Part shown: positions 1-64,000 of the stretch, piece by piece
Numbering within the stretch: position 1 is the first letter of the stretch
Layout of the letters: each line of letters opens with the position of its first letter
Assembly: GCF_000238255.3 (NCBI RefSeq)
Contig: NZ_CP011039.1
Location: 359,001-423,000, forward strand
DNA from: Pseudoalteromonas spongiae UST010723-006
GTDB taxonomy: Bacteria; Pseudomonadota; Gammaproteobacteria; Enterobacterales; Alteromonadaceae
Length of the DNA stretch: 64,000 nucleotides
Direction: 5' to 3'
The notes under the pieces: generated by a model
The model's input: the letters and a program-made list of their open reading frames with translations, nothing else
Told to the model about the DNA's origin: nothing
The model's database searches: none
Translations under genes and position numbers: made by a program

Positions 1-857
1 TGCGTTTACTAAAAGCGCCCTTTATGGTGGCGAAAGCGATATTGCAAGCACGTAAAGTGATGAAACAAGAAAAGCCAAATGTATTACTTGGCATGGGTGG
101 TTATGTTACAGGGCCTGCTGGTGTAGCAGCAAAGTTACTAGGCATTCCGGTACTAATTCATGAGCAAAATGCGGTTGCTGGCCTTAGTAACAAGTTGCTT
201 GCCAAAATTGCAAATCAAGTGATGGCGGCGTTTCCTTCGGCATTTGATAGTGCAAAATGCAAAATTATCGGTAATCCCGTTCGCAGCAGTGTTGCAACAG
301 CTCAAGTAGAGAAAGACAGCGAATGCTGCAATATTTTGGTGGTTGGCGGCTCGTTAGGTGCAAAAGTATTTAATGATCAATTACCTGATGTGTTTAAAAC
401 GCTGGCACAAGAAAGTAAATTGGCTATTTTCCATCAGACTGGTAAAGGTCACTTGGCGGAAGTAACCAAACGTTATGAAAAAATGGCGCTTAACGCACAG
501 GTGAACGAATTTATTCATGATATGGATAAAGCTTATGCGTGGGCAGATATTGTTGTATGTCGCGCAGGCGCGTTAACGGTAAGCGAAGTTGCTGCCGCGG
601 GGAAAATGGCTGTATTTGTGCCATTTCCATATGCCGTTGATGATCACCAAACTGCAAACGCCAATTACCTTGTAGCGCAACAAGCTGCGTTACTCATTCA
701 GCAAAAAGATATGACGCAAGACGACTTGGTTGCCTTGCTAAAACCCTATGTTCAAGATAAGTCACGGGTATTAAAAATGGCTGAAAAAGCAAAAGCGGCA
801 GCCAAATTAGATGCAACACGCGATGTTGCAAATTTATGTATCGAATTTAGTAAGTAA
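1..857 (+). CDS. murG: MurG, UDP-GlcNAc:lipid I GlcNAc transferase (5' end missing)
   Basis: MurG adds GlcNAc to undecaprenyl-PP-MurNAc-pentapeptide (lipid I) to make lipid II on the inner face of the inner membrane. The frame is open from base 3, with no start codon, so the first roughly 70 residues lie upstream of the window. Visible family motifs are the N-domain stretch [19 protein letters not shown] and the second glycine loop GGSLGAK. A C-domain nucleotide-binding stretch, [16 protein letters not shown], is also intact. The gene is followed after a 10-base gap by murC, the usual dcw-cluster order. Nothing suggests damage; truncation is only by the window edge. Confidence 0.97.
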
Positions 858-867
858 GAGTAGAACA

Positions 868-2301
868 TTGAAAAAAGATAATTTACCTGCAATGAGACGA
901 ATCAACACTATCCACTTTATTGGTATTGGTGGTGCAGGTATGGGCGGAATTGCTGAAGTACTATTACATTTAGGCTATCAAATTACCGGCTCAGATATAA
1001 ACAAAGGCGCAATGACAGAGCGTTTGAGTAAAGCGGGCGCGAACGTTTTTATCGGGCACCGAGAAGAAAATGTTGAGCAAGCAGACGTAGTAGTTGTTTC
1101 AAGTGCCATTGATGAAAGTAATCCTGAAATCATTTGTGCCAAAGAAAAACACATTCCAATTGTACGCCGTGCGGAAATGCTGGCTGAGTTAATGCGCTTT
1201 AGGCAGGGTATTGCAGTTGCTGGTACGCATGGTAAAACCACAACGACGAGTTTAGTAGCAAGTATTTTTGCCAAAGCCGAACTTGATCCCACCTTTGTGA
1301 TTGGTGGCTTATTAAATAGCGCGGGTACTAATGCGAAGTTAGGTAGTGGTCAATATCTTATTGCTGAAGCAGATGAAAGTGACGCAAGCTTCTTACACTT
1401 AAACCCAATGATCAGCATTATTACAAATATTGAAGCGGATCATATGGATACGTATCAAGGTGACTTTGAAAATATGAAAGACACCTATATTGAATTTATC
1501 CATAACCTTCCTTTTTACGGGTTAGCCGTAGCTTGTATAGACGACTCAGTAATTCGCGAGTTATTGCCGCGCTTTAGCCGTAAATATGTGTCTTATGGTG
1601 AATCGCAAGACGCAGATTACCGTCTCATTAATTTCTCACAATCAGCTAGCTGCAGTGCCTTTGAAGTTGTGTTGCCAAATGGTGAAACACTGGCGATTAC
1701 CCTGAATTTACCTGGTAAGCACAATGCCTTAAATGCAACAGCGGCAATTGCGGTGGCGTTTGAGGAAGGCGTAAGTGAAAGCGCAATAAAAGCAGCACTA
1801 AAAGAATTTGAAGGTATTGGTCGTCGTTTTCAACATTATGGCGAGTTCAATAACGAAGTGGGCAACGTGATGTTGGTTGATGATTATGGTCATCACCCAT
1901 CTGAAGTCGCCGCAACAATAAAAGCGGCAAAGCAAGGTTGGCCTGATAAGCGTTTAGTAATGGCGTATCAACCTCATCGCTTTACGCGCACGCGTGACCT
2001 TTACGAAGAATTTGTAGATGTGTTAAGTCAGGTAGACGAATTATTGTTGTTGGAAGTGTACACCGCAGGTGAAGAACCTATCGTTGGCGCAGACAGCAAG
2101 AGTTTATGTCGTAGCTTAAGACAACGTGGTAAAGAACCGAGATATATCGCCACGCCGAATGAGCTATTCACAGCATTGGCTGACGCGGTAAAAGATAATG
2201 ACTTAGTGTTAACGCAAGGTGCGGGCAATATAGGTCAATTGGTAAAACAAATTGCTGAAACAGAAATGAATGTAACTAAGCTAAAGCAGGTAGCACAATG
2301 A
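868..2301 (+). CDS. murC: MurC, UDP-N-acetylmuramate--L-alanine ligase
   Basis: Cytoplasmic ATP-dependent ligase that adds L-Ala to UDP-MurNAc, the first peptide step of peptidoglycan synthesis. The N-terminal Rossmann-type UDP-binding motif [13 protein letters not shown], the ATP loop GTHGKTTTT and the C-terminal DDYGHHPSE and PHRFTRT motifs are all intact. I place the start at TTG 868, preceded by an AAGAG-type ribosome site, which gives 477 residues. The in-frame ATG at 811 would overlap murG by 47 bases and add a tail without homology, and ATG 892 is a possible shorter start. The stop overlaps the ddl start (ATGA), indicating translational coupling. Confidence 0.96.
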
Positions 2302-3212
2302 GCCAAAAGCAGTATGGTAAAGTCGCCGTTTTATTAGGTGGTAATTCGGCTGAGCGTGAGGTGTCGCTTAATTCGGGAAGTGCCATATTAAACGCCCTAA
2401 TTACCAATGGTGTTGATGCGATTGCATTTGATCCAAAAGAACGAGAGCTTGCTGAGCTTAAAACATTAGGAATCGATCGCGTGTTTATCGCGTTGCATGG
2501 CCGTGGCGGTGAAGACGGTACGATTCAAGGTGCACTTGAATTTATGGGCTTGCCTTATACCGGTAGCGGCGTGTTAGGCAGTGCGTTAGCTATGGATAAA
2601 GTACGTTGTAAGCAATTATTTGTTGCCAGCAACTTACCAACCGCTAAATTTACCACGGTTAAAAAAGGTGAAAGTTTTAGTATTGAATCGATTATTAACG
2701 AATTTGGTGCGGTTATGGTTAAGCCTAGCCACGAAGGTTCGAGTATCGGTATGGCTAAAGCAAGCACGAGTGAAGAATTAAAAAGTGCGCTTGAAAATGC
2801 CTTTAAATTTGATGATGAAGTATTGCTTGAGCAGTGGATCACTGGCACCGAATATACCGTTAGCATGCTTAACAACCAGCCGCTATCGGTGATTGAAATG
2901 AAAACACCACGTGGTTTTTATGACTACGAGGCGAAATATAAGGCATCTACCACGAGTTATCATTGCCCAGCTGATTTATCAAACGCCGATACTGCATATT
3001 TACAAATGATCGCAACGCAGGCATTTGCGCTTGTTGGTGCTAAAGATTGGGGCCGAGTGGACGCGATGCGTGACCAAAGCGGTGAATTCTATTTGTTGGA
3101 AGTGAATACAGTACCGGGCATGACAGAAAAGTCATTGGTACCTATGGCTGCAAAAGACTCAGGTAGAGATTTTGCTCAGTTAGTTTTAGAAATTTTAGAT
3201 TCGACACTGTAA
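2298..3212 (+). CDS. ddl: D-alanine--D-alanine ligase
   Basis: ATP-grasp ligase joining two D-Ala to make the terminal dipeptide of peptidoglycan precursors; cytoplasmic. It has 304 residues, the usual DdlB length. Motifs seen are [13 protein letters not shown] at the N-terminus, [20 protein letters not shown] in the ATP-grasp region, and the metal- and substrate-binding end [12 protein letters not shown]. The start overlaps murC by four bases (ATGA) and ftsQ begins on the next base after its stop, so it sits in the middle of a coupled division and wall operon. Confidence 0.97.
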
Positions 3213-4001
3213 ATGAAAGAAACACTACTTACATTAGCAAATTTAACAAAGCGATTAGTTGCTGCAACTAATTGGTCTTTGCTAATGGGAGTAAGTTTTT
3301 TTGTTTTGACCTTGTTTATTACGTGGCAAGGGGTGAATGCTTTAACCGATTACTTAGCAACGGAACAAAATAGTAAGTTGAGCAAAGTATTGGTTCATGG
3401 CGATCCTGTATATACAAGTGAGCAGGCAATTGTTGATAAGATTAAGTCATTAAAAGTTAAAACGTTTTTTGATGTAGATGTAAACCAAGTGCAAGAGAAA
3501 TTGCTGGAATTGCCTTGGGTAGCTAGTGTATCGGTACGGAAACAGTGGCCAGACACACTACGTGTTTATGTTACTGAGCATCAGGCAGTGGCAATTTGGA
3601 ATCAAGATTTACTGTTAAATACCCATGGCGACATCTTTCAGGCACCGGCAGAGCAGTTTTTTAACAAGTTACCTATGTTGTATGGGCCTGAAGGTAGTGA
3701 AAATGAAGCGTGGAAAACCTTTAAAACATTTAAAGAGTTATTAGCGCTACATGAAATCGGGTTAAGTAGCCTTGCGCTGTCAGAGCGTTTTTCATGGAAA
3801 TTATGGCTAAATAGTGGTGTTAAATTAAACCTAGGACGCAAAGATATTGCGCTTAGAGTGCAGCGGTTTATCGATTTATATCCAGAGATAAAAAACTCGT
3901 CGGATAAAGAGGTAGAGTCGATAGATTTAAGGTATGATACGGGATTAGCTGTGAGCTGGCTTCAGCCAGTGCAAGAGCAAACTAAAAATAATAAGGTATA
4001 A
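3213..4001 (+). CDS. ftsQ: Cell division protein FtsQ
   Basis: Bitopic inner-membrane divisome protein that links FtsB/FtsL to the septal machinery. The 262 residues show a short cytoplasmic tail, one membrane helix at about 21-41 (LLMGVSFFVLTLFITW), a POTRA domain beginning near VLVHGDPVYTSEQAI, and the FtsQ beta domain containing LPWVASVSVRKQWPDTL. It starts directly after the ddl stop, which suggests coupling. The sequence is poorly conserved in this family, so the position between ddl and ftsA supports the call as much as the motifs do. Confidence 0.94.
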   Translation: MKETLLTLANLTKRLVAATNWSLLMGVSFFVLTLFITWQGVNALTDYLATEQNSKLSKVLVHGDPVYTSEQAIVDKIKSLKVKTFFDVDVNQVQEKLLELPWVASVSVRKQWPDTLRVYVTEHQAVAIWNQDLLLNTHGDIFQAPAEQFFNKLPMLYGPEGSENEAWKTFKTFKELLALHEIGLSSLALSERFSWKLWLNSGVKLNLGRKDIALRVQRFIDLYPEIKNSSDKEVESIDLRYDTGLAVSWLQPVQEQTKNNKV

Positions 4002-4008
4002 CTAGGGT

Positions 4009-5241
4009 ATGACCAAGGCAGTTGAACGTAATCTCATTATCGGCTTAGACGTAGGAACGTCTAAAGTTGTTGCTGTTGTCGGTGAGGTAACACCTGATAA
4101 TCAGCTGAGCATTGTAGGCGTTGGCAGTCAAAACGCAAAAGGCATGGATAAAGGTGGTGTTAACGATCTTAATTTAGTGTCTGAGTCGATTCAGCGCGCA
4201 TTAGATGAAGCTGAATTAATGGCAGATTGCCGCATTAGCTCTGTGTACCTAGGCATATCTGGAAAACATATTCAGTGTCAAAATGAAAATGGTGTAGTAG
4301 CGATTAACAACGCTGAAATCACCCATGATGACATCGATAATGTTATTCATATCGCTAAATCTGTCCCTATTTCAGCTGAACGCAAGATGCTGCACGCGTT
4401 ACCACAAGAATACACCGTTGATATGCAAGAAGGCATTCGAAATCCTCTTGGTATGAGTGGAGTACGTATGGAAGCGCGAGCGCACATTATTACGTGCTCA
4501 AACGATATGGCGAAAAACATTGAAAAATGTGTTGAGCGTTGTGGCCTACGTGTTGACCAATTTATCTTCTCGGCGCTGGCGTCGGGCGATTCAGTTTTAA
4601 CTGAAGATGAGCGTGAGCTTGGTGTTGCAGTGGTTGATATTGGTGGTGGCACTATGGACATTACCATATACACGCAAGGCTCTTTGCGCCACTCGGCGGT
4701 GCTACCAGTTGCGGGAAATCAAGTAACAGGCGATATTGCGAAAATATTTCGCACACCTATCTCGCATGCTGAAGCAATTAAAGTACAATATGCCAGCGCA
4801 CTAAGTCGCTTAGCAAGTCAAGAAGACAGTATTGAAGTACCAAGTGTAGGTGGTAGACCTGCACGTATTATGTCGCGCCATACACTTTCTGAAGTTGTAG
4901 AGCCGCGCATGAGAGAGATTTTTGAGTTGGCGATGAAAGAGATTCGTCGCTCAGGTTTAGAAGAACAAATAGCTGCAGGCATTGTGCTGACAGGCGGTAC
5001 CGCCAAGATGCAAGGTGTTGTTGAAGTAGCAGAAGAAATTTTCCAAATGCCAGTGCGCGTTGGTCAACCAGTAGGGATAGCTGGACTTACTGATTATGTG
5101 AATGATCCGTCGTTCGCAACGTCAGTTGGGTTGTTGCAGTATGGTCGAACTATGCAGCATAGCCAGAGCAGCCGCACCACAGAATCTGGTAATGGAAATT
5201 GGTGGAACCGTTTAACAAAATGGTTTCAAGGGGAGTTTTAA
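4009..5241 (+). CDS. ftsA: Cell division protein FtsA
   Basis: Actin-like ATPase that tethers FtsZ to the inner membrane and recruits later divisome proteins. The 410 residues carry the actin-fold phosphate loops GLDVGTSKV (near residue 13) and DIGGGTMD (near 213), the adenosine motif LTGGTA, and a C-terminal amphipathic membrane-targeting helix (NWWNRLTKWFQ). It lies 7 bases after ftsQ and 48 bases before ftsZ, the standard order. Confidence 0.98.
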   Translation: MTKAVERNLIIGLDVGTSKVVAVVGEVTPDNQLSIVGVGSQNAKGMDKGGVNDLNLVSESIQRALDEAELMADCRISSVYLGISGKHIQCQNENGVVAINNAEITHDDIDNVIHIAKSVPISAERKMLHALPQEYTVDMQEGIRNPLGMSGVRMEARAHIITCSNDMAKNIEKCVERCGLRVDQFIFSALASGDSVLTEDERELGVAVVDIGGGTMDITIYTQGSLRHSAVLPVAGNQVTGDIAKIFRTPISHAEAIKVQYASALSRLASQEDSIEVPSVGGRPARIMSRHTLSEVVEPRMREIFELAMKEIRRSGLEEQIAAGIVLTGGTAKMQGVVEVAEEIFQMPVRVGQPVGIAGLTDYVNDPSFATSVGLLQYGRTMQHSQSSRTTESGNGNWWNRLTKWFQGEF

Positions 5242-5289
5242 GCTTTTGCCTTGTGAATTTTCATAAGGTAGTTAGTCGGAGAGTTAAAC

Positions 5290-6513
5290 ATGTTTGATTT
5301 AATGGAACAACACGGTGAAGAAGCCGTAATTAAGGTAATCGGTGTCGGCGGTGGCGGTGGTAACGCTGTTGAACACATGGTTAAAAAGCAAATTGAAGGC
5401 GTAAAATTTATTGCGGCCAATACCGATGCGCAAGCACTGCGTAAATCATCAGCTGATGTAACAGTGCAGCTAGGTACGCAAATTACACAAGGGTTAGGTG
5501 CTGGGGCAAACCCTGAAGTGGGCCGCGATTCTGCAGAAGAAGATGCAGAAACGATTCGTAACAGCCTTGAAGGCGCAGATATGATCTTTATTGCTGCCGG
5601 TATGGGCGGTGGTACAGGTACTGGTGCTGCACCTGTTGTAGCACGTATTGCTAAAGAAATGGGCATTTTAACTGTTGCAGTAGTAACACGACCTTTTGAA
5701 TTTGAGGGTAAAAAGCGTGCATCGGCAGCAGAAGACGGCATTAATGAGTTGTCTCAACACGTTGATTCGCTTATTACAATTCCTAACAATAAATTGCTTA
5801 AAGTTTTAGGTAAAGGTACGACATTATTAGACGCATTCGCTAAAGCGAACGATGTGTTATTTGGTGCCGTACAAGGTATCGCTGAGTTAATTACTCGCTC
5901 AGGTTTGATCAATGTGGATTTCGCCGACGTACGTACTGTTATGTCTGCAATGGGAACTGCAATGATGGGCACAGCGTCAGCGAAAGGCCCTGATCGTGCG
6001 CAAGAAGCTGCAGAGGCTGCAATTTCAAGTCCGTTACTTGAAGACGTTGATTTAACTGGTGCGAAAGGCATTCTTGTTAATATTACCGCGGGTATGGACA
6101 TTGCGATTGAAGAATTTGAAACAGTTGGTAACCATGTTAAGGCATTAGCATCAGAAAATGCGACAGTTGTTGTTGGTGCGGTTATCGACCCTGATATGTC
6201 TGAAGAGTTACGTGTGACTGTTGTTGCGACTGGCCTTGGCGGTGAGCGTAAGCCTCAGTTTGGTATTGTGGGTGCAGATATCAAAAAAGTGTCTGGCTCT
6301 GATACAGCGCAAGCAACAAGCGCTCCGAGCAACGCAACTGCAACACCAGATGTATTTGTACCAAGTTTTGCACAGTCGGGCAGTGTAGAAACGCCTGAGA
6401 CTGTTGAACCAAGTGTTCAAAACGAAGTCAAAGAAAGCGCGCCATTAGACAAAAAGCAAGACAAAGCAGATTATTTTGACGTACCTACTTTCTTACGTAA
6501 TCAAGCTGATTAA
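5290..6513 (+). CDS. ftsZ: Cell division protein FtsZ
   Basis: Tubulin-like GTPase that forms the Z ring at midcell. The 407 residues contain the GTP-binding tubulin signature [11 protein letters not shown], the T7 loop region [10 protein letters not shown], a low-complexity Ser/Thr/Ala/Glu linker from about 320 to 390, and the conserved C-terminal peptide [14 protein letters not shown] that binds FtsA and ZipA. A ribosome site (GGAG) lies 8 bases upstream of the ATG. No terminator is evident after it, so some read-through into lpxC is likely. Confidence 0.99.
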
Positions 6514-6540
6514 TAAGATTGTTTGAAAAATAGCCATAAT

Positions 6541-6570
6541 TTGGCAAGCTGGTCTTATCTGTGGTAAGAT
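6541..6570 (+). promoter_or_regulatory. Candidate sigma-70 promoter for lpxC
   Basis: TTGGCA at 6541-6546 and TAAGAT at 6565-6570 are separated by 18 bases, and the ATG of lpxC begins 34 bases after the -10. The spacer forms a small hairpin (TCTTA/TAAGA) with the -10. In E. coli lpxC also has its own promoter downstream of ftsZ, which supports the placement. This is a pattern match only. Confidence 0.5.
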
Positions 6571-6604
6571 AGCCGGCCGATTTTAACGAATAAGTGGATA
6601 GCCT

Positions 6605-7516
6605 ATGATTAAGCAGCGTACCATAACTGAAAAAGTCAGTGCCGTAGGTGTTGGATTACATAAGGGTGAAAAGGTTTCTATCACTCTCCGACCTGCTAGT
6701 GCGAATACAGGTATTGTATTTCGCCGGGTAGACCTTGATCCTGTTGTTGATTTTGAAACAACACCTGAGGCCGTGGGCGATACTCAATTATGTACATGCT
6801 TAATTAATAAAGATGGCGTTCGCTTATCGACTACTGAGCATTTAATCGCTGCAATTGCAGCATTAGGCTTAGACAATCTAATTGTTGAATTAGATAGCCC
6901 TGAAGTGCCAATAATGGATGGTAGTTCATTACCATTTATTTACCTTATTCAAAAGGCTGGCATCGAAGAGCAAAATGCAGCTAAACGTTTTATTCGCATT
7001 ACCGAAACGGTGCGTGTTGAAGACGGTGATAAGTGGGCTGAGATTGAACCATATGATGGTTTTCATATCGACTTTGAAATTGCGTTTAACCACCCAGCAA
7101 TTAACGAAAGTCGCCAACGTATTGGTTTAGACATTACAGCTAAGAACTTTATCGAGCAAATTAGCCGAGCACGTACATTTGGCTTTATGCGTGATATCGA
7201 ATATATGCACGCTAACAACTTAGCGCTTGGTGGCAGCATGGATAATGCTGTTGTACTTGATGACTTTAAAGTACTTAACCCTGATGGATTGCGCTACCCT
7301 GATGAGTTTGTAAAACACAAGATTTTAGATTGTGTTGGTGATTTGTTTATGACAGGTCATAACTTACTTGGTAAAGTAACTGCATATAAATCAGGCCATG
7401 ATCTGAATAATAAGCTACTTCGTAAGTTGATGGCGACTGAATCAGCTTGGGAATGGGCAACATTTGAAGAGTCTGTCACTATGGCTGCACCAGGTTTAGA
7501 AACTGCAACAGCTTAG
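6605..7516 (+). CDS. lpxC: LpxC, UDP-3-O-acyl-GlcNAc deacetylase
   Basis: Zinc amidase catalysing the committed step of lipid A synthesis in the cytoplasm. The 303 residues start [21 protein letters not shown], the family pattern. The zinc ligand motifs are visible as STTEHLIAA (first His, about residue 79) and [12 protein letters not shown] (His and Asp near 238 and 242). The length matches E. coli LpxC (305). It is followed by a strong terminator. The secM-secA genes that follow lpxC in E. coli are not here. Confidence 0.98.
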
Positions 7517-7540
7517 TTTTTTCAAAATTAATCAAATTAT

Positions 7541-7566
7541 AAAACGCGACTTAAGTCGCGTTTTTT
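7541..7566 (+). terminator. Rho-independent terminator after lpxC
   Basis: A perfect 10-bp stem (7541-7550 with 7555-7564, AAAACGCGAC/GTCGCGTTTT) has a TTAA loop and runs into six T. It begins 24 bases after the lpxC stop and closes the dcw-lpxC block. Confidence 0.93.
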
Positions 7567-7852
7567 ATTGCCTAAAATAATGTTGTCTAGTGTCGCCATG
7601 TGTGTGCATTCTAGTACGTTAAACGCCGTCTACTTGTTAACAGCCGCTCATAAACAATGAGCAGATATGCTTTTTCTATGCTGAAGGTATGAATCTTTAT
7701 AATGCCAATGATGTTGGCGTTAGGCTGTAAAAGTGAATGTTCGAGACAAACTTATGGTGTATTAACTAATTTAATTAGAAATGAAAGAAGGTAACTTGCT
7801 AATAGCTAGATGTTAGATTTTTGAAGTTTAAAAAGGATTTTTTAAGAAGAAG
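7567..7852. other. Non-coding interval between lpxC terminator and tRNA-His
   Basis: No open frame of useful length and no recognisable RNA. It holds two small hairpins, GCTCAT/ATGAGC at 7646-7662 and GCCAA/TTGGC at 7704-7718, neither with a convincing T-run. I found no copy of the tRNA 3' end that would suggest an integration site. Confidence 0.6.
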
Positions 7853-7929
7853 TGGGGCGACTGACGAGACTTGAACTCGCGACAACCGGAATCACAATCC
7901 AGGGCTCTACCAACTGAGCTACAGCCGCC
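7853..7929 (-). tRNA. tRNA-His (GTG)
   Basis: Read on the minus strand, this is a 77-nt cloverleaf with an encoded CCA end. The acceptor stem has seven pairs (one G-U), the D-arm reads GCTCAGTTGGTAGAGC, the anticodon loop TTGTGAT gives GTG, and the T-loop is GTTCAAG. It carries the extra 5' G (G-1) opposite C73 that marks histidine tRNA and is needed by histidyl-tRNA synthetase. It is a single tRNA gene with its own promoter. Confidence 0.98.
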
Positions 7930-7964
7930 ACAAAATTTGAAGCACCTTATTTGGTGTGGCGCGC

Positions 7965-7993
7965 ATAATACATAAAAAACATGCCCGTGTGAA
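7965..7993 (-). promoter_or_regulatory. Promoter of tRNA-His with GC-rich discriminator
   Basis: On the minus strand TTCACA (7988-7993) and TATTAT (7965-7970) are separated by exactly 17 bases. They are followed by GCGCGCC, a GC-rich discriminator of the kind linked to stringent control of stable-RNA genes. The distance to the tRNA 5' end is about 35 bases. Confidence 0.75.
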
Positions 7994-8041
7994 GACTTAT
8001 GTTATGCTTTTAGCTAAATAAATTTAGTTTGCGATTTTGTA

Positions 8042-8452
8042 GTGTTAAAAAAGACTGTTATTCGTTCAGTTTGGTTAGTAATTGGTTTGGTCAGTTTATT
8101 GCTGGGAGTACTTGGGGTTTTTCTTCCGTTACTACCGACCACTCCTTTTGTATTGTTATCAGCATTTTGCTTTTCTAAATCGTCAACGCGAATGCATTCA
8201 TGGCTATTGAGTCATCGAATATTCGGTCAATTAATCACGGATTGGGAAGCGCATGGTGTAATAAGAACAAAAATTAAAGTAATCGCGACTAGCTCCATGT
8301 TGTTACTAGTTTCCTACCCATTATTCTTTATTCCATTCCCAATATGGCTGAAAGCGATTGTCGTGATTTGCATTGTAAGCGTTTTGTTGTTTATTTGGAG
8401 TAGACCTTCAAAACCAAGTGACAATCAAGTTAAAGATCCGCTTAAACTGTGA
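8042..8452 (+). CDS. YbaN/DUF454 family inner-membrane protein
   Basis: A 136-residue protein with three or four membrane segments (about 9-45, 85-100 and 103-122). It shows the DUF454 pattern: a glycine-rich first helix, LPLLPTTPFVLLSAFCFSKSS, then HSWLLSHRIFGQLI and a basic stretch before the next helix. The start is GTG at 8042. The molecular function of the family is unknown. It is followed by an MscS-type channel after 73 bases, with no obvious functional link. Confidence 0.85.
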   Translation: MLKKTVIRSVWLVIGLVSLLLGVLGVFLPLLPTTPFVLLSAFCFSKSSTRMHSWLLSHRIFGQLITDWEAHGVIRTKIKVIATSSMLLLVSYPLFFIPFPIWLKAIVVICIVSVLLFIWSRPSKPSDNQVKDPLKL

Positions 8453-8458
8453 AAAGAA

Positions 8459-8487
8459 GTGACGTAAATTTCAAAAATCTTTATAAT
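8459..8487 (+). promoter_or_regulatory. Weak candidate promoter for the MscS/DUF481 pair
   Basis: A perfect -10 TATAAT at 8482-8487 has only a partial -35 (GTGACG, 8459-8464) at 17 bases. It lies 39 bases before the ATG at 8526. Weak evidence because of the poor -35 and AT-rich context. Confidence 0.35.
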
Positions 8488-8525
8488 TCTTAAAATTACC
8501 TAAATCAACGACAAAAGGAATACTC

Positions 8526-9347
8526 ATGGATTCTGCAGCTAAATGGTTGAACGAAAACTCTGATTTACTTTTACATTACGGCTTACAAACTGTAGTCGCG
8601 ATTGTCATTTTATTAGTGGGCATTCGCGTAGCAAAAGTATGTGAAAAATTAACCAAAAAAGCGATCGAAAAGAAAAAAGTAGATAAAGCGGTTGGTTCGT
8701 TTTTAGCAAATATTGTGTACGCACTTGTATTTGCGGCAACAGTACTAATGGCACTTTCACAAGTTGGTATTGAAACAACATCGTTTATTGCAATTTTGGG
8801 TGCAGCGGGTTTAGCGGTTGGTTTAGCGTTACAAGGCTCTCTTTCAAACTTTGCATCGGGCGTGCTTATTATTATTCTGCGTCCATTTAAATCAGGTGAG
8901 TTTATTGATGCTGCGGGTCATTCAGGTAGTGTTTCTAAAATCGAGATTTTTTCAACAGAACTGTTAACACCTGATAACAAAACAATCATAGTACCAAACT
9001 CGGCAATTATGGGTGGCGCTATTGTAAACTACAGCCGTCAAGCAACGCGTCGTGTTGATATTATGGTTGGTGTTAGCTACGACTCATGTCTAAAGCAAAC
9101 GCGTGAAGTGCTTGAAAATGTAATCAAATCAAATGATAAAGTACTTAAAGACCCTGCATTTTTCATCGGTGTTCACACTTTAGGTGACTCAAGCGTTAAC
9201 TTTGTAACGCGCTCTTGGGCAAAAACTGAAGATTATTGGGCAGTTTATTTTTACCTTCAAGAAAACTTCAAACTTGCATTAGATGAAGCGGGTATTTCGA
9301 TTCCTTTCCCTCAAATGGATGTTCATTTAAACAAAATTAGCGAGTAA
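8526..9347 (+). CDS. Small-conductance mechanosensitive channel, MscS family
   Basis: Inner-membrane channel that opens under membrane tension and releases solutes during osmotic downshock. At 273 residues it is close to E. coli MscS (286). Three N-terminal helices are visible. The pore helix carries GLAVGLALQGSLSNFASGV near residue 95-115, followed by the beta domain (RPFKSGEFIDAAGHSGSV) and the cytoplasmic cage ending near ISIPFPQMDVHL. An AAAGGA ribosome site precedes the ATG. It is 12 bases from the next gene, so probably co-transcribed with it. Confidence 0.95.
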   Translation: MDSAAKWLNENSDLLLHYGLQTVVAIVILLVGIRVAKVCEKLTKKAIEKKKVDKAVGSFLANIVYALVFAATVLMALSQVGIETTSFIAILGAAGLAVGLALQGSLSNFASGVLIIILRPFKSGEFIDAAGHSGSVSKIEIFSTELLTPDNKTIIVPNSAIMGGAIVNYSRQATRRVDIMVGVSYDSCLKQTREVLENVIKSNDKVLKDPAFFIGVHTLGDSSVNFVTRSWAKTEDYWAVYFYLQENFKLALDEAGISIPFPQMDVHLNKISE

Positions 9348-9359
9348 TAGGCTTTTATA

Positions 9360-10136
9360 ATGAAATTAAGATATTTAGCGTCAGTTGTAGCAATTGCACT
9401 TACTAATCAAGCGATTGCTGACGAAGATAAAACATGGGAAGCAAGTAGCGAGCTTGGTGCCATTATTACCAGTGGTAATACCGAAACGACCACGTTTAAG
9501 TTCGGTGCAAATGCTAAACATGACATTGGTAAATGGACCAATGAATACAAGTTAAACGCACTTTATAAAGAAGACGAAGTGACGCTTGAAAGCGGCTTAA
9601 AAGATACACAGCGTACTAACGAAAAATATGGTGCAGCGATTCAAGGTAACTACAACCTTGGTGAAAAGCACTCTCATTTATTCGTTGGTTTAACGCACGA
9701 TAGTGATTACTTTGGTGCATACCGTCACGAAACAGTACTGTCAGGCGGTTATGGTTTTCGTTTGATTGATGAGTCAAATATGACACTTGGTTTTGACTTT
9801 GGTCCGGGTTACAAATATTTCCAGTATTCAGAGAAAAACCAAGAGTTTTTCAAAGACGGTCGCCCTAAAGCAGGTGAGCGCGATGATGAATGGATTGCAC
9901 TAGCTAAAGCTGACTTTAGCTGGACAATCAGCGATAACGCTAAGTTTACCCAACGCGTTAAAGTTGAATCAGGTAGTACCAATACCAAAAGTATTTCTGA
10001 AACTGCATTACTGACTAAGATCAACGGCTCACTACAAATGAAAGTTGGCTTTAACGTAACTCACAACTCAGAAGTTGATGCTGATAAAGTAAATACAGAT
10101 ACTGAGACAGTATTGACCTTGGTGTATAGCTTTTAA
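9360..10136 (+). CDS. DUF481 outer-membrane beta-barrel protein (YdiY-like)
   Basis: A 258-residue exported protein with signal peptide MKLRYLASVVAIALTNQAIA, cut before DE. The mature part has the DUF481 pattern of alternating strands, beginning WEASSELGAIITSGNTETTT, and ends LTLVYSF with the terminal phenylalanine typical of barrels inserted by Bam. The family is often called salt-induced outer-membrane protein; its exact role is not known. Pairing with MscS suggests an osmotic theme, but that is inference. A terminator follows. Confidence 0.87.
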   Translation: MKLRYLASVVAIALTNQAIADEDKTWEASSELGAIITSGNTETTTFKFGANAKHDIGKWTNEYKLNALYKEDEVTLESGLKDTQRTNEKYGAAIQGNYNLGEKHSHLFVGLTHDSDYFGAYRHETVLSGGYGFRLIDESNMTLGFDFGPGYKYFQYSEKNQEFFKDGRPKAGERDDEWIALAKADFSWTISDNAKFTQRVKVESGSTNTKSISETALLTKINGSLQMKVGFNVTHNSEVDADKVNTDTETVLTLVYSF

Positions 10137-10160
10137 GTTTCAGGCTTAAACTAAATTGTA

Positions 10161-10187
10161 AAAGAGCGTTTAACGCTCTTTTTTTTT
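10161..10187 (+). terminator. Rho-independent terminator after DUF481 gene
   Basis: The stem AAAGAGCG/CGCTCTTT has a TTTAA loop and is followed by a run of nine T in total. It separates the osmotic pair from the long export operon that follows. Confidence 0.93.
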
Positions 10188-10247
10188 ATGTATGAACTCA
10201 GGTAGAATTAAGGGTTGTATTTGAACTGAAATTTTTAAAGGGATCCT

Positions 10248-12899
10248 GTGCGTTATCTAAAGCTATTTCTTTGCTTGTTAGTCGTATCACTTAGTCAGCC
10301 GTCATATGCTATGACTCCGTCACCGCAGCAAATTGAGCAATTTAAAAAGCTGCCAAAATCGCAACAAAAAGCACTTGCTAAGCAGTATGGGATCGATTTA
10401 AAACAACTTGATAAATCAAGTAAAGAGGTCGAAGAAGCGCTGCAAGATGAAAGCTTGTTAGTACAACCTCGTTCTGAGGAAGAAGAAAAAACAGAGGAAG
10501 AAAAATTCAAGCCGCAAATGGAAGAATTAAAGCCATTTGGTTATGAGTTGTTTGCGGGTGAGCCGATGTCGTTTATGCCAAGTGAAAATGCGGCAATTCC
10601 TGATTCTTACATTGTAGGTCCTGGTGACGAATTTCAAATTAATTTTTATGGTAAAGAAAGTGATAGTTTTGAAGTAGAAGTCGACCGTGAAGGACGTCTA
10701 ACAATTCCAAAGCTTAGCCCTGTTAACGTAGCTGGCTTACAGTTCTCAGAAGTAAAGAATTTAGTAAAAGCTAAAATTGAACAAGAAATAATCGGTGTTC
10801 AAGCGTTTGTTTCAATGGGACGCTTACGCTCTATGCGTATATTAGTTCTAGGTGAAGCATACAAGCCTGGTGCGTACAGTGTAACGTCACTTGCATCAGT
10901 AACTCATGCATTATTTGTTAGTGGTGGTATTACGGAAATTGGTTCACTTCGTAATATTCAAGTGAAGCGCCGTGGTAAGGTTGTGGCAGCACTGGATTTA
11001 TATGATCTTCTTACTAAGGGGGATAGCTCAAACGATATCGTACTACAATCTGGCGATGTAGTTTTTATCCCATCAGTTGGTAAGCAAGTAACTGTTTCTG
11101 GTTTAGTAAAACGTCCCGCTATTTTTGAACTAAAACAAAACGAAACAGCAAAAGACTTAATTCGTTTAGCCGGTGGTTTTAAGGCTGAAGCATTTCCGCA
11201 AAAAACAGTCATCGAACGCTATGCAGGTAATAGTTTTAAAACTGTATTAACAAAGGATTTCTCAAACACTGAAATTAATTATCAACCGCATGATGGTGAT
11301 GTTATTAAAGTACAAGGCTCAAGTGAGCAATTAGAAAATGCTGTGACTATTATGGGAGCAGTTTCTCATCCTGGTAATTATCAATGGAAACAAGGTAACC
11401 GAATTTCTGACTTAATCATATCTTTGAAATCTGATGTTTTACCTATCGCTGATTTTGATTACTCGTTAATCGTAAGAGAGAAGAACATTCGTGGTGATAT
11501 CGAATTACTTCAATTCTCATTAGTTGATGCGTTACAGAATGACCAGAACAATTTTGAGTTAAATCCGCGTGATATTATTATTGTATTCAGTCGCTTTGAA
11601 GAAAAAGCCGAAGAAAAGCGGTTGTTAACTGAACTCGCTTTGAGTGAGAAAGAGATCGCGCATCAAGCAAAAGTAGAGCAATGGCAAAAATTCGAAAATC
11701 GCAAATTTTTGGAGTTTATTGGCGAAGAAACCGAAGAGCTTGAGGAAGAGGAAACAACGCAATTAGATAACTTAACTAAACTATTGACCGGCCAAACTGA
11801 AGAATTGGAAGACGATGAGTATTCAGTATTTAGTCGAAAGAAATTGCTCGCACCAGTCGTTTTAAAGCTACAAAAACAAGCGTCAGCATTTGAAGATACT
11901 GCTTTAATAGCTGTTAATGGCCGTGTTCGTTATCCAGGGGTTTACCCATTAGTATCGAACGCCTCAGTTAAACTTGCAGTAAATGCTGCAGGTGGCTTGC
12001 TTGAATCAGCATATATGCAAAATGCAGAGGTTACGCGTGTTGTTAAAGGCGAAAATACAAGTGTTGAGCACATCGCTGTTAATTTATCTGAAGCTATAGA
12101 GAAACCAGAAAGGTTCACATTACAAAGTAAAGATTCACTTAATATTTTCCCTACGCCAAATTGGTCAGAGGAAAGAACAGTTAGCCTATATGGAGAAGTG
12201 CGCTTCCCTGGTACATATTCAATAAAGCGCGGCGAAACACTAGAGAATGTATTGAAGCGAGCAGGTGGATTAACTGATTTTGCTGCTGAAAATGGTGCTA
12301 TCTTCACTCGTGAGTCAATACGTACAAAAGAGCGTGCTCAACTACAAAAATTATCAGATGACTTACGTCGTGAAATTGCATCAAAGAGTTTCTCTAACTC
12401 AGTTACGGATGCGTCTCTTAGTTATGATGATACCGATAAGTTATTAAAAGATCTTGCAAAAGTTCAAGCGTTAGGGCGTTTAGTTATTGATTTACCAAAA
12501 ATCCAATCTGGCATTGTGTCGCTAGAATTAGAAAAAGGTGATGCGTTATATATTCCAGCTAAACAAAGTACGGTAAGTGTGATTGGTGAAGTAAACGTGT
12601 CTACATCTCACTTATATAGCGATAATTTATCGGTTGATGATTATCTTGAGTATAGTGGTGGTTTAAAACAAAGAGCTGATGATGATCGTATTTATGTTAT
12701 AAAAGCCAATGGTTCGGTTTATATCCCTAATGGCTCGAGCTGGTTTGCGGTTAGTAATAATAAGAATAAACTAGAGCCAGGTGATACGATTGTTGTGCCA
12801 CTAGATGCGGAATACATGAATCAGTTAACCCTTTGGAGTACGGCATCTCAAATTGTTTATCAGTTAGGTCTTGCTGCGGCAGCTATCTCAGCATTATAA
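10248..12899 (+). CDS. Large Wza-like polysaccharide export protein with multiple SLBB domains
   Basis: Outer-membrane polysaccharide exporter of the OPX family. The GTG start at 10248 has AAAGGGA upstream. The signal peptide is MRYLKLFLCLLVVSLSQPSYA, with no lipobox cysteine. A poly-export domain begins near residue 115 (YIVGPGDEFQINFYG). Repeated SLBB domains follow (GEAYKPGAYSV, GLVKRPAIFEL, GAVSHPGNYQW, GRVRYPGVYPL, GEVRFPGTYSI), with an acidic and charged insert at about 455-530. The C-terminus is a hydrophobic helix (about 860-883), as in Wza. At 883 residues it is more than twice Wza (379), in the class of Vibrio WbfF-like proteins. It opens the run that leads into the secretion genes. 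Confidence 0.88.
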   Translation: MRYLKLFLCLLVVSLSQPSYAMTPSPQQIEQFKKLPKSQQKALAKQYGIDLKQLDKSSKEVEEALQDESLLVQPRSEEEEKTEEEKFKPQMEELKPFGYELFAGEPMSFMPSENAAIPDSYIVGPGDEFQINFYGKESDSFEVEVDREGRLTIPKLSPVNVAGLQFSEVKNLVKAKIEQEIIGVQAFVSMGRLRSMRILVLGEAYKPGAYSVTSLASVTHALFVSGGITEIGSLRNIQVKRRGKVVAALDLYDLLTKGDSSNDIVLQSGDVVFIPSVGKQVTVSGLVKRPAIFELKQNETAKDLIRLAGGFKAEAFPQKTVIERYAGNSFKTVLTKDFSNTEINYQPHDGDVIKVQGSSEQLENAVTIMGAVSHPGNYQWKQGNRISDLIISLKSDVLPIADFDYSLIVREKNIRGDIELLQFSLVDALQNDQNNFELNPRDIIIVFSRFEEKAEEKRLLTELALSEKEIAHQAKVEQWQKFENRKFLEFIGEETEELEEEETTQLDNLTKLLTGQTEELEDDEYSVFSRKKLLAPVVLKLQKQASAFEDTALIAVNGRVRYPGVYPLVSNASVKLAVNAAGGLLESAYMQNAEVTRVVKGENTSVEHIAVNLSEAIEKPERFTLQSKDSLNIFPTPNWSEERTVSLYGEVRFPGTYSIKRGETLENVLKRAGGLTDFAAENGAIFTRESIRTKERAQLQKLSDDLRREIASKSFSNSVTDASLSYDDTDKLLKDLAKVQALGRLVIDLPKIQSGIVSLELEKGDALYIPAKQSTVSVIGEVNVSTSHLYSDNLSVDDYLEYSGGLKQRADDDRIYVIKANGSVYIPNGSSWFAVSNNKNKLEPGDTIVVPLDAEYMNQLTLWSTASQIVYQLGLAAAAISAL

Positions 12900-12910
12900 C
12901 TTAAAAAGGG

Positions 12911-12927
12911 CTCAGGTTATGCCTGAG
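12911..12927 (+). other. Intercistronic hairpin after the SLBB gene
   Basis: A 6-bp stem CTCAGG/CCTGAG lies between the SLBB gene and the nitroreductase gene. The T-rich tail is poor, so partial attenuation or mRNA end protection is more likely than full termination. Confidence 0.45.
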
Positions 12928-12952
12928 TTCTATTGGTTATCGGAGTTTATTC

Positions 12953-13990
12953 TTGAAAGCAATTAAGAAAATTGTGAAGCAAGCTATTTTGATAAATCAA
13001 AAATTGCTTTGGCCTTTGGCTTCAAAATCCCCCCTCTTATCTAGATTATATTATTGTTTTTTTGACTCAGCTTTTGGTTTTGAACAGCAAGCATTATTAA
13101 AAGCCAAAATTCAATATTTTAGTAATAAAGGTGTACAGAAAGAAACAAGTTCGCTACTTCGTCGAAATATTCATCGGTTGGAAAAAGGCTTAATTATGGA
13201 GCCTCGCCGTGAGATATTTGCACTTGAATATATAGCGGAGACAGTTGAAGCATATCTGGTAGCTTGCCAACGCAAAACGTTCTCAACAAGTGAATTAAAT
13301 TGGGCATATTCAGTCTTGTCTGAATACTTTGAAGTAGTTTCAGTAACGAACAAAATAGTCGCCAATGCTAGTTGCCGATTTAATTCTATTGAGAAACGAA
13401 ATAACGCTGTTTGTAAGCCATATACAAGCGAAAAGCGTCAGCATCACACTGTTGGTTATGAAGCATTTTTAAACCTTTCTAAAGCTCGTCGTTCCACTAG
13501 ATGGTTTCTAAATGCTTCAGTTGAACAAGAAAAATTAACAAAGATGGTTGCAATCGCCTCTCAAGCTCCTAGTGCGTGTAATCGACAACCGTTTGAGTTT
13601 TTAGTTATTGAGGGTGACAAATTTAGGAAGCAAGTTGCAAAGTTACCGGGGGGAACAGTTGGTTTTTCAGACAACATTCCCTGCTTAATTGCTGTTGTTG
13701 GTGATCAATCCTATTACCCAATGGATCGTGATCGACATGTTATTTACATTGACTCGGGATTAGCTAGCATGCAATTAATGCTCGCAGCTGAGACACTAGG
13801 ATTATCATCATGTGCAATTAATTGGCCTGAACTCGAAAAGTTGGACAAAAAAATCTGCAAATTACTGAAGCTTCCGCAATACAAACGTGTAGTTATGTTT
13901 ATTGCGGTAGGTTATGCAAAGCCTTCGGGTGGAATTCCGTTCTCAGAAAAGAAATCAGCAGAACACTTAATAAAATATATAAAGGAATAA
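12953..13990 (+). CDS. Nitroreductase-fold protein of a surface-polysaccharide type
   Basis: A 345-residue protein whose C-terminal half is a nitroreductase (FMN) domain. ARRSTRWF near residue 177 and ASQAPSACNRQPFEF are the classic flavin-binding motifs. The first 170 residues are a distinct helical region with a RRNIHRLEKGL motif that I associate with nitroreductases in exopolysaccharide loci. Its substrate is unknown. The start is TTG 12953 with GGAG 7 bases upstream. It is followed one base later by a polysaccharide pyruvyl transferase, a recurrent pairing that suggests a role in glycan modification rather than nitro-compound metabolism. Confidence 0.8.
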   Translation: MKAIKKIVKQAILINQKLLWPLASKSPLLSRLYYCFFDSAFGFEQQALLKAKIQYFSNKGVQKETSSLLRRNIHRLEKGLIMEPRREIFALEYIAETVEAYLVACQRKTFSTSELNWAYSVLSEYFEVVSVTNKIVANASCRFNSIEKRNNAVCKPYTSEKRQHHTVGYEAFLNLSKARRSTRWFLNASVEQEKLTKMVAIASQAPSACNRQPFEFLVIEGDKFRKQVAKLPGGTVGFSDNIPCLIAVVGDQSYYPMDRDRHVIYIDSGLASMQLMLAAETLGLSSCAINWPELEKLDKKICKLLKLPQYKRVVMFIAVGYAKPSGGIPFSEKKSAEHLIKYIKE

Positions 13991-13991
13991 G

Positions 13992-15146
13992 TTGTTGTTA
14001 AATATTGAGATTAAAGGGGTTCAGTTCTCTAATAAAGGTGCTGAATTAATGTTAGAGGCAATATTACAGCAGCTCGATGTTCATCTTGGCGACTACCATC
14101 TAACACTTTCGCCAGGTCGTAATTTGCCGTACGTTAAACGAGCCAAGTTAGGGGCGTGGCAAAAGCTTAGCTTTCGACGTGGCAATTTAGATTTGACAGG
14201 TATTCTTGCAAAGTTACCAACAAAAATTCGTAATTTTCTGAAGCGCTATGGCATCGTAACAGAGGCCGATGTGGATGTTATTCTTAATGCCAGTGGTTTT
14301 GCCTATGGCGATCAGTGGCCAATGGCAGATCTGCGAAATACTGCTAAAGAAATTAAACGATTTAAAGCACTTGGCAAGCCTTATATTATATTACCTCAAG
14401 CATTAGGGCCTTTTCAGCGTGACGAGTTAAAAGAATTTGCTGAGGTGCTGATCAATGATACTGCCCTTACTTTTGCAAGAGACGATACTTCTTTTTCTGA
14501 ATGTGAAAAATTAAATAAAAGCAATAAGTTGTTTCAAAGCCCTGACTTTACAGCACTACTTGAAGTGCAACAATTTAATACAACAGAGCAGAAGACCGTT
14601 TGTTTAATTCCTAACAATAAAGTGGTATCTAAATTTAATCATGCGAATGCCGAACAGCAAAAGAATGCGTATTATGATTTTTGGATTGATACCTCAAATT
14701 TTTTTATCGATAACGGTTTTTTTGTCAAAGTACTAAACCATGAAGGCAAAGAAGATAAAGATATTTGCAACGCAATATTAGAAGCTGTCAACAATGAACA
14801 AATAGCTTTGATAGACGGTTTAAACTCAACCGAAATTAAAGGCCTAATAGGAAGTTGTGATGCTGTCGTAAGTAGTCGGTTTCATGGCTGTGTAAGCGCT
14901 CTTTGTCAGGGTGTTCCATGCTTGGCTACTAGTTGGAGTCATAAATACGAAATGCTGTATGGGGAATATGGGCTATCTGAAAATGTCATTGACTTCGGAC
15001 TTGAAAGACAAGAGTTAACAAATAAACTGAACCACTTTTTAAATGATTTGACTAATCAAACAAGTGTTTGTTTATTGCATGCAGAGCAAGTGAAAGAACA
15101 GAATAAAAAAATGTGGCAACAAGTTGTTGCAATCATCAAATCGTGA
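13992..15146 (+). CDS. Polysaccharide pyruvyl transferase family protein
   Basis: Members of this family (CsaB, WcaK, AmsJ) transfer a ketal pyruvate from phosphoenolpyruvate to a sugar of a lipid-linked glycan. The 384 residues show the N-terminal FSNKGAELML motif, the central stretch DVILNASGFAYGDQW, and the C-terminal SSRFHGCVSALCQGVPCLA, which is the most conserved part of the family. The start is TTG 13992 (tandem TTG codons) with AAGGA upstream. It is coupled to the nitroreductase gene and lies 61 bases before gspG. The acceptor glycan cannot be read from sequence. See findings for the S-layer anchoring idea. Confidence 0.85.
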   Translation: MLLNIEIKGVQFSNKGAELMLEAILQQLDVHLGDYHLTLSPGRNLPYVKRAKLGAWQKLSFRRGNLDLTGILAKLPTKIRNFLKRYGIVTEADVDVILNASGFAYGDQWPMADLRNTAKEIKRFKALGKPYIILPQALGPFQRDELKEFAEVLINDTALTFARDDTSFSECEKLNKSNKLFQSPDFTALLEVQQFNTTEQKTVCLIPNNKVVSKFNHANAEQQKNAYYDFWIDTSNFFIDNGFFVKVLNHEGKEDKDICNAILEAVNNEQIALIDGLNSTEIKGLIGSCDAVVSSRFHGCVSALCQGVPCLATSWSHKYEMLYGEYGLSENVIDFGLERQELTNKLNHFLNDLTNQTSVCLLHAEQVKEQNKKMWQQVVAIIKS

Positions 15147-15177
15147 TTTATCGACATAGGCTATGTGCCTTGATAAA
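15147..15177 (+). other. Intercistronic hairpin before gspG
   Basis: The outer stem TTTATC/GATAAA encloses the inner stem ACATA/TATGT, immediately after the pyruvyl transferase stop. There is no T-run. It could stabilise or process the downstream mRNA for secretion genes. Confidence 0.4.
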
Positions 15178-15207
15178 CTGCCAAGTCGAATTTATGGGAG
15201 TATTGAA

Positions 15208-15603
15208 ATGAAAAAAATGCGTGGTTTTAGCTTGATGGAGCTAATGATTGTTTTGATTATTTTGGGTTTACTAGGCTCTTTAGTTGCTCCAAAGTTATTT
15301 TCTAAAGTGGGCTCATCAAAGAAGAAAGCAGCTGTAGCTCAGATGCAAATGTTTGAGGCCGCAATAGATACTTATCGTTTAGATGTCGGTTCAATTCCTG
15401 CAAATTTAGAAGAATTACGTGCAAGTGCAAAAAGAGGATGGGACGGCCCTTATTTACCTAAAGCAATCCCAATGGACCCTTGGGGTAATCCTTATGTATA
15501 TGATGTACCAGGCTCAAATGGTAATCCCTATAGTATTAAAAGTTATGGTTTAGATGGGCAAGAAGGTGGAACTGACGAAAATGAGGATGTTATTCACCAA
15601 TGA
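15208..15603 (+). CDS. gspG: Major pseudopilin, GspG-like
   Basis: Main subunit of the periplasmic pseudopilus of a type II secretion-like machine. ATG 15208 gives a 131-residue prepilin with a short basic leader (MKKMRG), cut before FSLMELMIVLIILGLLGSL, with Glu at position 5 of the mature protein. The C-terminal calcium-site pattern of GspG is intact: DPWGNPYVYDVPG, SYGLDGQEGG and DENEDV. An upstream in-frame start at 15163 lacks a leader role and is rejected. Its stop overlaps the gspE start. Processing needs a prepilin peptidase (PilD/GspO), which is not in this window. Confidence 0.93.
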   Translation: MKKMRGFSLMELMIVLIILGLLGSLVAPKLFSKVGSSKKKAAVAQMQMFEAAIDTYRLDVGSIPANLEELRASAKRGWDGPYLPKAIPMDPWGNPYVYDVPGSNGNPYSIKSYGLDGQEGGTDENEDVIHQ

Positions 15604-17258
15604 TGAACTCAGTGGAAATTTTAATTGAGGATTTTTCAATTAGTTCGTCTGACATTGAAAAGGCGAAGTCCTACCAAAAGCGTTATCCAGGAAGACTAGA
15701 GCAAATTCTTGTTAGTATGGGAAGTTTAACAGAAGATGATTTATGTCCTTTTTATGCAAAACTTCTAAACTATCAGAAATTTGACGAGACGATTTGGGGT
15801 GATTGGACAATTCCGGATATTGAATTTTCGATACATGAGAAATTAAAAGAGCTTGATTGTGTATTGTTGTCGACACTTGAGAATAACTGGACCGTTGCCT
15901 GTAAAGATCCACTATCTTTATCCCTAATTAGCTTATTAAATGATTCGGCGAAAGAGGTTGAACTATTTGTAGCAACCGAAGCGCAGTTACAAAGATTCTT
16001 TTTCGAAATTCAAAATGCGTCAAACATTTCGCAAGAAGAGGAAGAGCTTAGTGGTGATGAAGAAGCGCGTCTTAGGGAGCTTGCATCTGAAGCGCCTACC
16101 GTTAATTTACTAAATTCACTAATTACAAAAGCCCTTGCTCGAAATGCCTCAGATATGCATTTAGAGCCTCATAAAGGTCGCTTGAGAGTAAGATACCGTA
16201 TAGATGGTGTATTGCATGAAGTTGAGTCACTGGCGCCAAAAATGCAACTACCGATCACGACACGTTTAAAAATCCTTTCGGGTATGGATATCGCGGAAAA
16301 GCGCCGTCCACAAGATGGTAAGATTGAGATGCGCGTTGCGAATCAAGAGCTTGATATACGCGTATCTGCTCTTCCTCTAAATGAAGGGGAAAGTGTTGTA
16401 CTTCGTTTTCTACGTAAAGACTCTATTCGGTACGATATGTCAGTTTTAGGGTTGTCAGCGGACACGCAGAAGTTGATTGGACAAGATTTGAAAAAGACGA
16501 CAGGTGTAATTTTACTTACCGGTCCTACAGGTTCAGGTAAAACCACAACCTTGTATACGTTTTTAAATGAACTTAACAATGAAGATGTTAAAATTATAAC
16601 TTTAGAAGACCCTGTTGAATATCAACTCGAGGGGGTAAACCAAGTTCAGGTGAATAGCGAAATTGGTTTTGATTTTGCTGCAGGGTTGCGCTCAATTGTT
16701 CGTCAAGACCCTGACATAATAATGGTTGGTGAAATTCGAGATAAAGAGACTGCGCAAATAGCACTTCAATCAGCATTGACTGGTCACCTTGTTTTTAGCA
16801 CTGTACATACTAATGATGCTGCAAGTGCGTACACGCGCTTATTAGACCTCGGAGTAGAAGAGTTTTTATTAAATGCAGCGCTTGTTTCAGTCGTTGCACA
16901 ACGTCTGGCAAGACGACTGTGCCCGCATTGTGCTGCACCTGATGATAATCAAACAGAACTAATGGAAAATTACCCTTTAGCTCAAGTAGCCTCAAATGCT
17001 GGCATTACAGAGCTAAATATTAAAAAGGCGATTGGGTGCGAGCATTGTAACAATACTGGATACAAAGGCCGTATTGCAATTAATGAATACCTTCGCTGTG
17101 ATGATGAAATTAAAGCAATTTCGAAAGATGAGCAGTTTATACCTAAAGCACAGGCTCATAACTCTCACTTGAAACGTAGGAATTTGCTTGAAGATGGTTT
17201 TTACAAAGTAGTGACTGGTGTGACGACAATTGACGAAGTCTTAAGGGTTGCAGGTTAA
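15600..17258 (+). CDS. gspE: GspE-like secretion ATPase
   Basis: Cytoplasmic hexameric ATPase that drives pseudopilus assembly. The 552 residues contain an N-terminal MshEN/N1E-like domain (about 1-140), Walker A GPTGSGKTTTLY near residue 307, the Asp-box region EDPVEYQLEGVNQVQV, Walker B with DIIMVGEIRD near 372, the His-box LTGHLVFSTVHTNDA, and a four-cysteine zinc site (CPHC near 440, CEHC near 480). The start overlaps gspG and the stop overlaps gspF, so translation is coupled. Confidence 0.96.
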   Translation: MMNSVEILIEDFSISSSDIEKAKSYQKRYPGRLEQILVSMGSLTEDDLCPFYAKLLNYQKFDETIWGDWTIPDIEFSIHEKLKELDCVLLSTLENNWTVACKDPLSLSLISLLNDSAKEVELFVATEAQLQRFFFEIQNASNISQEEEELSGDEEARLRELASEAPTVNLLNSLITKALARNASDMHLEPHKGRLRVRYRIDGVLHEVESLAPKMQLPITTRLKILSGMDIAEKRRPQDGKIEMRVANQELDIRVSALPLNEGESVVLRFLRKDSIRYDMSVLGLSADTQKLIGQDLKKTTGVILLTGPTGSGKTTTLYTFLNELNNEDVKIITLEDPVEYQLEGVNQVQVNSEIGFDFAAGLRSIVRQDPDIIMVGEIRDKETAQIALQSALTGHLVFSTVHTNDAASAYTRLLDLGVEEFLLNAALVSVVAQRLARRLCPHCAAPDDNQTELMENYPLAQVASNAGITELNIKKAIGCEHCNNTGYKGRIAINEYLRCDDEIKAISKDEQFIPKAQAHNSHLKRRNLLEDGFYKVVTGVTTIDEVLRVAG

Positions 17259-18457
17259 TGGAGTTTGATTACAGCGCGATAGATAAATCGGGAAGTCGTC
17301 ACCAAGGTGTTATTAGTGCAACGTCAAAGTTAGAAGCTCAAAAAAAATTAGCAAAAGATGGCCTTACACCAATTTCTATCAAAGAGGTCTCTGAAGGCTT
17401 ATCAATAGAGTCTCTTTTCGGTAACAAAGTATCTTTGGATCAACTTGAGTTTTTTACAAGTGAATTATCTTTGTTATTGGAAAGTGGTGTACGAGTGGAC
17501 AAAGGGATCGATATTATACGTCAATCTAATGTTCACCCAGCGCTTACTCGGCTATTGAATCAAATTGCTACATCACTCAAAAAAGGTACTTCTTTAAGTG
17601 AAGCGTTTGCTCAGCATGAGGAATTGTTTGGTCCACTGTATGTTTCTTTAATTCGCATTGGTGAGTCATCAGGCAACTTGGCTCAGGTTTTAGCAAGACT
17701 ATCAGCTGATTTAAAATTTCAAAAAGATCTTCGCTCTCAAATTGTGACTGCTCTCACGTATCCAAGCGTTATCTTCTTTGTCTGTATAATGGCTGTTTAT
17801 TTTGTGCTGACGTTTATTGTTCCAAAAATGTCAGGGATTTTCACAGATCTTGAGCAGGCACCTTGGTATACCCAAATGATCATTAACGTTAGTAACTTTT
17901 TTATTGATTATCAGCTTTTTATCGTAGGCGGAGTTGTAGCAAGTTTGATTGCTCTTGTTTACGGACTAAAAAAACCAGAGGTGAAAGAGTGGTTTTATTT
18001 AACGGGTAGTAAAATTCCTGGAGTGAAAAGCATAATTCTAACATCCGAGCGAATTCGTTTTTCTCAGTCTATGGCTATGATGTTGGAAGCAGGACTTCAA
18101 CTGGATGCTACATTATCTCTTTCGACTGGAACGCTTAAACATCCCGAATTAATTAGGGATGCACGGCTAGCGAGTAAGCAATTAAAATCAGGAAAACAGT
18201 TAAGCCAAGTGCTAGCTAAGACACGTATATTTTCAGACTTCTTTTTATCCATTATAAAAGTTGGTGAAGAAACGGGCAGGCTACCACGGGTTTTTTCAGA
18301 GGTCGCTAGTCGTTCACGTCAAGATTTGGAACAAGCCATTAAAAAGTTTACGACTTTGCTTGAGCCTTTGATGCTGATGTTCATGGGGGGCTTCGTTGGA
18401 GGGATAGTAATAACGATGTTAATGAGCATGGTATCAATAAACGATGTGGCATTTTAG
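17258..18457 (+). CDS. gspF: GspF-like inner-membrane platform protein
   Basis: Polytopic platform protein that couples the ATPase to pseudopilus assembly. The 399 residues contain two T2SSF cytoplasmic domains (FFTSELSLLLESGVRVDKGI and RFSQSMAMMLEAGLQLD), each followed by membrane segments (about 165-190, 218-240 and 370-395) and the family motif RIGESSGNL, repeated as KVGEETGRL. The start shares a base with the gspE stop. Confidence 0.96.
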   Translation: MEFDYSAIDKSGSRHQGVISATSKLEAQKKLAKDGLTPISIKEVSEGLSIESLFGNKVSLDQLEFFTSELSLLLESGVRVDKGIDIIRQSNVHPALTRLLNQIATSLKKGTSLSEAFAQHEELFGPLYVSLIRIGESSGNLAQVLARLSADLKFQKDLRSQIVTALTYPSVIFFVCIMAVYFVLTFIVPKMSGIFTDLEQAPWYTQMIINVSNFFIDYQLFIVGGVVASLIALVYGLKKPEVKEWFYLTGSKIPGVKSIILTSERIRFSQSMAMMLEAGLQLDATLSLSTGTLKHPELIRDARLASKQLKSGKQLSQVLAKTRIFSDFFLSIIKVGEETGRLPRVFSEVASRSRQDLEQAIKKFTTLLEPLMLMFMGGFVGGIVITMLMSMVSINDVAF

Positions 18458-18854
18458 TTTGCACAAAGGCTTCTCATTAATCGAGTTAATGGTGGTAATG
18501 GCAATTGTGGCGACACTATTGGCATTAACTGGCGGTCTGGTGGTTAAAAATGTAGATCAACAAGAGCGCTTAGTTGAAACTCAAAAAGTTAGACAAGTTT
18601 TTAAGTCGTTAAGCTATCAGGCGTACTATCGAGGCCAACCAATTACTATTCATGCATTGGACAAGCAATTGAAAATCTTAAGCAATGACAGCACAAAAGT
18701 GATCAATTTTGAGCAGCTTTCATTTGTGAAACAAAATTACCAAGTCAGTACAACGGCGATCATTACACCGAATAACGTTTTGCTAGAAGGTGCGCGTGGG
18801 AATATTTTATTAACATCTTTATTTGAGACGTTCAATACTGATGAAATGCGTTAA
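18444..18854 (+). CDS. gspH: Minor pseudopilin, GspH-like
   Basis: A 136-residue prepilin with leader MWHFSLHKG and cleavage before FSLIELMVVMAIVATLLAL. Glu5 of the mature protein is present. The rest is a short beta domain with no strong motif, as usual for GspH. It overlaps gspF by 14 bases and the next pseudopilin by 14. The assignment to H rather than another minor pseudopilin rests on order and size. Confidence 0.8.
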   Translation: MWHFSLHKGFSLIELMVVMAIVATLLALTGGLVVKNVDQQERLVETQKVRQVFKSLSYQAYYRGQPITIHALDKQLKILSNDSTKVINFEQLSFVKQNYQVSTTAIITPNNVLLEGARGNILLTSLFETFNTDEMR

Positions 18855-19248
18855 GGGTTTTACGCTCATAGAGGTACTGATAGCGGCAATTATACTATTT
18901 ACTTCATTGGCGATAATTGCGGATATATTTAAAGGCTCAACATTACTTGCAAACAAAGCTTCTGAAACAGCTCGAATGTACCAAGTTCATCCTACTGCAA
19001 TAAGTGCCATCAAGAGTCAGTTAAAAGATAAGGTTAAGGTAACTAAAGCTGCTGATGCAAATGGCCAAATTATTATTTTTGGGGTTGAGTACAACTGGCT
19101 AGCACAGCGAGTTGTATTTAATAGCCCGCCACCAGACTCTATTTCTGGCGCAGAATATCCAAATGTTTATGGGATATACGATGTAACAGTTGAAGCAAAG
19201 CTTGGGGATAAAATCCAAGACTTCACATTTAAGGCTGCAACATGGTGA
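18841..19248 (+). CDS. gspI: Minor pseudopilin, GspI-like
   Basis: A 135-residue prepilin. I choose ATG 18841 (MKCVKG, cleaved before FTLIEVLIAAIILFTSLAI) over the TTG at 18823, because it gives a standard basic leader. The FTLIEVLIA pattern with a short globular domain is typical of GspI. It overlaps the genes on both sides. Confidence 0.8.
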   Translation: MKCVKGFTLIEVLIAAIILFTSLAIIADIFKGSTLLANKASETARMYQVHPTAISAIKSQLKDKVKVTKAADANGQIIIFGVEYNWLAQRVVFNSPPPDSISGAEYPNVYGIYDVTVEAKLGDKIQDFTFKAATW

Positions 19249-19955
19249 AGCACAACAAAGGGTTTACATTAATTGAGTTAATGATAGCGAGTAGCTTACT
19301 GATGCTTGTTATGTACTCGGGGTATTTTGGTTATAGTTTGTATACTTCTAGTTGGCAAAAACGAACAGACTTATTTTGGCAGCAAACTCAAAAAGGCTTA
19401 GCATTTAATTCACTAGCACGTATGCTTGAGTCGATAAGTCCTTACGTGATCGAAAGCGACAATAATCAGCCTGCAATTTATTTTCACGCACAACGTGACT
19501 TTGCGATGTTTGTCACTGAATCTCCTATTTTTTCGGATACAAAATCGGTCGTAATGCTTTCATTTGAAACAATAAACGGGGTGCTCGCATTAACGTACAG
19601 AGAGAAAAATTTAGCTAACCAATTATTGTTAAAACAGTCCGATACTATGGATTGGCAACATAGGGTAATTCTTTTAGACAATTTAAAAAGTGGTCAATTT
19701 AAATACTTTGGTTTTGATTTACTTAGCAAAGCGGCAGGCTACTATGATGACCCACTAGCTGATGCAACAAATTTAGAAAACACAAAAGTATCACCCGAAT
19801 GGTATGAATCTCACAAACTAGAAGTTGTTCGTACACTTCCTTTAAAGCTAGCAGTCATCATTGAACATGACGAAGGTGTACTTTCGAATTTTGAGATTGC
19901 TTTGCCTGAACACGCTCATCGTAAATTGTTTAGGTATTTGCGAGAGGATGCATGA
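19242..19955 (+). CDS. gspJ: Minor pseudopilin, GspJ-like
   Basis: A 237-residue prepilin with leader MVKHNKG, cut before FTLIELMIASSLLMLVMYSGY. The size and the position after GspI fit GspJ. In known systems H, I, J and K form the tip complex that primes the pseudopilus. It overlaps gspI by 7 bases and gspK by 4. Confidence 0.82.
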   Translation: MVKHNKGFTLIELMIASSLLMLVMYSGYFGYSLYTSSWQKRTDLFWQQTQKGLAFNSLARMLESISPYVIESDNNQPAIYFHAQRDFAMFVTESPIFSDTKSVVMLSFETINGVLALTYREKNLANQLLLKQSDTMDWQHRVILLDNLKSGQFKYFGFDLLSKAAGYYDDPLADATNLENTKVSPEWYESHKLEVVRTLPLKLAVIIEHDEGVLSNFEIALPEHAHRKLFRYLREDA

Positions 19956-20845
19956 TGAGACGGAATTGCGGAATCGCGTTAGTTCAAGTGCTAATAATTT
20001 CAGTTATTTTAATTATGCTCAGCGTGTTTATTGGACAAACACTTAAGTCACAAATTAATGTTGCAAGAGATGTTCAAAAAGTACATCAGCTGAGACTAAA
20101 ATTAGAGACGGCAGAAGCTTTGGTTTTTAACGCGTTGTTATCTAACTTTAACTATCAAAACAAGAAAAGTGACAATGACGTTGCAAGAATATGGAATTTT
20201 TATTTTGAGCCGTTTGAAGTTGAGGATATAACTATTCAAATTCAAGATTTAAGCGGTTTATATAGTCTAAATACATTTGACAGAAATCATTTAAAAAAAC
20301 TATTTCAAGAGTTTGGAGTTGCTGAAAATAGAATAAATATATTTATTGACAGCCTGTTAGATTGGACAGATAAAGATGATAGCCTCAAGCCTTATGGCGC
20401 TGAAAAAGAATACTATCAAGGCTTATCAAAAGTAGGCCCTAGGAATGGTTACCTGCAATCAATTAATGAACTTCAGCATGTTAGAGAGAGTGATATTTTA
20501 ACTGTTGAACAGTGGAATAAGTATTTTACCGTGGAACCAACGCCTTTTTTTAACCCAATGAATTCTCCCGAAGCCATTATTAAAGCGATTGCTTATGACG
20601 AAAGTGGAGCCAACCGAATTATTAAACAAAGGCGAGAAGGAAATTTAAGTAGGCGACAATTTGAGGAAATGTCTGGGATAGAGCAAGAGGGTTTTGTTTC
20701 ATTCGCGAATGGATTTAAATTCAAAGTTGCGTTAACGGCAAGTGAAAATGGAATTATGTTACAAAAAAGCTTTATAATCGAACTCAAACGTCGTGATATT
20801 AATAACCCCGTAACGATTACCGATTTAGTGTGGAATAAGTTGTGA
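19952..20845 (+). CDS. gspK: Minor pseudopilin, GspK-like
   Basis: A 297-residue protein with leader MMRRNCG, cut before IALVQVLIISVILIMLSVF. It lacks Glu at position 5 (Gln-Val there), the known peculiarity of GspK at the pilus tip. The large alpha-rich domain includes LSGLYSLNTFD, a DSLLDWTDKDD motif and a calcium-type acidic segment, all characteristic of T2SSK. It overlaps gspJ and gspL by four bases each. Confidence 0.87.
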   Translation: MMRRNCGIALVQVLIISVILIMLSVFIGQTLKSQINVARDVQKVHQLRLKLETAEALVFNALLSNFNYQNKKSDNDVARIWNFYFEPFEVEDITIQIQDLSGLYSLNTFDRNHLKKLFQEFGVAENRINIFIDSLLDWTDKDDSLKPYGAEKEYYQGLSKVGPRNGYLQSINELQHVRESDILTVEQWNKYFTVEPTPFFNPMNSPEAIIKAIAYDESGANRIIKQRREGNLSRRQFEEMSGIEQEGFVSFANGFKFKVALTASENGIMLQKSFIIELKRRDINNPVTITDLVWNKL

Positions 20846-21927
20846 ATATAGGTGCAGTGATTAAATCAGAGGCTATTAAAAAGCGCCTTGTTAAATCGAT
20901 AGGTTACTATGCGGGTAGTATAGCGCCTTTATCTGATCAAGTTGATTTAAATAGTTTTAAACCAAAGCTGGTTATTGTTAGCAATAAGTACTGTGATGTT
21001 AAAACGATTACTTACCCAGCGATAGGTAAGAAAGAGTTGCTTGATATTTTAAAGTTAGATCGTGAAAGTTCCGCGCATGCAGTTACTCATGTCGTAATGA
21101 AAAACAGTGAGCAGGAAGGTTTTGATGTGCGCCGGACTGAGATTAGGGTAATTGACAGCGAAGTTCAAAACTCCGCATTGTGTCTAATTCCCGAATCTGA
21201 AATATTGGCAAACGCGGATACAAAAGGTTTGTTCAACTTAGCCACGCCTGTTGGTGAGATGTTTTTCTTGAATGTAGACCGTCCATTTTATTCTTATAAA
21301 ACGAGATTAATGTCTACACCTGAGTTATTTTGTTTGAGTGTTGGCGTAAATAATGAGGATGTACAAACAAACATTGCAGGTTGTGACTACTTAAAGTTCA
21401 TATTTGATACATTACTTACAATACCATTCGATAAATTAGTAAAAGTATGTCACTTCGAAGTTAAAAAACATATACCCCTTACACAATTACATTCGTTGTA
21501 TATAGCACCATTGGCAGCAGTTACGCTGTTGTATAGTGTAATTTACGGCTACACCCTGTTTAAAGTTGACCAGTTAGAGCAACACGTTAAAAGTTATGGT
21601 GACGATGTTTCTTCATTACTAAACCGAAAAGCAGTTATTGACTTTAACAGCGAATTTATTGATGTAGTCAACAAGCGCATTGTTTCTGCTCCGTTAGTTC
21701 ATTCTGACTGGAATTTAGTGCATGAAGCAATTAATGCAGGAATGGATTTACAGCAATTTTCAAAGAGAGATGGCATTGTTACGCTGCGTGGTATGTCTGA
21801 TAATGCTTCGAATGTATTAAAGCATGTGAGCAGTTTAGAGTATGTTGAAAGCGCAGAGTTTTTTGGTACTGTACGTAAGTCGCGTCAACGAGATTATAGT
21901 GTGATTCATGTTAGGTTAAAAAGCTAA
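20842..21927 (+). CDS. gspL: GspL/MshI-like assembly protein
   Basis: A 361-residue bitopic protein. The cytoplasmic region (1 to about 210) should have the actin-like GspL/PilM-type fold that recruits the ATPase. One membrane helix at about 219-236 (YIAPLAAVTLLYSVIYGYTL) precedes a coiled coil and a small periplasmic ferredoxin-like domain. The start is GTG 20842, overlapping gspK. Sequence conservation is weak; order, topology and length carry the call. Confidence 0.75.
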   Translation: MNIGAVIKSEAIKKRLVKSIGYYAGSIAPLSDQVDLNSFKPKLVIVSNKYCDVKTITYPAIGKKELLDILKLDRESSAHAVTHVVMKNSEQEGFDVRRTEIRVIDSEVQNSALCLIPESEILANADTKGLFNLATPVGEMFFLNVDRPFYSYKTRLMSTPELFCLSVGVNNEDVQTNIAGCDYLKFIFDTLLTIPFDKLVKVCHFEVKKHIPLTQLHSLYIAPLAAVTLLYSVIYGYTLFKVDQLEQHVKSYGDDVSSLLNRKAVIDFNSEFIDVVNKRIVSAPLVHSDWNLVHEAINAGMDLQQFSKRDGIVTLRGMSDNASNVLKHVSSLEYVESAEFFGTVRKSRQRDYSVIHVRLKS

Positions 21928-21928
21928 A

Positions 21929-22486
21929 ATGCAAGAAGTATTAAAAAAATATAAACATTATCTCATTATTTTGGTTGCGCTACTTGTTGCAAATGAAATT
22001 ACAGTTCCATTGTATGAAGCGATAACAGTTGAGCAACAGAAATTATTTCTTACAACTAAGCGCGTAGCAAAAACAGAGGCTGTGATTGCTCAAACGAATG
22101 CAATCGAGATGAATGAAGTTAAGGTGATGGTAGCAAAGAAAAAGGCCGATTCGCTTTTCTTTAAAGCTGAATCAGAATCGCAATTAAAGCTGCTGGCACA
22201 GGAAAAAATTGAATCAATACTAGCGCAATCTGGATGTGAGTTTAGTGCCATTACCTGGAAAGGTAATCAACCACTGAATGAAGAGATTAGTGAATGGCGA
22301 ATTGAAGTACGATACAACGCTAATCCGAGTTGTATCATTAGTGCTACCAGAAATATTGAAGCAGCTACACCTGTTATTCGTATTGGTGATTATATCTACG
22401 GCGGTAAAAAAATAAACTCGCGACCAAATGAACAGTTAAGAGGTACTCTAGAATTGAAACTGTGGCAGTCAAAGGTAGTTTTATGA
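21929..22486 (+). CDS. gspM: GspM/MshJ/PilO-like assembly protein
   Basis: A 185-residue bitopic inner-membrane protein with a short cytoplasmic tail, one helix at about 11-28 (YLIILVALLVANEITVPL), a coiled coil to about 85, and a small alpha/beta periplasmic domain. This is the GspM/PilO architecture that pairs with GspL. It starts one base after the gspL stop and its TGA overlaps the next ATG. Confidence 0.72.
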   Translation: MQEVLKKYKHYLIILVALLVANEITVPLYEAITVEQQKLFLTTKRVAKTEAVIAQTNAIEMNEVKVMVAKKKADSLFFKAESESQLKLLAQEKIESILAQSGCEFSAITWKGNQPLNEEISEWRIEVRYNANPSCIISATRNIEAATPVIRIGDYIYGGKKINSRPNEQLRGTLELKLWQSKVVL

Positions 22487-22971
22487 AGATCTTTATTCTG
22501 ATAGTGACTCTTGTATCTTGTTATATCGCAATTAATGATATTTTGCCTGAAGATGCTGCTAAAGAAGAAGTAAGGGAGGTGTCGATAGACACTGAACTTG
22601 CTAAGTTAGCATCTTTGCCAGAAGAGTTAGCGCTAGAAAGGTCTTGGAAAGAGGCTAAAAAAAAGTTCGATAAAGAGCTTGAAGAAAGAAGAAACCCCAA
22701 ACCGCAAGCTAAACCAACAGTCAGTAAGCCTAAAACCAAGGTGTCGACTTTAAATATAAATGGTATTGAATATAGTTTACTCGCGGTGGTAAATGCAGGT
22801 ATGACTCCTTATATACTACTAAAATCTCCGAGTCATCCACTTAAAAAGGTTGAAATTAATATGGATATTGCACCAAGTGTAAAATTAAAAGAAGTGCATA
22901 ATGACCGTATTTTTGTTGCAGTGGGAGAGAGTGTGAAAGAATTTAAATTATTTGAGCGTAAAAAATCATGA
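22483..22971 (+). CDS. Small GspC/MshK/PilP-like alignment protein
   Basis: A 162-residue protein starting at ATG 22483, coupled to the preceding stop. It has an N-terminal hydrophobic helix (FILIVTLVSCYIAI), a charged coiled-coil region, a Pro/Lys-rich linker near residue 70-90 and a small beta domain (INGIEYSLLAVVNAGMTPYILLK). That layout matches the homology-region part of GspC or MshK/PilP, which bridges the inner-membrane platform and the secretin. It is far shorter than classical GspC (about 270-300) and has no PDZ domain. Confidence 0.65.
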   Translation: MKIFILIVTLVSCYIAINDILPEDAAKEEVREVSIDTELAKLASLPEELALERSWKEAKKKFDKELEERRNPKPQAKPTVSKPKTKVSTLNINGIEYSLLAVVNAGMTPYILLKSPSHPLKKVEINMDIAPSVKLKEVHNDRIFVAVGESVKEFKLFERKKS

Positions 22972-25031
22972 ATCCAGTTTCAGTCAAAAAAAGCTTAGTA
23001 TCACTAGCTGTGTTATTTGCATTGTCAGGGTGTGCATTAACCAATCCTAATGCAGGGTTACAGCAGCAGAAAACAGAAATTGGAAAATCGTATCTAGCGT
23101 CAAACGATACTGAAAATACAGAAGCAGTCATTACAACAGAGCCTACTGAGCGAACAGGTGGTACTGAGGTGCTTTATAGACTAAGCGACAATGATAAAGA
23201 TGTTACGCTTGGTGTTGATTTGGCAGCTCGGTTTGGCAATAAAAAACAATTTCATATTTCGGCAAATGCACTACCTGTGAACGACTTTATAAACTATGTT
23301 TTTGGCGAAACATTAAACGTCTCTTATTTAGTTGATCCACAGGTGAAAGTTCTAACTTCACCCGTCACATTAAATTTAAATGAACAAGTTACCGGTGCAA
23401 AACTGTTCTCCTTGGCACAGCAGGTGTTATCGCAAAATAAAATAGATGTTTCATTTAGTGATGGTATTTATTACTTACATATGTTGACCGATGGTGCGCA
23501 AAGTAGTATCGCTTTTGGTTTTGGTAGAACGCAAAGTAGTGTTCCTAATGTATCAGGCCAAGTCATGCAGTTAGCTAAGTTAGATTTTGATTTGAGCACG
23601 TCGTTACGAAGGGTGATTCAAGATTTGACAGGGGTTGAAGTGGGACATGACCGAGGTCAGTCACTTGTTACGTTAAAAGGTGATAAAGAGAAAGTACAAC
23701 GTGCGCTATCCTTGTTGGTTATGTTTGATAGTTCTATGATCTACAATAAATCTTCGGCGTTATTGACATTCCAATACATTGACAGCAGAACGTTCATTGA
23801 ACAAGCGAAAGCGATTTTATCTGAAGAAGGTATAGTTGTTGGTGAGGGGTTGCGAGCAAGCAAAAATGTAGCGTTTATCCCGATAGAGCATCTAGGCAAA
23901 GTTGCTGTATTTGCAAATTCTGACGAGATTATTGATAGAGTTGCTTATTGGAGAAATACCTTAGACAAACCCGCAACAGGAACTGATCAGAGCTTCTTTA
24001 TCTATCATCCTAAGTTTGCGCGAGCGATGGATTTGGGTGCCAGTTTAGCCCCCTTAATCGGTGGCTCTGCACCGGCGGGCGCTGCAAGAGAGGAAAGGAC
24101 ATCTGCGAGCGACAGAAGTCAAGGTACCTCTTCAAACAAGGCAAAGGCAGCGAGTAAAACCACATCAATAGAAGGTGATAATATCCGCTTGGTAGTTGAT
24201 GATAGAACGAATTCCTTAATTTTTTATGGTGAAGGCCGCTTTTATCAAGAGTTGCAACCAATCATCAAACAGCTAGATATCATGCCAAAGCAAGTAATGC
24301 TTGAAGTAATTATTGCTGAGGTAAAGTTAACAGGGAGCTTTTCAAAAGGCGTTGAGTATGCCATTAAAAATGGTTCTTCCGGTAATAAAACAAACACAGT
24401 TTCCTTTAGTGGAGAAAGCGGTTTTTCCTATTCAATAGTTGGCTTAAACGGTAACTTTTCTGTTAACCTCAATCAAAAAGATGGGTTAGTTAATGTTTTA
24501 TCTCGTCCAACATTGTTAGTTCGTGACGGAGTATCAGCAAATATTAGTGTTGGTGACAATATTCCGACTATTGGCAGTACTACTAGTGACCCGATTAGTG
24601 GTGATAGAGAAACAACACAAATAGAATATAGAAAAACAGGTGTCGATTTAACGGTAGTACCAACGGTAAATGCGCAAGGTACGATTATTATGGAGATTCA
24701 GCAAGATATCTCGAATGAGTCACCTGATGGTTCAAGTATAAACGGAAGCCCTTCTATTTTTGAACGAACTATTTCAACAGAGGTTGTGGCTGGTGACGGT
24801 CAAACCGTGATACTTGGTGGCTTAATTAGCGAGAATAACTCCACGAATTCGAATTCAGTTCCTTTACTGGGTAGTATTCCTGTTTTAGGGCACTTATTTA
24901 GAACAGACTCAGACAATCAAGATAAAACAGAGTTGGTTGTTTTAGTTACACCTAAAATCGTGCATAACCTAGAAGATTGGAATCGCGTAAAGTCATCTTT
25001 CTTGAGTGGTTTAGAGAATGTTAGCTTTTAA
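22968..25031 (+). CDS. gspD: Secretin lipoprotein, GspD/MshL-like
   Basis: Outer-membrane secretin forming the exit pore. The 687 residues begin with a lipoprotein signal; the lipobox ALSGC puts the lipidated Cys at about 22. An STN/N0-like domain (about 90-150) is followed by N-domains, a Ser/Ala-rich variable segment (about 370-400), and the C-terminal secretin domain from about 430. The signature end VPLLGSIPVLGHLFR leads into TELVVLVTPKIV. An own lipid anchor is typical of MshL-type secretins and may remove the need for a pilotin. The ATG overlaps the preceding gene by four bases. Confidence 0.94.
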   Translation: MNPVSVKKSLVSLAVLFALSGCALTNPNAGLQQQKTEIGKSYLASNDTENTEAVITTEPTERTGGTEVLYRLSDNDKDVTLGVDLAARFGNKKQFHISANALPVNDFINYVFGETLNVSYLVDPQVKVLTSPVTLNLNEQVTGAKLFSLAQQVLSQNKIDVSFSDGIYYLHMLTDGAQSSIAFGFGRTQSSVPNVSGQVMQLAKLDFDLSTSLRRVIQDLTGVEVGHDRGQSLVTLKGDKEKVQRALSLLVMFDSSMIYNKSSALLTFQYIDSRTFIEQAKAILSEEGIVVGEGLRASKNVAFIPIEHLGKVAVFANSDEIIDRVAYWRNTLDKPATGTDQSFFIYHPKFARAMDLGASLAPLIGGSAPAGAAREERTSASDRSQGTSSNKAKAASKTTSIEGDNIRLVVDDRTNSLIFYGEGRFYQELQPIIKQLDIMPKQVMLEVIIAEVKLTGSFSKGVEYAIKNGSSGNKTNTVSFSGESGFSYSIVGLNGNFSVNLNQKDGLVNVLSRPTLLVRDGVSANISVGDNIPTIGSTTSDPISGDRETTQIEYRKTGVDLTVVPTVNAQGTIIMEIQQDISNESPDGSSINGSPSIFERTISTEVVAGDGQTVILGGLISENNSTNSNSVPLLGSIPVLGHLFRTDSDNQDKTELVVLVTPKIVHNLEDWNRVKSSFLSGLENVSF

Positions 25032-25289
25032 CAAAAAATCTACATAAATACTTGAAAAAGTATCAATCTCGGGTTAACTTTTGCTGGCTTACTAGTTTAT
25101 TAAATTTTCGTGATTGTGCTTGGTTAACAAACTTGTCATAATCGCGGTATAAAATGGAATTAAAGTTGTAATAAGCTATTTTTCTAAAAATAACAAGATG
25201 TAAGTACAGTAAGTCGTTAGAAATGATGAGATGTTATTTATTTTGTGTAAAAATAATACGTTAAATCATTAAAATAATAACTCTATGAC

Positions 25290-25318
25290 TTGACAATATG
25301 GGTTTGAGCCCTTAAATT
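25290..25318 (+). promoter_or_regulatory. Promoter of the S-layer candidate gene
   Basis: A consensus -35 TTGACA at 25290-25295 and TAAATT at 25313-25318 are separated by exactly 17 bases. Predicted transcription starts at about 25324-25326, inside the 5' arm of the first leader hairpin. A perfect -35 fits a very highly expressed gene. Confidence 0.7.
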
Positions 25319-25320
25319 GC

Positions 25321-25351
25321 AAGGATTCGGTAAACTCCTTGCCGAATCCTT
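25321..25351 (+). promoter_or_regulatory. 5'-terminal leader hairpin 1
   Basis: A perfect 10-bp stem AAGGATTCGG (25321-25330) with CCGAATCCTT (25342-25351) and an 11-base loop. It lies at or next to the predicted 5' end of the transcript, where stem-loops are known to protect mRNAs such as E. coli ompA from RNase E entry. It could also be a terminator-like relic, but only two T follow. Confidence 0.7.
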
Positions 25352-25360
25352 AAAGTTCTT

Positions 25361-25386
25361 GGTTTAGAGCAACTCCGCTTTAGACC
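25361..25386 (+). promoter_or_regulatory. Leader hairpin 2
   Basis: GGTTTAGAGC (25361-25370) pairs with GCTTTAGACC (25377-25386) over 10 bp with two G-U wobbles. The loop is AACTCC. Confidence 0.6.
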
Positions 25387-25400
25387 AGTTTCATGAAACT
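25387..25400 (+). promoter_or_regulatory. Leader palindrome 3 next to the ribosome site
   Basis: A perfect 14-base palindrome, AGTTTC-AT-GAAACT, ends one base before the GGAG ribosome site (25402-25405). As RNA it would need a larger loop to fold; as DNA it could be a protein site. Its position allows control of translation start. Confidence 0.5.
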
Positions 25401-25415
25401 TGGAGAATGGAAATA

Positions 25416-26924
25416 ATGAAATTTTACAAAAAGGCGTTACTAGCTACTGCTATCGCTACTTCATTCGGCGCTAGCGCTGCATCAATCAGCACTTCTAACG
25501 TGCTAAAACTTTCTAAAGAAGGTATTGCTGCTGGTGTTGATGCTGGTAACCAACAGTTATCTTTCGACGTTATCGTTGATAAAAACCACCCTGCGGCTTC
25601 ACGTATTACGTTAACTTTTGATGACGCTGTACGTTTAGGTGATCTGTCAGCTTGTACTGGTGATGTTGTAACAGACCCAGCTTCAGGTAATGGTGTATGT
25701 GGTGCAGCAGCTCCGGCGACTTCTGTAGATGATGCGGTTGTTACTTTCGACTACGGTACAGGTTCATTTACGTTTGATAACGTATCTGTTACTAAGTATG
25801 ATGAGAAAAAAGGCACTGTAGACTCTATCTCTTTCGACGTTAACTTAGGTAACCCGTTAATCGCTGACTCTGCATTCCGCGTTATCATCGGTTCAAACGA
25901 CGACAAAACAACTCCTCCGCTAACTGGTAGCTCACTTGCTGTTGTTCTTGGTGAAACTTACGTAAACTACTCTTCAGTGCAAGCTGACCTTGAAACGCCA
26001 ATCGAAACTGGTATGGGTAAAATTGCAGAAGAAACTACTCAGTTTGGTTTTGAAGTAAGCACTAAGTTCGACGGTATTATCGACCGTGATGATCTTACTA
26101 CTTTCGTAGATGGTTCAACTGATAAGTCAGTATGGACGTTCACTAACGATGAAACTCTTGGCGCAGCTCTTCTTGTTACTGATGCAGATATTGTTTACTC
26201 AGGTAACTTTAAAACAGTTGTTAACTCTGAGCTAACAGCGTCTACTCTTAAAGTTAATACTGGTACTCCTGCTTCTGCTCCTGCAACAGTTGTAATGAGC
26301 ACAGGCACTACTCCAGTAGCTGTTGGCGTTAAGCACGACTTATTTGGTGCACTTGTTGCTGGTAAAACAGCTTACACAGGTACAATCGACTTTACACGTG
26401 TTGCTGCTTCTACAGACGCAATTCCTGTAACTACTCCAACTGAAGTTTCTGTTACTATCGATGCTTCTAACTACAAAGTTAAAGCAGCTGACTTCCAAGA
26501 CGTTATCTTCTCAGAAGTTGCAGGTGGTGAGTGGAAGATTGATGCAACTATCATCAACGTTCCTTACTACGTAGTTAACCACGCTGATACTCAGTCTAAC
26601 ATCCACATGGCTAACGAAGCTGACGAAGTTGCAGATGTTATCATCTCAGCTATCGATGACATGGGTAACGAGTACGGTCCAGTTGACCTAGGTATCGACC
26701 TAGCTGGTAACACTGTAACTAAAGTTAAGCCTAAGCAAATCAAAGAAGCACTAGGTATCGACGACACTACAGTTCTTAAGTTAAGCGTTACTTTCAACAT
26801 TGATGCATACGCTCAAGACGTTGCTGCATACGCGTTCTCGCAAAACAGCCAAGGTCGTTCTGAAGTTTCTAACTCTCAGTACAAAGTTGACGGTAAAATC
26901 GTTAAGACTAAATCAGCACTTTAA
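25416..26924 (+). CDS. Probable S-layer protein (Slr4-like), secreted
   Basis: A 502-residue exported protein. ATG 25416 gives signal peptide MKFYKKALLATAIATSFGASA, cut before ASIS. The mature part is acidic, rich in Thr, Val, Asp and Ala, and beta-rich without enzymatic motifs. Its only two cysteines lie close together (about residues 62 and 76), a likely disulfide loop. Codon use differs sharply from its neighbours: AAC, TTC, TAC, ATC, GGT and CGT dominate, the pattern of very highly expressed genes. It has its own promoter, structured leader and strong terminator, directly downstream of a secretion operon. All this fits the Slr4 S-layer family described in Pseudoalteromonas tunicata. I could not align it, so family membership is inference; another abundant matrix protein is the main alternative. 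Confidence 0.65.
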   Translation: MKFYKKALLATAIATSFGASAASISTSNVLKLSKEGIAAGVDAGNQQLSFDVIVDKNHPAASRITLTFDDAVRLGDLSACTGDVVTDPASGNGVCGAAAPATSVDDAVVTFDYGTGSFTFDNVSVTKYDEKKGTVDSISFDVNLGNPLIADSAFRVIIGSNDDKTTPPLTGSSLAVVLGETYVNYSSVQADLETPIETGMGKIAEETTQFGFEVSTKFDGIIDRDDLTTFVDGSTDKSVWTFTNDETLGAALLVTDADIVYSGNFKTVVNSELTASTLKVNTGTPASAPATVVMSTGTTPVAVGVKHDLFGALVAGKTAYTGTIDFTRVAASTDAIPVTTPTEVSVTIDASNYKVKAADFQDVIFSEVAGGEWKIDATIINVPYYVVNHADTQSNIHMANEADEVADVIISAIDDMGNEYGPVDLGIDLAGNTVTKVKPKQIKEALGIDDTTVLKLSVTFNIDAYAQDVAAYAFSQNSQGRSEVSNSQYKVDGKIVKTKSAL

Positions 26925-26947
26925 TTTCTAATTAATATTGCTAATAT

Positions 26948-26977
26948 AAACCCGGCCTAGTGCCGGGTTTATTTTTT
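26948..26977 (+). terminator. Strong terminator after the S-layer candidate gene
   Basis: A perfect 9-bp stem AAACCCGGC/GCCGGGTTT has a 5-base loop and is followed by A and six T. It separates the highly expressed gene from the small gene 10 bases downstream. Confidence 0.93.
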
Positions 26978-26987
26978 AGGAGATAAA

Positions 26988-27530
26988 ATGAAAAAAATAC
27001 TAGCTACCACAATTGGTGCCTTATTTTCCTTTAATGTGTTAGCGAATGCATGTTTAGTTAATGTTGAGTTTGTTAATCCCCCCCAAGTTAAGCATGAGAA
27101 CCATAAAGTAAACGAAAATGTGTCTCTTGATATGTCTCAGCAATTAGATATTCAAACGTTTGGTAATATAAATGTAGCAACTAATGTAACTTGCCAAAAA
27201 CTTAATGGCGCACAGTATAGCGGCAGTGAACAAGAGTGGAATAACTTTATCGGCACAGCTAGAAAAGGGTTGTTAGCAACGGGGCATAAAGATTTAAAGA
27301 TTACATTGTTTCCAAATGATAATGCCTTATTTAACGATAAGCACCAATCTCTGGAATATCGTTTTTCTGGTGAAAGGTCTGGAAATAAACAGATAATTTA
27401 TAATTTGGCTGTACTAAATAAAACTCAAAATACCCTCTATGTTTTTGCTGTTAGCGGCCATGAAAACGCAAAAAAAGAAATAGAAGAAGAGTTTTTAAGA
27501 TTAAAATCAACCATTCAATTTCCGCTATAA
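26988..27530 (+). CDS. Small exported protein of unknown function
   Basis: A 180-residue protein with signal peptide MKKILATTIGALFSFNVLANA, cut near ACLV. The mature part has two cysteines (about 22 and 68), so possibly one disulfide. The C-terminal strand-helix pattern (YNLAVLNKTQNTLYVFAVSG, then a charged helix and STIQFPL) recalls the PsbP/DcrB-like fold, but this is only an impression. A good ribosome site (TTAGGAG) precedes it. It depends on read-through of the preceding terminator or an unseen promoter. Conserved linkage with the S-layer gene would make it an accessory factor; I cannot test this here. Confidence 0.7.
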   Translation: MKKILATTIGALFSFNVLANACLVNVEFVNPPQVKHENHKVNENVSLDMSQQLDIQTFGNINVATNVTCQKLNGAQYSGSEQEWNNFIGTARKGLLATGHKDLKITLFPNDNALFNDKHQSLEYRFSGERSGNKQIIYNLAVLNKTQNTLYVFAVSGHENAKKEIEEEFLRLKSTIQFPL

Positions 27531-27559
27531 ACAATGGGCAAGCAGCCCATTGTTTATAG
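27525..27559. terminator. Bidirectional terminator between convergent genes
   Basis: A perfect 15-bp stem (27525-27539 with 27545-27559; core AAACAATGGGC/GCCCATTGTTT) has a 5-base loop. It starts inside the stop codon region of the plus gene and lies just beyond the end of the minus-strand gene at 27567. A/T-rich flanks on both arms let it work in both directions. Confidence 0.8.
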
Positions 27560-27566
27560 CCTGTTG

Positions 27567-29441
27567 TTATCGATAGCTTTCAAATAAACTAATGTGCATC
27601 TCTGTTAATGTTAGGAGCGCATCGAGTTGTATTTTTGGAAGTTGACTGTCGTTGAGTAAGTCTTTTACCTTTTTCCAATGGGTTAGGTTAGCGGTACGCA
27701 CTTGTGAAATAAGTTGAACCACCAGATCATTAACCTGCGTAGTATTAAATTCAACCCCTTCTGTGTTTACGTGTTTTTGGAATATATGTGTTAATACTCG
27801 GATAAGTGAGTTTTTGTTTTTGTATTCAGGAAAAATTATGCGCGAGATGGCTAAGCTATTTTCATTTTTTTCAATGTATTCGGGATAAAGCGCTTTCAAA
27901 TCTTTTATATTTTCATCTACTAGATTGTTGGACTTAACATTTGGAGCATTATCTATAAAAACAGCTAATCCGTTCGACAGCGTAGCATTGAGTGGTATAG
28001 ATAAAGCTTTCATCGACGAACTATCTATGTACCCGTAAACAAAGTAGCTGGTAAGGGGATCGTTATGATTATATTTCACACATAGTTGATTGTTGTTATC
28101 TGTATAGCTGTTAACCTGAATTGCTTGTTCTTTATATGCTGGCTTATAACCGGGAGCGCTTGAGTGATGATTGAGTAAATCTATAATCCCCAGCAGTCCT
28201 CTAACATCTCCATTTGCCGGAATTTTGGCTTGTTTAAGGTGTTTTTGTTCATAATTAAACTTCCTTGAGTCTAAAAATGTTTTCAGGATGAGTTCATCAC
28301 TTTCTAGCTCTATCAACTTGGTAAAAGAGTGGCTCTTACTAATAGAAAGTGTAAGTTGTTTTAACGCGGGATGACTTAAATCAAGGTTAGCTATTGGGTT
28401 AACCTTTCTCCAGAAACTTATTTTATTTGTTAGATTGTAAAGTGAAATGAAAAGTCGCATTAATTCATTCGCGCTAGGATTTACTTGTTGCTCTTTTGGC
28501 GATGCTAACAATGTATTCTTATCTAACGAAATATTATAGTCAGATAATAATGGAGCCGCTTTTAAGGGAACAGATATTGCGACCTCATCAGATGACGCTG
28601 CATCGGAGTTAGTTAACTTAACACTTAATTCACCATTTTTCTCAATAAGCGATACTCCCTCAATAAACTTACCACCTAAAGCAATCGTTTTTTTACATAT
28701 CTCAGTTAACACATGGTGCACGTCGGATGATGAGGTCTCAATATGCGGAAAAGCATAGCCTGAAGAGGTATTTTTCGTGATATTTTTTGGTTTCTTAAGC
28801 TTTTCTACCCAATCTTGACTCCCAAAAGCTTTTTCTATAATTGAAATGTGTTTTTCGTATGCACAGGGGGTTAATTTTTGTTCGGCTAGCTGTGTGATTA
28901 TTATGAGTTTTTCGATAGCGTATTGCGATATGTTTTGATGCATCCTTGTCAATGTTTCCAGTGCATCACTATTTTTCTCCAAGCAAAGTTGTGCGATTGC
29001 TACAAAGCAGTATGCGTCTGAGTCATATCCAGAGACCGTTTTTAGTTTATCAGCATGAGTCTGCAAATGCTCAAACTCTTTTAGATTATAATAACACTTT
29101 GTTAGGTTAGCTCTAGCTTCAAACGAGTGTGTGTTGGAGCCCAATGCAACTATTTGCTCTAAGTACTTAGCTGCTAATTTCCACTCTTTTACCTTAAGGT
29201 ATGTAGAGGATAAATTATTAATTGCATTTGTTTTTTCCGTTTTGTTTGAAGCTAGTGATAAACTTTGTTCAAACTTAATTGCAGCAAGCTTAAACTGCTT
29301 TTGCTCAGCTAAGCATACAGCTTCCAACTCAAGTGATGTATAAGTGGGGTTTGAAGTGTTTATTTTTTTTAGTATTGATTGGCTTTTAGCAAACTTTTTA
29401 TTCTGAAAAAGTTGTATCGCTTTTTGTAATTTATTATCCAT
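27567..29441 (-). CDS. TPR protein with SET-like C-terminal domain
   Basis: A 624-residue cytoplasmic protein with no signal or membrane segments. Residues 1 to about 200 are TPR-type helical repeats (KLQKAIQLFQNKKFAKSQSILKK, then NAINNLSSTYLKVKEW). From about 240 the sequence resembles SETD3/Rubisco-methyltransferase-type SET domains. It has an early strand pair ending EVAISVPL and a helical insert. Near residue 424 comes IDLLNHHSS, like the SET NHS motif, then VKYNHND and YFVYGYID, like the SET tyrosine motif and YGF. If so, it would methylate protein lysine or histidine using S-adenosylmethionine. It ends a four-gene minus-strand operon with two sulfotransferases and a flippase, 2 bases after the preceding gene. 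The SET call is by eye. Confidence 0.6.
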   Translation of the reverse strand: MDNKLQKAIQLFQNKKFAKSQSILKKINTSNPTYTSLELEAVCLAEQKQFKLAAIKFEQSLSLASNKTEKTNAINNLSSTYLKVKEWKLAAKYLEQIVALGSNTHSFEARANLTKCYYNLKEFEHLQTHADKLKTVSGYDSDAYCFVAIAQLCLEKNSDALETLTRMHQNISQYAIEKLIIITQLAEQKLTPCAYEKHISIIEKAFGSQDWVEKLKKPKNITKNTSSGYAFPHIETSSSDVHHVLTEICKKTIALGGKFIEGVSLIEKNGELSVKLTNSDAASSDEVAISVPLKAAPLLSDYNISLDKNTLLASPKEQQVNPSANELMRLFISLYNLTNKISFWRKVNPIANLDLSHPALKQLTLSISKSHSFTKLIELESDELILKTFLDSRKFNYEQKHLKQAKIPANGDVRGLLGIIDLLNHHSSAPGYKPAYKEQAIQVNSYTDNNNQLCVKYNHNDPLTSYFVYGYIDSSSMKALSIPLNATLSNGLAVFIDNAPNVKSNNLVDENIKDLKALYPEYIEKNENSLAISRIIFPEYKNKNSLIRVLTHIFQKHVNTEGVEFNTTQVNDLVVQLISQVRTANLTHWKKVKDLLNDSQLPKIQLDALLTLTEMHISLFESYR

Positions 29442-29443
29442 AT

Positions 29444-30328
29444 TTACTCTTTCACATAGTTGTAATTTTCCATTTCAAATTGACACAAACTATCAAGTTT
29501 ATTTTCGACTTTTGAAGATGAGAAATAATCTTCAAGTCTCATCTTTATTGAGGATTGTTCTTTTGTCAGGTTTGAATCTGTTTGATTACGTTTTTTAATG
29601 TCAAGCTTGACATTATATTGTTCAAGACAAGCTTGTTTAAACTTGTATAACTCTTCCAGTATGCCCACAACTTTAAATTGGTCAATATTTTCCCTAAAAA
29701 GTATTTGTTGAGACGCTGCGTCGTGTTCATCTTTAGGAAAGTAACCGGTTATGTATGATGTCTGCATATTGGCCATTTGCCAGCCTCTACGTCCAAACAC
29801 TATTTCATTTGCTTCGTTGATTACATCTTGCATTGAATTAGCATATGGAGGCATTGCAGATAAATGATTAGTCATTTTGTTGAATATGTAATTAGATTTA
29901 AAACGTGCTTTTGGGTTGCGCAGTACAGTTATAAAATCATACTTTTTTGAATAGTGTTTTAACAACTTGCTATTCACTGCAAGGTGGCCACTCACATAAT
30001 TCCAATCTTGATTTAAATGGTAAAGTAATGCGTCTTGTAGTGTATCTATGTGCAATTCGCTAAAATCGCAAGCATCAGTTAAGTTAGAGATTGAACGTTC
30101 AAACTTATATAAGCTTGTTGCAATTAAAGGTGAGCGGATAATTTTTCTTTCACCAGATTGTGCGAATTGTGAACGCATAGCGTTGTCTATAGAGATACCT
30201 CCACACTTGGCAAGGTGAATAAATGCAATGCGATTTTGCTGCTGTGATTTAGTAATTCTACTTATTTTGAGTTCGTACCCAGCACTGTGTGCGACTTTTA
30301 AAATGCTGCTTTTTAATAAATTACGCAT
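29444..30328 (-). CDS. Sulfotransferase family protein (Sulfotransfer_2 type)
   Basis: A 294-residue cytoplasmic enzyme expected to move sulfate from PAPS to a glycan hydroxyl. The N-terminal IAFIHLAKCGGISIDNAM is the 5'-phosphosulfate loop of this family (usual form hxPKTGGTS). The TVLRNPKARFKSNYIF segment is the 3'-phosphate site (RNPxxRxxS). Both are intact. It overlaps the flippase gene by 8 bases. The acceptor is probably the surface glycan made next door, which is typical of marine bacteria. Confidence 0.83.
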   Translation of the reverse strand: MRNLLKSSILKVAHSAGYELKISRITKSQQQNRIAFIHLAKCGGISIDNAMRSQFAQSGERKIIRSPLIATSLYKFERSISNLTDACDFSELHIDTLQDALLYHLNQDWNYVSGHLAVNSKLLKHYSKKYDFITVLRNPKARFKSNYIFNKMTNHLSAMPPYANSMQDVINEANEIVFGRRGWQMANMQTSYITGYFPKDEHDAASQQILFRENIDQFKVVGILEELYKFKQACLEQYNVKLDIKKRNQTDSNLTKEQSSIKMRLEDYFSSSKVENKLDSLCQFEMENYNYVKE

Positions 30329-31640
30329 AAGGTTTGTTTTTTATTGAGAGTAATGAAATGCAATTAGGCACGCAGTTTATCATTGCTGCTGTCATCAAGT
30401 AAGCAAATGGGCGTGTTTGCCTAAATATGAATAATGAAATGAATCCTGCAAACGTGTAGCTCGCAACACTTGCGACCGCCGCTCCGATACCACCAAAGAT
30501 TGGGATAAGCAGCAGATTCAATAAGATGTTTATGGTTGCACCTAAAAAGTGTGTCCAGAGGCTATATTTATAATTATTGGATAAGATTAACCACTTACTA
30601 AATATTGCTCTTTGGAATACGAAAATACAAGCCCAGATATGAATCGTTAATATTGATGCGCTTTGTTTGTAACTTTCACCAAACAAAAACTCAATGAGTG
30701 GTTCCGCAACTAAAGCCGTGGTTGATGCGATGACAATAGCACTTAAAAATAGTGCTGAAAGCAGCAATTTGCAATGTTTGTCATAGGTAGCTCTTTGCTT
30801 TGTGTAGTTATTTGTCAGTAAAGGGTTAAATGCATTGGCAAGTAATACGGGGAAAATATACCAAAACTCAGACAGTTTAGCTGCAACTGCATATTGAGCT
30901 GTTTGCTCCATACCAATCATTTGACTGAGCATTACTTGGTCTATCTTTAAGTATAAGATCATTGCAAATGAACTTAAAAACAACCACTTTGATTTATGAA
31001 AAAATCGTTTGATTGTTGGCGTATACGTTGTTCTGAAGTTTTGTTCTTGGTCTATGTTGTTGTTTGTGTAAATGAGCCAGTATGCTAACGCTATAAGTAG
31101 GTATTCACTACCTAAAATAAAGATAAGTGATGTTAAACTGCACTTATAAATAAGCGCGATTAAAAACATAAACTTAATAGTTATCCTAATAGCCACTCGA
31201 TATGGCATTGTTTTCCATACCTGCTGTTGTGACATGAATAAATATTCGACAAGGTTAAAGATGTTGAACATCTGGAAAAACAATAAAATTGAGACTAATT
31301 GAAGCTCATAGGATATCCCATAGACAAAAAAGCCAAGCACGATACCAACAAGTGCTGCGAATATGGCACCAAAAAGTCGTATCCGTAAGGCAGCACAAAA
31401 ATAAAAGTGTTTAGAATTTGGGTACTTTATAAAGTATTTTGAAGCTAAATTGTTCAACCCTAACGTGGTGAAGGGTAATAAAAGGCTTGCGAAGGCAAGG
31501 ATAGATGAATATGTACCTACCAGTTTTATATCTAAATAACGCGTTAACAAAATAACTGTTATAAAATTTAAGGCCAGTAAGAGCCACTTTTCACAAAAAA
31601 GCAATATTGTATTAGTTATACTTTTTTTGAGGTCACTCAT
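30321..31640 (-). CDS. Wzx-type polysaccharide flippase
   Basis: A 439-residue inner-membrane protein with about 12-14 hydrophobic segments and the start pattern of the polysaccharide transporter family: a lysine-rich tail, a first helix (LLLALNFITVILLTRYL), then GTYSSILAFASLLLPFTTLGL. It should flip undecaprenyl-PP-linked repeat units to the periplasm for Wzy. It overlaps both flanking sulfotransferase genes, by 1 base upstream and 8 downstream. Confidence 0.9.
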   Translation of the reverse strand: MSDLKKSITNTILLFCEKWLLLALNFITVILLTRYLDIKLVGTYSSILAFASLLLPFTTLGLNNLASKYFIKYPNSKHFYFCAALRIRLFGAIFAALVGIVLGFFVYGISYELQLVSILLFFQMFNIFNLVEYLFMSQQQVWKTMPYRVAIRITIKFMFLIALIYKCSLTSLIFILGSEYLLIALAYWLIYTNNNIDQEQNFRTTYTPTIKRFFHKSKWLFLSSFAMILYLKIDQVMLSQMIGMEQTAQYAVAAKLSEFWYIFPVLLANAFNPLLTNNYTKQRATYDKHCKLLLSALFLSAIVIASTTALVAEPLIEFLFGESYKQSASILTIHIWACIFVFQRAIFSKWLILSNNYKYSLWTHFLGATINILLNLLLIPIFGGIGAAVASVASYTFAGFISLFIFRQTRPFAYLMTAAMINCVPNCISLLSIKNKPYA

Positions 31641-32698
31641 TAATCAAACTCAACATATTTGTTGTTAGAATAAATAGCTTTCTTCTCCATACCTTTTAAT
31701 GCTGAGCAATAACCTGCCATTGTTGAATTGTAACTGCTTAACACTTCGGGTTTTATTGATATTCTTTTTATACTTTCTATATTTCTAACGAGATCGAATT
31801 GACCTGCTTGGCTTTGTTCCTTTCCGGATATAGACGTCATTAGATTGAACTCTACTTCGTTGCTAAACTTCAGATCTAACGTGTCAAATATACGTTTAAA
31901 CTGATTTAATGGAGATGCTAAAAGTTCTTCATATATAATAGCCTTCCCCAATGCTAATTCATGAAATTTTCTTTCTATGAACCCTTGTAAAAAACCAATT
32001 TGGTAGAAAAAATCCTGTTTGACTAAGTCGGGCTCTAGGGTTAACAAATTAGATATCTCATTATCGGTGAACCGGGTTTCGAATTGGTTTGGCTTATCCC
32101 AACCAAGTGCTTCATAACTTTTGGCAATTGAAAAAGGGTGTCGGGTAAGGTAGACAAGCTTAATATCGAGTTGAGCAAGTTCCTCGATGATCAAAGGGTT
32201 AACTTCTTTTATGATAATAGGGAGCTTTACATTATTATTTTTCCACTGGGTTGGTTCTGGTACAGCAGAGTTCAAAAACGTTAGTTCGGTTGAAGAAGCC
32301 TTTTTTAGTAAACTGTAATACAAAGGCCAGTCCTCACACTTATTTCTGCTAAACACGGAAGCGCTCATTGATTTATGATAATAAAACGCAGTTGTTATTG
32401 GTTCTCTAAGGTATCTAGTATATTTGCCATGCCCTATGATTGAACCTACCCAGCTGGATCCTGAACGCGGAAATGAAAGTAAATAAATAGGGGAAGAACA
32501 TTGGTATCGTTTTTTAACTCTTAGGCTCAATGAGGGGGATTTAATAAAAAGTTTAGTTACAGATAAACATTTTTTTATTCTTTTAGGGAGGTATTGATAA
32601 AATTGTTTCAATTTGTAACCCAGAATTGTGATTGGTTTAGAATTAAAATCAAATTTTAACCTTATTTTCTTATTACAGAAAGCTTTGATGTACCACAA
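31640..32698 (-). CDS. Sulfotransferase family protein (Sulfotransfer_1 type)
   Basis: A 352-residue PAPS-dependent sulfotransferase. The phosphosulfate loop LLSFPRSGSSWVG lies near residue 75. Further on are LVYLTRHPFSIAKSYEALGW (3'-phosphate site RHPxxxxxS) and a late KGMEKK segment. The start is TTG 32698; an in-frame stop just upstream leaves no alternative, but the ribosome site is too close, so the N-terminus is uncertain. It is the first gene of the minus-strand operon. The loop differs from that of the second sulfotransferase, so the two probably sulfate different positions or sugars. Confidence 0.85.
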   Translation of the reverse strand: MWYIKAFCNKKIRLKFDFNSKPITILGYKLKQFYQYLPKRIKKCLSVTKLFIKSPSLSLRVKKRYQCSSPIYLLSFPRSGSSWVGSIIGHGKYTRYLREPITTAFYYHKSMSASVFSRNKCEDWPLYYSLLKKASSTELTFLNSAVPEPTQWKNNNVKLPIIIKEVNPLIIEELAQLDIKLVYLTRHPFSIAKSYEALGWDKPNQFETRFTDNEISNLLTLEPDLVKQDFFYQIGFLQGFIERKFHELALGKAIIYEELLASPLNQFKRIFDTLDLKFSNEVEFNLMTSISGKEQSQAGQFDLVRNIESIKRISIKPEVLSSYNSTMAGYCSALKGMEKKAIYSNNKYVEFD

Positions 32699-32738
32699 CC
32701 TTTCTGCATTAGCTTAATTCTTTAAAGACTATGTATTA

Positions 32739-32768
32739 TTGCTTATATGTTGCATAAGCGTGTATACT
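32739..32768 (+). promoter_or_regulatory. Candidate promoter of the polysaccharide operon
   Basis: TTGCTT (32739-32744) and TATACT (32763-32768) are separated by 18 bases, 43 bases before ATG 32812. It sits in the divergent gap between the sulfotransferase and DUF354 genes. Confidence 0.6.
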
Positions 32769-32811
32769 TTGCGCCGATTTTAGAGTGTTTAAGCGTTATT
32801 TTAAGGTAAAT

Positions 32812-33843
32812 ATGAGAGTTTGGATCGATCTTGTAAACTCGCCACATGTTATTTTCTTTTTACCCATTATTAAAAGGTTAGAGCAAAGTGGTATTGAGGT
32901 TGAGATCACGTACAGGGATTTTGCTCAAACAGCACAACTTGTAAAACAGCATACCTTAGGCGCCACCTTAATAGATGGGCATGGTGGTAAAAATAAACTG
33001 GCTAAAGTATTTAACCTAATTGCCAGAACAGTTTCACTTGTTCGTTATGCTAAAAGCAAAAAGTTCGACGTTGCACTTTCTCATAACTCTTACTTTCAAT
33101 TAGCAGCAGCCAAACTACTAGGCATACCCAGCTTAACAAGCATGGATTTTGAAGGCCAGCCAGCAAATCATATAGCGTTTCGACTTGCTAGCATTGTCAG
33201 TTTACCTACTGCGTTTCCACAGCAAAGTGCATTAAAGTTTGGTGCTAAGCAAATTCGTCGTTACAGCGGTCTAAAAGAAGATATTTGTTTAGCTGACTTT
33301 CAAAAAACAGCAAATTATTCTTCAGTGATTCAAGAGGCATTTGCTCTTTCAGAGAATGAAATGCGTAAGCCGCTTGTCGTTGTAAGACCTCCACCAACTC
33401 TTGCGCTTTATCATAATAACGATGAATCATTTTTTGATTTATGTCTAACACGCTTATGTGAAATAGATGTGACAGTGTTGGTGTTACCTCGTGTAGAATC
33501 ACAAAAAGTAGCTTTAGAAAGCAAATTCCCTAATTTTAAGTTTTCGCAACGCGTATTAGATGGTCTTCAATTGGTTAATTGTGCTGACGCTGTTATTAGT
33601 GGTGGTGGTAGCATGAACAGAGAAGCCGCTTGTTTAAATACGCCAGCCTACACTTTGTTTTCGGGTGAATTACCAAACGTTGACAAACAGCTTGAGAAAC
33701 AAGGGCTGTTGATTGCGTTAAATAATGAATTACAGATTAAGAATTTAGATATAAAGAAAAAAGAAACCGTTAGAAACGCTGCAAATCAACAGGCAATTTC
33801 TGACTTTATGTCACATATCAATGAATTAAAACAGGCAGGATAA
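32812..33843 (+). CDS. DUF354 family protein (glycosyltransferase-like)
   Basis: A 343-residue protein from ATG 32812 with AAGG upstream; a GTG at 32785 would add nine unlikely residues. The DUF354 hallmark MRVWIDLVNSPHVIFFLPI is at the N-terminus. A GT-B-like C-terminal half contains ISGGGSMNREAACLNTPAYTLF, close to the UDP-GlcNAc 2-epimerase/GT-B nucleotide site. Such proteins recur beside diacetamido-uronic acid genes, as here. The exact reaction is not established. Confidence 0.82.
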   Translation: MRVWIDLVNSPHVIFFLPIIKRLEQSGIEVEITYRDFAQTAQLVKQHTLGATLIDGHGGKNKLAKVFNLIARTVSLVRYAKSKKFDVALSHNSYFQLAAAKLLGIPSLTSMDFEGQPANHIAFRLASIVSLPTAFPQQSALKFGAKQIRRYSGLKEDICLADFQKTANYSSVIQEAFALSENEMRKPLVVVRPPPTLALYHNNDESFFDLCLTRLCEIDVTVLVLPRVESQKVALESKFPNFKFSQRVLDGLQLVNCADAVISGGGSMNREAACLNTPAYTLFSGELPNVDKQLEKQGLLIALNNELQIKNLDIKKKETVRNAANQQAISDFMSHINELKQAG

Positions 33844-33844
33844 A

Positions 33845-34450
33845 ATGACAACAGCTTTTATTCACCAAACTGCTGAGGTAAGTCCAAAAGCGCAGTTGGC
33901 AGACAATGTAAAGGTTTGGAACTTAGTGCAAGTTCGTGAAAACGCACAAATAGGTGAAAACACGATTCTGTCTAAAAATGTTTATGTTGATTTTGATGTT
34001 TCGATAGGTGCAAACGTTAAAATTCAAAACAACGTTTCTGTTTATAATGGCGTTACTATTGAAGATGACGTATTTGTTGGCCCTTCTGCAATTTTCACCA
34101 ATGATTTTCGACCGCGTGCAGTAAACCCAGATTGGAAAGTAACACCAACACTAATTAAAAAAGGTGCGTCGATTGGTGCAGGTGCGACCTTGGTATGCGG
34201 CATTGAAATTGGTGAGTACGCTATGATTGGCTCAGGTGCTGTGGTTAATAAAACGATTCCGGCACATGCCCTAGTTGTTGGCAATCCAGCAAAAGTAGTT
34301 GGCTTTGTTTATAAAAATGGCGAGCGAGTGTTATCAGGCCACATCTCTAACGTTGATAAAGAAAAACAGTGTATTGAGTTTACCGAACCATCAACGCAAG
34401 AAGTATTATCTCTTCCTTTAAGTGCTATTAAAGTTTTACCAGTTTTTTAA
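33845..34450 (+). CDS. WbpD-like sugar N-acetyltransferase (left-handed beta-helix)
   Basis: A 201-residue hexapeptide-repeat enzyme (repeats such as IGENTI, IGANVK, IGAGAT, IGEYAM, IGSGAV). It probably acetylates the 3-amino group of UDP-GlcNAc(3NH2)A using acetyl-CoA. The FTNDFRPRAVNPDW segment and the order beside a DegT aminotransferase and a Gfo/Idh dehydrogenase match WbpD/WlbB. It trimerises in the cytoplasm by family analogy. It starts 1 base after the DUF354 gene. Confidence 0.85.
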   Translation: MTTAFIHQTAEVSPKAQLADNVKVWNLVQVRENAQIGENTILSKNVYVDFDVSIGANVKIQNNVSVYNGVTIEDDVFVGPSAIFTNDFRPRAVNPDWKVTPTLIKKGASIGAGATLVCGIEIGEYAMIGSGAVVNKTIPAHALVVGNPAKVVGFVYKNGERVLSGHISNVDKEKQCIEFTEPSTQEVLSLPLSAIKVLPVF

Positions 34451-34469
34451 ATTATTAAGTGAGTTTTTT

Positions 34470-35573
34470 ATGATAAATATGGCTAAGCCTGAAATGGGCG
34501 AAGAAGAAATTAATGCCGTTGTTGATGTGATGAAGTCGGGGATGATTGCAACAGGTGCAGTAGTAGCTGATTTTGAAAAAAAATTTGCAGATTACATTGG
34601 TATGCCTTTGGGGGCTGCTTCATGTAATGGTACAACCGCCTTACATATTGCTCTTTTAGCACTTGGTATTGGTGAGGGTGATAAAGTTTTAACAACCCCA
34701 TTTACCTTTATTGCATCAAGTAATTCAATTCTATTTAATCGTTCCGTTCCTGTTTTTGTAGATATTGATCCGCAAACTTTTACATTAGATTTAGATAAGC
34801 TAGAAGCTTATCTAGAGTCTAATTATGACGAGTCAATTAAAGCCATTATGGTTGTTCATATCTTTGGCCTAGCATGTGATATGAACCGCTTGCAACAAAT
34901 TGCTAAGAAATATAATTTAAAAGTTATTGAAGATTGTGCGCAAAGCCACGGCGCTTTAGTTAATGAACAAAAAGCTGGCAGCTTTGGTGATGCATCATGT
35001 TTTAGTTTCTACCCAACAAAAAATATGACAACGTCTGAAGGTGGTATTACATTATTTAAAGATGAAGCAGTTGCCGCACTTGGGCGTAAGTATTTAAACC
35101 ATGGACGTGTTGATCAGTATGAGCATGATGTTTTGGGTTACAACTATCGCATGACCAATATTGCAGCCGCCATTGGTTTGGAGCAGCTTAAAAAGCTAGA
35201 GGGTATGAACGATGTGCGTCGTCGAAATGCGGCTATATATAATAAAGAGCTTGCAGGTAACCCGTTTATTAAAACACCATTAGAACCAAACGGATTTAAA
35301 CATGTATATCATCAATATACAGTTGTAATTGAAGGTGTTGAACGAGCTGAAGTGCAGGCTTTATTGGCTGAAAATCAGATTGGTTCAGCTATTGTTTATC
35401 CATTTAGTATCACTGAGCAAGTCTTCTACAATGATAAAAGCGTTAATGTGGGTGATGAAAATGCTCGCGCTTTATCAAGAAAAGTCTTATCATTACCTGT
35501 TCACCCTGCACTTTCAGAAGAAGAAGTATTAAAAGTTTGTAGTGTATTAAATACCCTAGCAAAACAGGTATAA
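34470..35573 (+). CDS. WbpE-like DegT/DnrJ/EryC1 sugar aminotransferase
   Basis: A PLP enzyme that transfers an amino group from glutamate to the 3-keto sugar made by the neighbouring dehydrogenase. The start at ATG 34470 (MINMAKPEMGEEE) gives 367 residues; the longer frame from 34422 overlaps the previous gene and is unlikely. Motifs seen are CNGTTALHIAL, DCAQSHGA and the PLP lysine in FYPTKNMTTSEGG (near residue 184). Confidence 0.9.
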   Translation: MINMAKPEMGEEEINAVVDVMKSGMIATGAVVADFEKKFADYIGMPLGAASCNGTTALHIALLALGIGEGDKVLTTPFTFIASSNSILFNRSVPVFVDIDPQTFTLDLDKLEAYLESNYDESIKAIMVVHIFGLACDMNRLQQIAKKYNLKVIEDCAQSHGALVNEQKAGSFGDASCFSFYPTKNMTTSEGGITLFKDEAVAALGRKYLNHGRVDQYEHDVLGYNYRMTNIAAAIGLEQLKKLEGMNDVRRRNAAIYNKELAGNPFIKTPLEPNGFKHVYHQYTVVIEGVERAEVQALLAENQIGSAIVYPFSITEQVFYNDKSVNVGDENARALSRKVLSLPVHPALSEEEVLKVCSVLNTLAKQV

Positions 35574-35577
35574 GAAA

Positions 35578-36549
35578 ATGAATTCACCTAAAAAAACAGT
35601 TCGCATTGGTGTTGCTGGCGCAGGCTCAATGGGCCGCAACCACGTGCGAGTAGCAGTTGCTAACCCACTTGTTGAATGTATTGGTTTGTTTGATCCAAAC
35701 GAACAACAAGGTAATAACGTTGCTAAAGAGTTTGGTTGTAAGTATTTTAACGATTTCCAAGCCTTTTTAGATCAAGTTGATGCTGTTGTTTTAGCTGCAC
35801 CTACCACTTTACACTTTGAACTTGCCAAGCAAATTCTATTACAAGATAAGCATTGCCTGATTGAAAAGCCAATTACGGTAGAGATTTCTGAAGCGGAAGA
35901 ATTAAAAGCGATAGCAGAAGAGCGCCATTTAACTTTGGCTGTTGGTCACGTAGAACGTTACAACCCTGTTTACCCTGAATTACAGAAAATTCTTGAAGAC
36001 AAAGAGATTTTAGCTATCAAGGCGAATCGCTTATCTTATAACACTAGCCGTGCAAATGATGTTGACGTTGTTTTGGATTTAATGATTCATGACATTGATA
36101 ATGTAAATTGCCTGGTTCCAGGTCAGTTAGAGCTAGTTGGTGCTGTTGGTGGTAACTTCTACACTAACAACTCAGACTATGTTACCGCAATTTTTAAAGG
36201 TGCAAATGGGGTTGTTTGTGATATTACGGCAAGTAAAGCATCACAGACAAAGCAGCGCACCATTTTAATTTCGTGTGAAAACTGCTTTATTAATGTCGAT
36301 TTCTTACGAAAAGAAATTGAAGTGAATCGTTATGCTCAGGGTGCTTACGTGTCTTCAAATAGCGATATTAAATATAAGCAAGAAAGCTTAGTTGAACGTG
36401 TTTTTGTTCCTAATGTTGAGCCGCTAATGGCTGAGCATACTGATTTTGCAGAAGCGATTCTTTTTGGTAGAGCACCAAGAGTGACTGCACAAGATGGTAT
36501 TGAGGCATTAAAAATTGCAATTGGAGTGCAAGCGCAATGCAAAAATTAG
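35578..36549 (+). CDS. WbpB-like Gfo/Idh/MocA sugar dehydrogenase
   Basis: A 323-residue NAD-dependent oxidoreductase expected to oxidise C3 of a UDP-N-acetylhexosaminuronate. The N-terminal GVAGAGSMGRNHVRV is the nucleotide fold. EKPITV near residue 98 is the family catalytic lysine motif, and DLMIHDIDNV carries the conserved His. With the aminotransferase and acetyltransferase it forms a three-step module. It overlaps the following sugar transferase by 13 bases. Confidence 0.88.
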   Translation: MNSPKKTVRIGVAGAGSMGRNHVRVAVANPLVECIGLFDPNEQQGNNVAKEFGCKYFNDFQAFLDQVDAVVLAAPTTLHFELAKQILLQDKHCLIEKPITVEISEAEELKAIAEERHLTLAVGHVERYNPVYPELQKILEDKEILAIKANRLSYNTSRANDVDVVLDLMIHDIDNVNCLVPGQLELVGAVGGNFYTNNSDYVTAIFKGANGVVCDITASKASQTKQRTILISCENCFINVDFLRKEIEVNRYAQGAYVSSNSDIKYKQESLVERVFVPNVEPLMAEHTDFAEAILFGRAPRVTAQDGIEALKIAIGVQAQCKN

Positions 36550-37127
36550 CAATTCGATTATGTGACATAATCTTTGCTTTTTTAGCTTTATCGTTGTTTT
36601 TCCCAGTATTGCTAGTGTTAGCAATACTGGTTGCGATTAAAATGGGGCGACCAGTTTTCTTTGCACAAAAAAGACTTGGTCTAGGTGGCAAGGTTATCAC
36701 TATTTATAAGTTTCGCAGTATGCTAAACGAAGCCGTAGTCGATGACAGCGCCCTTGAAAAAGTTAATGAGTACACCATTAAGTATAAAAATGACCCAAGA
36801 ATTACGCCTCTAGGTTTATTTTTACGAAAAACCAGCTTAGACGAGCTTCCACAACTGTGGAATGTGCTAGTTGGCGATATGTCGATTGTAGGCCCTCGTC
36901 CTTGGGTGCCTGAAGAATATGAAAAACTACCCAAGGAATGGTTTAAAAGATTAGATGCAAAACCAGGTATAACAGGACTGGCACAAATTAATGGTCGCAG
37001 TGATTTACCTATGGATGAAATTGTTGCCAATGATGTACTTTGGGTAAATAAACAGACTATTAAGCACTATATTTCACTTATTTTTAAAACCGTTACCTAC
37101 ACATTTAAAATGAAAAACGTTTATTAA
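36537..37127 (+). CDS. PglC-like initiating sugar-phosphate transferase
   Basis: A 196-residue monotopic phosphoglycosyltransferase that loads the first sugar phosphate onto undecaprenyl phosphate. One re-entrant helix (about 10-33) is followed by the catalytic domain with FFAQKRLGLGGK, YKFRSM, the catalytic Asp-Glu in TSLDELPQLWNVL, and VGPRPWVPEEY. It lacks the four-helix and CoA-binding front half of WbaP/WcaJ, so it belongs to the small PglC class. It decides the first sugar of the repeat, plausibly a diamino or acetamido sugar. Confidence 0.9.
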   Translation: MQKLAIRLCDIIFAFLALSLFFPVLLVLAILVAIKMGRPVFFAQKRLGLGGKVITIYKFRSMLNEAVVDDSALEKVNEYTIKYKNDPRITPLGLFLRKTSLDELPQLWNVLVGDMSIVGPRPWVPEEYEKLPKEWFKRLDAKPGITGLAQINGRSDLPMDEIVANDVLWVNKQTIKHYISLIFKTVTYTFKMKNVY

Positions 37128-37129
37128 AT

Positions 37130-38167
37130 ATGAATGTGTTAGTTGTATCAAATATGGGGCCAAAAAAGAGTGCCCCTGTTTTGGGTTTATTTGTTAATAA
37201 TCAAGTAAAGCGTCTAAAGCATAAAATTAGTAATCTAGACTATTTTTATATGCGCTGGAATGGTGACTCGTTTTTTCACCGACTATTTAAATACCCGCTT
37301 TTTTTCTTTAGCTTTTTTATAGGGGTTGTTTTAAACCCTAAAAAAGTCGATTTAATTCATATTCATTATTATTACCCAACCATCTTATGTGCATGGCTGT
37401 ATAAGTTATTACGCAATAAACACGTTAAGGTAGTCGTAACTTGTCATGGTGGTGATATTTATTGCTATGAAAACCCAAGTCAAACTTATAAAAAGCTGAT
37501 AAGTATTGTTGATCATTGGATTTTCACCTCTAAGCGCTTACAGCAAAGTTTTTATGCTCAAAATATTACTTACTCTATTTTGAGCGCAGGTTTTGATGAA
37601 TCGATTTATTTTCAACAACCAGAAATAGAGAAAAAATTTGATGCAGCTTTTGTTGGGTGCTTAGATCACAACAAAGGGACTGACCGCTTAGAAGCTTTAA
37701 TTCAAGCATGTCCTGATAAGCAGTTTATTGTTATTGGTATGGGCCCGCATCTTGCGCACTTTTTAACACTTGCAAAAGCACACAATAACGTAACAGTAAC
37801 AGGGGCGCTTGCCGCAAATGCCGTTGCTAATTATTTAAATCAAAGCCGAGTTTTAGTGAGTTTATCGCGTAATGAATCATTTGGCCTTGTTATGACAGAG
37901 GCGATGGCATGTGGCACGCCGGTTATTGCAACAAAAAATCATGGCTCAGAAGAGCAGTTAGCTGGTTCAGTATACTTAATTAATCAAGACAATGAATCTG
38001 AACTAGTTTCAACCTTTAGCAATGCACTTAATTCTGTTTTGTCTGCAGAGTCGAGTGAATATCAAAAGCTGTCTGAGAATGCTTTGGCTATTTCAAATAA
38101 ATATAGATTAAAATCAGTCTGTATTGAAATAGAAGCGATTTATCGTGATTTGGTGGCTAAATCATGA
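37130..38167 (+). CDS. Glycosyltransferase, family 4 (GT-B)
   Basis: A 345-residue cytoplasmic glycosyltransferase. The N-domain has VTCHGGDIYCYENP. The C-domain has AAFVGCLDHNKGTDRL and the retaining-enzyme E-x7-E motif in SRNESFGLVMTEAMACGTPVI. It starts 2 bases after the initiating transferase and overlaps the next gene (ATGA). Donor and acceptor cannot be read from sequence. Confidence 0.88.
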   Translation: MNVLVVSNMGPKKSAPVLGLFVNNQVKRLKHKISNLDYFYMRWNGDSFFHRLFKYPLFFFSFFIGVVLNPKKVDLIHIHYYYPTILCAWLYKLLRNKHVKVVVTCHGGDIYCYENPSQTYKKLISIVDHWIFTSKRLQQSFYAQNITYSILSAGFDESIYFQQPEIEKKFDAAFVGCLDHNKGTDRLEALIQACPDKQFIVIGMGPHLAHFLTLAKAHNNVTVTGALAANAVANYLNQSRVLVSLSRNESFGLVMTEAMACGTPVIATKNHGSEEQLAGSVYLINQDNESELVSTFSNALNSVLSAESSEYQKLSENALAISNKYRLKSVCIEIEAIYRDLVAKS

Positions 38168-40218
38168 CTCATAAACAGTTAAGTGTGGGTATTTATATAC
38201 CATCGAAAAACCGCCTAGAACTATTAAAAAAAGCGATAGACTCGGTGTTGTCGCAAAGCTATCAGAACTTTAAGATTTGTGTTGTTGATGATGGCTCAAC
38301 AGACGGCACATTTGAGTATCTACGTAACTTAAATCACCCGAAAATCACTTTTATTCGAAATGATGAATCCATCGGTGCCTGTGCTTCACGTAATAAAGCA
38401 ATTGCACACCTTGAAACTGACTTAGTAACAGGTTTAGACGATGATGATGTGTTTTTACCAAGCCGTTTAGAAGACTTGTTGAAAGTATATGATGATAAAT
38501 ATGCTTTTGTTTGTAGTGGTTATTTTTGGGATTACGGCACTCACAAAAAGTCATTGTTTGCGAAGAATAAAGTCATATCACTATCTAATGCGTTAGATTT
38601 AAACCAGTGCTCTAATCAGATTCTAGTAAAAAGGGAACGTGTTTTAGCTGTTGATGGTTTTGATGCTAATTTACCAGCCCTGCAAGATCATGATTTATGG
38701 GTGCGTTTGATTGCAAAGTTTGGTGATGCATTTAGACTTGGTAAAGAGCTTTATATTGTAAATGATGATCGCGGTTTAGAGCGTATATCGTCCGTGCAAA
38801 ATAAGTTGCGCGCGATTGATTTGTTTGAAAATAAACATAACTTGATAATGTCGAAACGAAATAGGGAGAACTTCTCTTTTTATCGCAAAAAAATAAAAGG
38901 CGATAAAATTTCGTTTTTAGAGCTCCTTACATCAAGTAAATACGGCTTATCTAATTTGAAAATGCGCCATGCATTTTCCCAATCATTAGAATCCCTTTCT
39001 AAACATCGATTGCAATATATGGCACATGGCAGAGTTGAAAGTGCCAAGCTAAACTGGCTTTTGACGATTTTTGCGCCGTTGTTAGCAACCGGTGGCCCAG
39101 GTGCTTCAAGGGTTATTTTACTTTCTTCGTGTATTTTCTTTTTAGGTGCAGGAAATACCGCCTCTTTTGGCAGTGACTTTTTTATTTTGATGTTACTAAA
39201 CACGGCATTTAGTCAGAGCTTTGGTTTTTTTGTATTAAAGCAAGAGTATTTAGGTAGTTTTAAAAGTGTTGTTAAACAGTCCATGTTGGGGCTTTTAAGC
39301 TCAAGTGCTATTTTAGTCGGACTTTTTTTTGCTGGAATTATTGCAAATATTTACTTTACGTTAATGTTGCTTTGGATATTGCATTTTTACTATATCTACC
39401 GCTTTAAACGAATCGCCAATCATGGTTTTGTTATTTTGGCTATTTCAGAATGTTTAATTGCTCTAGCTTGCCTTGTTATGCCATTACTTATGAGCTTAAA
39501 CGGTTTTGAACATCCAAATGCACCTTATTTTGTTTATGTTGTTGCTTGTTTGACCGGCTTAGTCACTGTTATGGTGCTAGACGATGCTTCAAGTAGTATG
39601 GAAATAAAACATATTCCATTAAAAAGCGTCGCAAATATTGCTGTTTCAACAACAGCTAGTATTTTTGCTGTTTTTTGCTTTCCATTTATCTCAAAAGAAA
39701 TTTTTGAACCTGAAATTGCTTCTTATGTTGCTTTAGCTATTTCGTGTTTTTCGATTGCCATGTTAATTCCAAGAACCTATGCAAACAAATCAATGAAAAT
39801 CATGGCAAATGATCAGCTAAATTGGGTGCAACTGGCAAAAATTAATAAAGCCTACAGCAAGATTATCTGGGTAAGTTGCATTGGTGGATTAGCCTTTACA
39901 GCCCTTTATTTGATTATTCTTGAAATTAGTTGGCAAATGGCTGTTTCGATTCCAGTGATGATCATGTTTGTATTTATCTGCTCGCAATATGGATTTGCAA
40001 ATTTAACATCATTGAGTTTGCATGGAGAGGAGGCAACAGTTGCAAAATTAAACCTATTTGTATTAGCAATCTCTGTTGCAGTTCTATCATTACTTTCTCT
40101 TCATTTTATAAATGGTTCGAACTTATACTGGGTGTTACCAGTAATTTGCGGTGGCTTTATTTTGAGAAACTTTAGAGCCAAGATGGTTGCTCAAAGTAAA
40201 TTTATGAAGCAGTTTTAA
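38164..40218 (+). CDS. Fusion: family 2 glycosyltransferase with flippase-like membrane domain
   Basis: A 684-residue two-part protein. Residues 1 to about 250 are a GT-A glycosyltransferase (GIYIPSKNRLELLKKAIDS, VVDDGSTDGT, LDDDDVFLPSR, DHDLWVRL). From about 305 to 680 there are roughly 10-11 membrane helices, with loops such as MLIPRTYANKSMKIMAND, that look like part of a polysaccharide-transporter (Wzx/MATE) fold. The frame is continuous and the reading quality even, so this is not a sequencing join of two genes. A separate full-length flippase exists at 30321. The membrane part may be a degenerate flippase or a carrier-lipid docking module. Confidence 0.75.
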   Translation: MTHKQLSVGIYIPSKNRLELLKKAIDSVLSQSYQNFKICVVDDGSTDGTFEYLRNLNHPKITFIRNDESIGACASRNKAIAHLETDLVTGLDDDDVFLPSRLEDLLKVYDDKYAFVCSGYFWDYGTHKKSLFAKNKVISLSNALDLNQCSNQILVKRERVLAVDGFDANLPALQDHDLWVRLIAKFGDAFRLGKELYIVNDDRGLERISSVQNKLRAIDLFENKHNLIMSKRNRENFSFYRKKIKGDKISFLELLTSSKYGLSNLKMRHAFSQSLESLSKHRLQYMAHGRVESAKLNWLLTIFAPLLATGGPGASRVILLSSCIFFLGAGNTASFGSDFFILMLLNTAFSQSFGFFVLKQEYLGSFKSVVKQSMLGLLSSSAILVGLFFAGIIANIYFTLMLLWILHFYYIYRFKRIANHGFVILAISECLIALACLVMPLLMSLNGFEHPNAPYFVYVVACLTGLVTVMVLDDASSSMEIKHIPLKSVANIAVSTTASIFAVFCFPFISKEIFEPEIASYVALAISCFSIAMLIPRTYANKSMKIMANDQLNWVQLAKINKAYSKIIWVSCIGGLAFTALYLIILEISWQMAVSIPVMIMFVFICSQYGFANLTSLSLHGEEATVAKLNLFVLAISVAVLSLLSLHFINGSNLYWVLPVICGGFILRNFRAKMVAQSKFMKQF

Positions 40219-40220
40219 CC

Positions 40221-41504
40221 GTGATTTATTTCCAACAAAACGACAGGCTGGTCAAAAAGTGGGTCACTCCATATTTACCTTACTTATTAATTCTCGGTCC
40301 TTTATTTGCAGATATTTTGACGGGATTATTTGAAATTGTTCTTGGTTTGGGTTTACCTTTTGGTGCTTTTACAAGGTTTTCGTTAGTTGCTTTTGGTTTA
40401 TTTATACTCTTTAAATCAAAGCAAGCGCTAACCAAGCTCGTCTTACTAATTATTTCGTTTTATTTGGTTTTATTTCTTTATTGGTTTGCTAGTCAAAATG
40501 GAATACCTATTTCTGCAAATCTGAAACCGTTATTATTTTTACTTTTACCTTTTTTTGTTTATCTCATTTTTATTGAAAAGGAAGATTCAAGTACCTTTGA
40601 TAAAGTCACTCATGCTGTTTCTCTCTATGGGTTAATTGCTGCAAGTTCTATTATTGTTTGTTATTTTTTAGGTATAGGCTATGAGTCCTACGGTGAATAC
40701 ACTTTTGGTTTTAAAGGTGTTTTTATTTCAGGTAATGATATTGGTATTTGTATTCTGTTAGCTTCTGCTGTCGCATGGTATAGAGCGATAATCTCTTTTA
40801 AGCTAATCGAACTATTCACCTGTTTTATCTGCTTTATTTCGTTAGTTTTTATTGCAAGTAGAACGAGTTTGCTCGTTGGTTCCCTTATTTTAATGGCAGG
40901 TGTTTTTGTTTTTCTGTTCCATAGTAAGTCTAAAAGCTTATTGAATTTGCTAATTAAGATTATTATTTCGACGGTGACTGTTTTAGTTATTTCTGCAGTT
41001 GTGTCTTTAGCAATTAAGTATGCTGATGATATAGCCTATCACTCTGCACGTATTATAGAACTTCTTGAAGGAGTAAGCCCAAGAGCGCATTTAGAATTAG
41101 CCGCAGAACTCGCGAAAGAATCGCGGTCAACGTTAGACTTTTTATTTGGTCAAGGTTATCAGTATTATTATGCTGTAGGGGAAGAGCATCATTTACGCGT
41201 TAAGCTGGGTTATAATAAGCCATATGAAAAAAATGTAGAAAAAGATTTTCATGATCTACTAGGTTTGTGTGGCATTGTATTCACTATTTTTTATTCACTT
41301 ATTATTACTTATGTTTGGATTAAAATAGCGAAAAACTTAATAAACTATAAGTCACTTTTAACCGCCATAACACTATTATTGGTTTCATTTTTAATATTAC
41401 ATGCATTTATTGCAGGTCATGTATTGTTAGGTTCACAGGTACCTATCGTTATGGCTGCAATAGTATATCTCGGCCTTCGTGCTGAAAGAGTAGAGGGAAA
41501 TTAG
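40221..41504 (+). CDS. Wzy-type O-antigen/capsule polymerase or ligase-like protein
   Basis: A 427-residue inner-membrane protein with about 11-12 helices and a large periplasmic loop (about 280-345, including SPRAHLELAAELAKES and GQGYQYYYAVGEEHH), the O-antigen ligase/polymerase pattern. It should join flipped repeat units in the periplasm. The start is GTG 40221, two bases after the preceding stop. Polymerase is favoured over ligase by its place beside Wzz. Confidence 0.83.
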   Translation: MIYFQQNDRLVKKWVTPYLPYLLILGPLFADILTGLFEIVLGLGLPFGAFTRFSLVAFGLFILFKSKQALTKLVLLIISFYLVLFLYWFASQNGIPISANLKPLLFLLLPFFVYLIFIEKEDSSTFDKVTHAVSLYGLIAASSIIVCYFLGIGYESYGEYTFGFKGVFISGNDIGICILLASAVAWYRAIISFKLIELFTCFICFISLVFIASRTSLLVGSLILMAGVFVFLFHSKSKSLLNLLIKIIISTVTVLVISAVVSLAIKYADDIAYHSARIIELLEGVSPRAHLELAAELAKESRSTLDFLFGQGYQYYYAVGEEHHLRVKLGYNKPYEKNVEKDFHDLLGLCGIVFTIFYSLIITYVWIKIAKNLINYKSLLTAITLLLVSFLILHAFIAGHVLLGSQVPIVMAAIVYLGLRAERVEGN

Positions 41505-41505
41505 T

Positions 41506-42393
41506 TTGTTTAAAAAGCTTAGTAACTTCATTGGTCTTAAAGAGTTTCTTACTATTTCAATTATTTATATTTTGATTGTGGTGGGCATGGTTTTTGTTTT
41601 GCTTTCAATACCAAATAAATATCAAGCAAAGGGAACATATGCACCTGCTGAAGATATGCAAAGTTCATCTCTAGGCTCTCTAGGAGGCTCTCTCGGTGGG
41701 CTTGCGAGTATGGCTGGTTTAAACCTTGGTGGCGGAAAGCGAGATAATCTTCAGCTCGCTTTAGAGGTTATTAAATCAAAAACATTTATTTATAAAATTA
41801 TTGATAAACATGAACTAGATGTTGAAGTTTTTGCTGCGAAATCTTGGGATCCTATTTCGTTAAAACTTGAGATAGATAGTGAAATTTATGATGTTCAAAA
41901 TAAAAAGTGGGTTAGAAAAGTAAAAGCGCCTAAAACTCTTATTCCAAGTGATTTTGAGTTATATGAAGAGTTTCGCTCTAACTTAAGTGTTAGCTGGGAT
42001 GAGAAAACGAATATTGTGAAAATTGGTTATATTCATGTTTCTCCATATGTGGCACAAAAAGTCGTAAATATTGTCATCAATGAAATAAATGACATGCTAC
42101 AGAATAAGGAAATCAAAGAAGCGAATGTGTCAATTGATTTGCTTAGAGAGGCGATAACGAAAACTAACTATGCAGAAATGAGAGGGTTATTGTATGAGTT
42201 GGTTCAAGAGCAAACAAAAAGACTTCTTCTAGCAAAAACAAAAGAGCATTATGTGTTTGAACCAATTGACTTACCAATTATTGCGGAAAATAAGCACTCG
42301 CCAAAGCGCGCCTTGATTCTAATTATATTTACTTTTGTCTATGGTCTTTTAGCATTGCTCTACTTGGTAATTAGGCCTAAGTTAACGAAATGA
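41506..42393 (+). CDS. Wzz-type chain-length regulator (polysaccharide co-polymerase, no kinase)
   Basis: A 295-residue protein with membrane helices at about 16-36 and 271-290 and a periplasmic body between them. The Gly/Ser-rich stretch near residues 50-76 (SLGSLGGSLGGLASMAGLNL) and PKRALI before the second helix are Wzz family features. There is no C-terminal tyrosine-kinase domain. The start is TTG 41506, one base after the polymerase stop. It controls chain length with Wzy. Confidence 0.88.
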   Translation: MFKKLSNFIGLKEFLTISIIYILIVVGMVFVLLSIPNKYQAKGTYAPAEDMQSSSLGSLGGSLGGLASMAGLNLGGGKRDNLQLALEVIKSKTFIYKIIDKHELDVEVFAAKSWDPISLKLEIDSEIYDVQNKKWVRKVKAPKTLIPSDFELYEEFRSNLSVSWDEKTNIVKIGYIHVSPYVAQKVVNIVINEINDMLQNKEIKEANVSIDLLREAITKTNYAEMRGLLYELVQEQTKRLLLAKTKEHYVFEPIDLPIIAENKHSPKRALILIIFTFVYGLLALLYLVIRPKLTK

Positions 42394-43082
42394 TGTTTTT
42401 TAAGTTAACTGGCTATTTATTAGTAGTCTGTATAACGGTATTTACTACAGAGTATTTTGACGTATTTAAAAAGGATGCGACAGAAACGTATCTGCTTTAT
42501 GAGCCAAATATAAGTGTCGACTACGAGATCTTAAAAGATATTGGTCGAGACAAAGGTGTTAAATTATCAGGGGCTTTATCGAAGAAAGAAGATAGAGAGT
42601 ACAAAGCACTTTCAAGACTGAATAATAATAACTTTCTTTCTTCAATAGCTCATTCATGTGGAATTGAAATCGAAGATGAGTCTGTTCCGTTAGCAAAATA
42701 TTCAGGAGTAAGACGACATATAATTTATAAGTTTTCTGTTATTACATTCAGTGGACCGTTTGCCGGAAAAGGTGAGTGTTTACTGGATGCTTTTAACAAA
42801 ACACTCGACGTTACTTATAAGCAGGATATTGCAAAGCAGCTAGATAATATCTCTAAGCTTGACATAGATGCATATGGACAAGAAATAAAACTATTTATCA
42901 GTGATAAAAAAGAATACCTTGAAGTGTTATCTAAATTACATTCAACAGACGCGCGTAATTATACCTTTTGGCAAATAAATCAATCTAATTCCTATGCATC
43001 AACACTAGCAGACTCTATTTCTTTTTCAGCTATCCTTATGATATTGTGGTTTTTTATTGTTCGTTTATTTAAAACTGCTTAG
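42390..43082 (+). CDS. Unknown bitopic protein with Wzz-like topology
   Basis: A 230-residue protein that I do not recognise. It has a hydrophobic helix at each end (about 5-22 and 205-225) and a charged periplasmic-type region between them with two cysteines (CGIEIEDES and GKGECLLDAF). This is the topology of a chain-length regulator without its sequence motifs. It overlaps the Wzz gene by four bases, so it is coupled to it. It may be a partner of Wzz or Wzy. Confidence 0.6.
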   Translation: MMFFKLTGYLLVVCITVFTTEYFDVFKKDATETYLLYEPNISVDYEILKDIGRDKGVKLSGALSKKEDREYKALSRLNNNNFLSSIAHSCGIEIEDESVPLAKYSGVRRHIIYKFSVITFSGPFAGKGECLLDAFNKTLDVTYKQDIAKQLDNISKLDIDAYGQEIKLFISDKKEYLEVLSKLHSTDARNYTFWQINQSNSYASTLADSISFSAILMILWFFIVRLFKTA

Positions 43083-43087
43083 GTTGA

Positions 43088-45490
43088 GTGTTGAAGGCTA
43101 TGAAGCATTATTTTTTATTTTTTATTTGTTTTTTCATTCTGTCCTGTTCTGATGAGGATAGAGTGGAGAGCGACTTAATTTTAACTGATGATAATTTCCA
43201 GATTAAAATTAATACTGCCGTGCAACTTCCCATATTTTCAAATGATACGGGCATTACTCCAAACTCTCAGCTTAGCCTTGCTACAAACCTTACCGAGAAA
43301 GGAGGAGAAATTAGCCTAACTAGCAATAAAGTTCTCTATAAGCCAGCACAAAACTTTATTGGTATAGATACTTTTAGGTATCAAATTGTTGAATTTGGAA
43401 TAATACATTCAGCAACAGTTAATATTGAAGTGCAAAAAGCAGGTGTAGAATCGAGCTTTTTAAGCAGCAAGCACTTTGTTGCTGGTGAAGATTTATCATT
43501 AGATATCACATTTGACTCAATTGTTTATGATTTATCTGAAGAAAATGTTAAGTTTTATTTGGATCACGAAATAATGTCATCGCTGCTAGATATTACCCAT
43601 GGTGAAAATAAAACTACTTTAAAGTTAACTTTTAAATTCCCTGAAAATCATGATTTTATTAGGAAGCAATCGGGTGAGGTTAACGTTAATTTCCCTGTAT
43701 ATATAGAGTCTAAAGTAACAGAAAACTACCTGTATTATTCACGCCCCAGAATGGCTCAATTAAACTGGCCGCAAAGAAGCCTTTTTAAAAATGAACAGTC
43801 ATTAGATGCAGCATCAAGAAATAGTATTGACTTTTATTGGTTAAATCTTGGTGAGTGGCATGTGCCTGAGCAATTAAATTGGCAAGAAAACCCATTTAAT
43901 AACATTAGTTGGGTGATGTTCTTTAATAGCTTAGGTTGGTTAACTTCATACGGAGAACTATATTTACAAACTACTGAGCAACATTATTTAGATCTAATCG
44001 AAAAACATATAATTAGTTATAACAAACGTTTTTCAGCTGAACATGATTTGACGAATGAGCTCTCTTACCGTGAAGATGCGGTGTCGTTGAGGGTTAACCA
44101 TTTGCTATATATCTATTTGAACCTTAGACAACACCTATCACAACCAGCGATAACAGCTCTTGAAGAGTTAATCTCGAAAGATATTCGAATGCTGTCTGTC
44201 TATGTTGCAGATCCTCAGTATGATGATGATAACCATGGATTAATACAGGCAAAATCAGCGCTTAACCTATATGCGGTTTTTCCTTATAAACCAGAGCTTG
44301 AACACGTTTTAGAAAAGGCATCTTTACGAGTTGAAAAAGCATCAGGTTACATGTTTGATAGCATAAGTGGTCAAAATATTGAGCAATCACCAGAGTATCA
44401 TTATGTTGGTGTTTCTATGTTGCTTGAGGCTATGGCTCAATTTAAAAGCTTAGATATTGAGGTTCCTGCCGTATTAGAAAAAACACTAATCAATGCTGTA
44501 ACTCACGGCATGTACTTTTTATATAATAATGGAGAAATACCGGCTATCGGCGATTCGTACTCGGATAAGTATTGGGAGTACTTTGTTAAACGATATTATG
44601 AAATTTTAAATGTTCCGATTGATGAGTTTGAACAGTTTTTAGTTTATGGTCAAAAGGCGCTAAGCGATTTAAGGGTTTCTCCACAAGAGAGGCTTGTTAT
44701 TGCAAAGTCAGATAGCTCTAATGAGAAGTTTACGAAAGTATTTTTTGATGCAGGCCCAAAACGTGTAGTACATGGTCATTTTGATAATATGAACTTAGTA
44801 GGTATGTTAGATGGTCATAAATTATTAGTAGACTCCGGTGGGCCCTATAACTATACCGGTAAAGGGCGACAATACTTCTGGAATGCATCAGCTCACAATA
44901 TTGTTACTATCAATGGCTTTGAGCAAAATGAGGTGGATGCAGAGCTTCATTTTTATGAAGATAAAAATGAATTTCTTCAGTTCTCAGGAACCCAACCTTC
45001 GCGTAATTCTGCTTTACACACTAGAGCTGTATTGCTTCCGAAGGAAAGTGAAAATGCCATTATTGTTGTAGATTTAGCAAGTGCCAATAGTTCATCTAAC
45101 TTGTTTAAGGAATATTGGCATTTTCCAGCAAGTTCCAGATTGAGATTATTAAATCAAGATACCTCTGAGATAGTGCTAGACAACGGCAAAAAATATCTTA
45201 ATTTGAGCTATGGCAATAATGAACTGTGTGAGGTTGTTGAGGGGCAATATGACCGTAATGGTATTCCTAAATTAGGATGGGTAACAAGAAAATACAATGA
45301 CGCAACGGCTGCGCCTGTTAAAGTGTGTGAGTCTACATCAAACACCTACTTTAAATTAAATATTTTTATTAGTGAAGATGCTTTCCAAAGCTTTCAAGTA
45401 TTAGAAAAAAATGCTGATTATTTGGCTTTCGAGCTTAACAGTAAAAAATATAACTTCTCTAAACAACAAGCTCGATTCAACGTGCTTTAA
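43088..45490 (+). CDS. Heparinase II/III-like lipoprotein (putative polysaccharide lyase)
   Basis: A lipoprotein of about 800 residues. The signal (HYFLFFICFFILSCSDED) ends in a lipobox Cys at about 21. A cadherin/Ig-like domain follows (about 30-120; PAQNFIGIDTFRYQIVE). An alpha-toroid region spans about 240-500 (SYREDAVSLRVNHLLYIYLN, SPEYHYVGVSMLLEAM). The C-terminal beta domain has HGHFDNMNLVGMLDGHKLLVDSG and NASAHNIVTINGFEQNE, the heparinase II/III pattern. It probably cleaves an acidic glycan by beta-elimination, as an editing or release enzyme for the polymer made here. The start could be GTG 43088 or ATG 43100. Confidence 0.82.
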   Translation: MLKAMKHYFLFFICFFILSCSDEDRVESDLILTDDNFQIKINTAVQLPIFSNDTGITPNSQLSLATNLTEKGGEISLTSNKVLYKPAQNFIGIDTFRYQIVEFGIIHSATVNIEVQKAGVESSFLSSKHFVAGEDLSLDITFDSIVYDLSEENVKFYLDHEIMSSLLDITHGENKTTLKLTFKFPENHDFIRKQSGEVNVNFPVYIESKVTENYLYYSRPRMAQLNWPQRSLFKNEQSLDAASRNSIDFYWLNLGEWHVPEQLNWQENPFNNISWVMFFNSLGWLTSYGELYLQTTEQHYLDLIEKHIISYNKRFSAEHDLTNELSYREDAVSLRVNHLLYIYLNLRQHLSQPAITALEELISKDIRMLSVYVADPQYDDDNHGLIQAKSALNLYAVFPYKPELEHVLEKASLRVEKASGYMFDSISGQNIEQSPEYHYVGVSMLLEAMAQFKSLDIEVPAVLEKTLINAVTHGMYFLYNNGEIPAIGDSYSDKYWEYFVKRYYEILNVPIDEFEQFLVYGQKALSDLRVSPQERLVIAKSDSSNEKFTKVFFDAGPKRVVHGHFDNMNLVGMLDGHKLLVDSGGPYNYTGKGRQYFWNASAHNIVTINGFEQNEVDAELHFYEDKNEFLQFSGTQPSRNSALHTRAVLLPKESENAIIVVDLASANSSSNLFKEYWHFPASSRLRLLNQDTSEIVLDNGKKYLNLSYGNNELCEVVEGQYDRNGIPKLGWVTRKYNDATAAPVKVCESTSNTYFKLNIFISEDAFQSFQVLEKNADYLAFELNSKKYNFSKQQARFNVL

Positions 45491-45507
45491 AGGTTCATTT
45501 CTAAACT

Positions 45508-47436
45508 ATGAAACATTACCGTGCTGATATAGATGGCCTAAGGGCTATTGCTGTATTACTTGTTTTATTTTTCCATATTGACTGGCTGGTTTTTCAAGCT
45601 GGTTTTATTGGCGTAGATGTTTTCTTTACGATTTCTGGTTTTCTGATTACTTCTATTTTATTGAAGGACATCAATAGAGAAAGTTTCACCTTTTTAGGGT
45701 TCTATAAAAAACGTGCATTTCGTCTGTTACCGGCATACTTATTTATGCTCATTATCGCATTATGTGTTTTTTACTTTATTTTAGGACCTTTGGCATATCA
45801 GGACTTACTCGCAAGTGGCTTTGCATCCACTATTTTTGCCTCTAATTTCTACTTCTTTTTTCATCATGGTGGGTATTTTTCAACACTGGTTACTGAATTG
45901 CCACTGTTACATACTTGGTCTCTTGCGGTAGAGGAGCAATTTTATTTACTGATGCCTGTATTTTTATTGCTTTGGGTAAGAGTATTTAAACAAAAAGCAG
46001 CTATGTTTGTTTTTGGTTGTTTTTTCTTGCTGAGTGTTTTTGTTAGTTACTATTTAACAAACTTAAATCAAAGTGCTGCATATTTTCTATTATTTGCGCG
46101 AATTCATGAGCTTTTATTGGGTGCTATGCTGGCTGTCTTTTTATTTAAAAAGCCCGAACATAAGCCAGCCTTATGGTTTGCCAATACGCTTTTTGTAATA
46201 AGTATTATTGCGATAATTGCTGTGGCTTTGTTGTTGGAGTCAAAGCAAGTTTTCCCTGGTCTTATTGCGCTTATTCCTTGCTTGGCATGTGTTGCTGTTT
46301 TGTATGCCGGAACTAATACAAAATGTCTTTCTCACAGCGTTTTAGGCTTGCCAGTATTTGTTAAAATCGGTTTGATTTCCTATTCACTTTACCTTTGGCA
46401 TTGGCCAATTGTGGCAGGCTTAAAGTATATAGGAATAGAGTTTACCCTATTAGTGCAGCTGGCAATTATCGCCTCTTCATTCTTAATGGCTTTCATTAGC
46501 TACAGATTTGTAGAAACAAAAGTTAGGTATAGTAAGCTCGCGAATAGTAACAAAGCCATGCTTGCAATTTACATCTTGCCTGTAGCGCTACTGCTAGGGC
46601 TGTATTATGTAGCTCCTTCAATAAGTAATAATGCAAATCCTCAATTTGTTGAAGCTGAAAAGGCGCACCGATCTAAACCAAATGAATTGCGTGGTAAGTG
46701 CCACTCTGCACATATTCAAAGTGAGCAAGAGTGTGTTTTAGGCGACAACAACGCTACAAAGTTAAATGCAATTTTATGGGGAGACTCTCATGCAAATCAT
46801 TTTGCACCTTTTGTTGACGAAGTGCTGCTAAGTAATAAACAAAAAGGTATGGACATTACTATGGGTAGTTGTCCGCCTGTGCTTTATTTTGAGCATACGC
46901 CAAAGTTTATAAGTGAAGCGTGCATTTTAAAAAACCAAGGAGCTATAGAGCTTATTGAGTCATCAGATGCGCCAGTTATTTACTTAGCGGGATCTTGGTA
47001 TGGTTATTCGTTGGCAGGCAGTAAAAAAGCGTTTTCTAAAGAGCGCCTTGAGTTAGTACTTAAAGGATTAACCAATACATTGGATAAGTTATCAAACACC
47101 AACAAGCAAGTTGTTGTGTTTGATACATTGGCGCGCTTACCACAAGATATAAGTGCTTGTTCATTAAAAGCGTTAAAGTTTGGTAAAGATGTTGAAAATC
47201 CAGAGTGTGTATTTCAGCCCAATGTAGAACAGTTTGAAGTTTCCAAATCTGTAAATGAGCTATTAAGCCGTTACTCAAATGTTAAAGTGATAGATATCAA
47301 TAGATTGATTTGTGAGCAAGGAAGCTGTAAAACAGTAATATCCGGTATACCTGTTTATCGCGACTCAAACCACTTAAATGTGGTTTCAGCAAAGAAACTC
47401 GCAGCTTTATATCTGCTGGATAAAAATACCAACTAA
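45508..47436 (+). CDS. Acyltransferase-3/SGNH fusion (OafB-like O-acetyltransferase)
   Basis: A 642-residue membrane protein. Residues 1 to about 365 are a 10-11 helix acyltransferase-3 domain (RADIDGLRAIAVLLVLFFH with the catalytic His; FFTISGFLIT; HTWSLAVEEQFYL). The rest is a periplasmic SGNH esterase-like domain with LWGDSHANHFAPF and the Asp-His pair in YRDSNHLN. Such fusions acetylate O-antigen or capsule sugars after carrying the acetyl group across the membrane. Confidence 0.92.
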   Translation: MKHYRADIDGLRAIAVLLVLFFHIDWLVFQAGFIGVDVFFTISGFLITSILLKDINRESFTFLGFYKKRAFRLLPAYLFMLIIALCVFYFILGPLAYQDLLASGFASTIFASNFYFFFHHGGYFSTLVTELPLLHTWSLAVEEQFYLLMPVFLLLWVRVFKQKAAMFVFGCFFLLSVFVSYYLTNLNQSAAYFLLFARIHELLLGAMLAVFLFKKPEHKPALWFANTLFVISIIAIIAVALLLESKQVFPGLIALIPCLACVAVLYAGTNTKCLSHSVLGLPVFVKIGLISYSLYLWHWPIVAGLKYIGIEFTLLVQLAIIASSFLMAFISYRFVETKVRYSKLANSNKAMLAIYILPVALLLGLYYVAPSISNNANPQFVEAEKAHRSKPNELRGKCHSAHIQSEQECVLGDNNATKLNAILWGDSHANHFAPFVDEVLLSNKQKGMDITMGSCPPVLYFEHTPKFISEACILKNQGAIELIESSDAPVIYLAGSWYGYSLAGSKKAFSKERLELVLKGLTNTLDKLSNTNKQVVVFDTLARLPQDISACSLKALKFGKDVENPECVFQPNVEQFEVSKSVNELLSRYSNVKVIDINRLICEQGSCKTVISGIPVYRDSNHLNVVSAKKLAALYLLDKNTN

Positions 47437-47457
47437 AAATAATACCAAGGAAGGAAA

Positions 47458-49590
47458 ATGCGAATACTCTTTATGTTTTTATTGCTGTCGCTTGTGGCTG
47501 CATGTTCGAGCGACAAAGACAGAAAACTTGATGAAGTAAACTTAGCACCTGTTATTACCATGCCTAGCTCAATGTCGGCAGAAGAGGCAACCAGTGTTAC
47601 GTTATCAGCTACAGTTGATGACCCTGAAAAGGACACTTTAAGCTATTTGTGGGTATTGCTTGAAGGGCAAGTAAGCTTTTCAGGAGAAACAACAAACTCG
47701 CCAACGGTTGAACTACCTTACCTGAATGAGACTGCGTCCACGCGTTTTCTATTTGAATTAACTGTAACAGATAGTGCCGGTAATAGTGCATCACAACGTT
47801 TAGAGCTGTTAGTGATTCCTAATAGTCAGAACTTATACGCGATGGATTTTTTAGATGCTAACTTCAAATCTTGCGTAATGAAAAATGCTGAAGTGAATAA
47901 TTGGTATTATGCTTTTGAAATAACTAACCTTGATTGCAGTAATAAAAGGCACGATGGTGAGCCTCGCATAAAGCTTACCGATGAGCTTAATGAGTTTACT
48001 AATTTAAAGGCGCTTAATCTTGATGAAAACGCCCTTTCTAGTATTAACTTGAGCGCACTTTCTAAACTAGAAACGCTTTCACTAAATGAAAATACCATAA
48101 GTGATATCACTTTCCCCACAGAATCCAAATTAAAGCGATTGAGCATTGGTAATAACTGGTATTTAAGACAGCTTGATTTATCTGGCGTGAGTTCATTAAA
48201 AGAGTTGATTTTAGAAAACTCTATGGTGACTGATTTTATTTTTGCAAGTGATAGTGCGCTGGAATATATAGAGTTTACTCGTAATTGGTATAATGAAAAT
48301 AAGCACCCAGAGATCTCAAATTTACCCCAATTAAAAACTTTAATTCTCTCAGCAACTTTACACGACCTAAGTGTCAATTTACATAACTTAGATTCACTTG
48401 AAACATTACATTTTTTAGGCAGTGGTTTTGATTACATAACGTCTTTGGACTTAACAGGGTTGCTTGCTTTAAAAAACGTGGAAATATCTGTAACAAATAT
48501 TGAAAAAGTGACCTTTGATACAAATGCGCAGATGAATTCATTAGAGTTGGTTAACACTAAAAACAGAAGTAAAGATATTGAAATTTATTTGCCGCAAATA
48601 CACCTTCTGAAATCACTTGCCTTGTCAGGACTAGGTATTAAAGATTTGGATTTTTCGCAATTAACTATGCTGAACAAGTTATCAATTAACCCTGGTTATT
48701 ATTTGGTACACGGTATGTATTTTGAGACTGAGGCTGAATTTGAGGAATTTGATCTTTCGAATTTGAAGTCGTTGACAAATTTATCTCTAGAAATGTCTAA
48801 ACTGACATATATTGACCTTTCAGAGTTAAAGCTTTTAACTGAACTGAAACTATTTGCTCCAATTCAAGAGCTTAATTTGGTTAATCAAAAGCACTTAACT
48901 AGCTTATCAGTTGTTTCGAGTAGACTTGCTTCAATTGGTTTAACACATCAAAAGAACTTAAATGAGCTTACTTTAGGGGGAAGCTTGTTAACCGACCTCG
49001 ATTTTAGCAATCAAACGAATCTGAACAGTTTAGAATTACGCCAAGGAATAAATTTAGATGCTAACGAAGTTAATCAGTTGGTTGCATTAAATGAATTAGA
49101 AGCATTGAGCTTGGATAGCGTTACAGGGGTAAGTGATATCGACTTTAATCTGTTTGAGCAATTGAAAGAGTTAACTTTAGAGAGTAATTCCATCTCCAGT
49201 TTAGATGTTGGTGGTATTAATACATTGAATAAACTTAAAATTGCAAAAAACAGTATAAATGACCTTGTTTTACCAGAAAGTAGTGATTTTAAACTACTTG
49301 CTATTAGAGAAAACCAGATTGAATTAGGGTTTAATGTTCAACAAGTTATTGGGAATCAACAAGAGCTAGAGGTGTTGGATTTAAGTAGCTCAGGTATCTC
49401 AGAATTAATCAATTTTAACTTGCCTTCTTTAAGTCGGTTACACCTCCGATCTAATGAAATCCAAGAGATCAACATTGATGGTTTACCTGCGTTAGAGTAT
49501 TTATCTATTTCAGCGAACCCGCTAGAGGAACAAACGAGAGCTTATTTAAAAGCAAAAGCTGAAGAGGTGGGGTTCAGCTTGTATTTGTAG
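47458..49590 (+). CDS. Leucine-rich-repeat surface lipoprotein
   Basis: A 710-residue lipoprotein. The lipobox LVAAC puts Cys at about 16. A PKD/Ig-like domain follows (about 28-120; LAPVITMPSS, SYLWVLLEG, FELTVTDSAGN). From about 160 to the end is a long array of leucine-rich repeats with period about 20-23 (LKALNLDENALSSINLSAL, LETLSLNENTISDI, LEVLDLSSSGISEL). No catalytic motif is seen. LRR solenoids bind proteins or glycans. As the last gene of the polysaccharide operon it may hold the polymer or S-layer at the cell surface; this is inference. Confidence 0.8.
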   Translation: MRILFMFLLLSLVAACSSDKDRKLDEVNLAPVITMPSSMSAEEATSVTLSATVDDPEKDTLSYLWVLLEGQVSFSGETTNSPTVELPYLNETASTRFLFELTVTDSAGNSASQRLELLVIPNSQNLYAMDFLDANFKSCVMKNAEVNNWYYAFEITNLDCSNKRHDGEPRIKLTDELNEFTNLKALNLDENALSSINLSALSKLETLSLNENTISDITFPTESKLKRLSIGNNWYLRQLDLSGVSSLKELILENSMVTDFIFASDSALEYIEFTRNWYNENKHPEISNLPQLKTLILSATLHDLSVNLHNLDSLETLHFLGSGFDYITSLDLTGLLALKNVEISVTNIEKVTFDTNAQMNSLELVNTKNRSKDIEIYLPQIHLLKSLALSGLGIKDLDFSQLTMLNKLSINPGYYLVHGMYFETEAEFEEFDLSNLKSLTNLSLEMSKLTYIDLSELKLLTELKLFAPIQELNLVNQKHLTSLSVVSSRLASIGLTHQKNLNELTLGGSLLTDLDFSNQTNLNSLELRQGINLDANEVNQLVALNELEALSLDSVTGVSDIDFNLFEQLKELTLESNSISSLDVGGINTLNKLKIAKNSINDLVLPESSDFKLLAIRENQIELGFNVQQVIGNQQELEVLDLSSSGISELINFNLPSLSRLHLRSNEIQEINIDGLPALEYLSISANPLEEQTRAYLKAKAEEVGFSLYL

Positions 49591-49660
49591 GCGTTGGTTT
49601 TAAATAAAAGCTTGCTGAGTATTACTTTGGTATATTCAGCAAGCCATTTATTGTTAATTG

Positions 49661-52123
49661 CTATTTGAACTTTAGATTTTGTTGGCGAGTTAGAGTAAGC
49701 AGCAACAAAACAAACAAGAATATTAACATAGAGCCCGATGAGCTTTTTTCAGCATTATTTTGCGGCTCGTCCTGCCATTTTGTCACATCTAACGGGAAAG
49801 CATCATTATCATCGGTAACACTGTCGTTATCATCATCAGTATCGGCATTATTACCAATACCATCGTTGTCGGTATCGGTATGTTCTGATGCATCTAGTGG
49901 GAAAGCATCATTATCATCGGTAACACCGTCATTATCATCATCAGTATCGGCATTATTACCAATGCCATCGTTGTCGGTATCGGTATGTTCTGATGCATCT
50001 AGTGGGAAAGCATCACGAATATCAATAAAGCGATCATTATCATCATCAAGGTCTTCTCTATTTGTTAGACCGTCAGCATCATTGTCATCAGCTTCCGATA
50101 GTTTAAATACTTGTAACGATGATGAATCATCAATGCCAAATAGGGTATCTTCAGCACTCATTATATCCAATACAGATGTACTAAAGGTAATCTCTTTTAC
50201 TTTATCAAATCCACTATCGATCTTTTTATGAATTGAAAATCCTTTGTATCCAGAAATGATTATGTAATCTTTCCATGTTGTTGTACTGAGGGCAGATGTA
50301 CTTTGTTCGTTAAACGTTTTGCCTGATAAATAGCCTTCATATTTAAAGTTATCCGTTAGCGAGAAAATTAAAACATTGCCATGTCCATTATCAGTTAGCA
50401 GTAACTTTTTGTCATAAATATCAATATCATTAAGAACGAAAAAGTCGTTAGTTGCTGCGTGATAGCCAGATAGGTCTAATTCATTATACGCTTGCCAGCG
50501 GTCTGAACCTCTAGTTAAAACAAAAACGGTTCCTCGACGAGATGCCGCAACTAAATATTCCCCGCTAAATGCAAGTAATGTAATTTGCTCACTAGGCAGG
50601 AAAATAAGCTTGCTAGCTGAATAAGTTGTTTCTTTACTTAAATCAAATTGTGAAAGTTCGAAAAAAGTCACTCGACTTCGCCAATCAACAACCACAAGAA
50701 AATCATCTGTAATTAAGCATGTATTATGATTTTGATGTCCGAATTGTACAGCGTCAGTGAAGAGAAAGGGGTAGCTTGCGGAATTCGAAAGGTTATTGAT
50801 GCTTGTAACATTAATACTTTGACTTTCAATTGAATAGTAGTGCTTGTCATCCATTGCAACACAGCTATTTGATTGATATTGCGGTGTTAGACCTTCAAGA
50901 GTATCTTTTTGTGACTCATTCAAATTTGTGAGTTCACTTAAATTAACAACGAGCGAATTGTTTTCGGATGGTGACACTTTATTCAAAAACACATGGTTTC
51001 CGGCAATGTTAATATTTCTAAATGTGGTACTCGGAAAATCAATGGTTTCAATTGGGCCCGTTTCGAGTGAGTCTGGTGTGTAGACACTAAAACCCTGTTT
51101 CATTTCAGCTGCGTAAATTCGGTCATCATCAAATGATATGTTGCTAAATTTACTTTCAGGTGTTTTGTAAACGGTAGTCGATAGTGGTGAATGAATATCG
51201 CTAAAATCAATGTGAATTAGTGCGTTGTAATAAACCGCAAGAAAGTCACTATTGTATAAGTGAGTGAAACCAATAAAGTCATTTTGATTAGGGTTATTGA
51301 ATTGAGGGTTGTCATTACGTAACAGTTCAGGGGTGTTTGCCTTTAAATCAATATAAAAATAGCCTGATTGGTTATAATTTTTTATTCTTGATGCCAAAAC
51401 TAAGTTTTCTGTAGCAGTAATTTTGTGGGCTTGCTCATCGTCATTTAGCGCAAAGAACTGCTTTTGCGAAACTTGATTATCTATAAAGGTAAGCTCAACA
51501 AGAGCATTATCAGCGGCAAGCCATACATTGTTGTTAACAACGGCTAAGTTAGAAACAAAACCGTATTCAATTGGAATTTTCCAATCAAGCACTGCTGAAA
51601 TGTTGAGGGTGTTTGGAACTATCGAAAAAATGTAGAGTTTATCAATTAAGGTGCCACGCATTGATAGCAAATAGATATGACTTTGTGTAATACGAAAGTC
51701 AGCGACAGATATTGGTGAGTTAGCGTTGTCAGAAATCAGAGTGCTTAGGTTAAATTGCTCAGTTTTTAATTGATTATTACCATCGTAAGAAAAGGTGTGA
51801 AAGATTCCATTTCGCGCGATTATACCCACTTTATCATTAGTGAATTTTTGTAATTTTGCAGCCTCATAGTAGTCAAAAAGTCCTGGTATTTGTTCTTTGA
51901 CTTGCCATTGGTTGTTATTTCTGTGGACAAGAAAAAGAGAAGATGTAGCGATGTTATGAGCTATCACTAAATTGTTTTTTAGCGCAATTACGTCATCAAA
52001 ACCAGCGATACCTTTAGCAATAGAACCATCATCAATAATTGAAGCTGTGTGCTCAATATTGATAGATGAGTTTGCAAAGGTATTGAGGCAATAGAAAAGA
52101 AGTATCAATAACCAAGCTTTCAT
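49661..52123 (-). CDS. Surface protein with beta-propeller-like body, thrombospondin-3 repeats and GlyGly-CTERM-like tail
   Basis: A protein of 820 residues from ATG 52123 (AAGGATGG upstream, signal MKAWLLILLFYCLNTFANS); the longer frame to 52213 is rejected. Residues 20 to about 680 show repeated strand-rich blocks without a named motif, possibly propeller blades. From about 690 to 780 there are calcium-type Asp repeats (DNDGIGNNADTDDDND twice, plus a degenerate copy). The C-terminus is SSSGSMLIFLFVLLLLTL followed by basic residues. That resembles GlyGly-CTERM, the sorting tail cut by rhombosortase on type II-secreted proteins, although the usual Gly-Gly is Ser-Gly here. It is a single gene on the minus strand, convergent with the LRR gene. 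Confidence 0.75.
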   Translation of the reverse strand: MKAWLLILLFYCLNTFANSSINIEHTASIIDDGSIAKGIAGFDDVIALKNNLVIAHNIATSSLFLVHRNNNQWQVKEQIPGLFDYYEAAKLQKFTNDKVGIIARNGIFHTFSYDGNNQLKTEQFNLSTLISDNANSPISVADFRITQSHIYLLSMRGTLIDKLYIFSIVPNTLNISAVLDWKIPIEYGFVSNLAVVNNNVWLAADNALVELTFIDNQVSQKQFFALNDDEQAHKITATENLVLASRIKNYNQSGYFYIDLKANTPELLRNDNPQFNNPNQNDFIGFTHLYNSDFLAVYYNALIHIDFSDIHSPLSTTVYKTPESKFSNISFDDDRIYAAEMKQGFSVYTPDSLETGPIETIDFPSTTFRNINIAGNHVFLNKVSPSENNSLVVNLSELTNLNESQKDTLEGLTPQYQSNSCVAMDDKHYYSIESQSINVTSINNLSNSASYPFLFTDAVQFGHQNHNTCLITDDFLVVVDWRSRVTFFELSQFDLSKETTYSASKLIFLPSEQITLLAFSGEYLVAASRRGTVFVLTRGSDRWQAYNELDLSGYHAATNDFFVLNDIDIYDKKLLLTDNGHGNVLIFSLTDNFKYEGYLSGKTFNEQSTSALSTTTWKDYIIISGYKGFSIHKKIDSGFDKVKEITFSTSVLDIMSAEDTLFGIDDSSSLQVFKLSEADDNDADGLTNREDLDDDNDRFIDIRDAFPLDASEHTDTDNDGIGNNADTDDDNDGVTDDNDAFPLDASEHTDTDNDGIGNNADTDDDNDSVTDDNDAFPLDVTKWQDEPQNNAEKSSSGSMLIFLFVLLLLTLTRQQNLKFK
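49777..50030 (-). repeat. Tandem 105-bp coding repeat (calcium-type repeats)
   Basis: A 35-codon unit (DAFPLDASEHTDTDNDGIGN and the following NADTDDDNDGVTDDN) occurs twice almost identically and begins a third time. Identical 10-mers recur exactly 105 bases apart (49881 and 49986). The near identity at DNA level points to recent duplication or slippage. Confidence 0.85.
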
Positions 52124-52275
52124 AAACCATCCTTGATTTAGTTTATTATTTAAGTCGTTTTTATTCTTCCATAAAAACTTTTTTTCAACAAATCCAATAT
52201 CACTTGCTACCACTGTTTTATTCGCTACGAAGAATCGTGTAAACTCTCCTCATTATTTTTACAGGATTAGTTATA

Positions 52276-53514
52276 GTGGAATTTAAAACAATATCGGTGG
52301 TTGGTTTAGGTTATATTGGTTTGCCAACTGCAGCAGTCATTGCTTCGCGTGGTTTACAAGTTATCGGTTTAGATGTGAGCGAACATGCTGTTAAAACAAT
52401 TAACGAAGGTAATGTTCATATCGTTGAGCCTGACTTAGATATTGTTGTACGTTCTGTTGTAAATAGCGGTAATTTAAAAGCCACTTTAACCGCCGAAAAA
52501 GCGGATGCATTTATGGTGGCAGTACCAACGCCTTTTAAAGATGATTATAAAGCGGATCTTTCGTATATTGAATCAGCCGCTAAAACCATTGCGCCAGTAT
52601 TAGAAAAGGGTAATTTAGTTATTCTTGAATCAACTTCACCAGTTGGTGCGACTGAAGAAATGGCTAAATGGTTGGCTGAAGCACGTCCTGATTTGTCTTT
52701 CCCGCAGCAAAACGCAAGTAACCCTGATATTAACATTGCCCATTGTCCTGAGCGTGTTTTACCGGGTCATGTACTTCGCGAGCTCGTTGAGAATGATCGT
52801 GTAATTGGTGGTATGTCGCCCGCGTGTTCTGAAAGAGCAGTTGCTCTTTATAAAACATTTGTCAAAGGTGAGTGTTTAATCACTAATGCACGCACTGCTG
52901 AAATGGCAAAACTAACTGAAAACTCATTCCGTGATGTCAATATTGCATTTGCAAACGAGCTTTCGCTGATTTGTGACAAGTTAGATATTAATGTGTGGGA
53001 ATTAATTAAACTTGCTAATCGTCACCCTCGTGTAAATATTTTAAATCCAGGCCCAGGTGTAGGCGGCCACTGTATTGCTGTTGATCCTTGGTTTATTGTG
53101 AGCTCTGCGCCAGAAGAAGCAAAGCTTATCAAGCAGGCGCGTTTAGTAAACGATGCTAAACCTGAATACGTTTTTAACCAAATCATTAAAGAAGCGGATG
53201 AATTTAAACGTCCTGTAGTCGCGTGTTTTGGCTTAGCGTTTAAGGCTGATATTGATGATTTACGTGAAAGCCCTGCGCTTGATATTGCCGTTAAGTTAGC
53301 AAAGCAAGAAGGTCTTGAGGTGCTTGTAGTTGAGCCTAATATTGACGCTTTACCTAATGTATTTGAAGGAACCAATGCAAAGCTCGTTTCAGTAGAGCAA
53401 GCTTTTGAAGAGGCAAAGGTAATGGCTATCTTAGTTGATCACTCTGAGTTTAAAAACGTTGATGCTGAAAAGTGGGCCGCAAAAGTGGTTATTGATAGTC
53501 GTGGTATTGTGTAA
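52276..53514 (+). CDS. wecC: WecC, UDP-N-acetyl-D-mannosamine dehydrogenase
   Basis: NAD-dependent enzyme oxidising UDP-ManNAc twice to UDP-ManNAcA; cytoplasmic. The 412 residues closely follow E. coli WecC, for example ISVVGLGYIGLPTAAVIASR, IVEPDLDIVV, ILESTSPVGATEEMAKWLAE, TENSFRDVNIAFANELSLIC and the catalytic Cys in GPGVGGHCIAVDPWFIV. The start is GTG 52276 with AGGA upstream. It is paired with wecB 9 bases downstream in the reverse of the usual enterobacterial order. Confidence 0.97.
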   Translation: MEFKTISVVGLGYIGLPTAAVIASRGLQVIGLDVSEHAVKTINEGNVHIVEPDLDIVVRSVVNSGNLKATLTAEKADAFMVAVPTPFKDDYKADLSYIESAAKTIAPVLEKGNLVILESTSPVGATEEMAKWLAEARPDLSFPQQNASNPDINIAHCPERVLPGHVLRELVENDRVIGGMSPACSERAVALYKTFVKGECLITNARTAEMAKLTENSFRDVNIAFANELSLICDKLDINVWELIKLANRHPRVNILNPGPGVGGHCIAVDPWFIVSSAPEEAKLIKQARLVNDAKPEYVFNQIIKEADEFKRPVVACFGLAFKADIDDLRESPALDIAVKLAKQEGLEVLVVEPNIDALPNVFEGTNAKLVSVEQAFEEAKVMAILVDHSEFKNVDAEKWAAKVVIDSRGIV

Positions 53515-53523
53515 GTTATTTTT

Positions 53524-54636
53524 ATGAAAGTATTAACCGTATTTGGTACGCGCCCTGAAGCGATAAAAATGGCGCCATTAGTTAAAGCTCTTGAAAACGA
53601 ACCGAAAATTGAAAGCAAAGTGTGTGTAACAGCGCAACACCGTGAAATGCTTGATCAAGTGCTTGAGCTGTTTAAAATTACGCCTGATTATGATTTAAAT
53701 ATTATGAAGCCGGGGCAAGACCTTACTGATATTACCAGTAAGATATTACTTGGTTTAAAACCTGTTATTGCTGAATTTAAACCGGACTGGGTATTAGTTC
53801 ATGGTGATACGACAACAACGCTAGCAACATCGTTAGCTGCGTTTTATCAACAAACAAAAGTAGGTCATGTGGAAGCAGGTTTACGCACCGGTAACTTGTA
53901 TAGCCCTTGGCCTGAAGAGGCAAATCGCACAATTACAGGTGTTATTGCAGAAAAGCATTTTGCACCAACTGAGGGGTCTGCAAATAACTTGCTGCGTGAG
54001 CATGTTAACCCCGAAAGCATTGTCGTGACTGGTAACACAGTAATTGATGCACTATTGCAAATTAAAAATGATGTGCTCACAAATGAGAATGTCAAAGCCG
54101 AGTTTGATGCCAAATTCTCAGCTTTTAACTCTAAACCTTATGTGTTGATCACAGGTCATCGCCGTGAAAGTTTTGGTGGTGGATTTGAGCGTATTTGCCA
54201 AGCGATAGCAACACTTGCGGATAAGTATCCTGAGCATAACTTTGTATATCCAGTGCATTTAAATCCGAATGTACAAGAACCAGTAAACCGCCTGTTAGCT
54301 GAACATACAAATGTTATGTTAATTGAGCCGCAAGAGTATTTACCGTTTGTTTATCTTATGGATAATGCGCATATTATTTTAACTGACTCAGGCGGTATTC
54401 AAGAAGAAGCGCCTTCGCTAGGCAAGCCAGTGTTAGTTATGCGCGAAACTACTGAGCGCCCAGAAGCGGTTGAAGCAGGTACAGTAAAGCTTGTTGGCAC
54501 AGATGTAGAACTTATCGTGAATTCAGTTTCAGAGTTGATAGATTCTAAAGATGCATATAACCAAATGAGCTTTGCCCATAACCCCTATGGTGATGGAAAA
54601 GGGTGTGAACGAATTATAACTGCGTTATTAAAGTAA
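53524..54636 (+). CDS. wecB: WecB, UDP-N-acetylglucosamine 2-epimerase (non-hydrolysing)
   Basis: Converts UDP-GlcNAc to UDP-ManNAc, the substrate of the upstream WecC. The 370 residues contain [60 protein letters not shown], and [20 protein letters not shown], all conserved. A terminator follows, so wecC-wecB form a two-gene unit supplying ManNAcA. Confidence 0.98.
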
Positions 54637-54642
54637 TTATCC

Positions 54643-54675
54643 AAAGGCTTTTCAAATAGATGGGAAGCCTTTTTT
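54643..54675 (+). terminator. Rho-independent terminator after wecB
   Basis: AAGGCTTTTC pairs with GGGAAGCCTT (10 bp, two G-U pairs) around an 8-base loop. A T-rich tail follows. Confidence 0.82.
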
Positions 54676-54742
54676 ATCTAATTATTTCTAGCTACTATTA
54701 TACAGTCTTATTTCGTAACTAAATTAGTCCAAAAGGAAGCTT

Positions 54743-56473
54743 GTGACGTTATTGCAAAATAAAAAACTATTAGCTCTATTCTTAATCTCATTTCTAACTG
54801 TCGTTTTATACGGCAATACCCTTGATGTACCATTTTACTTTGATGATGAAACATCGATTGTTGAAAGTAGCGTCATTCATACAGGCGCGCTAAGCGATAT
54901 TTATCAAGCTTACAAACTACGTTTTGTGGGATATTGGACGTTTGCTTTAAATTATCAGTATGGTGGGGGAGATGTTACAAGTTTTCATATTACAAATATT
55001 GTTATCCACTTTATAAATGGTTTATTAGTCTATTGGATTTGCGCATTATTATTTAAGTTCCGCCCTGAAAGAGGAGGTGTGCTTGATATCTCGGAAAAAT
55101 GGCTACCGTTGCTAGCAGCTCTTGTCTTTATTTCTCACCCCTTACATACCCAAGCAGTTACTTATATCGTGCAACGCTCGGCATCGCTTACCGCGTTATT
55201 TTATCTTGTTTCAGTTATCGCATATGTTCACTGTAGAATTGTAAAATCTAAAGTTAGATTGGTAGTGTGGTTTTGTACTTTAGTTATTTCGGCTTTGTTG
55301 GCAATATTTACGAAACAAAATGCGTTTACATTACCAATAGTGCTGTTTTTAACTGAGGTTGTTCTTTTTAGGAAATTGTCGAACAATCAAATTGTTTCAA
55401 TATTGTTAGCGCCATTTCTTATCCTTGCTGGTACCTGTTTACTCACCCCTGAAACTTTGAGTGTGTTAGATGACTTAACAACTGAGACAAAATCGTACTC
55501 TCGTATAGAGTATTTTTTCGCGCAAGCGAATGTTTTATGGATTTATATTGCTAAATTTTTCTACCCAGTACCACTCAGGCTAGAGTATTTGTACGATCAG
55601 CATTCATTTAGCAATACGCAATCTTATATCGCATTATTGGCACATTTAATAGTTATTAGTAGCGCATTGCTATTTTCGAAACGCTATTCTTTGATATGTT
55701 TTGGAGTACTCTTTTATTATTCTACGATGCTTGTTGAATCTAGCATCATTCCTATACAGGATATGGCAGTTGAGCATAGAACTTATTTACCTAATGTTGG
55801 CTTGATTATAGCTTTGATGGGGCTTAGCTCTTTACTGTTAGAGCATTGTAGTTCTGACAAGCGTAAAATTTACCTGTTTTTTGTTTGCTCGGTATTTGTT
55901 GTCGGAGCTTTTTCATTACTTACATACCAACGCAATGAGCAGTGGAGAGACCCGATTACGTTTTATAAGCATGAATTAAAATATGGTCCTGATAACCCCA
56001 GAGTTTTAAATAATTTAGCGGATGCCTATTTTGAGATTGAAGAAATTGATAAAGCGCTTCCGCTTTTAAAACACAGTTTATCGATTGATGCCGAAAATCT
56101 AACTAATACGCAAGCCGTAAATATGTTAGCTATGTTGATTGGTTATAAAAAGTATGAAGAGGCAGAAGAGTTAGGAGAGTCACTGATCAATAAAATAAAA
56201 CGTCCGTTTTTAAAACGTGGTGTTTTAGTTAATTTAGGTATTATGCATCTAGAGCAGAACCAGCTTGAAAAGTCTGAAGTGGCGTTTAAAAGAGCGTTGA
56301 ATTTTAAGCCAATTACTGCAAAGGTTATGCTTGGTCTTGCGGTTTCTTTGGCCAAGCAAGGTAAGTTTGATGAAGCTGAGTTTTATACGACTCAGGTAAT
56401 AAAAGTTGAACCGAATAACGCAGGGGCAAAAAAACTCTTTAATCAAATACGACAAGCACGGCAAAATGAATAG
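54743..56473 (+). CDS. TMTC-like GT-C membrane glycosyltransferase with C-terminal TPRs
   Basis: A 576-residue protein with about 10 membrane helices to residue 395. An early periplasmic loop carries acidic FYFDDETSI, the place where GT-C enzymes such as O-mannosyltransferases have their catalytic acid. Further features are HPLHTQAVTYIVQR and VEHRTYLPNVGLI, both recurrent in the TMTC/protein O-mannosyltransferase-like family. Residues 410-576 are TPRs (NLADAYFEIEEIDKALPLL, NLGIMHLEQNQLEKSEVAFK). It would use a lipid-linked sugar to glycosylate protein or glycan on the periplasmic face. The start is GTG 54743 with AAAAGGA upstream; it is monocistronic. Confidence 0.8.
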   Translation: MTLLQNKKLLALFLISFLTVVLYGNTLDVPFYFDDETSIVESSVIHTGALSDIYQAYKLRFVGYWTFALNYQYGGGDVTSFHITNIVIHFINGLLVYWICALLFKFRPERGGVLDISEKWLPLLAALVFISHPLHTQAVTYIVQRSASLTALFYLVSVIAYVHCRIVKSKVRLVVWFCTLVISALLAIFTKQNAFTLPIVLFLTEVVLFRKLSNNQIVSILLAPFLILAGTCLLTPETLSVLDDLTTETKSYSRIEYFFAQANVLWIYIAKFFYPVPLRLEYLYDQHSFSNTQSYIALLAHLIVISSALLFSKRYSLICFGVLFYYSTMLVESSIIPIQDMAVEHRTYLPNVGLIIALMGLSSLLLEHCSSDKRKIYLFFVCSVFVVGAFSLLTYQRNEQWRDPITFYKHELKYGPDNPRVLNNLADAYFEIEEIDKALPLLKHSLSIDAENLTNTQAVNMLAMLIGYKKYEEAEELGESLINKIKRPFLKRGVLVNLGIMHLEQNQLEKSEVAFKRALNFKPITAKVMLGLAVSLAKQGKFDEAEFYTTQVIKVEPNNAGAKKLFNQIRQARQNE

Positions 56474-56511
56474 GAAAAAGAGTTACTGAAAACTCAATAA
56501 CCCTTAAAACT

Positions 56512-57927
56512 TTATAAGTTCTGAATGGCCGATAACGTTGCTTTTACAAGCTGTTCTGCTTTGATTTGGCTATTACTTTCAGCATAGCATCGTAATTCAG
56601 GCGCGTTACCAGATGGACGAAGGTGCACAACCTCGCCATCTGTGAACGTCATTCTAAAGCCGTCAGTGTCATTTACTTTTGCAAGTTTAAAAGGCAAATC
56701 TAACTTTAGTAACCAAGCTTCAGGCTCTTTATTAATGTTAGCAATTAGTGATAGGCTTTTATCTCGTGCAAAGTCTTTAATTCGATCACTCGCTGTATAG
56801 CGTTGTGGTAATAACTTAACTTGTTCAGAAATTGATTGCTGATTTAATTGGCTTAATAAGGTAATCGCGGGCAATATCGCATCTCGTGTAGGTAATGGTT
56901 GAATTATTTTACCATTTAGCTTTATTTTGCTGGCTAATAAATACCCGCCATTCGCTTCAAAGCCAGCAACAGAGTTAAATGTACTAAGTAAACTGTCGAA
57001 TTCTGAAATAACGTATGGTGATCCAATCTTTGTACGTTCAATGTGTTTAAAAAGGTTGCTCTTTTCGATTGCGGTATTACAGCTCACCGGAGTAGATAAT
57101 GCTTCGATGCCTAAAATTTTTGAACATAATAAACCTAATATATCGCCTCGCAACCACTCACCAAACTCATCAGAAAGAAGAGGCCTATCGCCATCGCCAT
57201 CGGTGGAAAATAGCGCATCCAACTTGTACCCTTTCACCCAAGCGCGCGCCTTTTCTTTATCTTCTTCAGACACAGCTTCGGTATCGATCGGTACAAATTC
57301 GTCACTTCGCCCTAGTGAAATAACTTCGGCACCCATAGCTTCAAGAATAAGGTTGTAAATATCACGGCCAGCACTTGAATGCTCGTAAATGCCGATGCGC
57401 TTGCCTACTAACGCATCTTGTTTACAAATTTCAGTGTTGCGACGAATGTATGCGTCTTTGGCATCTGGCAAAACACTCAATTCGGGTAAGGTGGTGATTG
57501 CTGATAGCGGGACGTTGGTGGCTAAAATTGCCACTTCATCGGCTTTAGTAATTTCCCCTTGGGCTTTGTAAAACTTTAGCCCATTACGGTCAAATGGAAT
57601 ATGGCTGCCGGTGACCATAATGCACGGCATATTGTGCTGCATTGCGTAATATGCCAAAGCGGGTGTTGGGATCACCCCGTAAAATTTACTGGCGATATTT
57701 ATTTGAGCAAGTCCAGCGCTAATCGCTTGTGCCATCTGGTAACTACTTGGGCGGTTATCAATCGCTAATGCCATAGTGGTTACTTTGCCTTCTTGCTGCA
57801 CAACATGGGCAAAAGCCAGCGCGAATGCGGCGCATACATCAGGTGTAAAATCGCATACTAATCCGCGCGCTCCAGAGGTGCCAAATCCTATGCCAGAGCG
57901 TGCAATAATATTTGAACTATTCATCAT
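56512..57927 (-). CDS. manB: Phosphomannomutase/phosphohexomutase
   Basis: Interconverts mannose-6-phosphate and mannose-1-phosphate for GDP-mannose supply. The 471 residues carry the catalytic serine loop VTGSHIPFDRNGLKF (near residue 105), the metal loop STDGDGDRPL, the sugar loop GFEANGGY and the phosphate loop RPSGNAPELR. The serine loop reads SHIP rather than the common SHNP, as in a subset of bacterial mutases. It is co-directional with the GT4 gene upstream (20-base gap). The name manB is by context with manC. Confidence 0.88.
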   Translation of the reverse strand: MMNSSNIIARSGIGFGTSGARGLVCDFTPDVCAAFALAFAHVVQQEGKVTTMALAIDNRPSSYQMAQAISAGLAQINIASKFYGVIPTPALAYYAMQHNMPCIMVTGSHIPFDRNGLKFYKAQGEITKADEVAILATNVPLSAITTLPELSVLPDAKDAYIRRNTEICKQDALVGKRIGIYEHSSAGRDIYNLILEAMGAEVISLGRSDEFVPIDTEAVSEEDKEKARAWVKGYKLDALFSTDGDGDRPLLSDEFGEWLRGDILGLLCSKILGIEALSTPVSCNTAIEKSNLFKHIERTKIGSPYVISEFDSLLSTFNSVAGFEANGGYLLASKIKLNGKIIQPLPTRDAILPAITLLSQLNQQSISEQVKLLPQRYTASDRIKDFARDKSLSLIANINKEPEAWLLKLDLPFKLAKVNDTDGFRMTFTDGEVVHLRPSGNAPELRCYAESNSQIKAEQLVKATLSAIQNL

Positions 57928-57947
57928 TGAATATTTGCTCCTAAAAT

Positions 57948-59018
57948 TTAAGTCATAATTTCTTTCATTTGGCTGAAAAATAAATCGGCCTTAAATGATT
58001 GAGCGCGCGCAATACAATTATTCATCATGTTTTGTGCTTTGTTTGGCGTTAAGAATTCTATCGCGTCGATTAGGTCGCTGGTGCTTAAATCTGCTGGGCA
58101 AAGGTAGCCAGTTTCTTGATGTCTAACGGTTTCTTTTATTCCGCCATCATTAACACCAATAACGGGTTTTCCTGCGGCCATAGATTCAACTGGAGACATA
58201 CCAAAGTCTTCATCAATCGGTATGTAAATAGTGGCAATACATTCAGAGATGTATTTTCGTAGCATTTCTTGTGATGCCCAACCAACAATTTCAATATTTG
58301 AATAATTTTGACATTCTATTTTGAGTTTATCGAGCATGCTGCCACCTGACACAAGTACGAGCTTTTTGTTGGGTAGCTGTTTAAATGCATCGACAATCGT
58401 TTGAATCCGTTTATATTCTTCAAGCCTTGCTGTCGACAAATAATAACCACTTGAACTTGAATTAAAAAATTCTTCAATATGAACAGGAGGGTAAATAACA
58501 GTTGCATCGACATTTAAGTATTTCTTTAAACGGGCTTTAACATTATTTGAGTTAGCAATGACGAGATCCATCTTTGGCAAAGTTGGTTCATATTTTTGTC
58601 TCACCCAAGTCGCAAATTTATCAACTATATACGCTTGCCAAGATGGTAACGTATTCTGATAGTGGTCATAGAGATCATAAGCAAACCTTGGGGGCGTATG
58701 GCAATAGTATATATTTTTCTCAGCTTGAGACTTATGCACGGCTACAGGCGCATTACTGCCAGAAAAGAGAATTTTCTTACTGGTTAGCTGTTCAGTTTTT
58801 ATTCTTTCGAAAGCATTAATCGAGTTAATCGTTTTCCAAATAGGAATTCTCGCAACCTTGCCGATATTAATAATATTCACATTATGTTCTGGAAATGCGC
58901 TAAAAATATCTTTATTTGTTCCGCTAACAATGAGTGGGCAATTTAAATGTTGCGCTAAATCAAGAGATACCTTCTCTGCGCCTCCGGCAACTTCAAGGAA
59001 GTCATATAAAATGGTCAC
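57948..59018 (-). CDS. Glycosyltransferase, family 4 (GT-B), mannosyltransferase-like
   Basis: A 356-residue retaining glycosyltransferase. It has an N-terminal GGAEKVSLDLAQHL motif, YCHTPPRFAYDLYDHY, VIANSNNVKARLKKYL, and the C-terminal E-x7-E region EDFGMSPVESMAAGKPVIG. The YCHTPPR pattern is common in GDP-mannose-using transferases, which fits the neighbouring phosphomannomutase and manC. The start is GTG 59018 with AGGGA 7 bases upstream. It leads a two-gene minus operon with manB, divergent from manC. Confidence 0.87.
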   Translation of the reverse strand: MTILYDFLEVAGGAEKVSLDLAQHLNCPLIVSGTNKDIFSAFPEHNVNIINIGKVARIPIWKTINSINAFERIKTEQLTSKKILFSGSNAPVAVHKSQAEKNIYYCHTPPRFAYDLYDHYQNTLPSWQAYIVDKFATWVRQKYEPTLPKMDLVIANSNNVKARLKKYLNVDATVIYPPVHIEEFFNSSSSGYYLSTARLEEYKRIQTIVDAFKQLPNKKLVLVSGGSMLDKLKIECQNYSNIEIVGWASQEMLRKYISECIATIYIPIDEDFGMSPVESMAAGKPVIGVNDGGIKETVRHQETGYLCPADLSTSDLIDAIEFLTPNKAQNMMNNCIARAQSFKADLFFSQMKEIMT

Positions 59019-59086
59019 CTAGGATTCCCTGTATTATTAATTTTAATATTCAATGAAATAATACCTAGATTTATAGGAATTTGTAA

Positions 59087-59114
59087 TTGTGGTTTGTATT
59101 CTGTTTGTTACAAT
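59087..59114 (+). promoter_or_regulatory. Candidate promoter of manC
   Basis: TTGTGG (59087-59092) and TACAAT (59109-59114) are separated by 16 bases. They lie 31 bases before ATG 59146, in the divergent gap. Confidence 0.5.
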
Positions 59115-59145
59115 TATGGGCCCATAGAGCGAACTGTACATAAAA

Positions 59146-60549
59146 ATGTCTAATATATACCCAACTATTTTATCTGGTGGTTCTGGTACGCGACTTTGGC
59201 CTCTCTCACGAAAACACTACCCAAAGCAATTTTTAAAGCTGACAAGCAAATATACAATGCTGCAAGAAACAGCGCTACGCTTAAGTGGGTTTAATAAGCC
59301 AATTGCTGTTTGTAATGAAAGTCATCGCTTTATTCTTGCCGAACAACTGCATGAAATCGGGCAAGACCCAACCGCAATTATTTTAGAGCCAGTAGGCAGA
59401 AACACGGCTCCAGCAATTGCTCTGTCAGCGTTTAAAGCATTGGAGCATAGCGATGATGCAATTTTAGTTGTGCTTGCTGCTGATCATCTTATTGAAGATC
59501 TCGAAGCGTTTCAAAATGCAGTAGAGCTTGCTGCAGAGTATGCCGAGCAGGGAAAAATTGTTACTTTTGGCATAGTACCTACCTCACCTGAAACAGGTTT
59601 TGGCTATATTCAAGGTGAAAAAGGCAGTTCTCAGGCATTAAAAATTAAGCAGTTCGTTGAAAAACCCAATAAAGTCAAAGCCAAAGAGTATTTAGATAGC
59701 GGAGATTTCTTCTGGAACAGCGGCATGTTTGTGGTCAAAGCAAAAGTTTATTTAGAAGAACTAAAAAGATTTAACTTTGAGATATATGAATCTGCATTTA
59801 AGGCGTACTCCAACGCTCAGTCAGACTTAGATTTTGTCAGAATAAATAAAGATGATTTTGTAAAGTGCCCAGATAATTCAATCGATTATGCTATTATGGA
59901 GCATACAGAGTTGGGCGTTGTTCTGCCTATTTCAGTTGGTTGGAGTGACGTTGGATCATTTTCTGCGCTTTGGGAAGTATTGCCTAAAGATGACTTTGGT
60001 AACGTAAATCTTGGCGATGTTAAAAATATTGATTCTAAAAATTGCCTTGTACAATCAGAGAATCAATTTGTTGCAACTATAGGTGTTAGCGATTTAGTTA
60101 TAATTGGCACAAAAGACTCTATTTTGGTTGCTCATAAAAATAGAGTCCAAGATGTAAAAAGCATCGTTAATCATTTAGAATGCACTGGAAGAAGTGAGCA
60201 TTTACTTCATCGAGAGGTACATCGTCCTTGGGGGAAATATGACTCTGTAGACAAGGGAAAGCGATACCAAGTTAAGCGAATAACAGTAAAGCCAGAAGCC
60301 TCGTTATCAAAACAACTACATTATCATCGAGCAGAACATTGGGTAGTTGTTTCTGGAACCGCTATTGTTGAAGTCGATGACATTGAAACTGTTCTTACTG
60401 AAAACCAATCTGTTTACATACCAGTTGGGGCTAACCATAGATTAATAAATCCAGGGAAGGTAAATCTTGAAATTATAGAAATACAAAGCGGAAGCTATCT
60501 TGGTGAAGATGACATAGTTCGACTTGAAGATGAGTTTGGTCGAACGTAA
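59146..60549 (+). CDS. manC: Mannose-1-phosphate guanylyltransferase/mannose-6-phosphate isomerase
   Basis: Bifunctional enzyme making GDP-mannose. The 467 residues have an N-terminal nucleotidyltransferase domain (LSGGSGTRLWPLSRKHYPKQ; VEKPNK; FFWNSGMFV) and a C-terminal cupin isomerase domain from about 350 (PWGKYDSVD, LHYHRAEHWVVVSGTA, IPVGANHRLINPG with the metal histidines). It supplies GDP-mannose or derived sugars to the nearby GT4. A short A/T-rich hairpin follows, but no strong terminator. Confidence 0.96.
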   Translation: MSNIYPTILSGGSGTRLWPLSRKHYPKQFLKLTSKYTMLQETALRLSGFNKPIAVCNESHRFILAEQLHEIGQDPTAIILEPVGRNTAPAIALSAFKALEHSDDAILVVLAADHLIEDLEAFQNAVELAAEYAEQGKIVTFGIVPTSPETGFGYIQGEKGSSQALKIKQFVEKPNKVKAKEYLDSGDFFWNSGMFVVKAKVYLEELKRFNFEIYESAFKAYSNAQSDLDFVRINKDDFVKCPDNSIDYAIMEHTELGVVLPISVGWSDVGSFSALWEVLPKDDFGNVNLGDVKNIDSKNCLVQSENQFVATIGVSDLVIIGTKDSILVAHKNRVQDVKSIVNHLECTGRSEHLLHREVHRPWGKYDSVDKGKRYQVKRITVKPEASLSKQLHYHRAEHWVVVSGTAIVEVDDIETVLTENQSVYIPVGANHRLINPGKVNLEIIEIQSGSYLGEDDIVRLEDEFGRT

Positions 60550-60759
60550 AAAGCTTCTTTTTAAAAATAAGTAGAATTTAAATTAACTTAGTTGATTCAT
60601 AGAGCATATAAGTTTTATTTTGAAGGGTTTCAATAATAATCCACTTCTTTATTCATAAGTATTGAGTATTACTAACTTAGTATTCTTTGAATAAATGAAT
60701 TAGATTTTCGCAAAATAACACATTTGTAGATGTTCTTCTCAATCAGAAACGGACAAAAA

Positions 60760-61860
60760 ATGAAAAGTGCTATTATCGGTGGAGGCTTTTTTGGCCTATA
60801 CCTAGCTGATTATCTAGCTAAAAAAGGACATAGCGTCACTCTATTTGAAAAGTCAAATGAAAGCATGTCTAGAGCCTCTTATGTTAATCAAGCAAGAGTT
60901 CACAATGGGTATCATTACCCTAGAAGTATCCTTACAGCTCTTCGCTCAAGGGAATCATTTCCTAACTTTGTAAAAGAATTTGAATCTGCAATAGTTAGTG
61001 ATTTTGACAAATATTACATGATTGGCAAAGTACTAGGAAAGGTTACAGCAAATCAGTTTCAAAAGTTTTGTAAAAAGATTGATGCATATTGCTCACCGGC
61101 AAACGGAGAAATAACTAGCTTAGTTAACAAACAATTGATCGAAGAGGTGTTTCTAACGAAGGAATACGCGTTTGATAGTACTTTACTAAAAGCTGAAATG
61201 TTGCGTCGATTAGAAAGTCAAGATGTGAAGCAAAACTATAATACGTTAGTGCTTAGCGCCGAGTCAGTTGGTAATAAAGTAAAGCTTAACGCTAGAAACG
61301 AAACTACTGAATTTAGTGAAGAGTTTGATCAGGTGTTCAATTGTACTTATTCAATGATCAACTCAATTTTACATAACTCTAAGCTAGAGTTAATTCCTTT
61401 GAAGCATGAGCTCACCGAAATGTGCATTGTTGAGCCGCCAGCATTGTTAAAAAATGCAGGGATTACCGTTATGTGTGGCCCGTTTTTTTCTATCATGCCA
61501 TTTCCCAGCAAACAAGCGCATTCTTTTAGCCATGTAAGATATACGCCTCATTCTGAATGGTATGATGACGCAAACAGTTATCAAACCTCCCACGACATAT
61601 TTGATGATGTTGATAAGAAAAGTGCTTGGCGAAAGATGATTTATGACGCACAGCGATATATTCCAGCATTAGCAGAGTGCAGTTATAAAGAATCTATATG
61701 GGAAGTGAAAACAGTTTTACCCGCGAGTGAAGCGAATGATTCACGTCCTATTTTATTTAAAAAAGATTATGGTATTAAAGGGCTTCATTGCGTTATGGGT
61801 GGAAAAATAGACAATGTTTACGATGCGGTCACAATGATTGAAAATATGAGGCTAGTGTAA
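60760..61860 (+). CDS. FAD-dependent oxidoreductase (DAO-like) in a sugar cluster
   Basis: A 366-residue cytoplasmic flavoprotein from ATG 60760; the longer frame to 60730 lacks support. The N-terminal dinucleotide fold (IIGGGFFGLYLADYLAKKG, VTLFEKSNE) is followed by a NQARVHNGYHYPRS motif in place of the usual glycine-rich second FAD site. The C-terminal LHCVMGGKIDNVYDAVTMI gives the last FAD contact. The substrate is unknown. It is followed after one base by two family 2 glycosyltransferases and a sugar epimerase, so it probably oxidises a nucleotide- or lipid-linked sugar or side chain. Confidence 0.78.
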   Translation: MKSAIIGGGFFGLYLADYLAKKGHSVTLFEKSNESMSRASYVNQARVHNGYHYPRSILTALRSRESFPNFVKEFESAIVSDFDKYYMIGKVLGKVTANQFQKFCKKIDAYCSPANGEITSLVNKQLIEEVFLTKEYAFDSTLLKAEMLRRLESQDVKQNYNTLVLSAESVGNKVKLNARNETTEFSEEFDQVFNCTYSMINSILHNSKLELIPLKHELTEMCIVEPPALLKNAGITVMCGPFFSIMPFPSKQAHSFSHVRYTPHSEWYDDANSYQTSHDIFDDVDKKSAWRKMIYDAQRYIPALAECSYKESIWEVKTVLPASEANDSRPILFKKDYGIKGLHCVMGGKIDNVYDAVTMIENMRLV

Positions 61861-61861
61861 G

Positions 61862-62812
61862 ATGCAGGAACTATTTGTTTCAGTAATTTGTGTAGTTAAC
61901 AGTAGTAAAAGTTTAAATAAAATATCAGAACTACATGATACCTTAGAAAAGAATTACAGTGATTTTGAAATTGTCATTATAGATCAAAGTGATAATGAAA
62001 GTGTTACCCAAGAGGTAGGTACAGCCTTAAAGCGCTTCACATCAATCAGGCATATCGAACTGAGCTTTAAAGTTAAACATGATGTAGCAATTGCGGCAGG
62101 TGTTGAAAACTCTATTGGTGATTATATTGTTCACTTTAACTTAGACTCAGATCCTATTCATGCTGTAGAGGATTTGGTATCAATCTGTATGTCAAAGACT
62201 GATATCGTGTTCGGTGAATGCAAACAGCTATTTAGCTATAAATACGACCTCATTAAGCCGCTTATCAATGTCTTAGAATCAGTGAGCAAAGCCAAGTTTC
62301 CTGACTACTTTACTGAGTTGTTTTGTATTAACCGCAAAGTCGCAAATGCAGTAACAGAGACTGGCAGATATCATCACAAGTTTTTTGCCAGAATAATAAG
62401 GACTGGCTATAAAGTTTCCACATACTCATATTCAACACAATCAGATAAAAAGCGTTCGTCTGCATTAGAGCTAAAAAACTCATTTAGAGAGTTAATATTT
62501 AACTCAACAAGACCGCTTAGATGGATGAGTGCGTTAGGTTGCCTTGGTGGTTTCCTTGCGTTTATCTTTAGCGTTTATAGTGTGCTGGCTAACATCATTA
62601 GCGGTAACGTAGTTCAAGGGTGGACGACATTAGTGCTGTTTAGCTCAATGTTGTTTATGTTGCTCTTCGTTATATTGGCATTTTTTGGAGAGTATCTAGG
62701 AAGGTTGCTCGATGATCGCAGTGATAAACGAGATTATTGTGTTAAGAACGAGCAACATAGTACCGTGATGGTAAATAAAAACAGAATAAACGTAACTGAT
62801 AGCGCAGAGTGA
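61862..62812 (+). CDS. Family 2 glycosyltransferase with two C-terminal membrane helices (GtrB-like)
   Basis: A 316-residue GT-A enzyme of the GtrB/ArnC/dolichol-phosphate-sugar synthase type that loads a sugar onto undecaprenyl phosphate. It shows VIIDQSDNES and HFNLDSDPIHA (metal motif). The two helices are at about 222-245 (LGGFLAFIFSVYSVLANI) and 255-280, ending FFGEYLGRLLDDRS, a family hallmark. The catalytic N-terminal motifs are less typical than in GtrB. It makes a carrier-linked sugar for periplasmic transfer, perhaps for a GT-C enzyme. Confidence 0.82.
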   Translation: MQELFVSVICVVNSSKSLNKISELHDTLEKNYSDFEIVIIDQSDNESVTQEVGTALKRFTSIRHIELSFKVKHDVAIAAGVENSIGDYIVHFNLDSDPIHAVEDLVSICMSKTDIVFGECKQLFSYKYDLIKPLINVLESVSKAKFPDYFTELFCINRKVANAVTETGRYHHKFFARIIRTGYKVSTYSYSTQSDKKRSSALELKNSFRELIFNSTRPLRWMSALGCLGGFLAFIFSVYSVLANIISGNVVQGWTTLVLFSSMLFMLLFVILAFFGEYLGRLLDDRSDKRDYCVKNEQHSTVMVNKNRINVTDSAE

Positions 62813-62818
62813 TTTTCA

Positions 62819-63604
62819 ATGAACCAAAGAGATGTACCAAGCTATAACATCGAACAGCTAAATGATAAAAAAAACAAATACTGTGTCTGTGTCTTCGTTA
62901 TTAATGAGGGGGACAAAGTACGCAAGCAAATCGAGCGTATGCAGCCACTTAGTGAGCAAGTAGATATAATAATAGCTGATGGGGGGAGCACCGATGGCTC
63001 CTTAGAACTAGGGTTTCTTAAAGAGCATGAGGTAACGACACTACTTACCAAAACAGGTCCCGGAAAATTAAGCGCGCAAATGAGAATGGCGTTTGATTAT
63101 GCTTTAGCGCAAGGCTACGAAGGTGTTGTAGTTGTAGATGGAAACGGCAAAGATGATATTTCGGCAATCCCCAGCTTTTTAGAGAAGTTAAGTGAAGGAT
63201 GGGATCACATTCAAGGTTCACGGTTTATTCCCGGTGGTAAGGCAATCAATACACCGTTATCAAGGCATCTAGGATTAAAAATATTACATGCACCATTAAT
63301 CAGCTTATCAGCTGGAAGGCGTCATACAGATACTACAAATGGTTTTAGAGCTTACAGCAGTAAATTACTGTGTGACAGCAGAGTAGCGCCTTTTAGAAAA
63401 GTTTTTGAAGCCTATGAGCTGCATTATTATTTAGCGATTAGAGCAAGTAGGTTGGGCTTTAAAGTGTGTGAAGTTCCCGTCACTAGGGAATACCCAAAAA
63501 CCGGGAAAACACCTACTAAAATATCACCTATTAAAGGTAATCTTCTGATATTAAAAACCTTATTTAAAGCAGCGTCGCATCAGTTTAACCCAGGAGAAGA
63601 ATAA
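62819..63604 (+). CDS. Family 2 glycosyltransferase, DPM1-like, soluble
   Basis: A 261-residue GT-A protein with VCVFVINEGDKVRKQIERM, IIADGGSTDGS, VVVDGNGKDD (Asp-x-Asn where Asp-x-Asp is usual), IQGSRFIPGGKA and TDTTNGFRAYSSKLL. The last two are typical of dolichol-phosphate-mannose-type synthases. There are no membrane helices, so it may act with the preceding membrane-anchored homologue. It lies 6 bases after it and overlaps the next gene by one base. Confidence 0.82.
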   Translation: MNQRDVPSYNIEQLNDKKNKYCVCVFVINEGDKVRKQIERMQPLSEQVDIIIADGGSTDGSLELGFLKEHEVTTLLTKTGPGKLSAQMRMAFDYALAQGYEGVVVVDGNGKDDISAIPSFLEKLSEGWDHIQGSRFIPGGKAINTPLSRHLGLKILHAPLISLSAGRRHTDTTNGFRAYSSKLLCDSRVAPFRKVFEAYELHYYLAIRASRLGFKVCEVPVTREYPKTGKTPTKISPIKGNLLILKTLFKAASHQFNPGEE

Positions 63605-64000
63605 TGACTAAAGCAATTATAGGACATACAGGATTCGTTGGCGGTAATCTCATTAAACAAATGAATTTTGATAGTTTTTATAACTCAAAAAATATTAATA
63701 ACATTAAAGGTCAAGCTTTCGACTTACTCGTGATTTCAGGCGTGTCGGCCGTAAAGTGGCTGGCTAACAAAGAACCTCAGCAAGATTGGCAGAAAATAGA
63801 AGGTCTTATCGATTGTTTGAAAGAAGTAACAGCGAAGAAAGTTGTTTTGATTTCAACTGTTGATGTTTATAAACAACCGATTAATGTTACAGAAAATACA
63901 AGCATTGAACTTAACGATTTGCATCCGTATGGATTACATCGATTTAAGTTTGAGGAGTTCGTTAAAAGTAACTTTGCCGACGTAACTACCGTTAGACTTC
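63604..64000 (+). CDS. NAD-dependent sugar epimerase/dehydratase family protein (3' end missing)
   Basis: An open frame from ATG 63604, running off the window after 132 codons. The Rossmann motif is GHTGFVGGNLI; VVLISTVDVY follows, and then PYGLHRFKFEE. The usual catalytic Tyr-x3-Lys is Tyr-x3-Arg here, a variant seen in some sugar reductases, so activity as an epimerase is uncertain. It probably belongs to the same unit as the three genes before it. Confidence 0.75.
   Translation, partial: MTKAIIGHTGFVGGNLIKQMNFDSFYNSKNINNIKGQAFDLLVISGVSAVKWLANKEPQQDWQKIEGLIDCLKEVTAKKVVLISTVDVYKQPINVTENTSIELNDLHPYGLHRFKFEEFVKSNFADVTTVRL

Follow-up and report, generated by a model that had tools for sequence, protein, structure and literature searches.

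Slr4 of Pseudoalteromonas tunicata forms a surface lattice, and its gene lies directly downstream of a type II secretion system (T2SS) gene cluster. From this gene order, a T2SS dedicated to Slr4 was proposed in 2020 (main text of PMC7821379, which does not contain the terms “Wza”, “polysaccharide export” or “C-terminal”), and passages of PMC11094555 make the same proposal. In Aeromonas salmonicida, passages of PMC4483657 describe a similar arrangement for the VapA A-layer (Sps), with T2SS genes followed by the S-layer gene and the A-layer genes inserted in the O-antigen cluster between wzm and wzt. In Paracidovorax, the NpdA S-layer gene adjoins a gsp1 cluster (parts of PMC10765051), a likeness that we draw from its description.

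We analyzed a 64,000-nucleotide stretch of the Pseudoalteromonas spongiae UST010723-006 genome (the window). All genes that an initial annotation had placed at 10248–26924 are present there on the plus strand (Table 1), including eleven machine genes at 15163–25031 in the order gspG-E-F-H-I-J-K-L-M-C-D, followed by the Slr4 S-layer gene. Nine of the ten machine junctions overlap, only four of them by the four bases that had been described as typical, and one junction has a 1-base gap. The arrangement matches that of P. tunicata, whose GspE is 76% identical to the window GspE; nothing fundamental differs, and the window represents another member of the same type, with a predicted S-layer protein. 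As with the Aeromonas A-layer genes, the surroundings of the module are a polysaccharide locus, and the other genes there vary between species. The two types differ in gene order, with E-F-G in VapA-type loci (passages of PMC4483657; Motilimonas locus L173) and G-E-F in Slr4-type loci. They also differ in substrate: comparison of the Slr4 types with one VapA-family sequence in hhalign gave a probability of 0.3 or lower.

Table 1. Features of the slr4 locus (window coordinates).
Feature	Position	Strand	Evidence and remarks
SLBB polysaccharide exporter (Poly_export), neighbor, not S-layer-specific	10248..12899	+	PF02563, PF10531; 68/70 genus genomes
Nitroreductase-family protein, accessory, not in the title of the initial annotation	12953..13990	+	PF00881; 14/59 complete loci
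Polysaccharide pyruvyl transferase (PS_pyruv_trans), accessory	13992..15146	+	PF04230; 8/59 complete loci; CsaB model TIGR03609 62.7 bits, under cut-off 213.1
gspG, major pseudopilin	15163..15603	+	TIGR01710 127 bits, cut-off 88.85; start likely near 15208 (our reading)
gspE, ATPase	15600..17258	+	PF00437 425.7 bits; in Slr4-machine group of GspE tree
gspF, inner-membrane platform	17258..18457	+	PF00482 178.2 bits
gspH-position minor pseudopilin	18444..18854	+	N_methyl PF07963; order kept in 59/59 complete loci
gspI-position minor pseudopilin	18823..19248	+	N_methyl, position; TTG start uncertain
gspJ-position minor pseudopilin	19242..19955	+	N_methyl, position
gspK	19952..20845	+	PF21687 48.4 bits, cut-off 26.2
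gspL-position protein, marker for profile A1	20842..21927	+	Position; no significant Pfam match in window protein; PilN in 19/58 members
gspM-position protein	21929..22486	+	Position; no significant Pfam match in window protein; T2SSM_b in 9/40 members
gspC-position protein, 169 aa	22462..22971	+	Position; PF11356 E 0.01, below cut-off; T2SSC in 2/41 members
gspD, secretin with lipobox	22968..25031	+	PF00263 157.3 bits; lipobox by loose pattern
Promoter-like TTGACA-17-TAAATT	25290..25318	+	Consensus scan only, not above chance
Leader stem-loop	25360..25387	+	67 leaders (related genomes, hence not independent): median z -2.84; 51/67 in lowest 5% of own shuffles
12-base palindrome GTTTCATGAAAC adjoining ribosome-binding site	25388..25399	+	Core in 67/84 type A leaders
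slr4, S-layer protein	25416..26924 (listed ORF from 25407)	+	PF19526 81.8 bits, cut-off 25; CAI 0.80
Slr4 conserved C-terminal domain, ASRT-like predicted fold	26529..26888	+	

A second, probably specialized type II secretion system

The cluster encodes homologs of GspD, GspE, GspF, GspG and GspK, all five above their Pfam cut-offs; GspG also reaches its NCBIfam equivalog cut-off, which the other four do not. The window GspL and GspM lack a significant Pfam match and GspC has a weak one, and we assigned all three by position together with the domains found in their counterparts (Table 1). The machine had been called complete, but it lacks the prepilin peptidase: the one copy that we found in the genome is encoded at 2.29 Mb (contig C1), and the machine cluster lies at 0.37–0.39 Mb. 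Since many T2SSs share one prepilin peptidase, its absence from the cluster does not exclude T2SS membership.

The same genome also encodes a canonical gsp set. We built a GspE tree comprising the window sequence with 22 random type A, 10 type B, two type C and one intermediate sequence, plus 14 VapA-type, 14 general, eight canonical and three other rows; one row on a very long branch (L113) was removed after the first tree. Slr4-type machines form a group of their own with an SH-aLRT support of 100 (94 in the first tree), and the 14 VapA-type sequences form a separate clade, with a support of 100, that does not contain the window GspE. A sister relationship of the Slr4 and VapA machines is not the best tree, yet a single clade of both types is not rejected (p-AU 0.08). 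We take the machine to be a second, specialized T2SS; its lineage is distinct from both the canonical and the VapA-type systems.

The Hxc T2SS of Pseudomonas aeruginosa has a liposecretin, HxcQ, that carries a lipobox. With a loose pattern, we found a lipobox in 99 of 99 Slr4-type secretins and in an example of a VapA-type secretin; in the window’s own genome, the canonical GspD has none (0/1) and one of the four other secretins has one. HxcQ, which we liken by description only, resembles the Slr4-type secretins in its lipobox and differs in substrate and genus. The motif suggests that a lipidated secretin may work independently of a pilotin.

Co-occurrence of machine and S-layer gene

The initial annotation had inferred a dedicated route from adjacency, and had suggested asking whether the gene order co-occurs with the S-layer gene and whether genomes with the machine always carry the substrate. 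Among 70 genomes of the genus, the 19 with Slr4 are the same 19 with a strong match to the machine’s GspL, which is found in 19 of 19 Slr4 genomes and in none of the other 51. Among 295 family genomes, 78 are GspL-positive at E 1e-15 or better (weaker matches, such as 3e-13 in G206, were left out), and in every one of these 78 the locus includes a gene of the Slr4 superfamily, with two loci split at contig ends and one substrate a fragment. All 59 complete family loci share the same machine gene order, and linkage is kept even where the S-layer gene stands at the opposite end of the cluster. These counts come from related genomes and are not independent. Overall, the identical genus sets, the conserved order and the invariable presence of a substrate support the idea of a dedicated route; our two-way test is new, while the idea itself had already been in print.

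Two of 70 family Slr4 hits lack an adjoining machine (G158, a partial case, and G206, below cut-off), and a third (G081) is a broken locus. Four loci (L064, L067, L095 and L104) have a second Slr4 copy that is not next to the machine. At the order level, 17 genomes have both Slr4 and GspL, a count that rests mostly on coordinates, with three loci newly examined; G425 has them on opposite strands with about 9 kb between, and G495 on different contigs. No GspL match accompanies one weak order-level Slr4 hit (G568). A scan of named genomes recovered five relatives with Slr4 and none with GspL. Pfam GspK was also considered as a marker and dropped as weak for this machine.

Substrate types, C-terminal domain and slr4 leader

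Using the machine as a probe, we identified two further S-layer-like gene types, mostly missed by Pfam’s Slr4 model. Three S-layer types (A, B and C) go with this machine clade, and what they share is a C-terminal domain of about 115 residues; in matched genus genomes, this domain is confined to those with the machine. A model of full-length Slr4 was poor (mean pLDDT 54.7), and we therefore based the fold assignment on a model of the isolated window domain, made from an alignment of six sequences. The predicted fold is the ASRT/TM1070 (ASRAH) beta-sandwich, a structural match at 10–13% sequence identity, and the next-best matches are carbohydrate-binding modules. Passages of PMC2739507 argue that this superfamily binds sugars. 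The hallmark ASRT/TM1070 tryptophan at the start of strand 1 occurs in 80/84 type A, 2/2 type C and 0/18 type B domains, and the asparagine at the end of strand 2 in 78/84, 2/2 and 16/18.

A profile of the domain matched five PDB sequences with an E-value of 1 or lower; none was an ASRT sequence, and the best was a galactosidase/fucosidase domain (E 0.007). Nor was ASRT among the 25 listed of 41 Pfam families for the domain’s 64 members. The N-terminal part of Slr4 matches generic Ig-like folds. In one open-access library, we found nothing under ASRAH with S-layer or under PF19526, and no relevant title on S-layers, type II secretion and a C-terminal domain in Gammaproteobacteria.

The window Slr4 matches PF19526 over profile positions 12–367 of 370, above the curated cut-off, and has no NCBIfam match. 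By our reading, the ATG at 25416 is better spaced from the GGAG than the listed start at 25407. With the genome’s own ribosomal genes as reference, slr4 has the highest codon adaptation index (CAI) of the 49 window ORFs of at least 150 aa (median 0.435; machine genes 0.36–0.46), so that codon usage supports the very high expression ascribed to it earlier. Separate promotion, also claimed, is plausible given the TTGACA-17-TAAATT sequence, although such sites are no commoner in the region than in shuffles (41 versus 50.0, s.d. 6.5).

The slr4 leader contains a conserved stem-loop followed by a 12-base palindrome, whose outer pair is Watson–Crick in 67 of 67 leaders. RNAalifold returned no consensus structure for an ungapped alignment of 50 leaders, and the stem-loop claim thus rests on per-sequence shuffles rather than on a covariation model. 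A simpler stem scan gave a weaker signal (at least eight pairs in 33 of 64 leaders versus 16% of shuffles), and Rfam gave no convincing match (best E 0.27). The full set of 104 leaders includes two taken from the wrong start codon (L058 and L068). We found nothing in the same open-access library on an S-layer untranslated leader with mRNA stability.

Proposed export and anchoring of the Slr4 coat

Overall, we consider it likely that a specialized T2SS has the S-layer protein encoded by the adjoining gene as its main, perhaps only, substrate, and that the shared domain may anchor the coat. Slr4 would be produced in bulk and pass the inner membrane by Sec, and the G-to-D machine with its lipidated secretin would push it across the outer membrane, perhaps without needing a pilotin. 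The pseudopilins would be cut by the shared prepilin peptidase encoded elsewhere. Outside the cell Slr4 would assemble, and its ASRT-like domain would most likely fix the lattice to a surface glycan, itself probably a product of the surrounding polysaccharide locus. We hold the dedicated export route, inferred from co-occurrence, with high confidence, and give the predicted glycan-anchor role of the domain roughly even chances.

The locus could be read in other ways. The whole run, including exporter and pyruvyl transferase, was initially taken as a single, self-contained system for S-layer export and anchoring. Gram-positive S-layers are anchored by pyruvylated glycans, which offers a precedent, and the exporter is present in 39 of 59 complete loci. 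However, of the 68 genus genomes with the exporter only 19 have Slr4 by Pfam. At ten of ten Slr4-free sites examined, moreover, the machine is absent after the exporter, and two genes further along comes a gene for sugar or polysaccharide functions. In G351, 17 kb containing other genes separate the end of the exporter from gspL, compared with 8 kb in the window; the pyruvyl transferase is rare and sometimes downstream of slr4; and the system depends on a peptidase gene elsewhere in the genome. On frequency and the Slr4-free sites, we rejected both genes as system parts, and judge the self-contained reading improbable. Export of Slr4 by the canonical T2SS, with the neighboring cluster exporting something else, is more doubtful still: a canonical set is at hand in the same genome, and Pfam-type GspK occurs in at least 293 of 295 family genomes, but against this near-universal background Slr4 follows the Slr4 machine. 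We give least credence to the idea that machine and Slr4 travel together merely as neighbors in a variable polysaccharide locus; the other genes of the locus do vary between species, yet the machine genes remain one clade across genera while these neighbors change, and linkage survives relocation of the S-layer gene to the other cluster end.

The C-terminal domain might alternatively be a recognition signal read by the Slr4 T2SS rather than a glycan anchor. This would fit a domain that all three substrate types share and that, among the matched genus genomes, is confined to those with the machine, but the predicted fold belongs to a superfamily argued to bind sugars (passages of PMC2739507), with carbohydrate-binding modules as next-best matches, and the domain is missing from VapA, the cargo of the other S-layer T2SS. 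We therefore consider a signal role unlikely, although the two roles are not exclusive.

Returning to the anchored coat exported by its own machine, a broader and more tentative idea, which we entertain without favoring it, is that these coats are modular. Varied lattice bodies would be combined with a fixed ASRT-superfamily C-terminal domain that binds the host’s surface polysaccharide and maybe gives the fourfold contact of a square lattice. Machine, coat and glycan genes would then form one evolving surface module, its output tuned by the leader’s variable stem-loop and palindrome at the ribosome-binding site.

Export and retention of Gram-negative S-layers are settled for few systems. To this field we add the two-way test, the separate clade with its lipobox secretin, the shared C-terminal domain and the slr4 leader element. 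With co-occurrence in both directions, “one machine, one substrate” becomes a strong claim that can be tested in a widespread marine bacterial group. The ASRT-like domain would offer a candidate anchor for Slr4-type S-layers, with its sugar ligand to be sought in the neighboring polysaccharide locus, and questions of cargo recognition could be asked cleanly in a T2SS that has just one, abundant substrate.

A second T2SS within a polysaccharide locus

The window carries an eleven-gene T2SS cluster in one run directly before an Slr4-family S-layer gene, as the initial annotation had described (see table). The module is genuine and very probably serves as a dedicated S-layer T2SS, a kind of system that had been proposed before. 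Ali and colleagues (PMC7821379) combined proteomics, TEM and knockout to identify Slr4 in P. tunicata and, from gene order, suggested a dedicated T2SS, a suggestion restated by AnnoView (PMC11094555); the central idea of the initial annotation had therefore already been published. The accessible text of these two papers yielded no mutant of the machine. P. tunicata GspE is 76% identical to that of the window. The genome also encodes a separate canonical gsp set, whose GspE is 41% identical to the window machine's, and a single prepilin peptidase match located away from the cluster. Measured against the genome's own ribosomal genes, slr4 has the strongest codon bias of the 49 window ORFs (CAI 0.80; runner-up 0.61), which supports the claim of very high expression at the level of codon bias.

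Features of the window module and of two related loci
Feature	Position	Strand	Remarks
SLBB/Poly_export exporter	upstream of gsp cluster		883 aa
Nitroreductase-family gene	upstream of gsp cluster
Polysaccharide pyruvyl transferase	upstream of gsp cluster
T2SS cluster gspG-E-F-H-I-J-K-L-M-C-D	15163-25031	+
Weak MshE-type motif match, GspE residues 6-51	15615-15752
slr4 leader	25321-25406		stem-loop and 12-base palindrome; compared with 84 type A leaders
Slr4-family S-layer gene	25407-26924	+	starts 375 bases past gspD end
180-aa gene	26988-27530		right after slr4
Flippase-family protein	beyond 27.5 kb
Sugar transferase, glycosyltransferases, O-antigen-ligase-like protein	beyond 27.5 kb		among 8 window proteins scanned
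Sugar aminotransferase, sugar-nucleotide dehydrogenase	beyond 27.5 kb		among the same 8
Secreted protein after gspD, locus L138 (genome G348)	2745-4745		shared C-terminal domain
Secreted protein after gspD, locus L139 (genome G327)	3122-5383		shared C-terminal domain

Past 27.5 kb the window holds many polysaccharide genes. The exporter, which the initial annotation counted as part of the S-layer system, occurs in 68/70 genus genomes. At ten Slr4-free sites fetched, no machine genes follow it, and the second gene past it is a sugar or polysaccharide gene at all ten. Where Slr4 is present, the module frequently sits between the exporter, accompanied or not by a WecA-like gene, and the following genes (exporter in 39/59 complete loci, WecA-like gene in 32/59). 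No exporter is in view at the loci of genus genomes G327 and G348. In G351 (L168/L169) 17 kb separate the end of the exporter from gspL, against 8 kb in the window, and other genes intervene; exporter and module are therefore separable. These observations do not support the exporter as a fixed component of the system. In the O-antigen cluster of A. salmonicida, wzm and wzt flank vapA and its S-layer T2SS (PMC4483657). Two S-layer T2SS clades thus lie inside glycan loci, a setting that would fit a glycan-anchored coat.

Two side observations concern the window genes. The 180-aa protein has a likely signal peptide and no significant match in a family search; its gene occurs in 6/59 complete family loci and in all five named loci L176-L180. 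The start of GspE weakly matches an MshE-type c-di-GMP-binding motif (30.6 bits, cut-off 38), which would be degenerate or divergent.

Linkage of machine and substrate

Three S-layer or candidate S-layer protein types are linked to the machine: type A (Pfam Slr4, PF19526), type B and type C. In the family draw, Slr4 was recognised by Pfam in 70/295 genomes, and 73 loci were fetched from the 69 positive genomes besides the window's. Fifty-nine loci, one per genome, contain Slr4 and all of G, E, F, H, I, J, K, L, M and D, with GspC recognised in 52; gene order and strand are identical in 59/59. The machine is present in 67 of the 70 Slr4-positive genomes. These comprise the 59, the window, three loci in which gspG alone is missing (L052, where the contig begins, and L058 and L060, where a gspG profile search found none), two genomes with the locus divided over contig ends (G101, G076) and two with a second arrangement (G196, G239). 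Three genomes remain. In G081 (L094, 14994-17044) the 5' portion of gspF continues into the 3' portion of slr4 and the genes between them are absent, owing either to a natural deletion or to misassembly; the Slr4 match is partial in G158 and below cut-off in G206, where a different contig bears a weak match to GspL. Some genomes of the wider family have additional Slr4 copies, and four of these sit away from the machine.

The reverse search used a GspL profile built from 58 members of the machine. Run against the same 295 genomes, it returned 69 strong hits with E of 6e-31 or below and a weaker set of nine (E 3e-16 to 7e-26). Further hits with E above 1e-12 are for the most part some 200 aa long and look PilN-like. 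All 78 GspL-positive genomes of the strong and weaker sets carry an Slr4 or type B gene. Sixty-five of the 69 strong genomes are Slr4-positive by Pfam, G106 has a partial Slr4 where the contig ends, G014 a divergent Slr4, and G083 and G282 a type B protein at the gspD end; in all nine weaker genomes, a type B S-layer-like gene lies upstream of gspG.

The 19 Slr4-positive genomes of the genus draw (70 genomes) are the same 19 with strong GspL, all with the same gene order, and each of nine further genomes with type B or C machines has a substrate candidate. In the order draw (394 genomes), counted as profile matches per genome with a minority of loci fetched, Slr4 occurs in 18, GspL (E 1e-40 or better) in 19 and both in 17. 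Both GspL-only genomes, G083 (L121) and G673 (L172), have a type B gene, and the Slr4-only genome, G568, has a weak Slr4 match.

Substrate types and machine lineage

Type A is represented by 84 sequences with a median length of 466 aa, type B by 18 with a median of 592 aa, and type C by two of about 700 aa. Pfam and NCBIfam scans of type B and C members L121, L125, L138 and L139 gave no convincing match. The type B proteins of G196 and G239 weakly exceed the Slr4 Pfam cut-off, and type B is therefore a distant branch. The top-scoring profile alignments (A-B probability 98, E 7e-14; B-C 89; A-C 82) span only the last ~115 residues. L123 (G014) is intermediate: its alignment extends over 290 columns with A and 380 with C, so the similarity between these two types may go beyond this C-terminal domain. 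A VapA-family protein gave no match to the Slr4 types in profile alignment (probability 0.3 or lower). One arginine is invariant in 102/104 C-terminal domains, the two type C domains having a gap at that column. The L138 and L139 proteins (about 660-735 aa) are candidates for the third S-layer type.

A domain profile run on 109 relatives gave hits in 30 genomes, with a single protein in each; all 27 matched genus genomes are machine-positive, and a 28th machine-positive genus genome, G255, sits in the domain alignment, seemingly outside the 109 drawn. Weak matches in other families, G391:C6:15785-16123 (E 5e-7) and G366:C136:611-802 (E 4e-5), are possible distant members. A companion gene of ~270 aa adjoins the S-layer gene in type B loci L124-L132, L140-L145 and L172; two companion proteins scanned are DsbA/G-like thioredoxins (PF13462).

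In a 74-row GspE tree, the 36 rows linked to Slr4 cluster together with SH-aLRT 100, and the 14 VapA-type and the eight canonical rows likewise form a group each. Judged from these sequences, the Slr4-linked machine is a T2SS lineage of its own. The VapA-type reference is Motilimonas pumila (L173), with a VapA-family protein (684.5 bits, cut-off 200) encoded after its T2SS. Scored with a loose pattern, a secretin lipobox is present in 99/99 Slr4-type machines, absent from the canonical GspD of the window's genome, and present in the VapA-type example's secretin and in one other secretin of the window's genome. Median pairwise identity over 73 loci is 59% for GspE and GspG and 39% for GspD; GspL, M, C and the S-layer protein are less conserved (17-24%).

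The slr4 leader element

Directly before the ribosome-binding site, 67/84 type A leaders carry a 12-base palindrome, N-TTTCATGAAA-N', with a Watson-Crick outer pair in 67/67 (46 GC, 18 AT, 3 TA). The fetched loci, 2.45 Mb with some overlap, contain 74 copies of its 10-base core, 67 of them in the leaders. The palindrome was found in 0/20 leaders of types B and C. Within type A, 17 leaders lack it: those of all four Slr4 copies away from the machine and 13 machine-linked ones, several belonging to second tandem copies. Just 5' lies a stem-loop of variable sequence (median z -2.84 against own shuffles; 51/67 in the lowest 5%), its 3' arm within five bases of the palindrome in 62/67. RNAalifold on an ungapped leader alignment gave no consensus structure, and an Rfam search no convincing match; a protein-binding DNA site is a possible reading of the element.

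To the dedicated S-layer T2SS already proposed, the present analysis adds a two-way linkage of machine and substrate, a separate clade, a shared domain with a predicted ASRT-like fold, a predicted lipidated secretin and the slr4 leader element.
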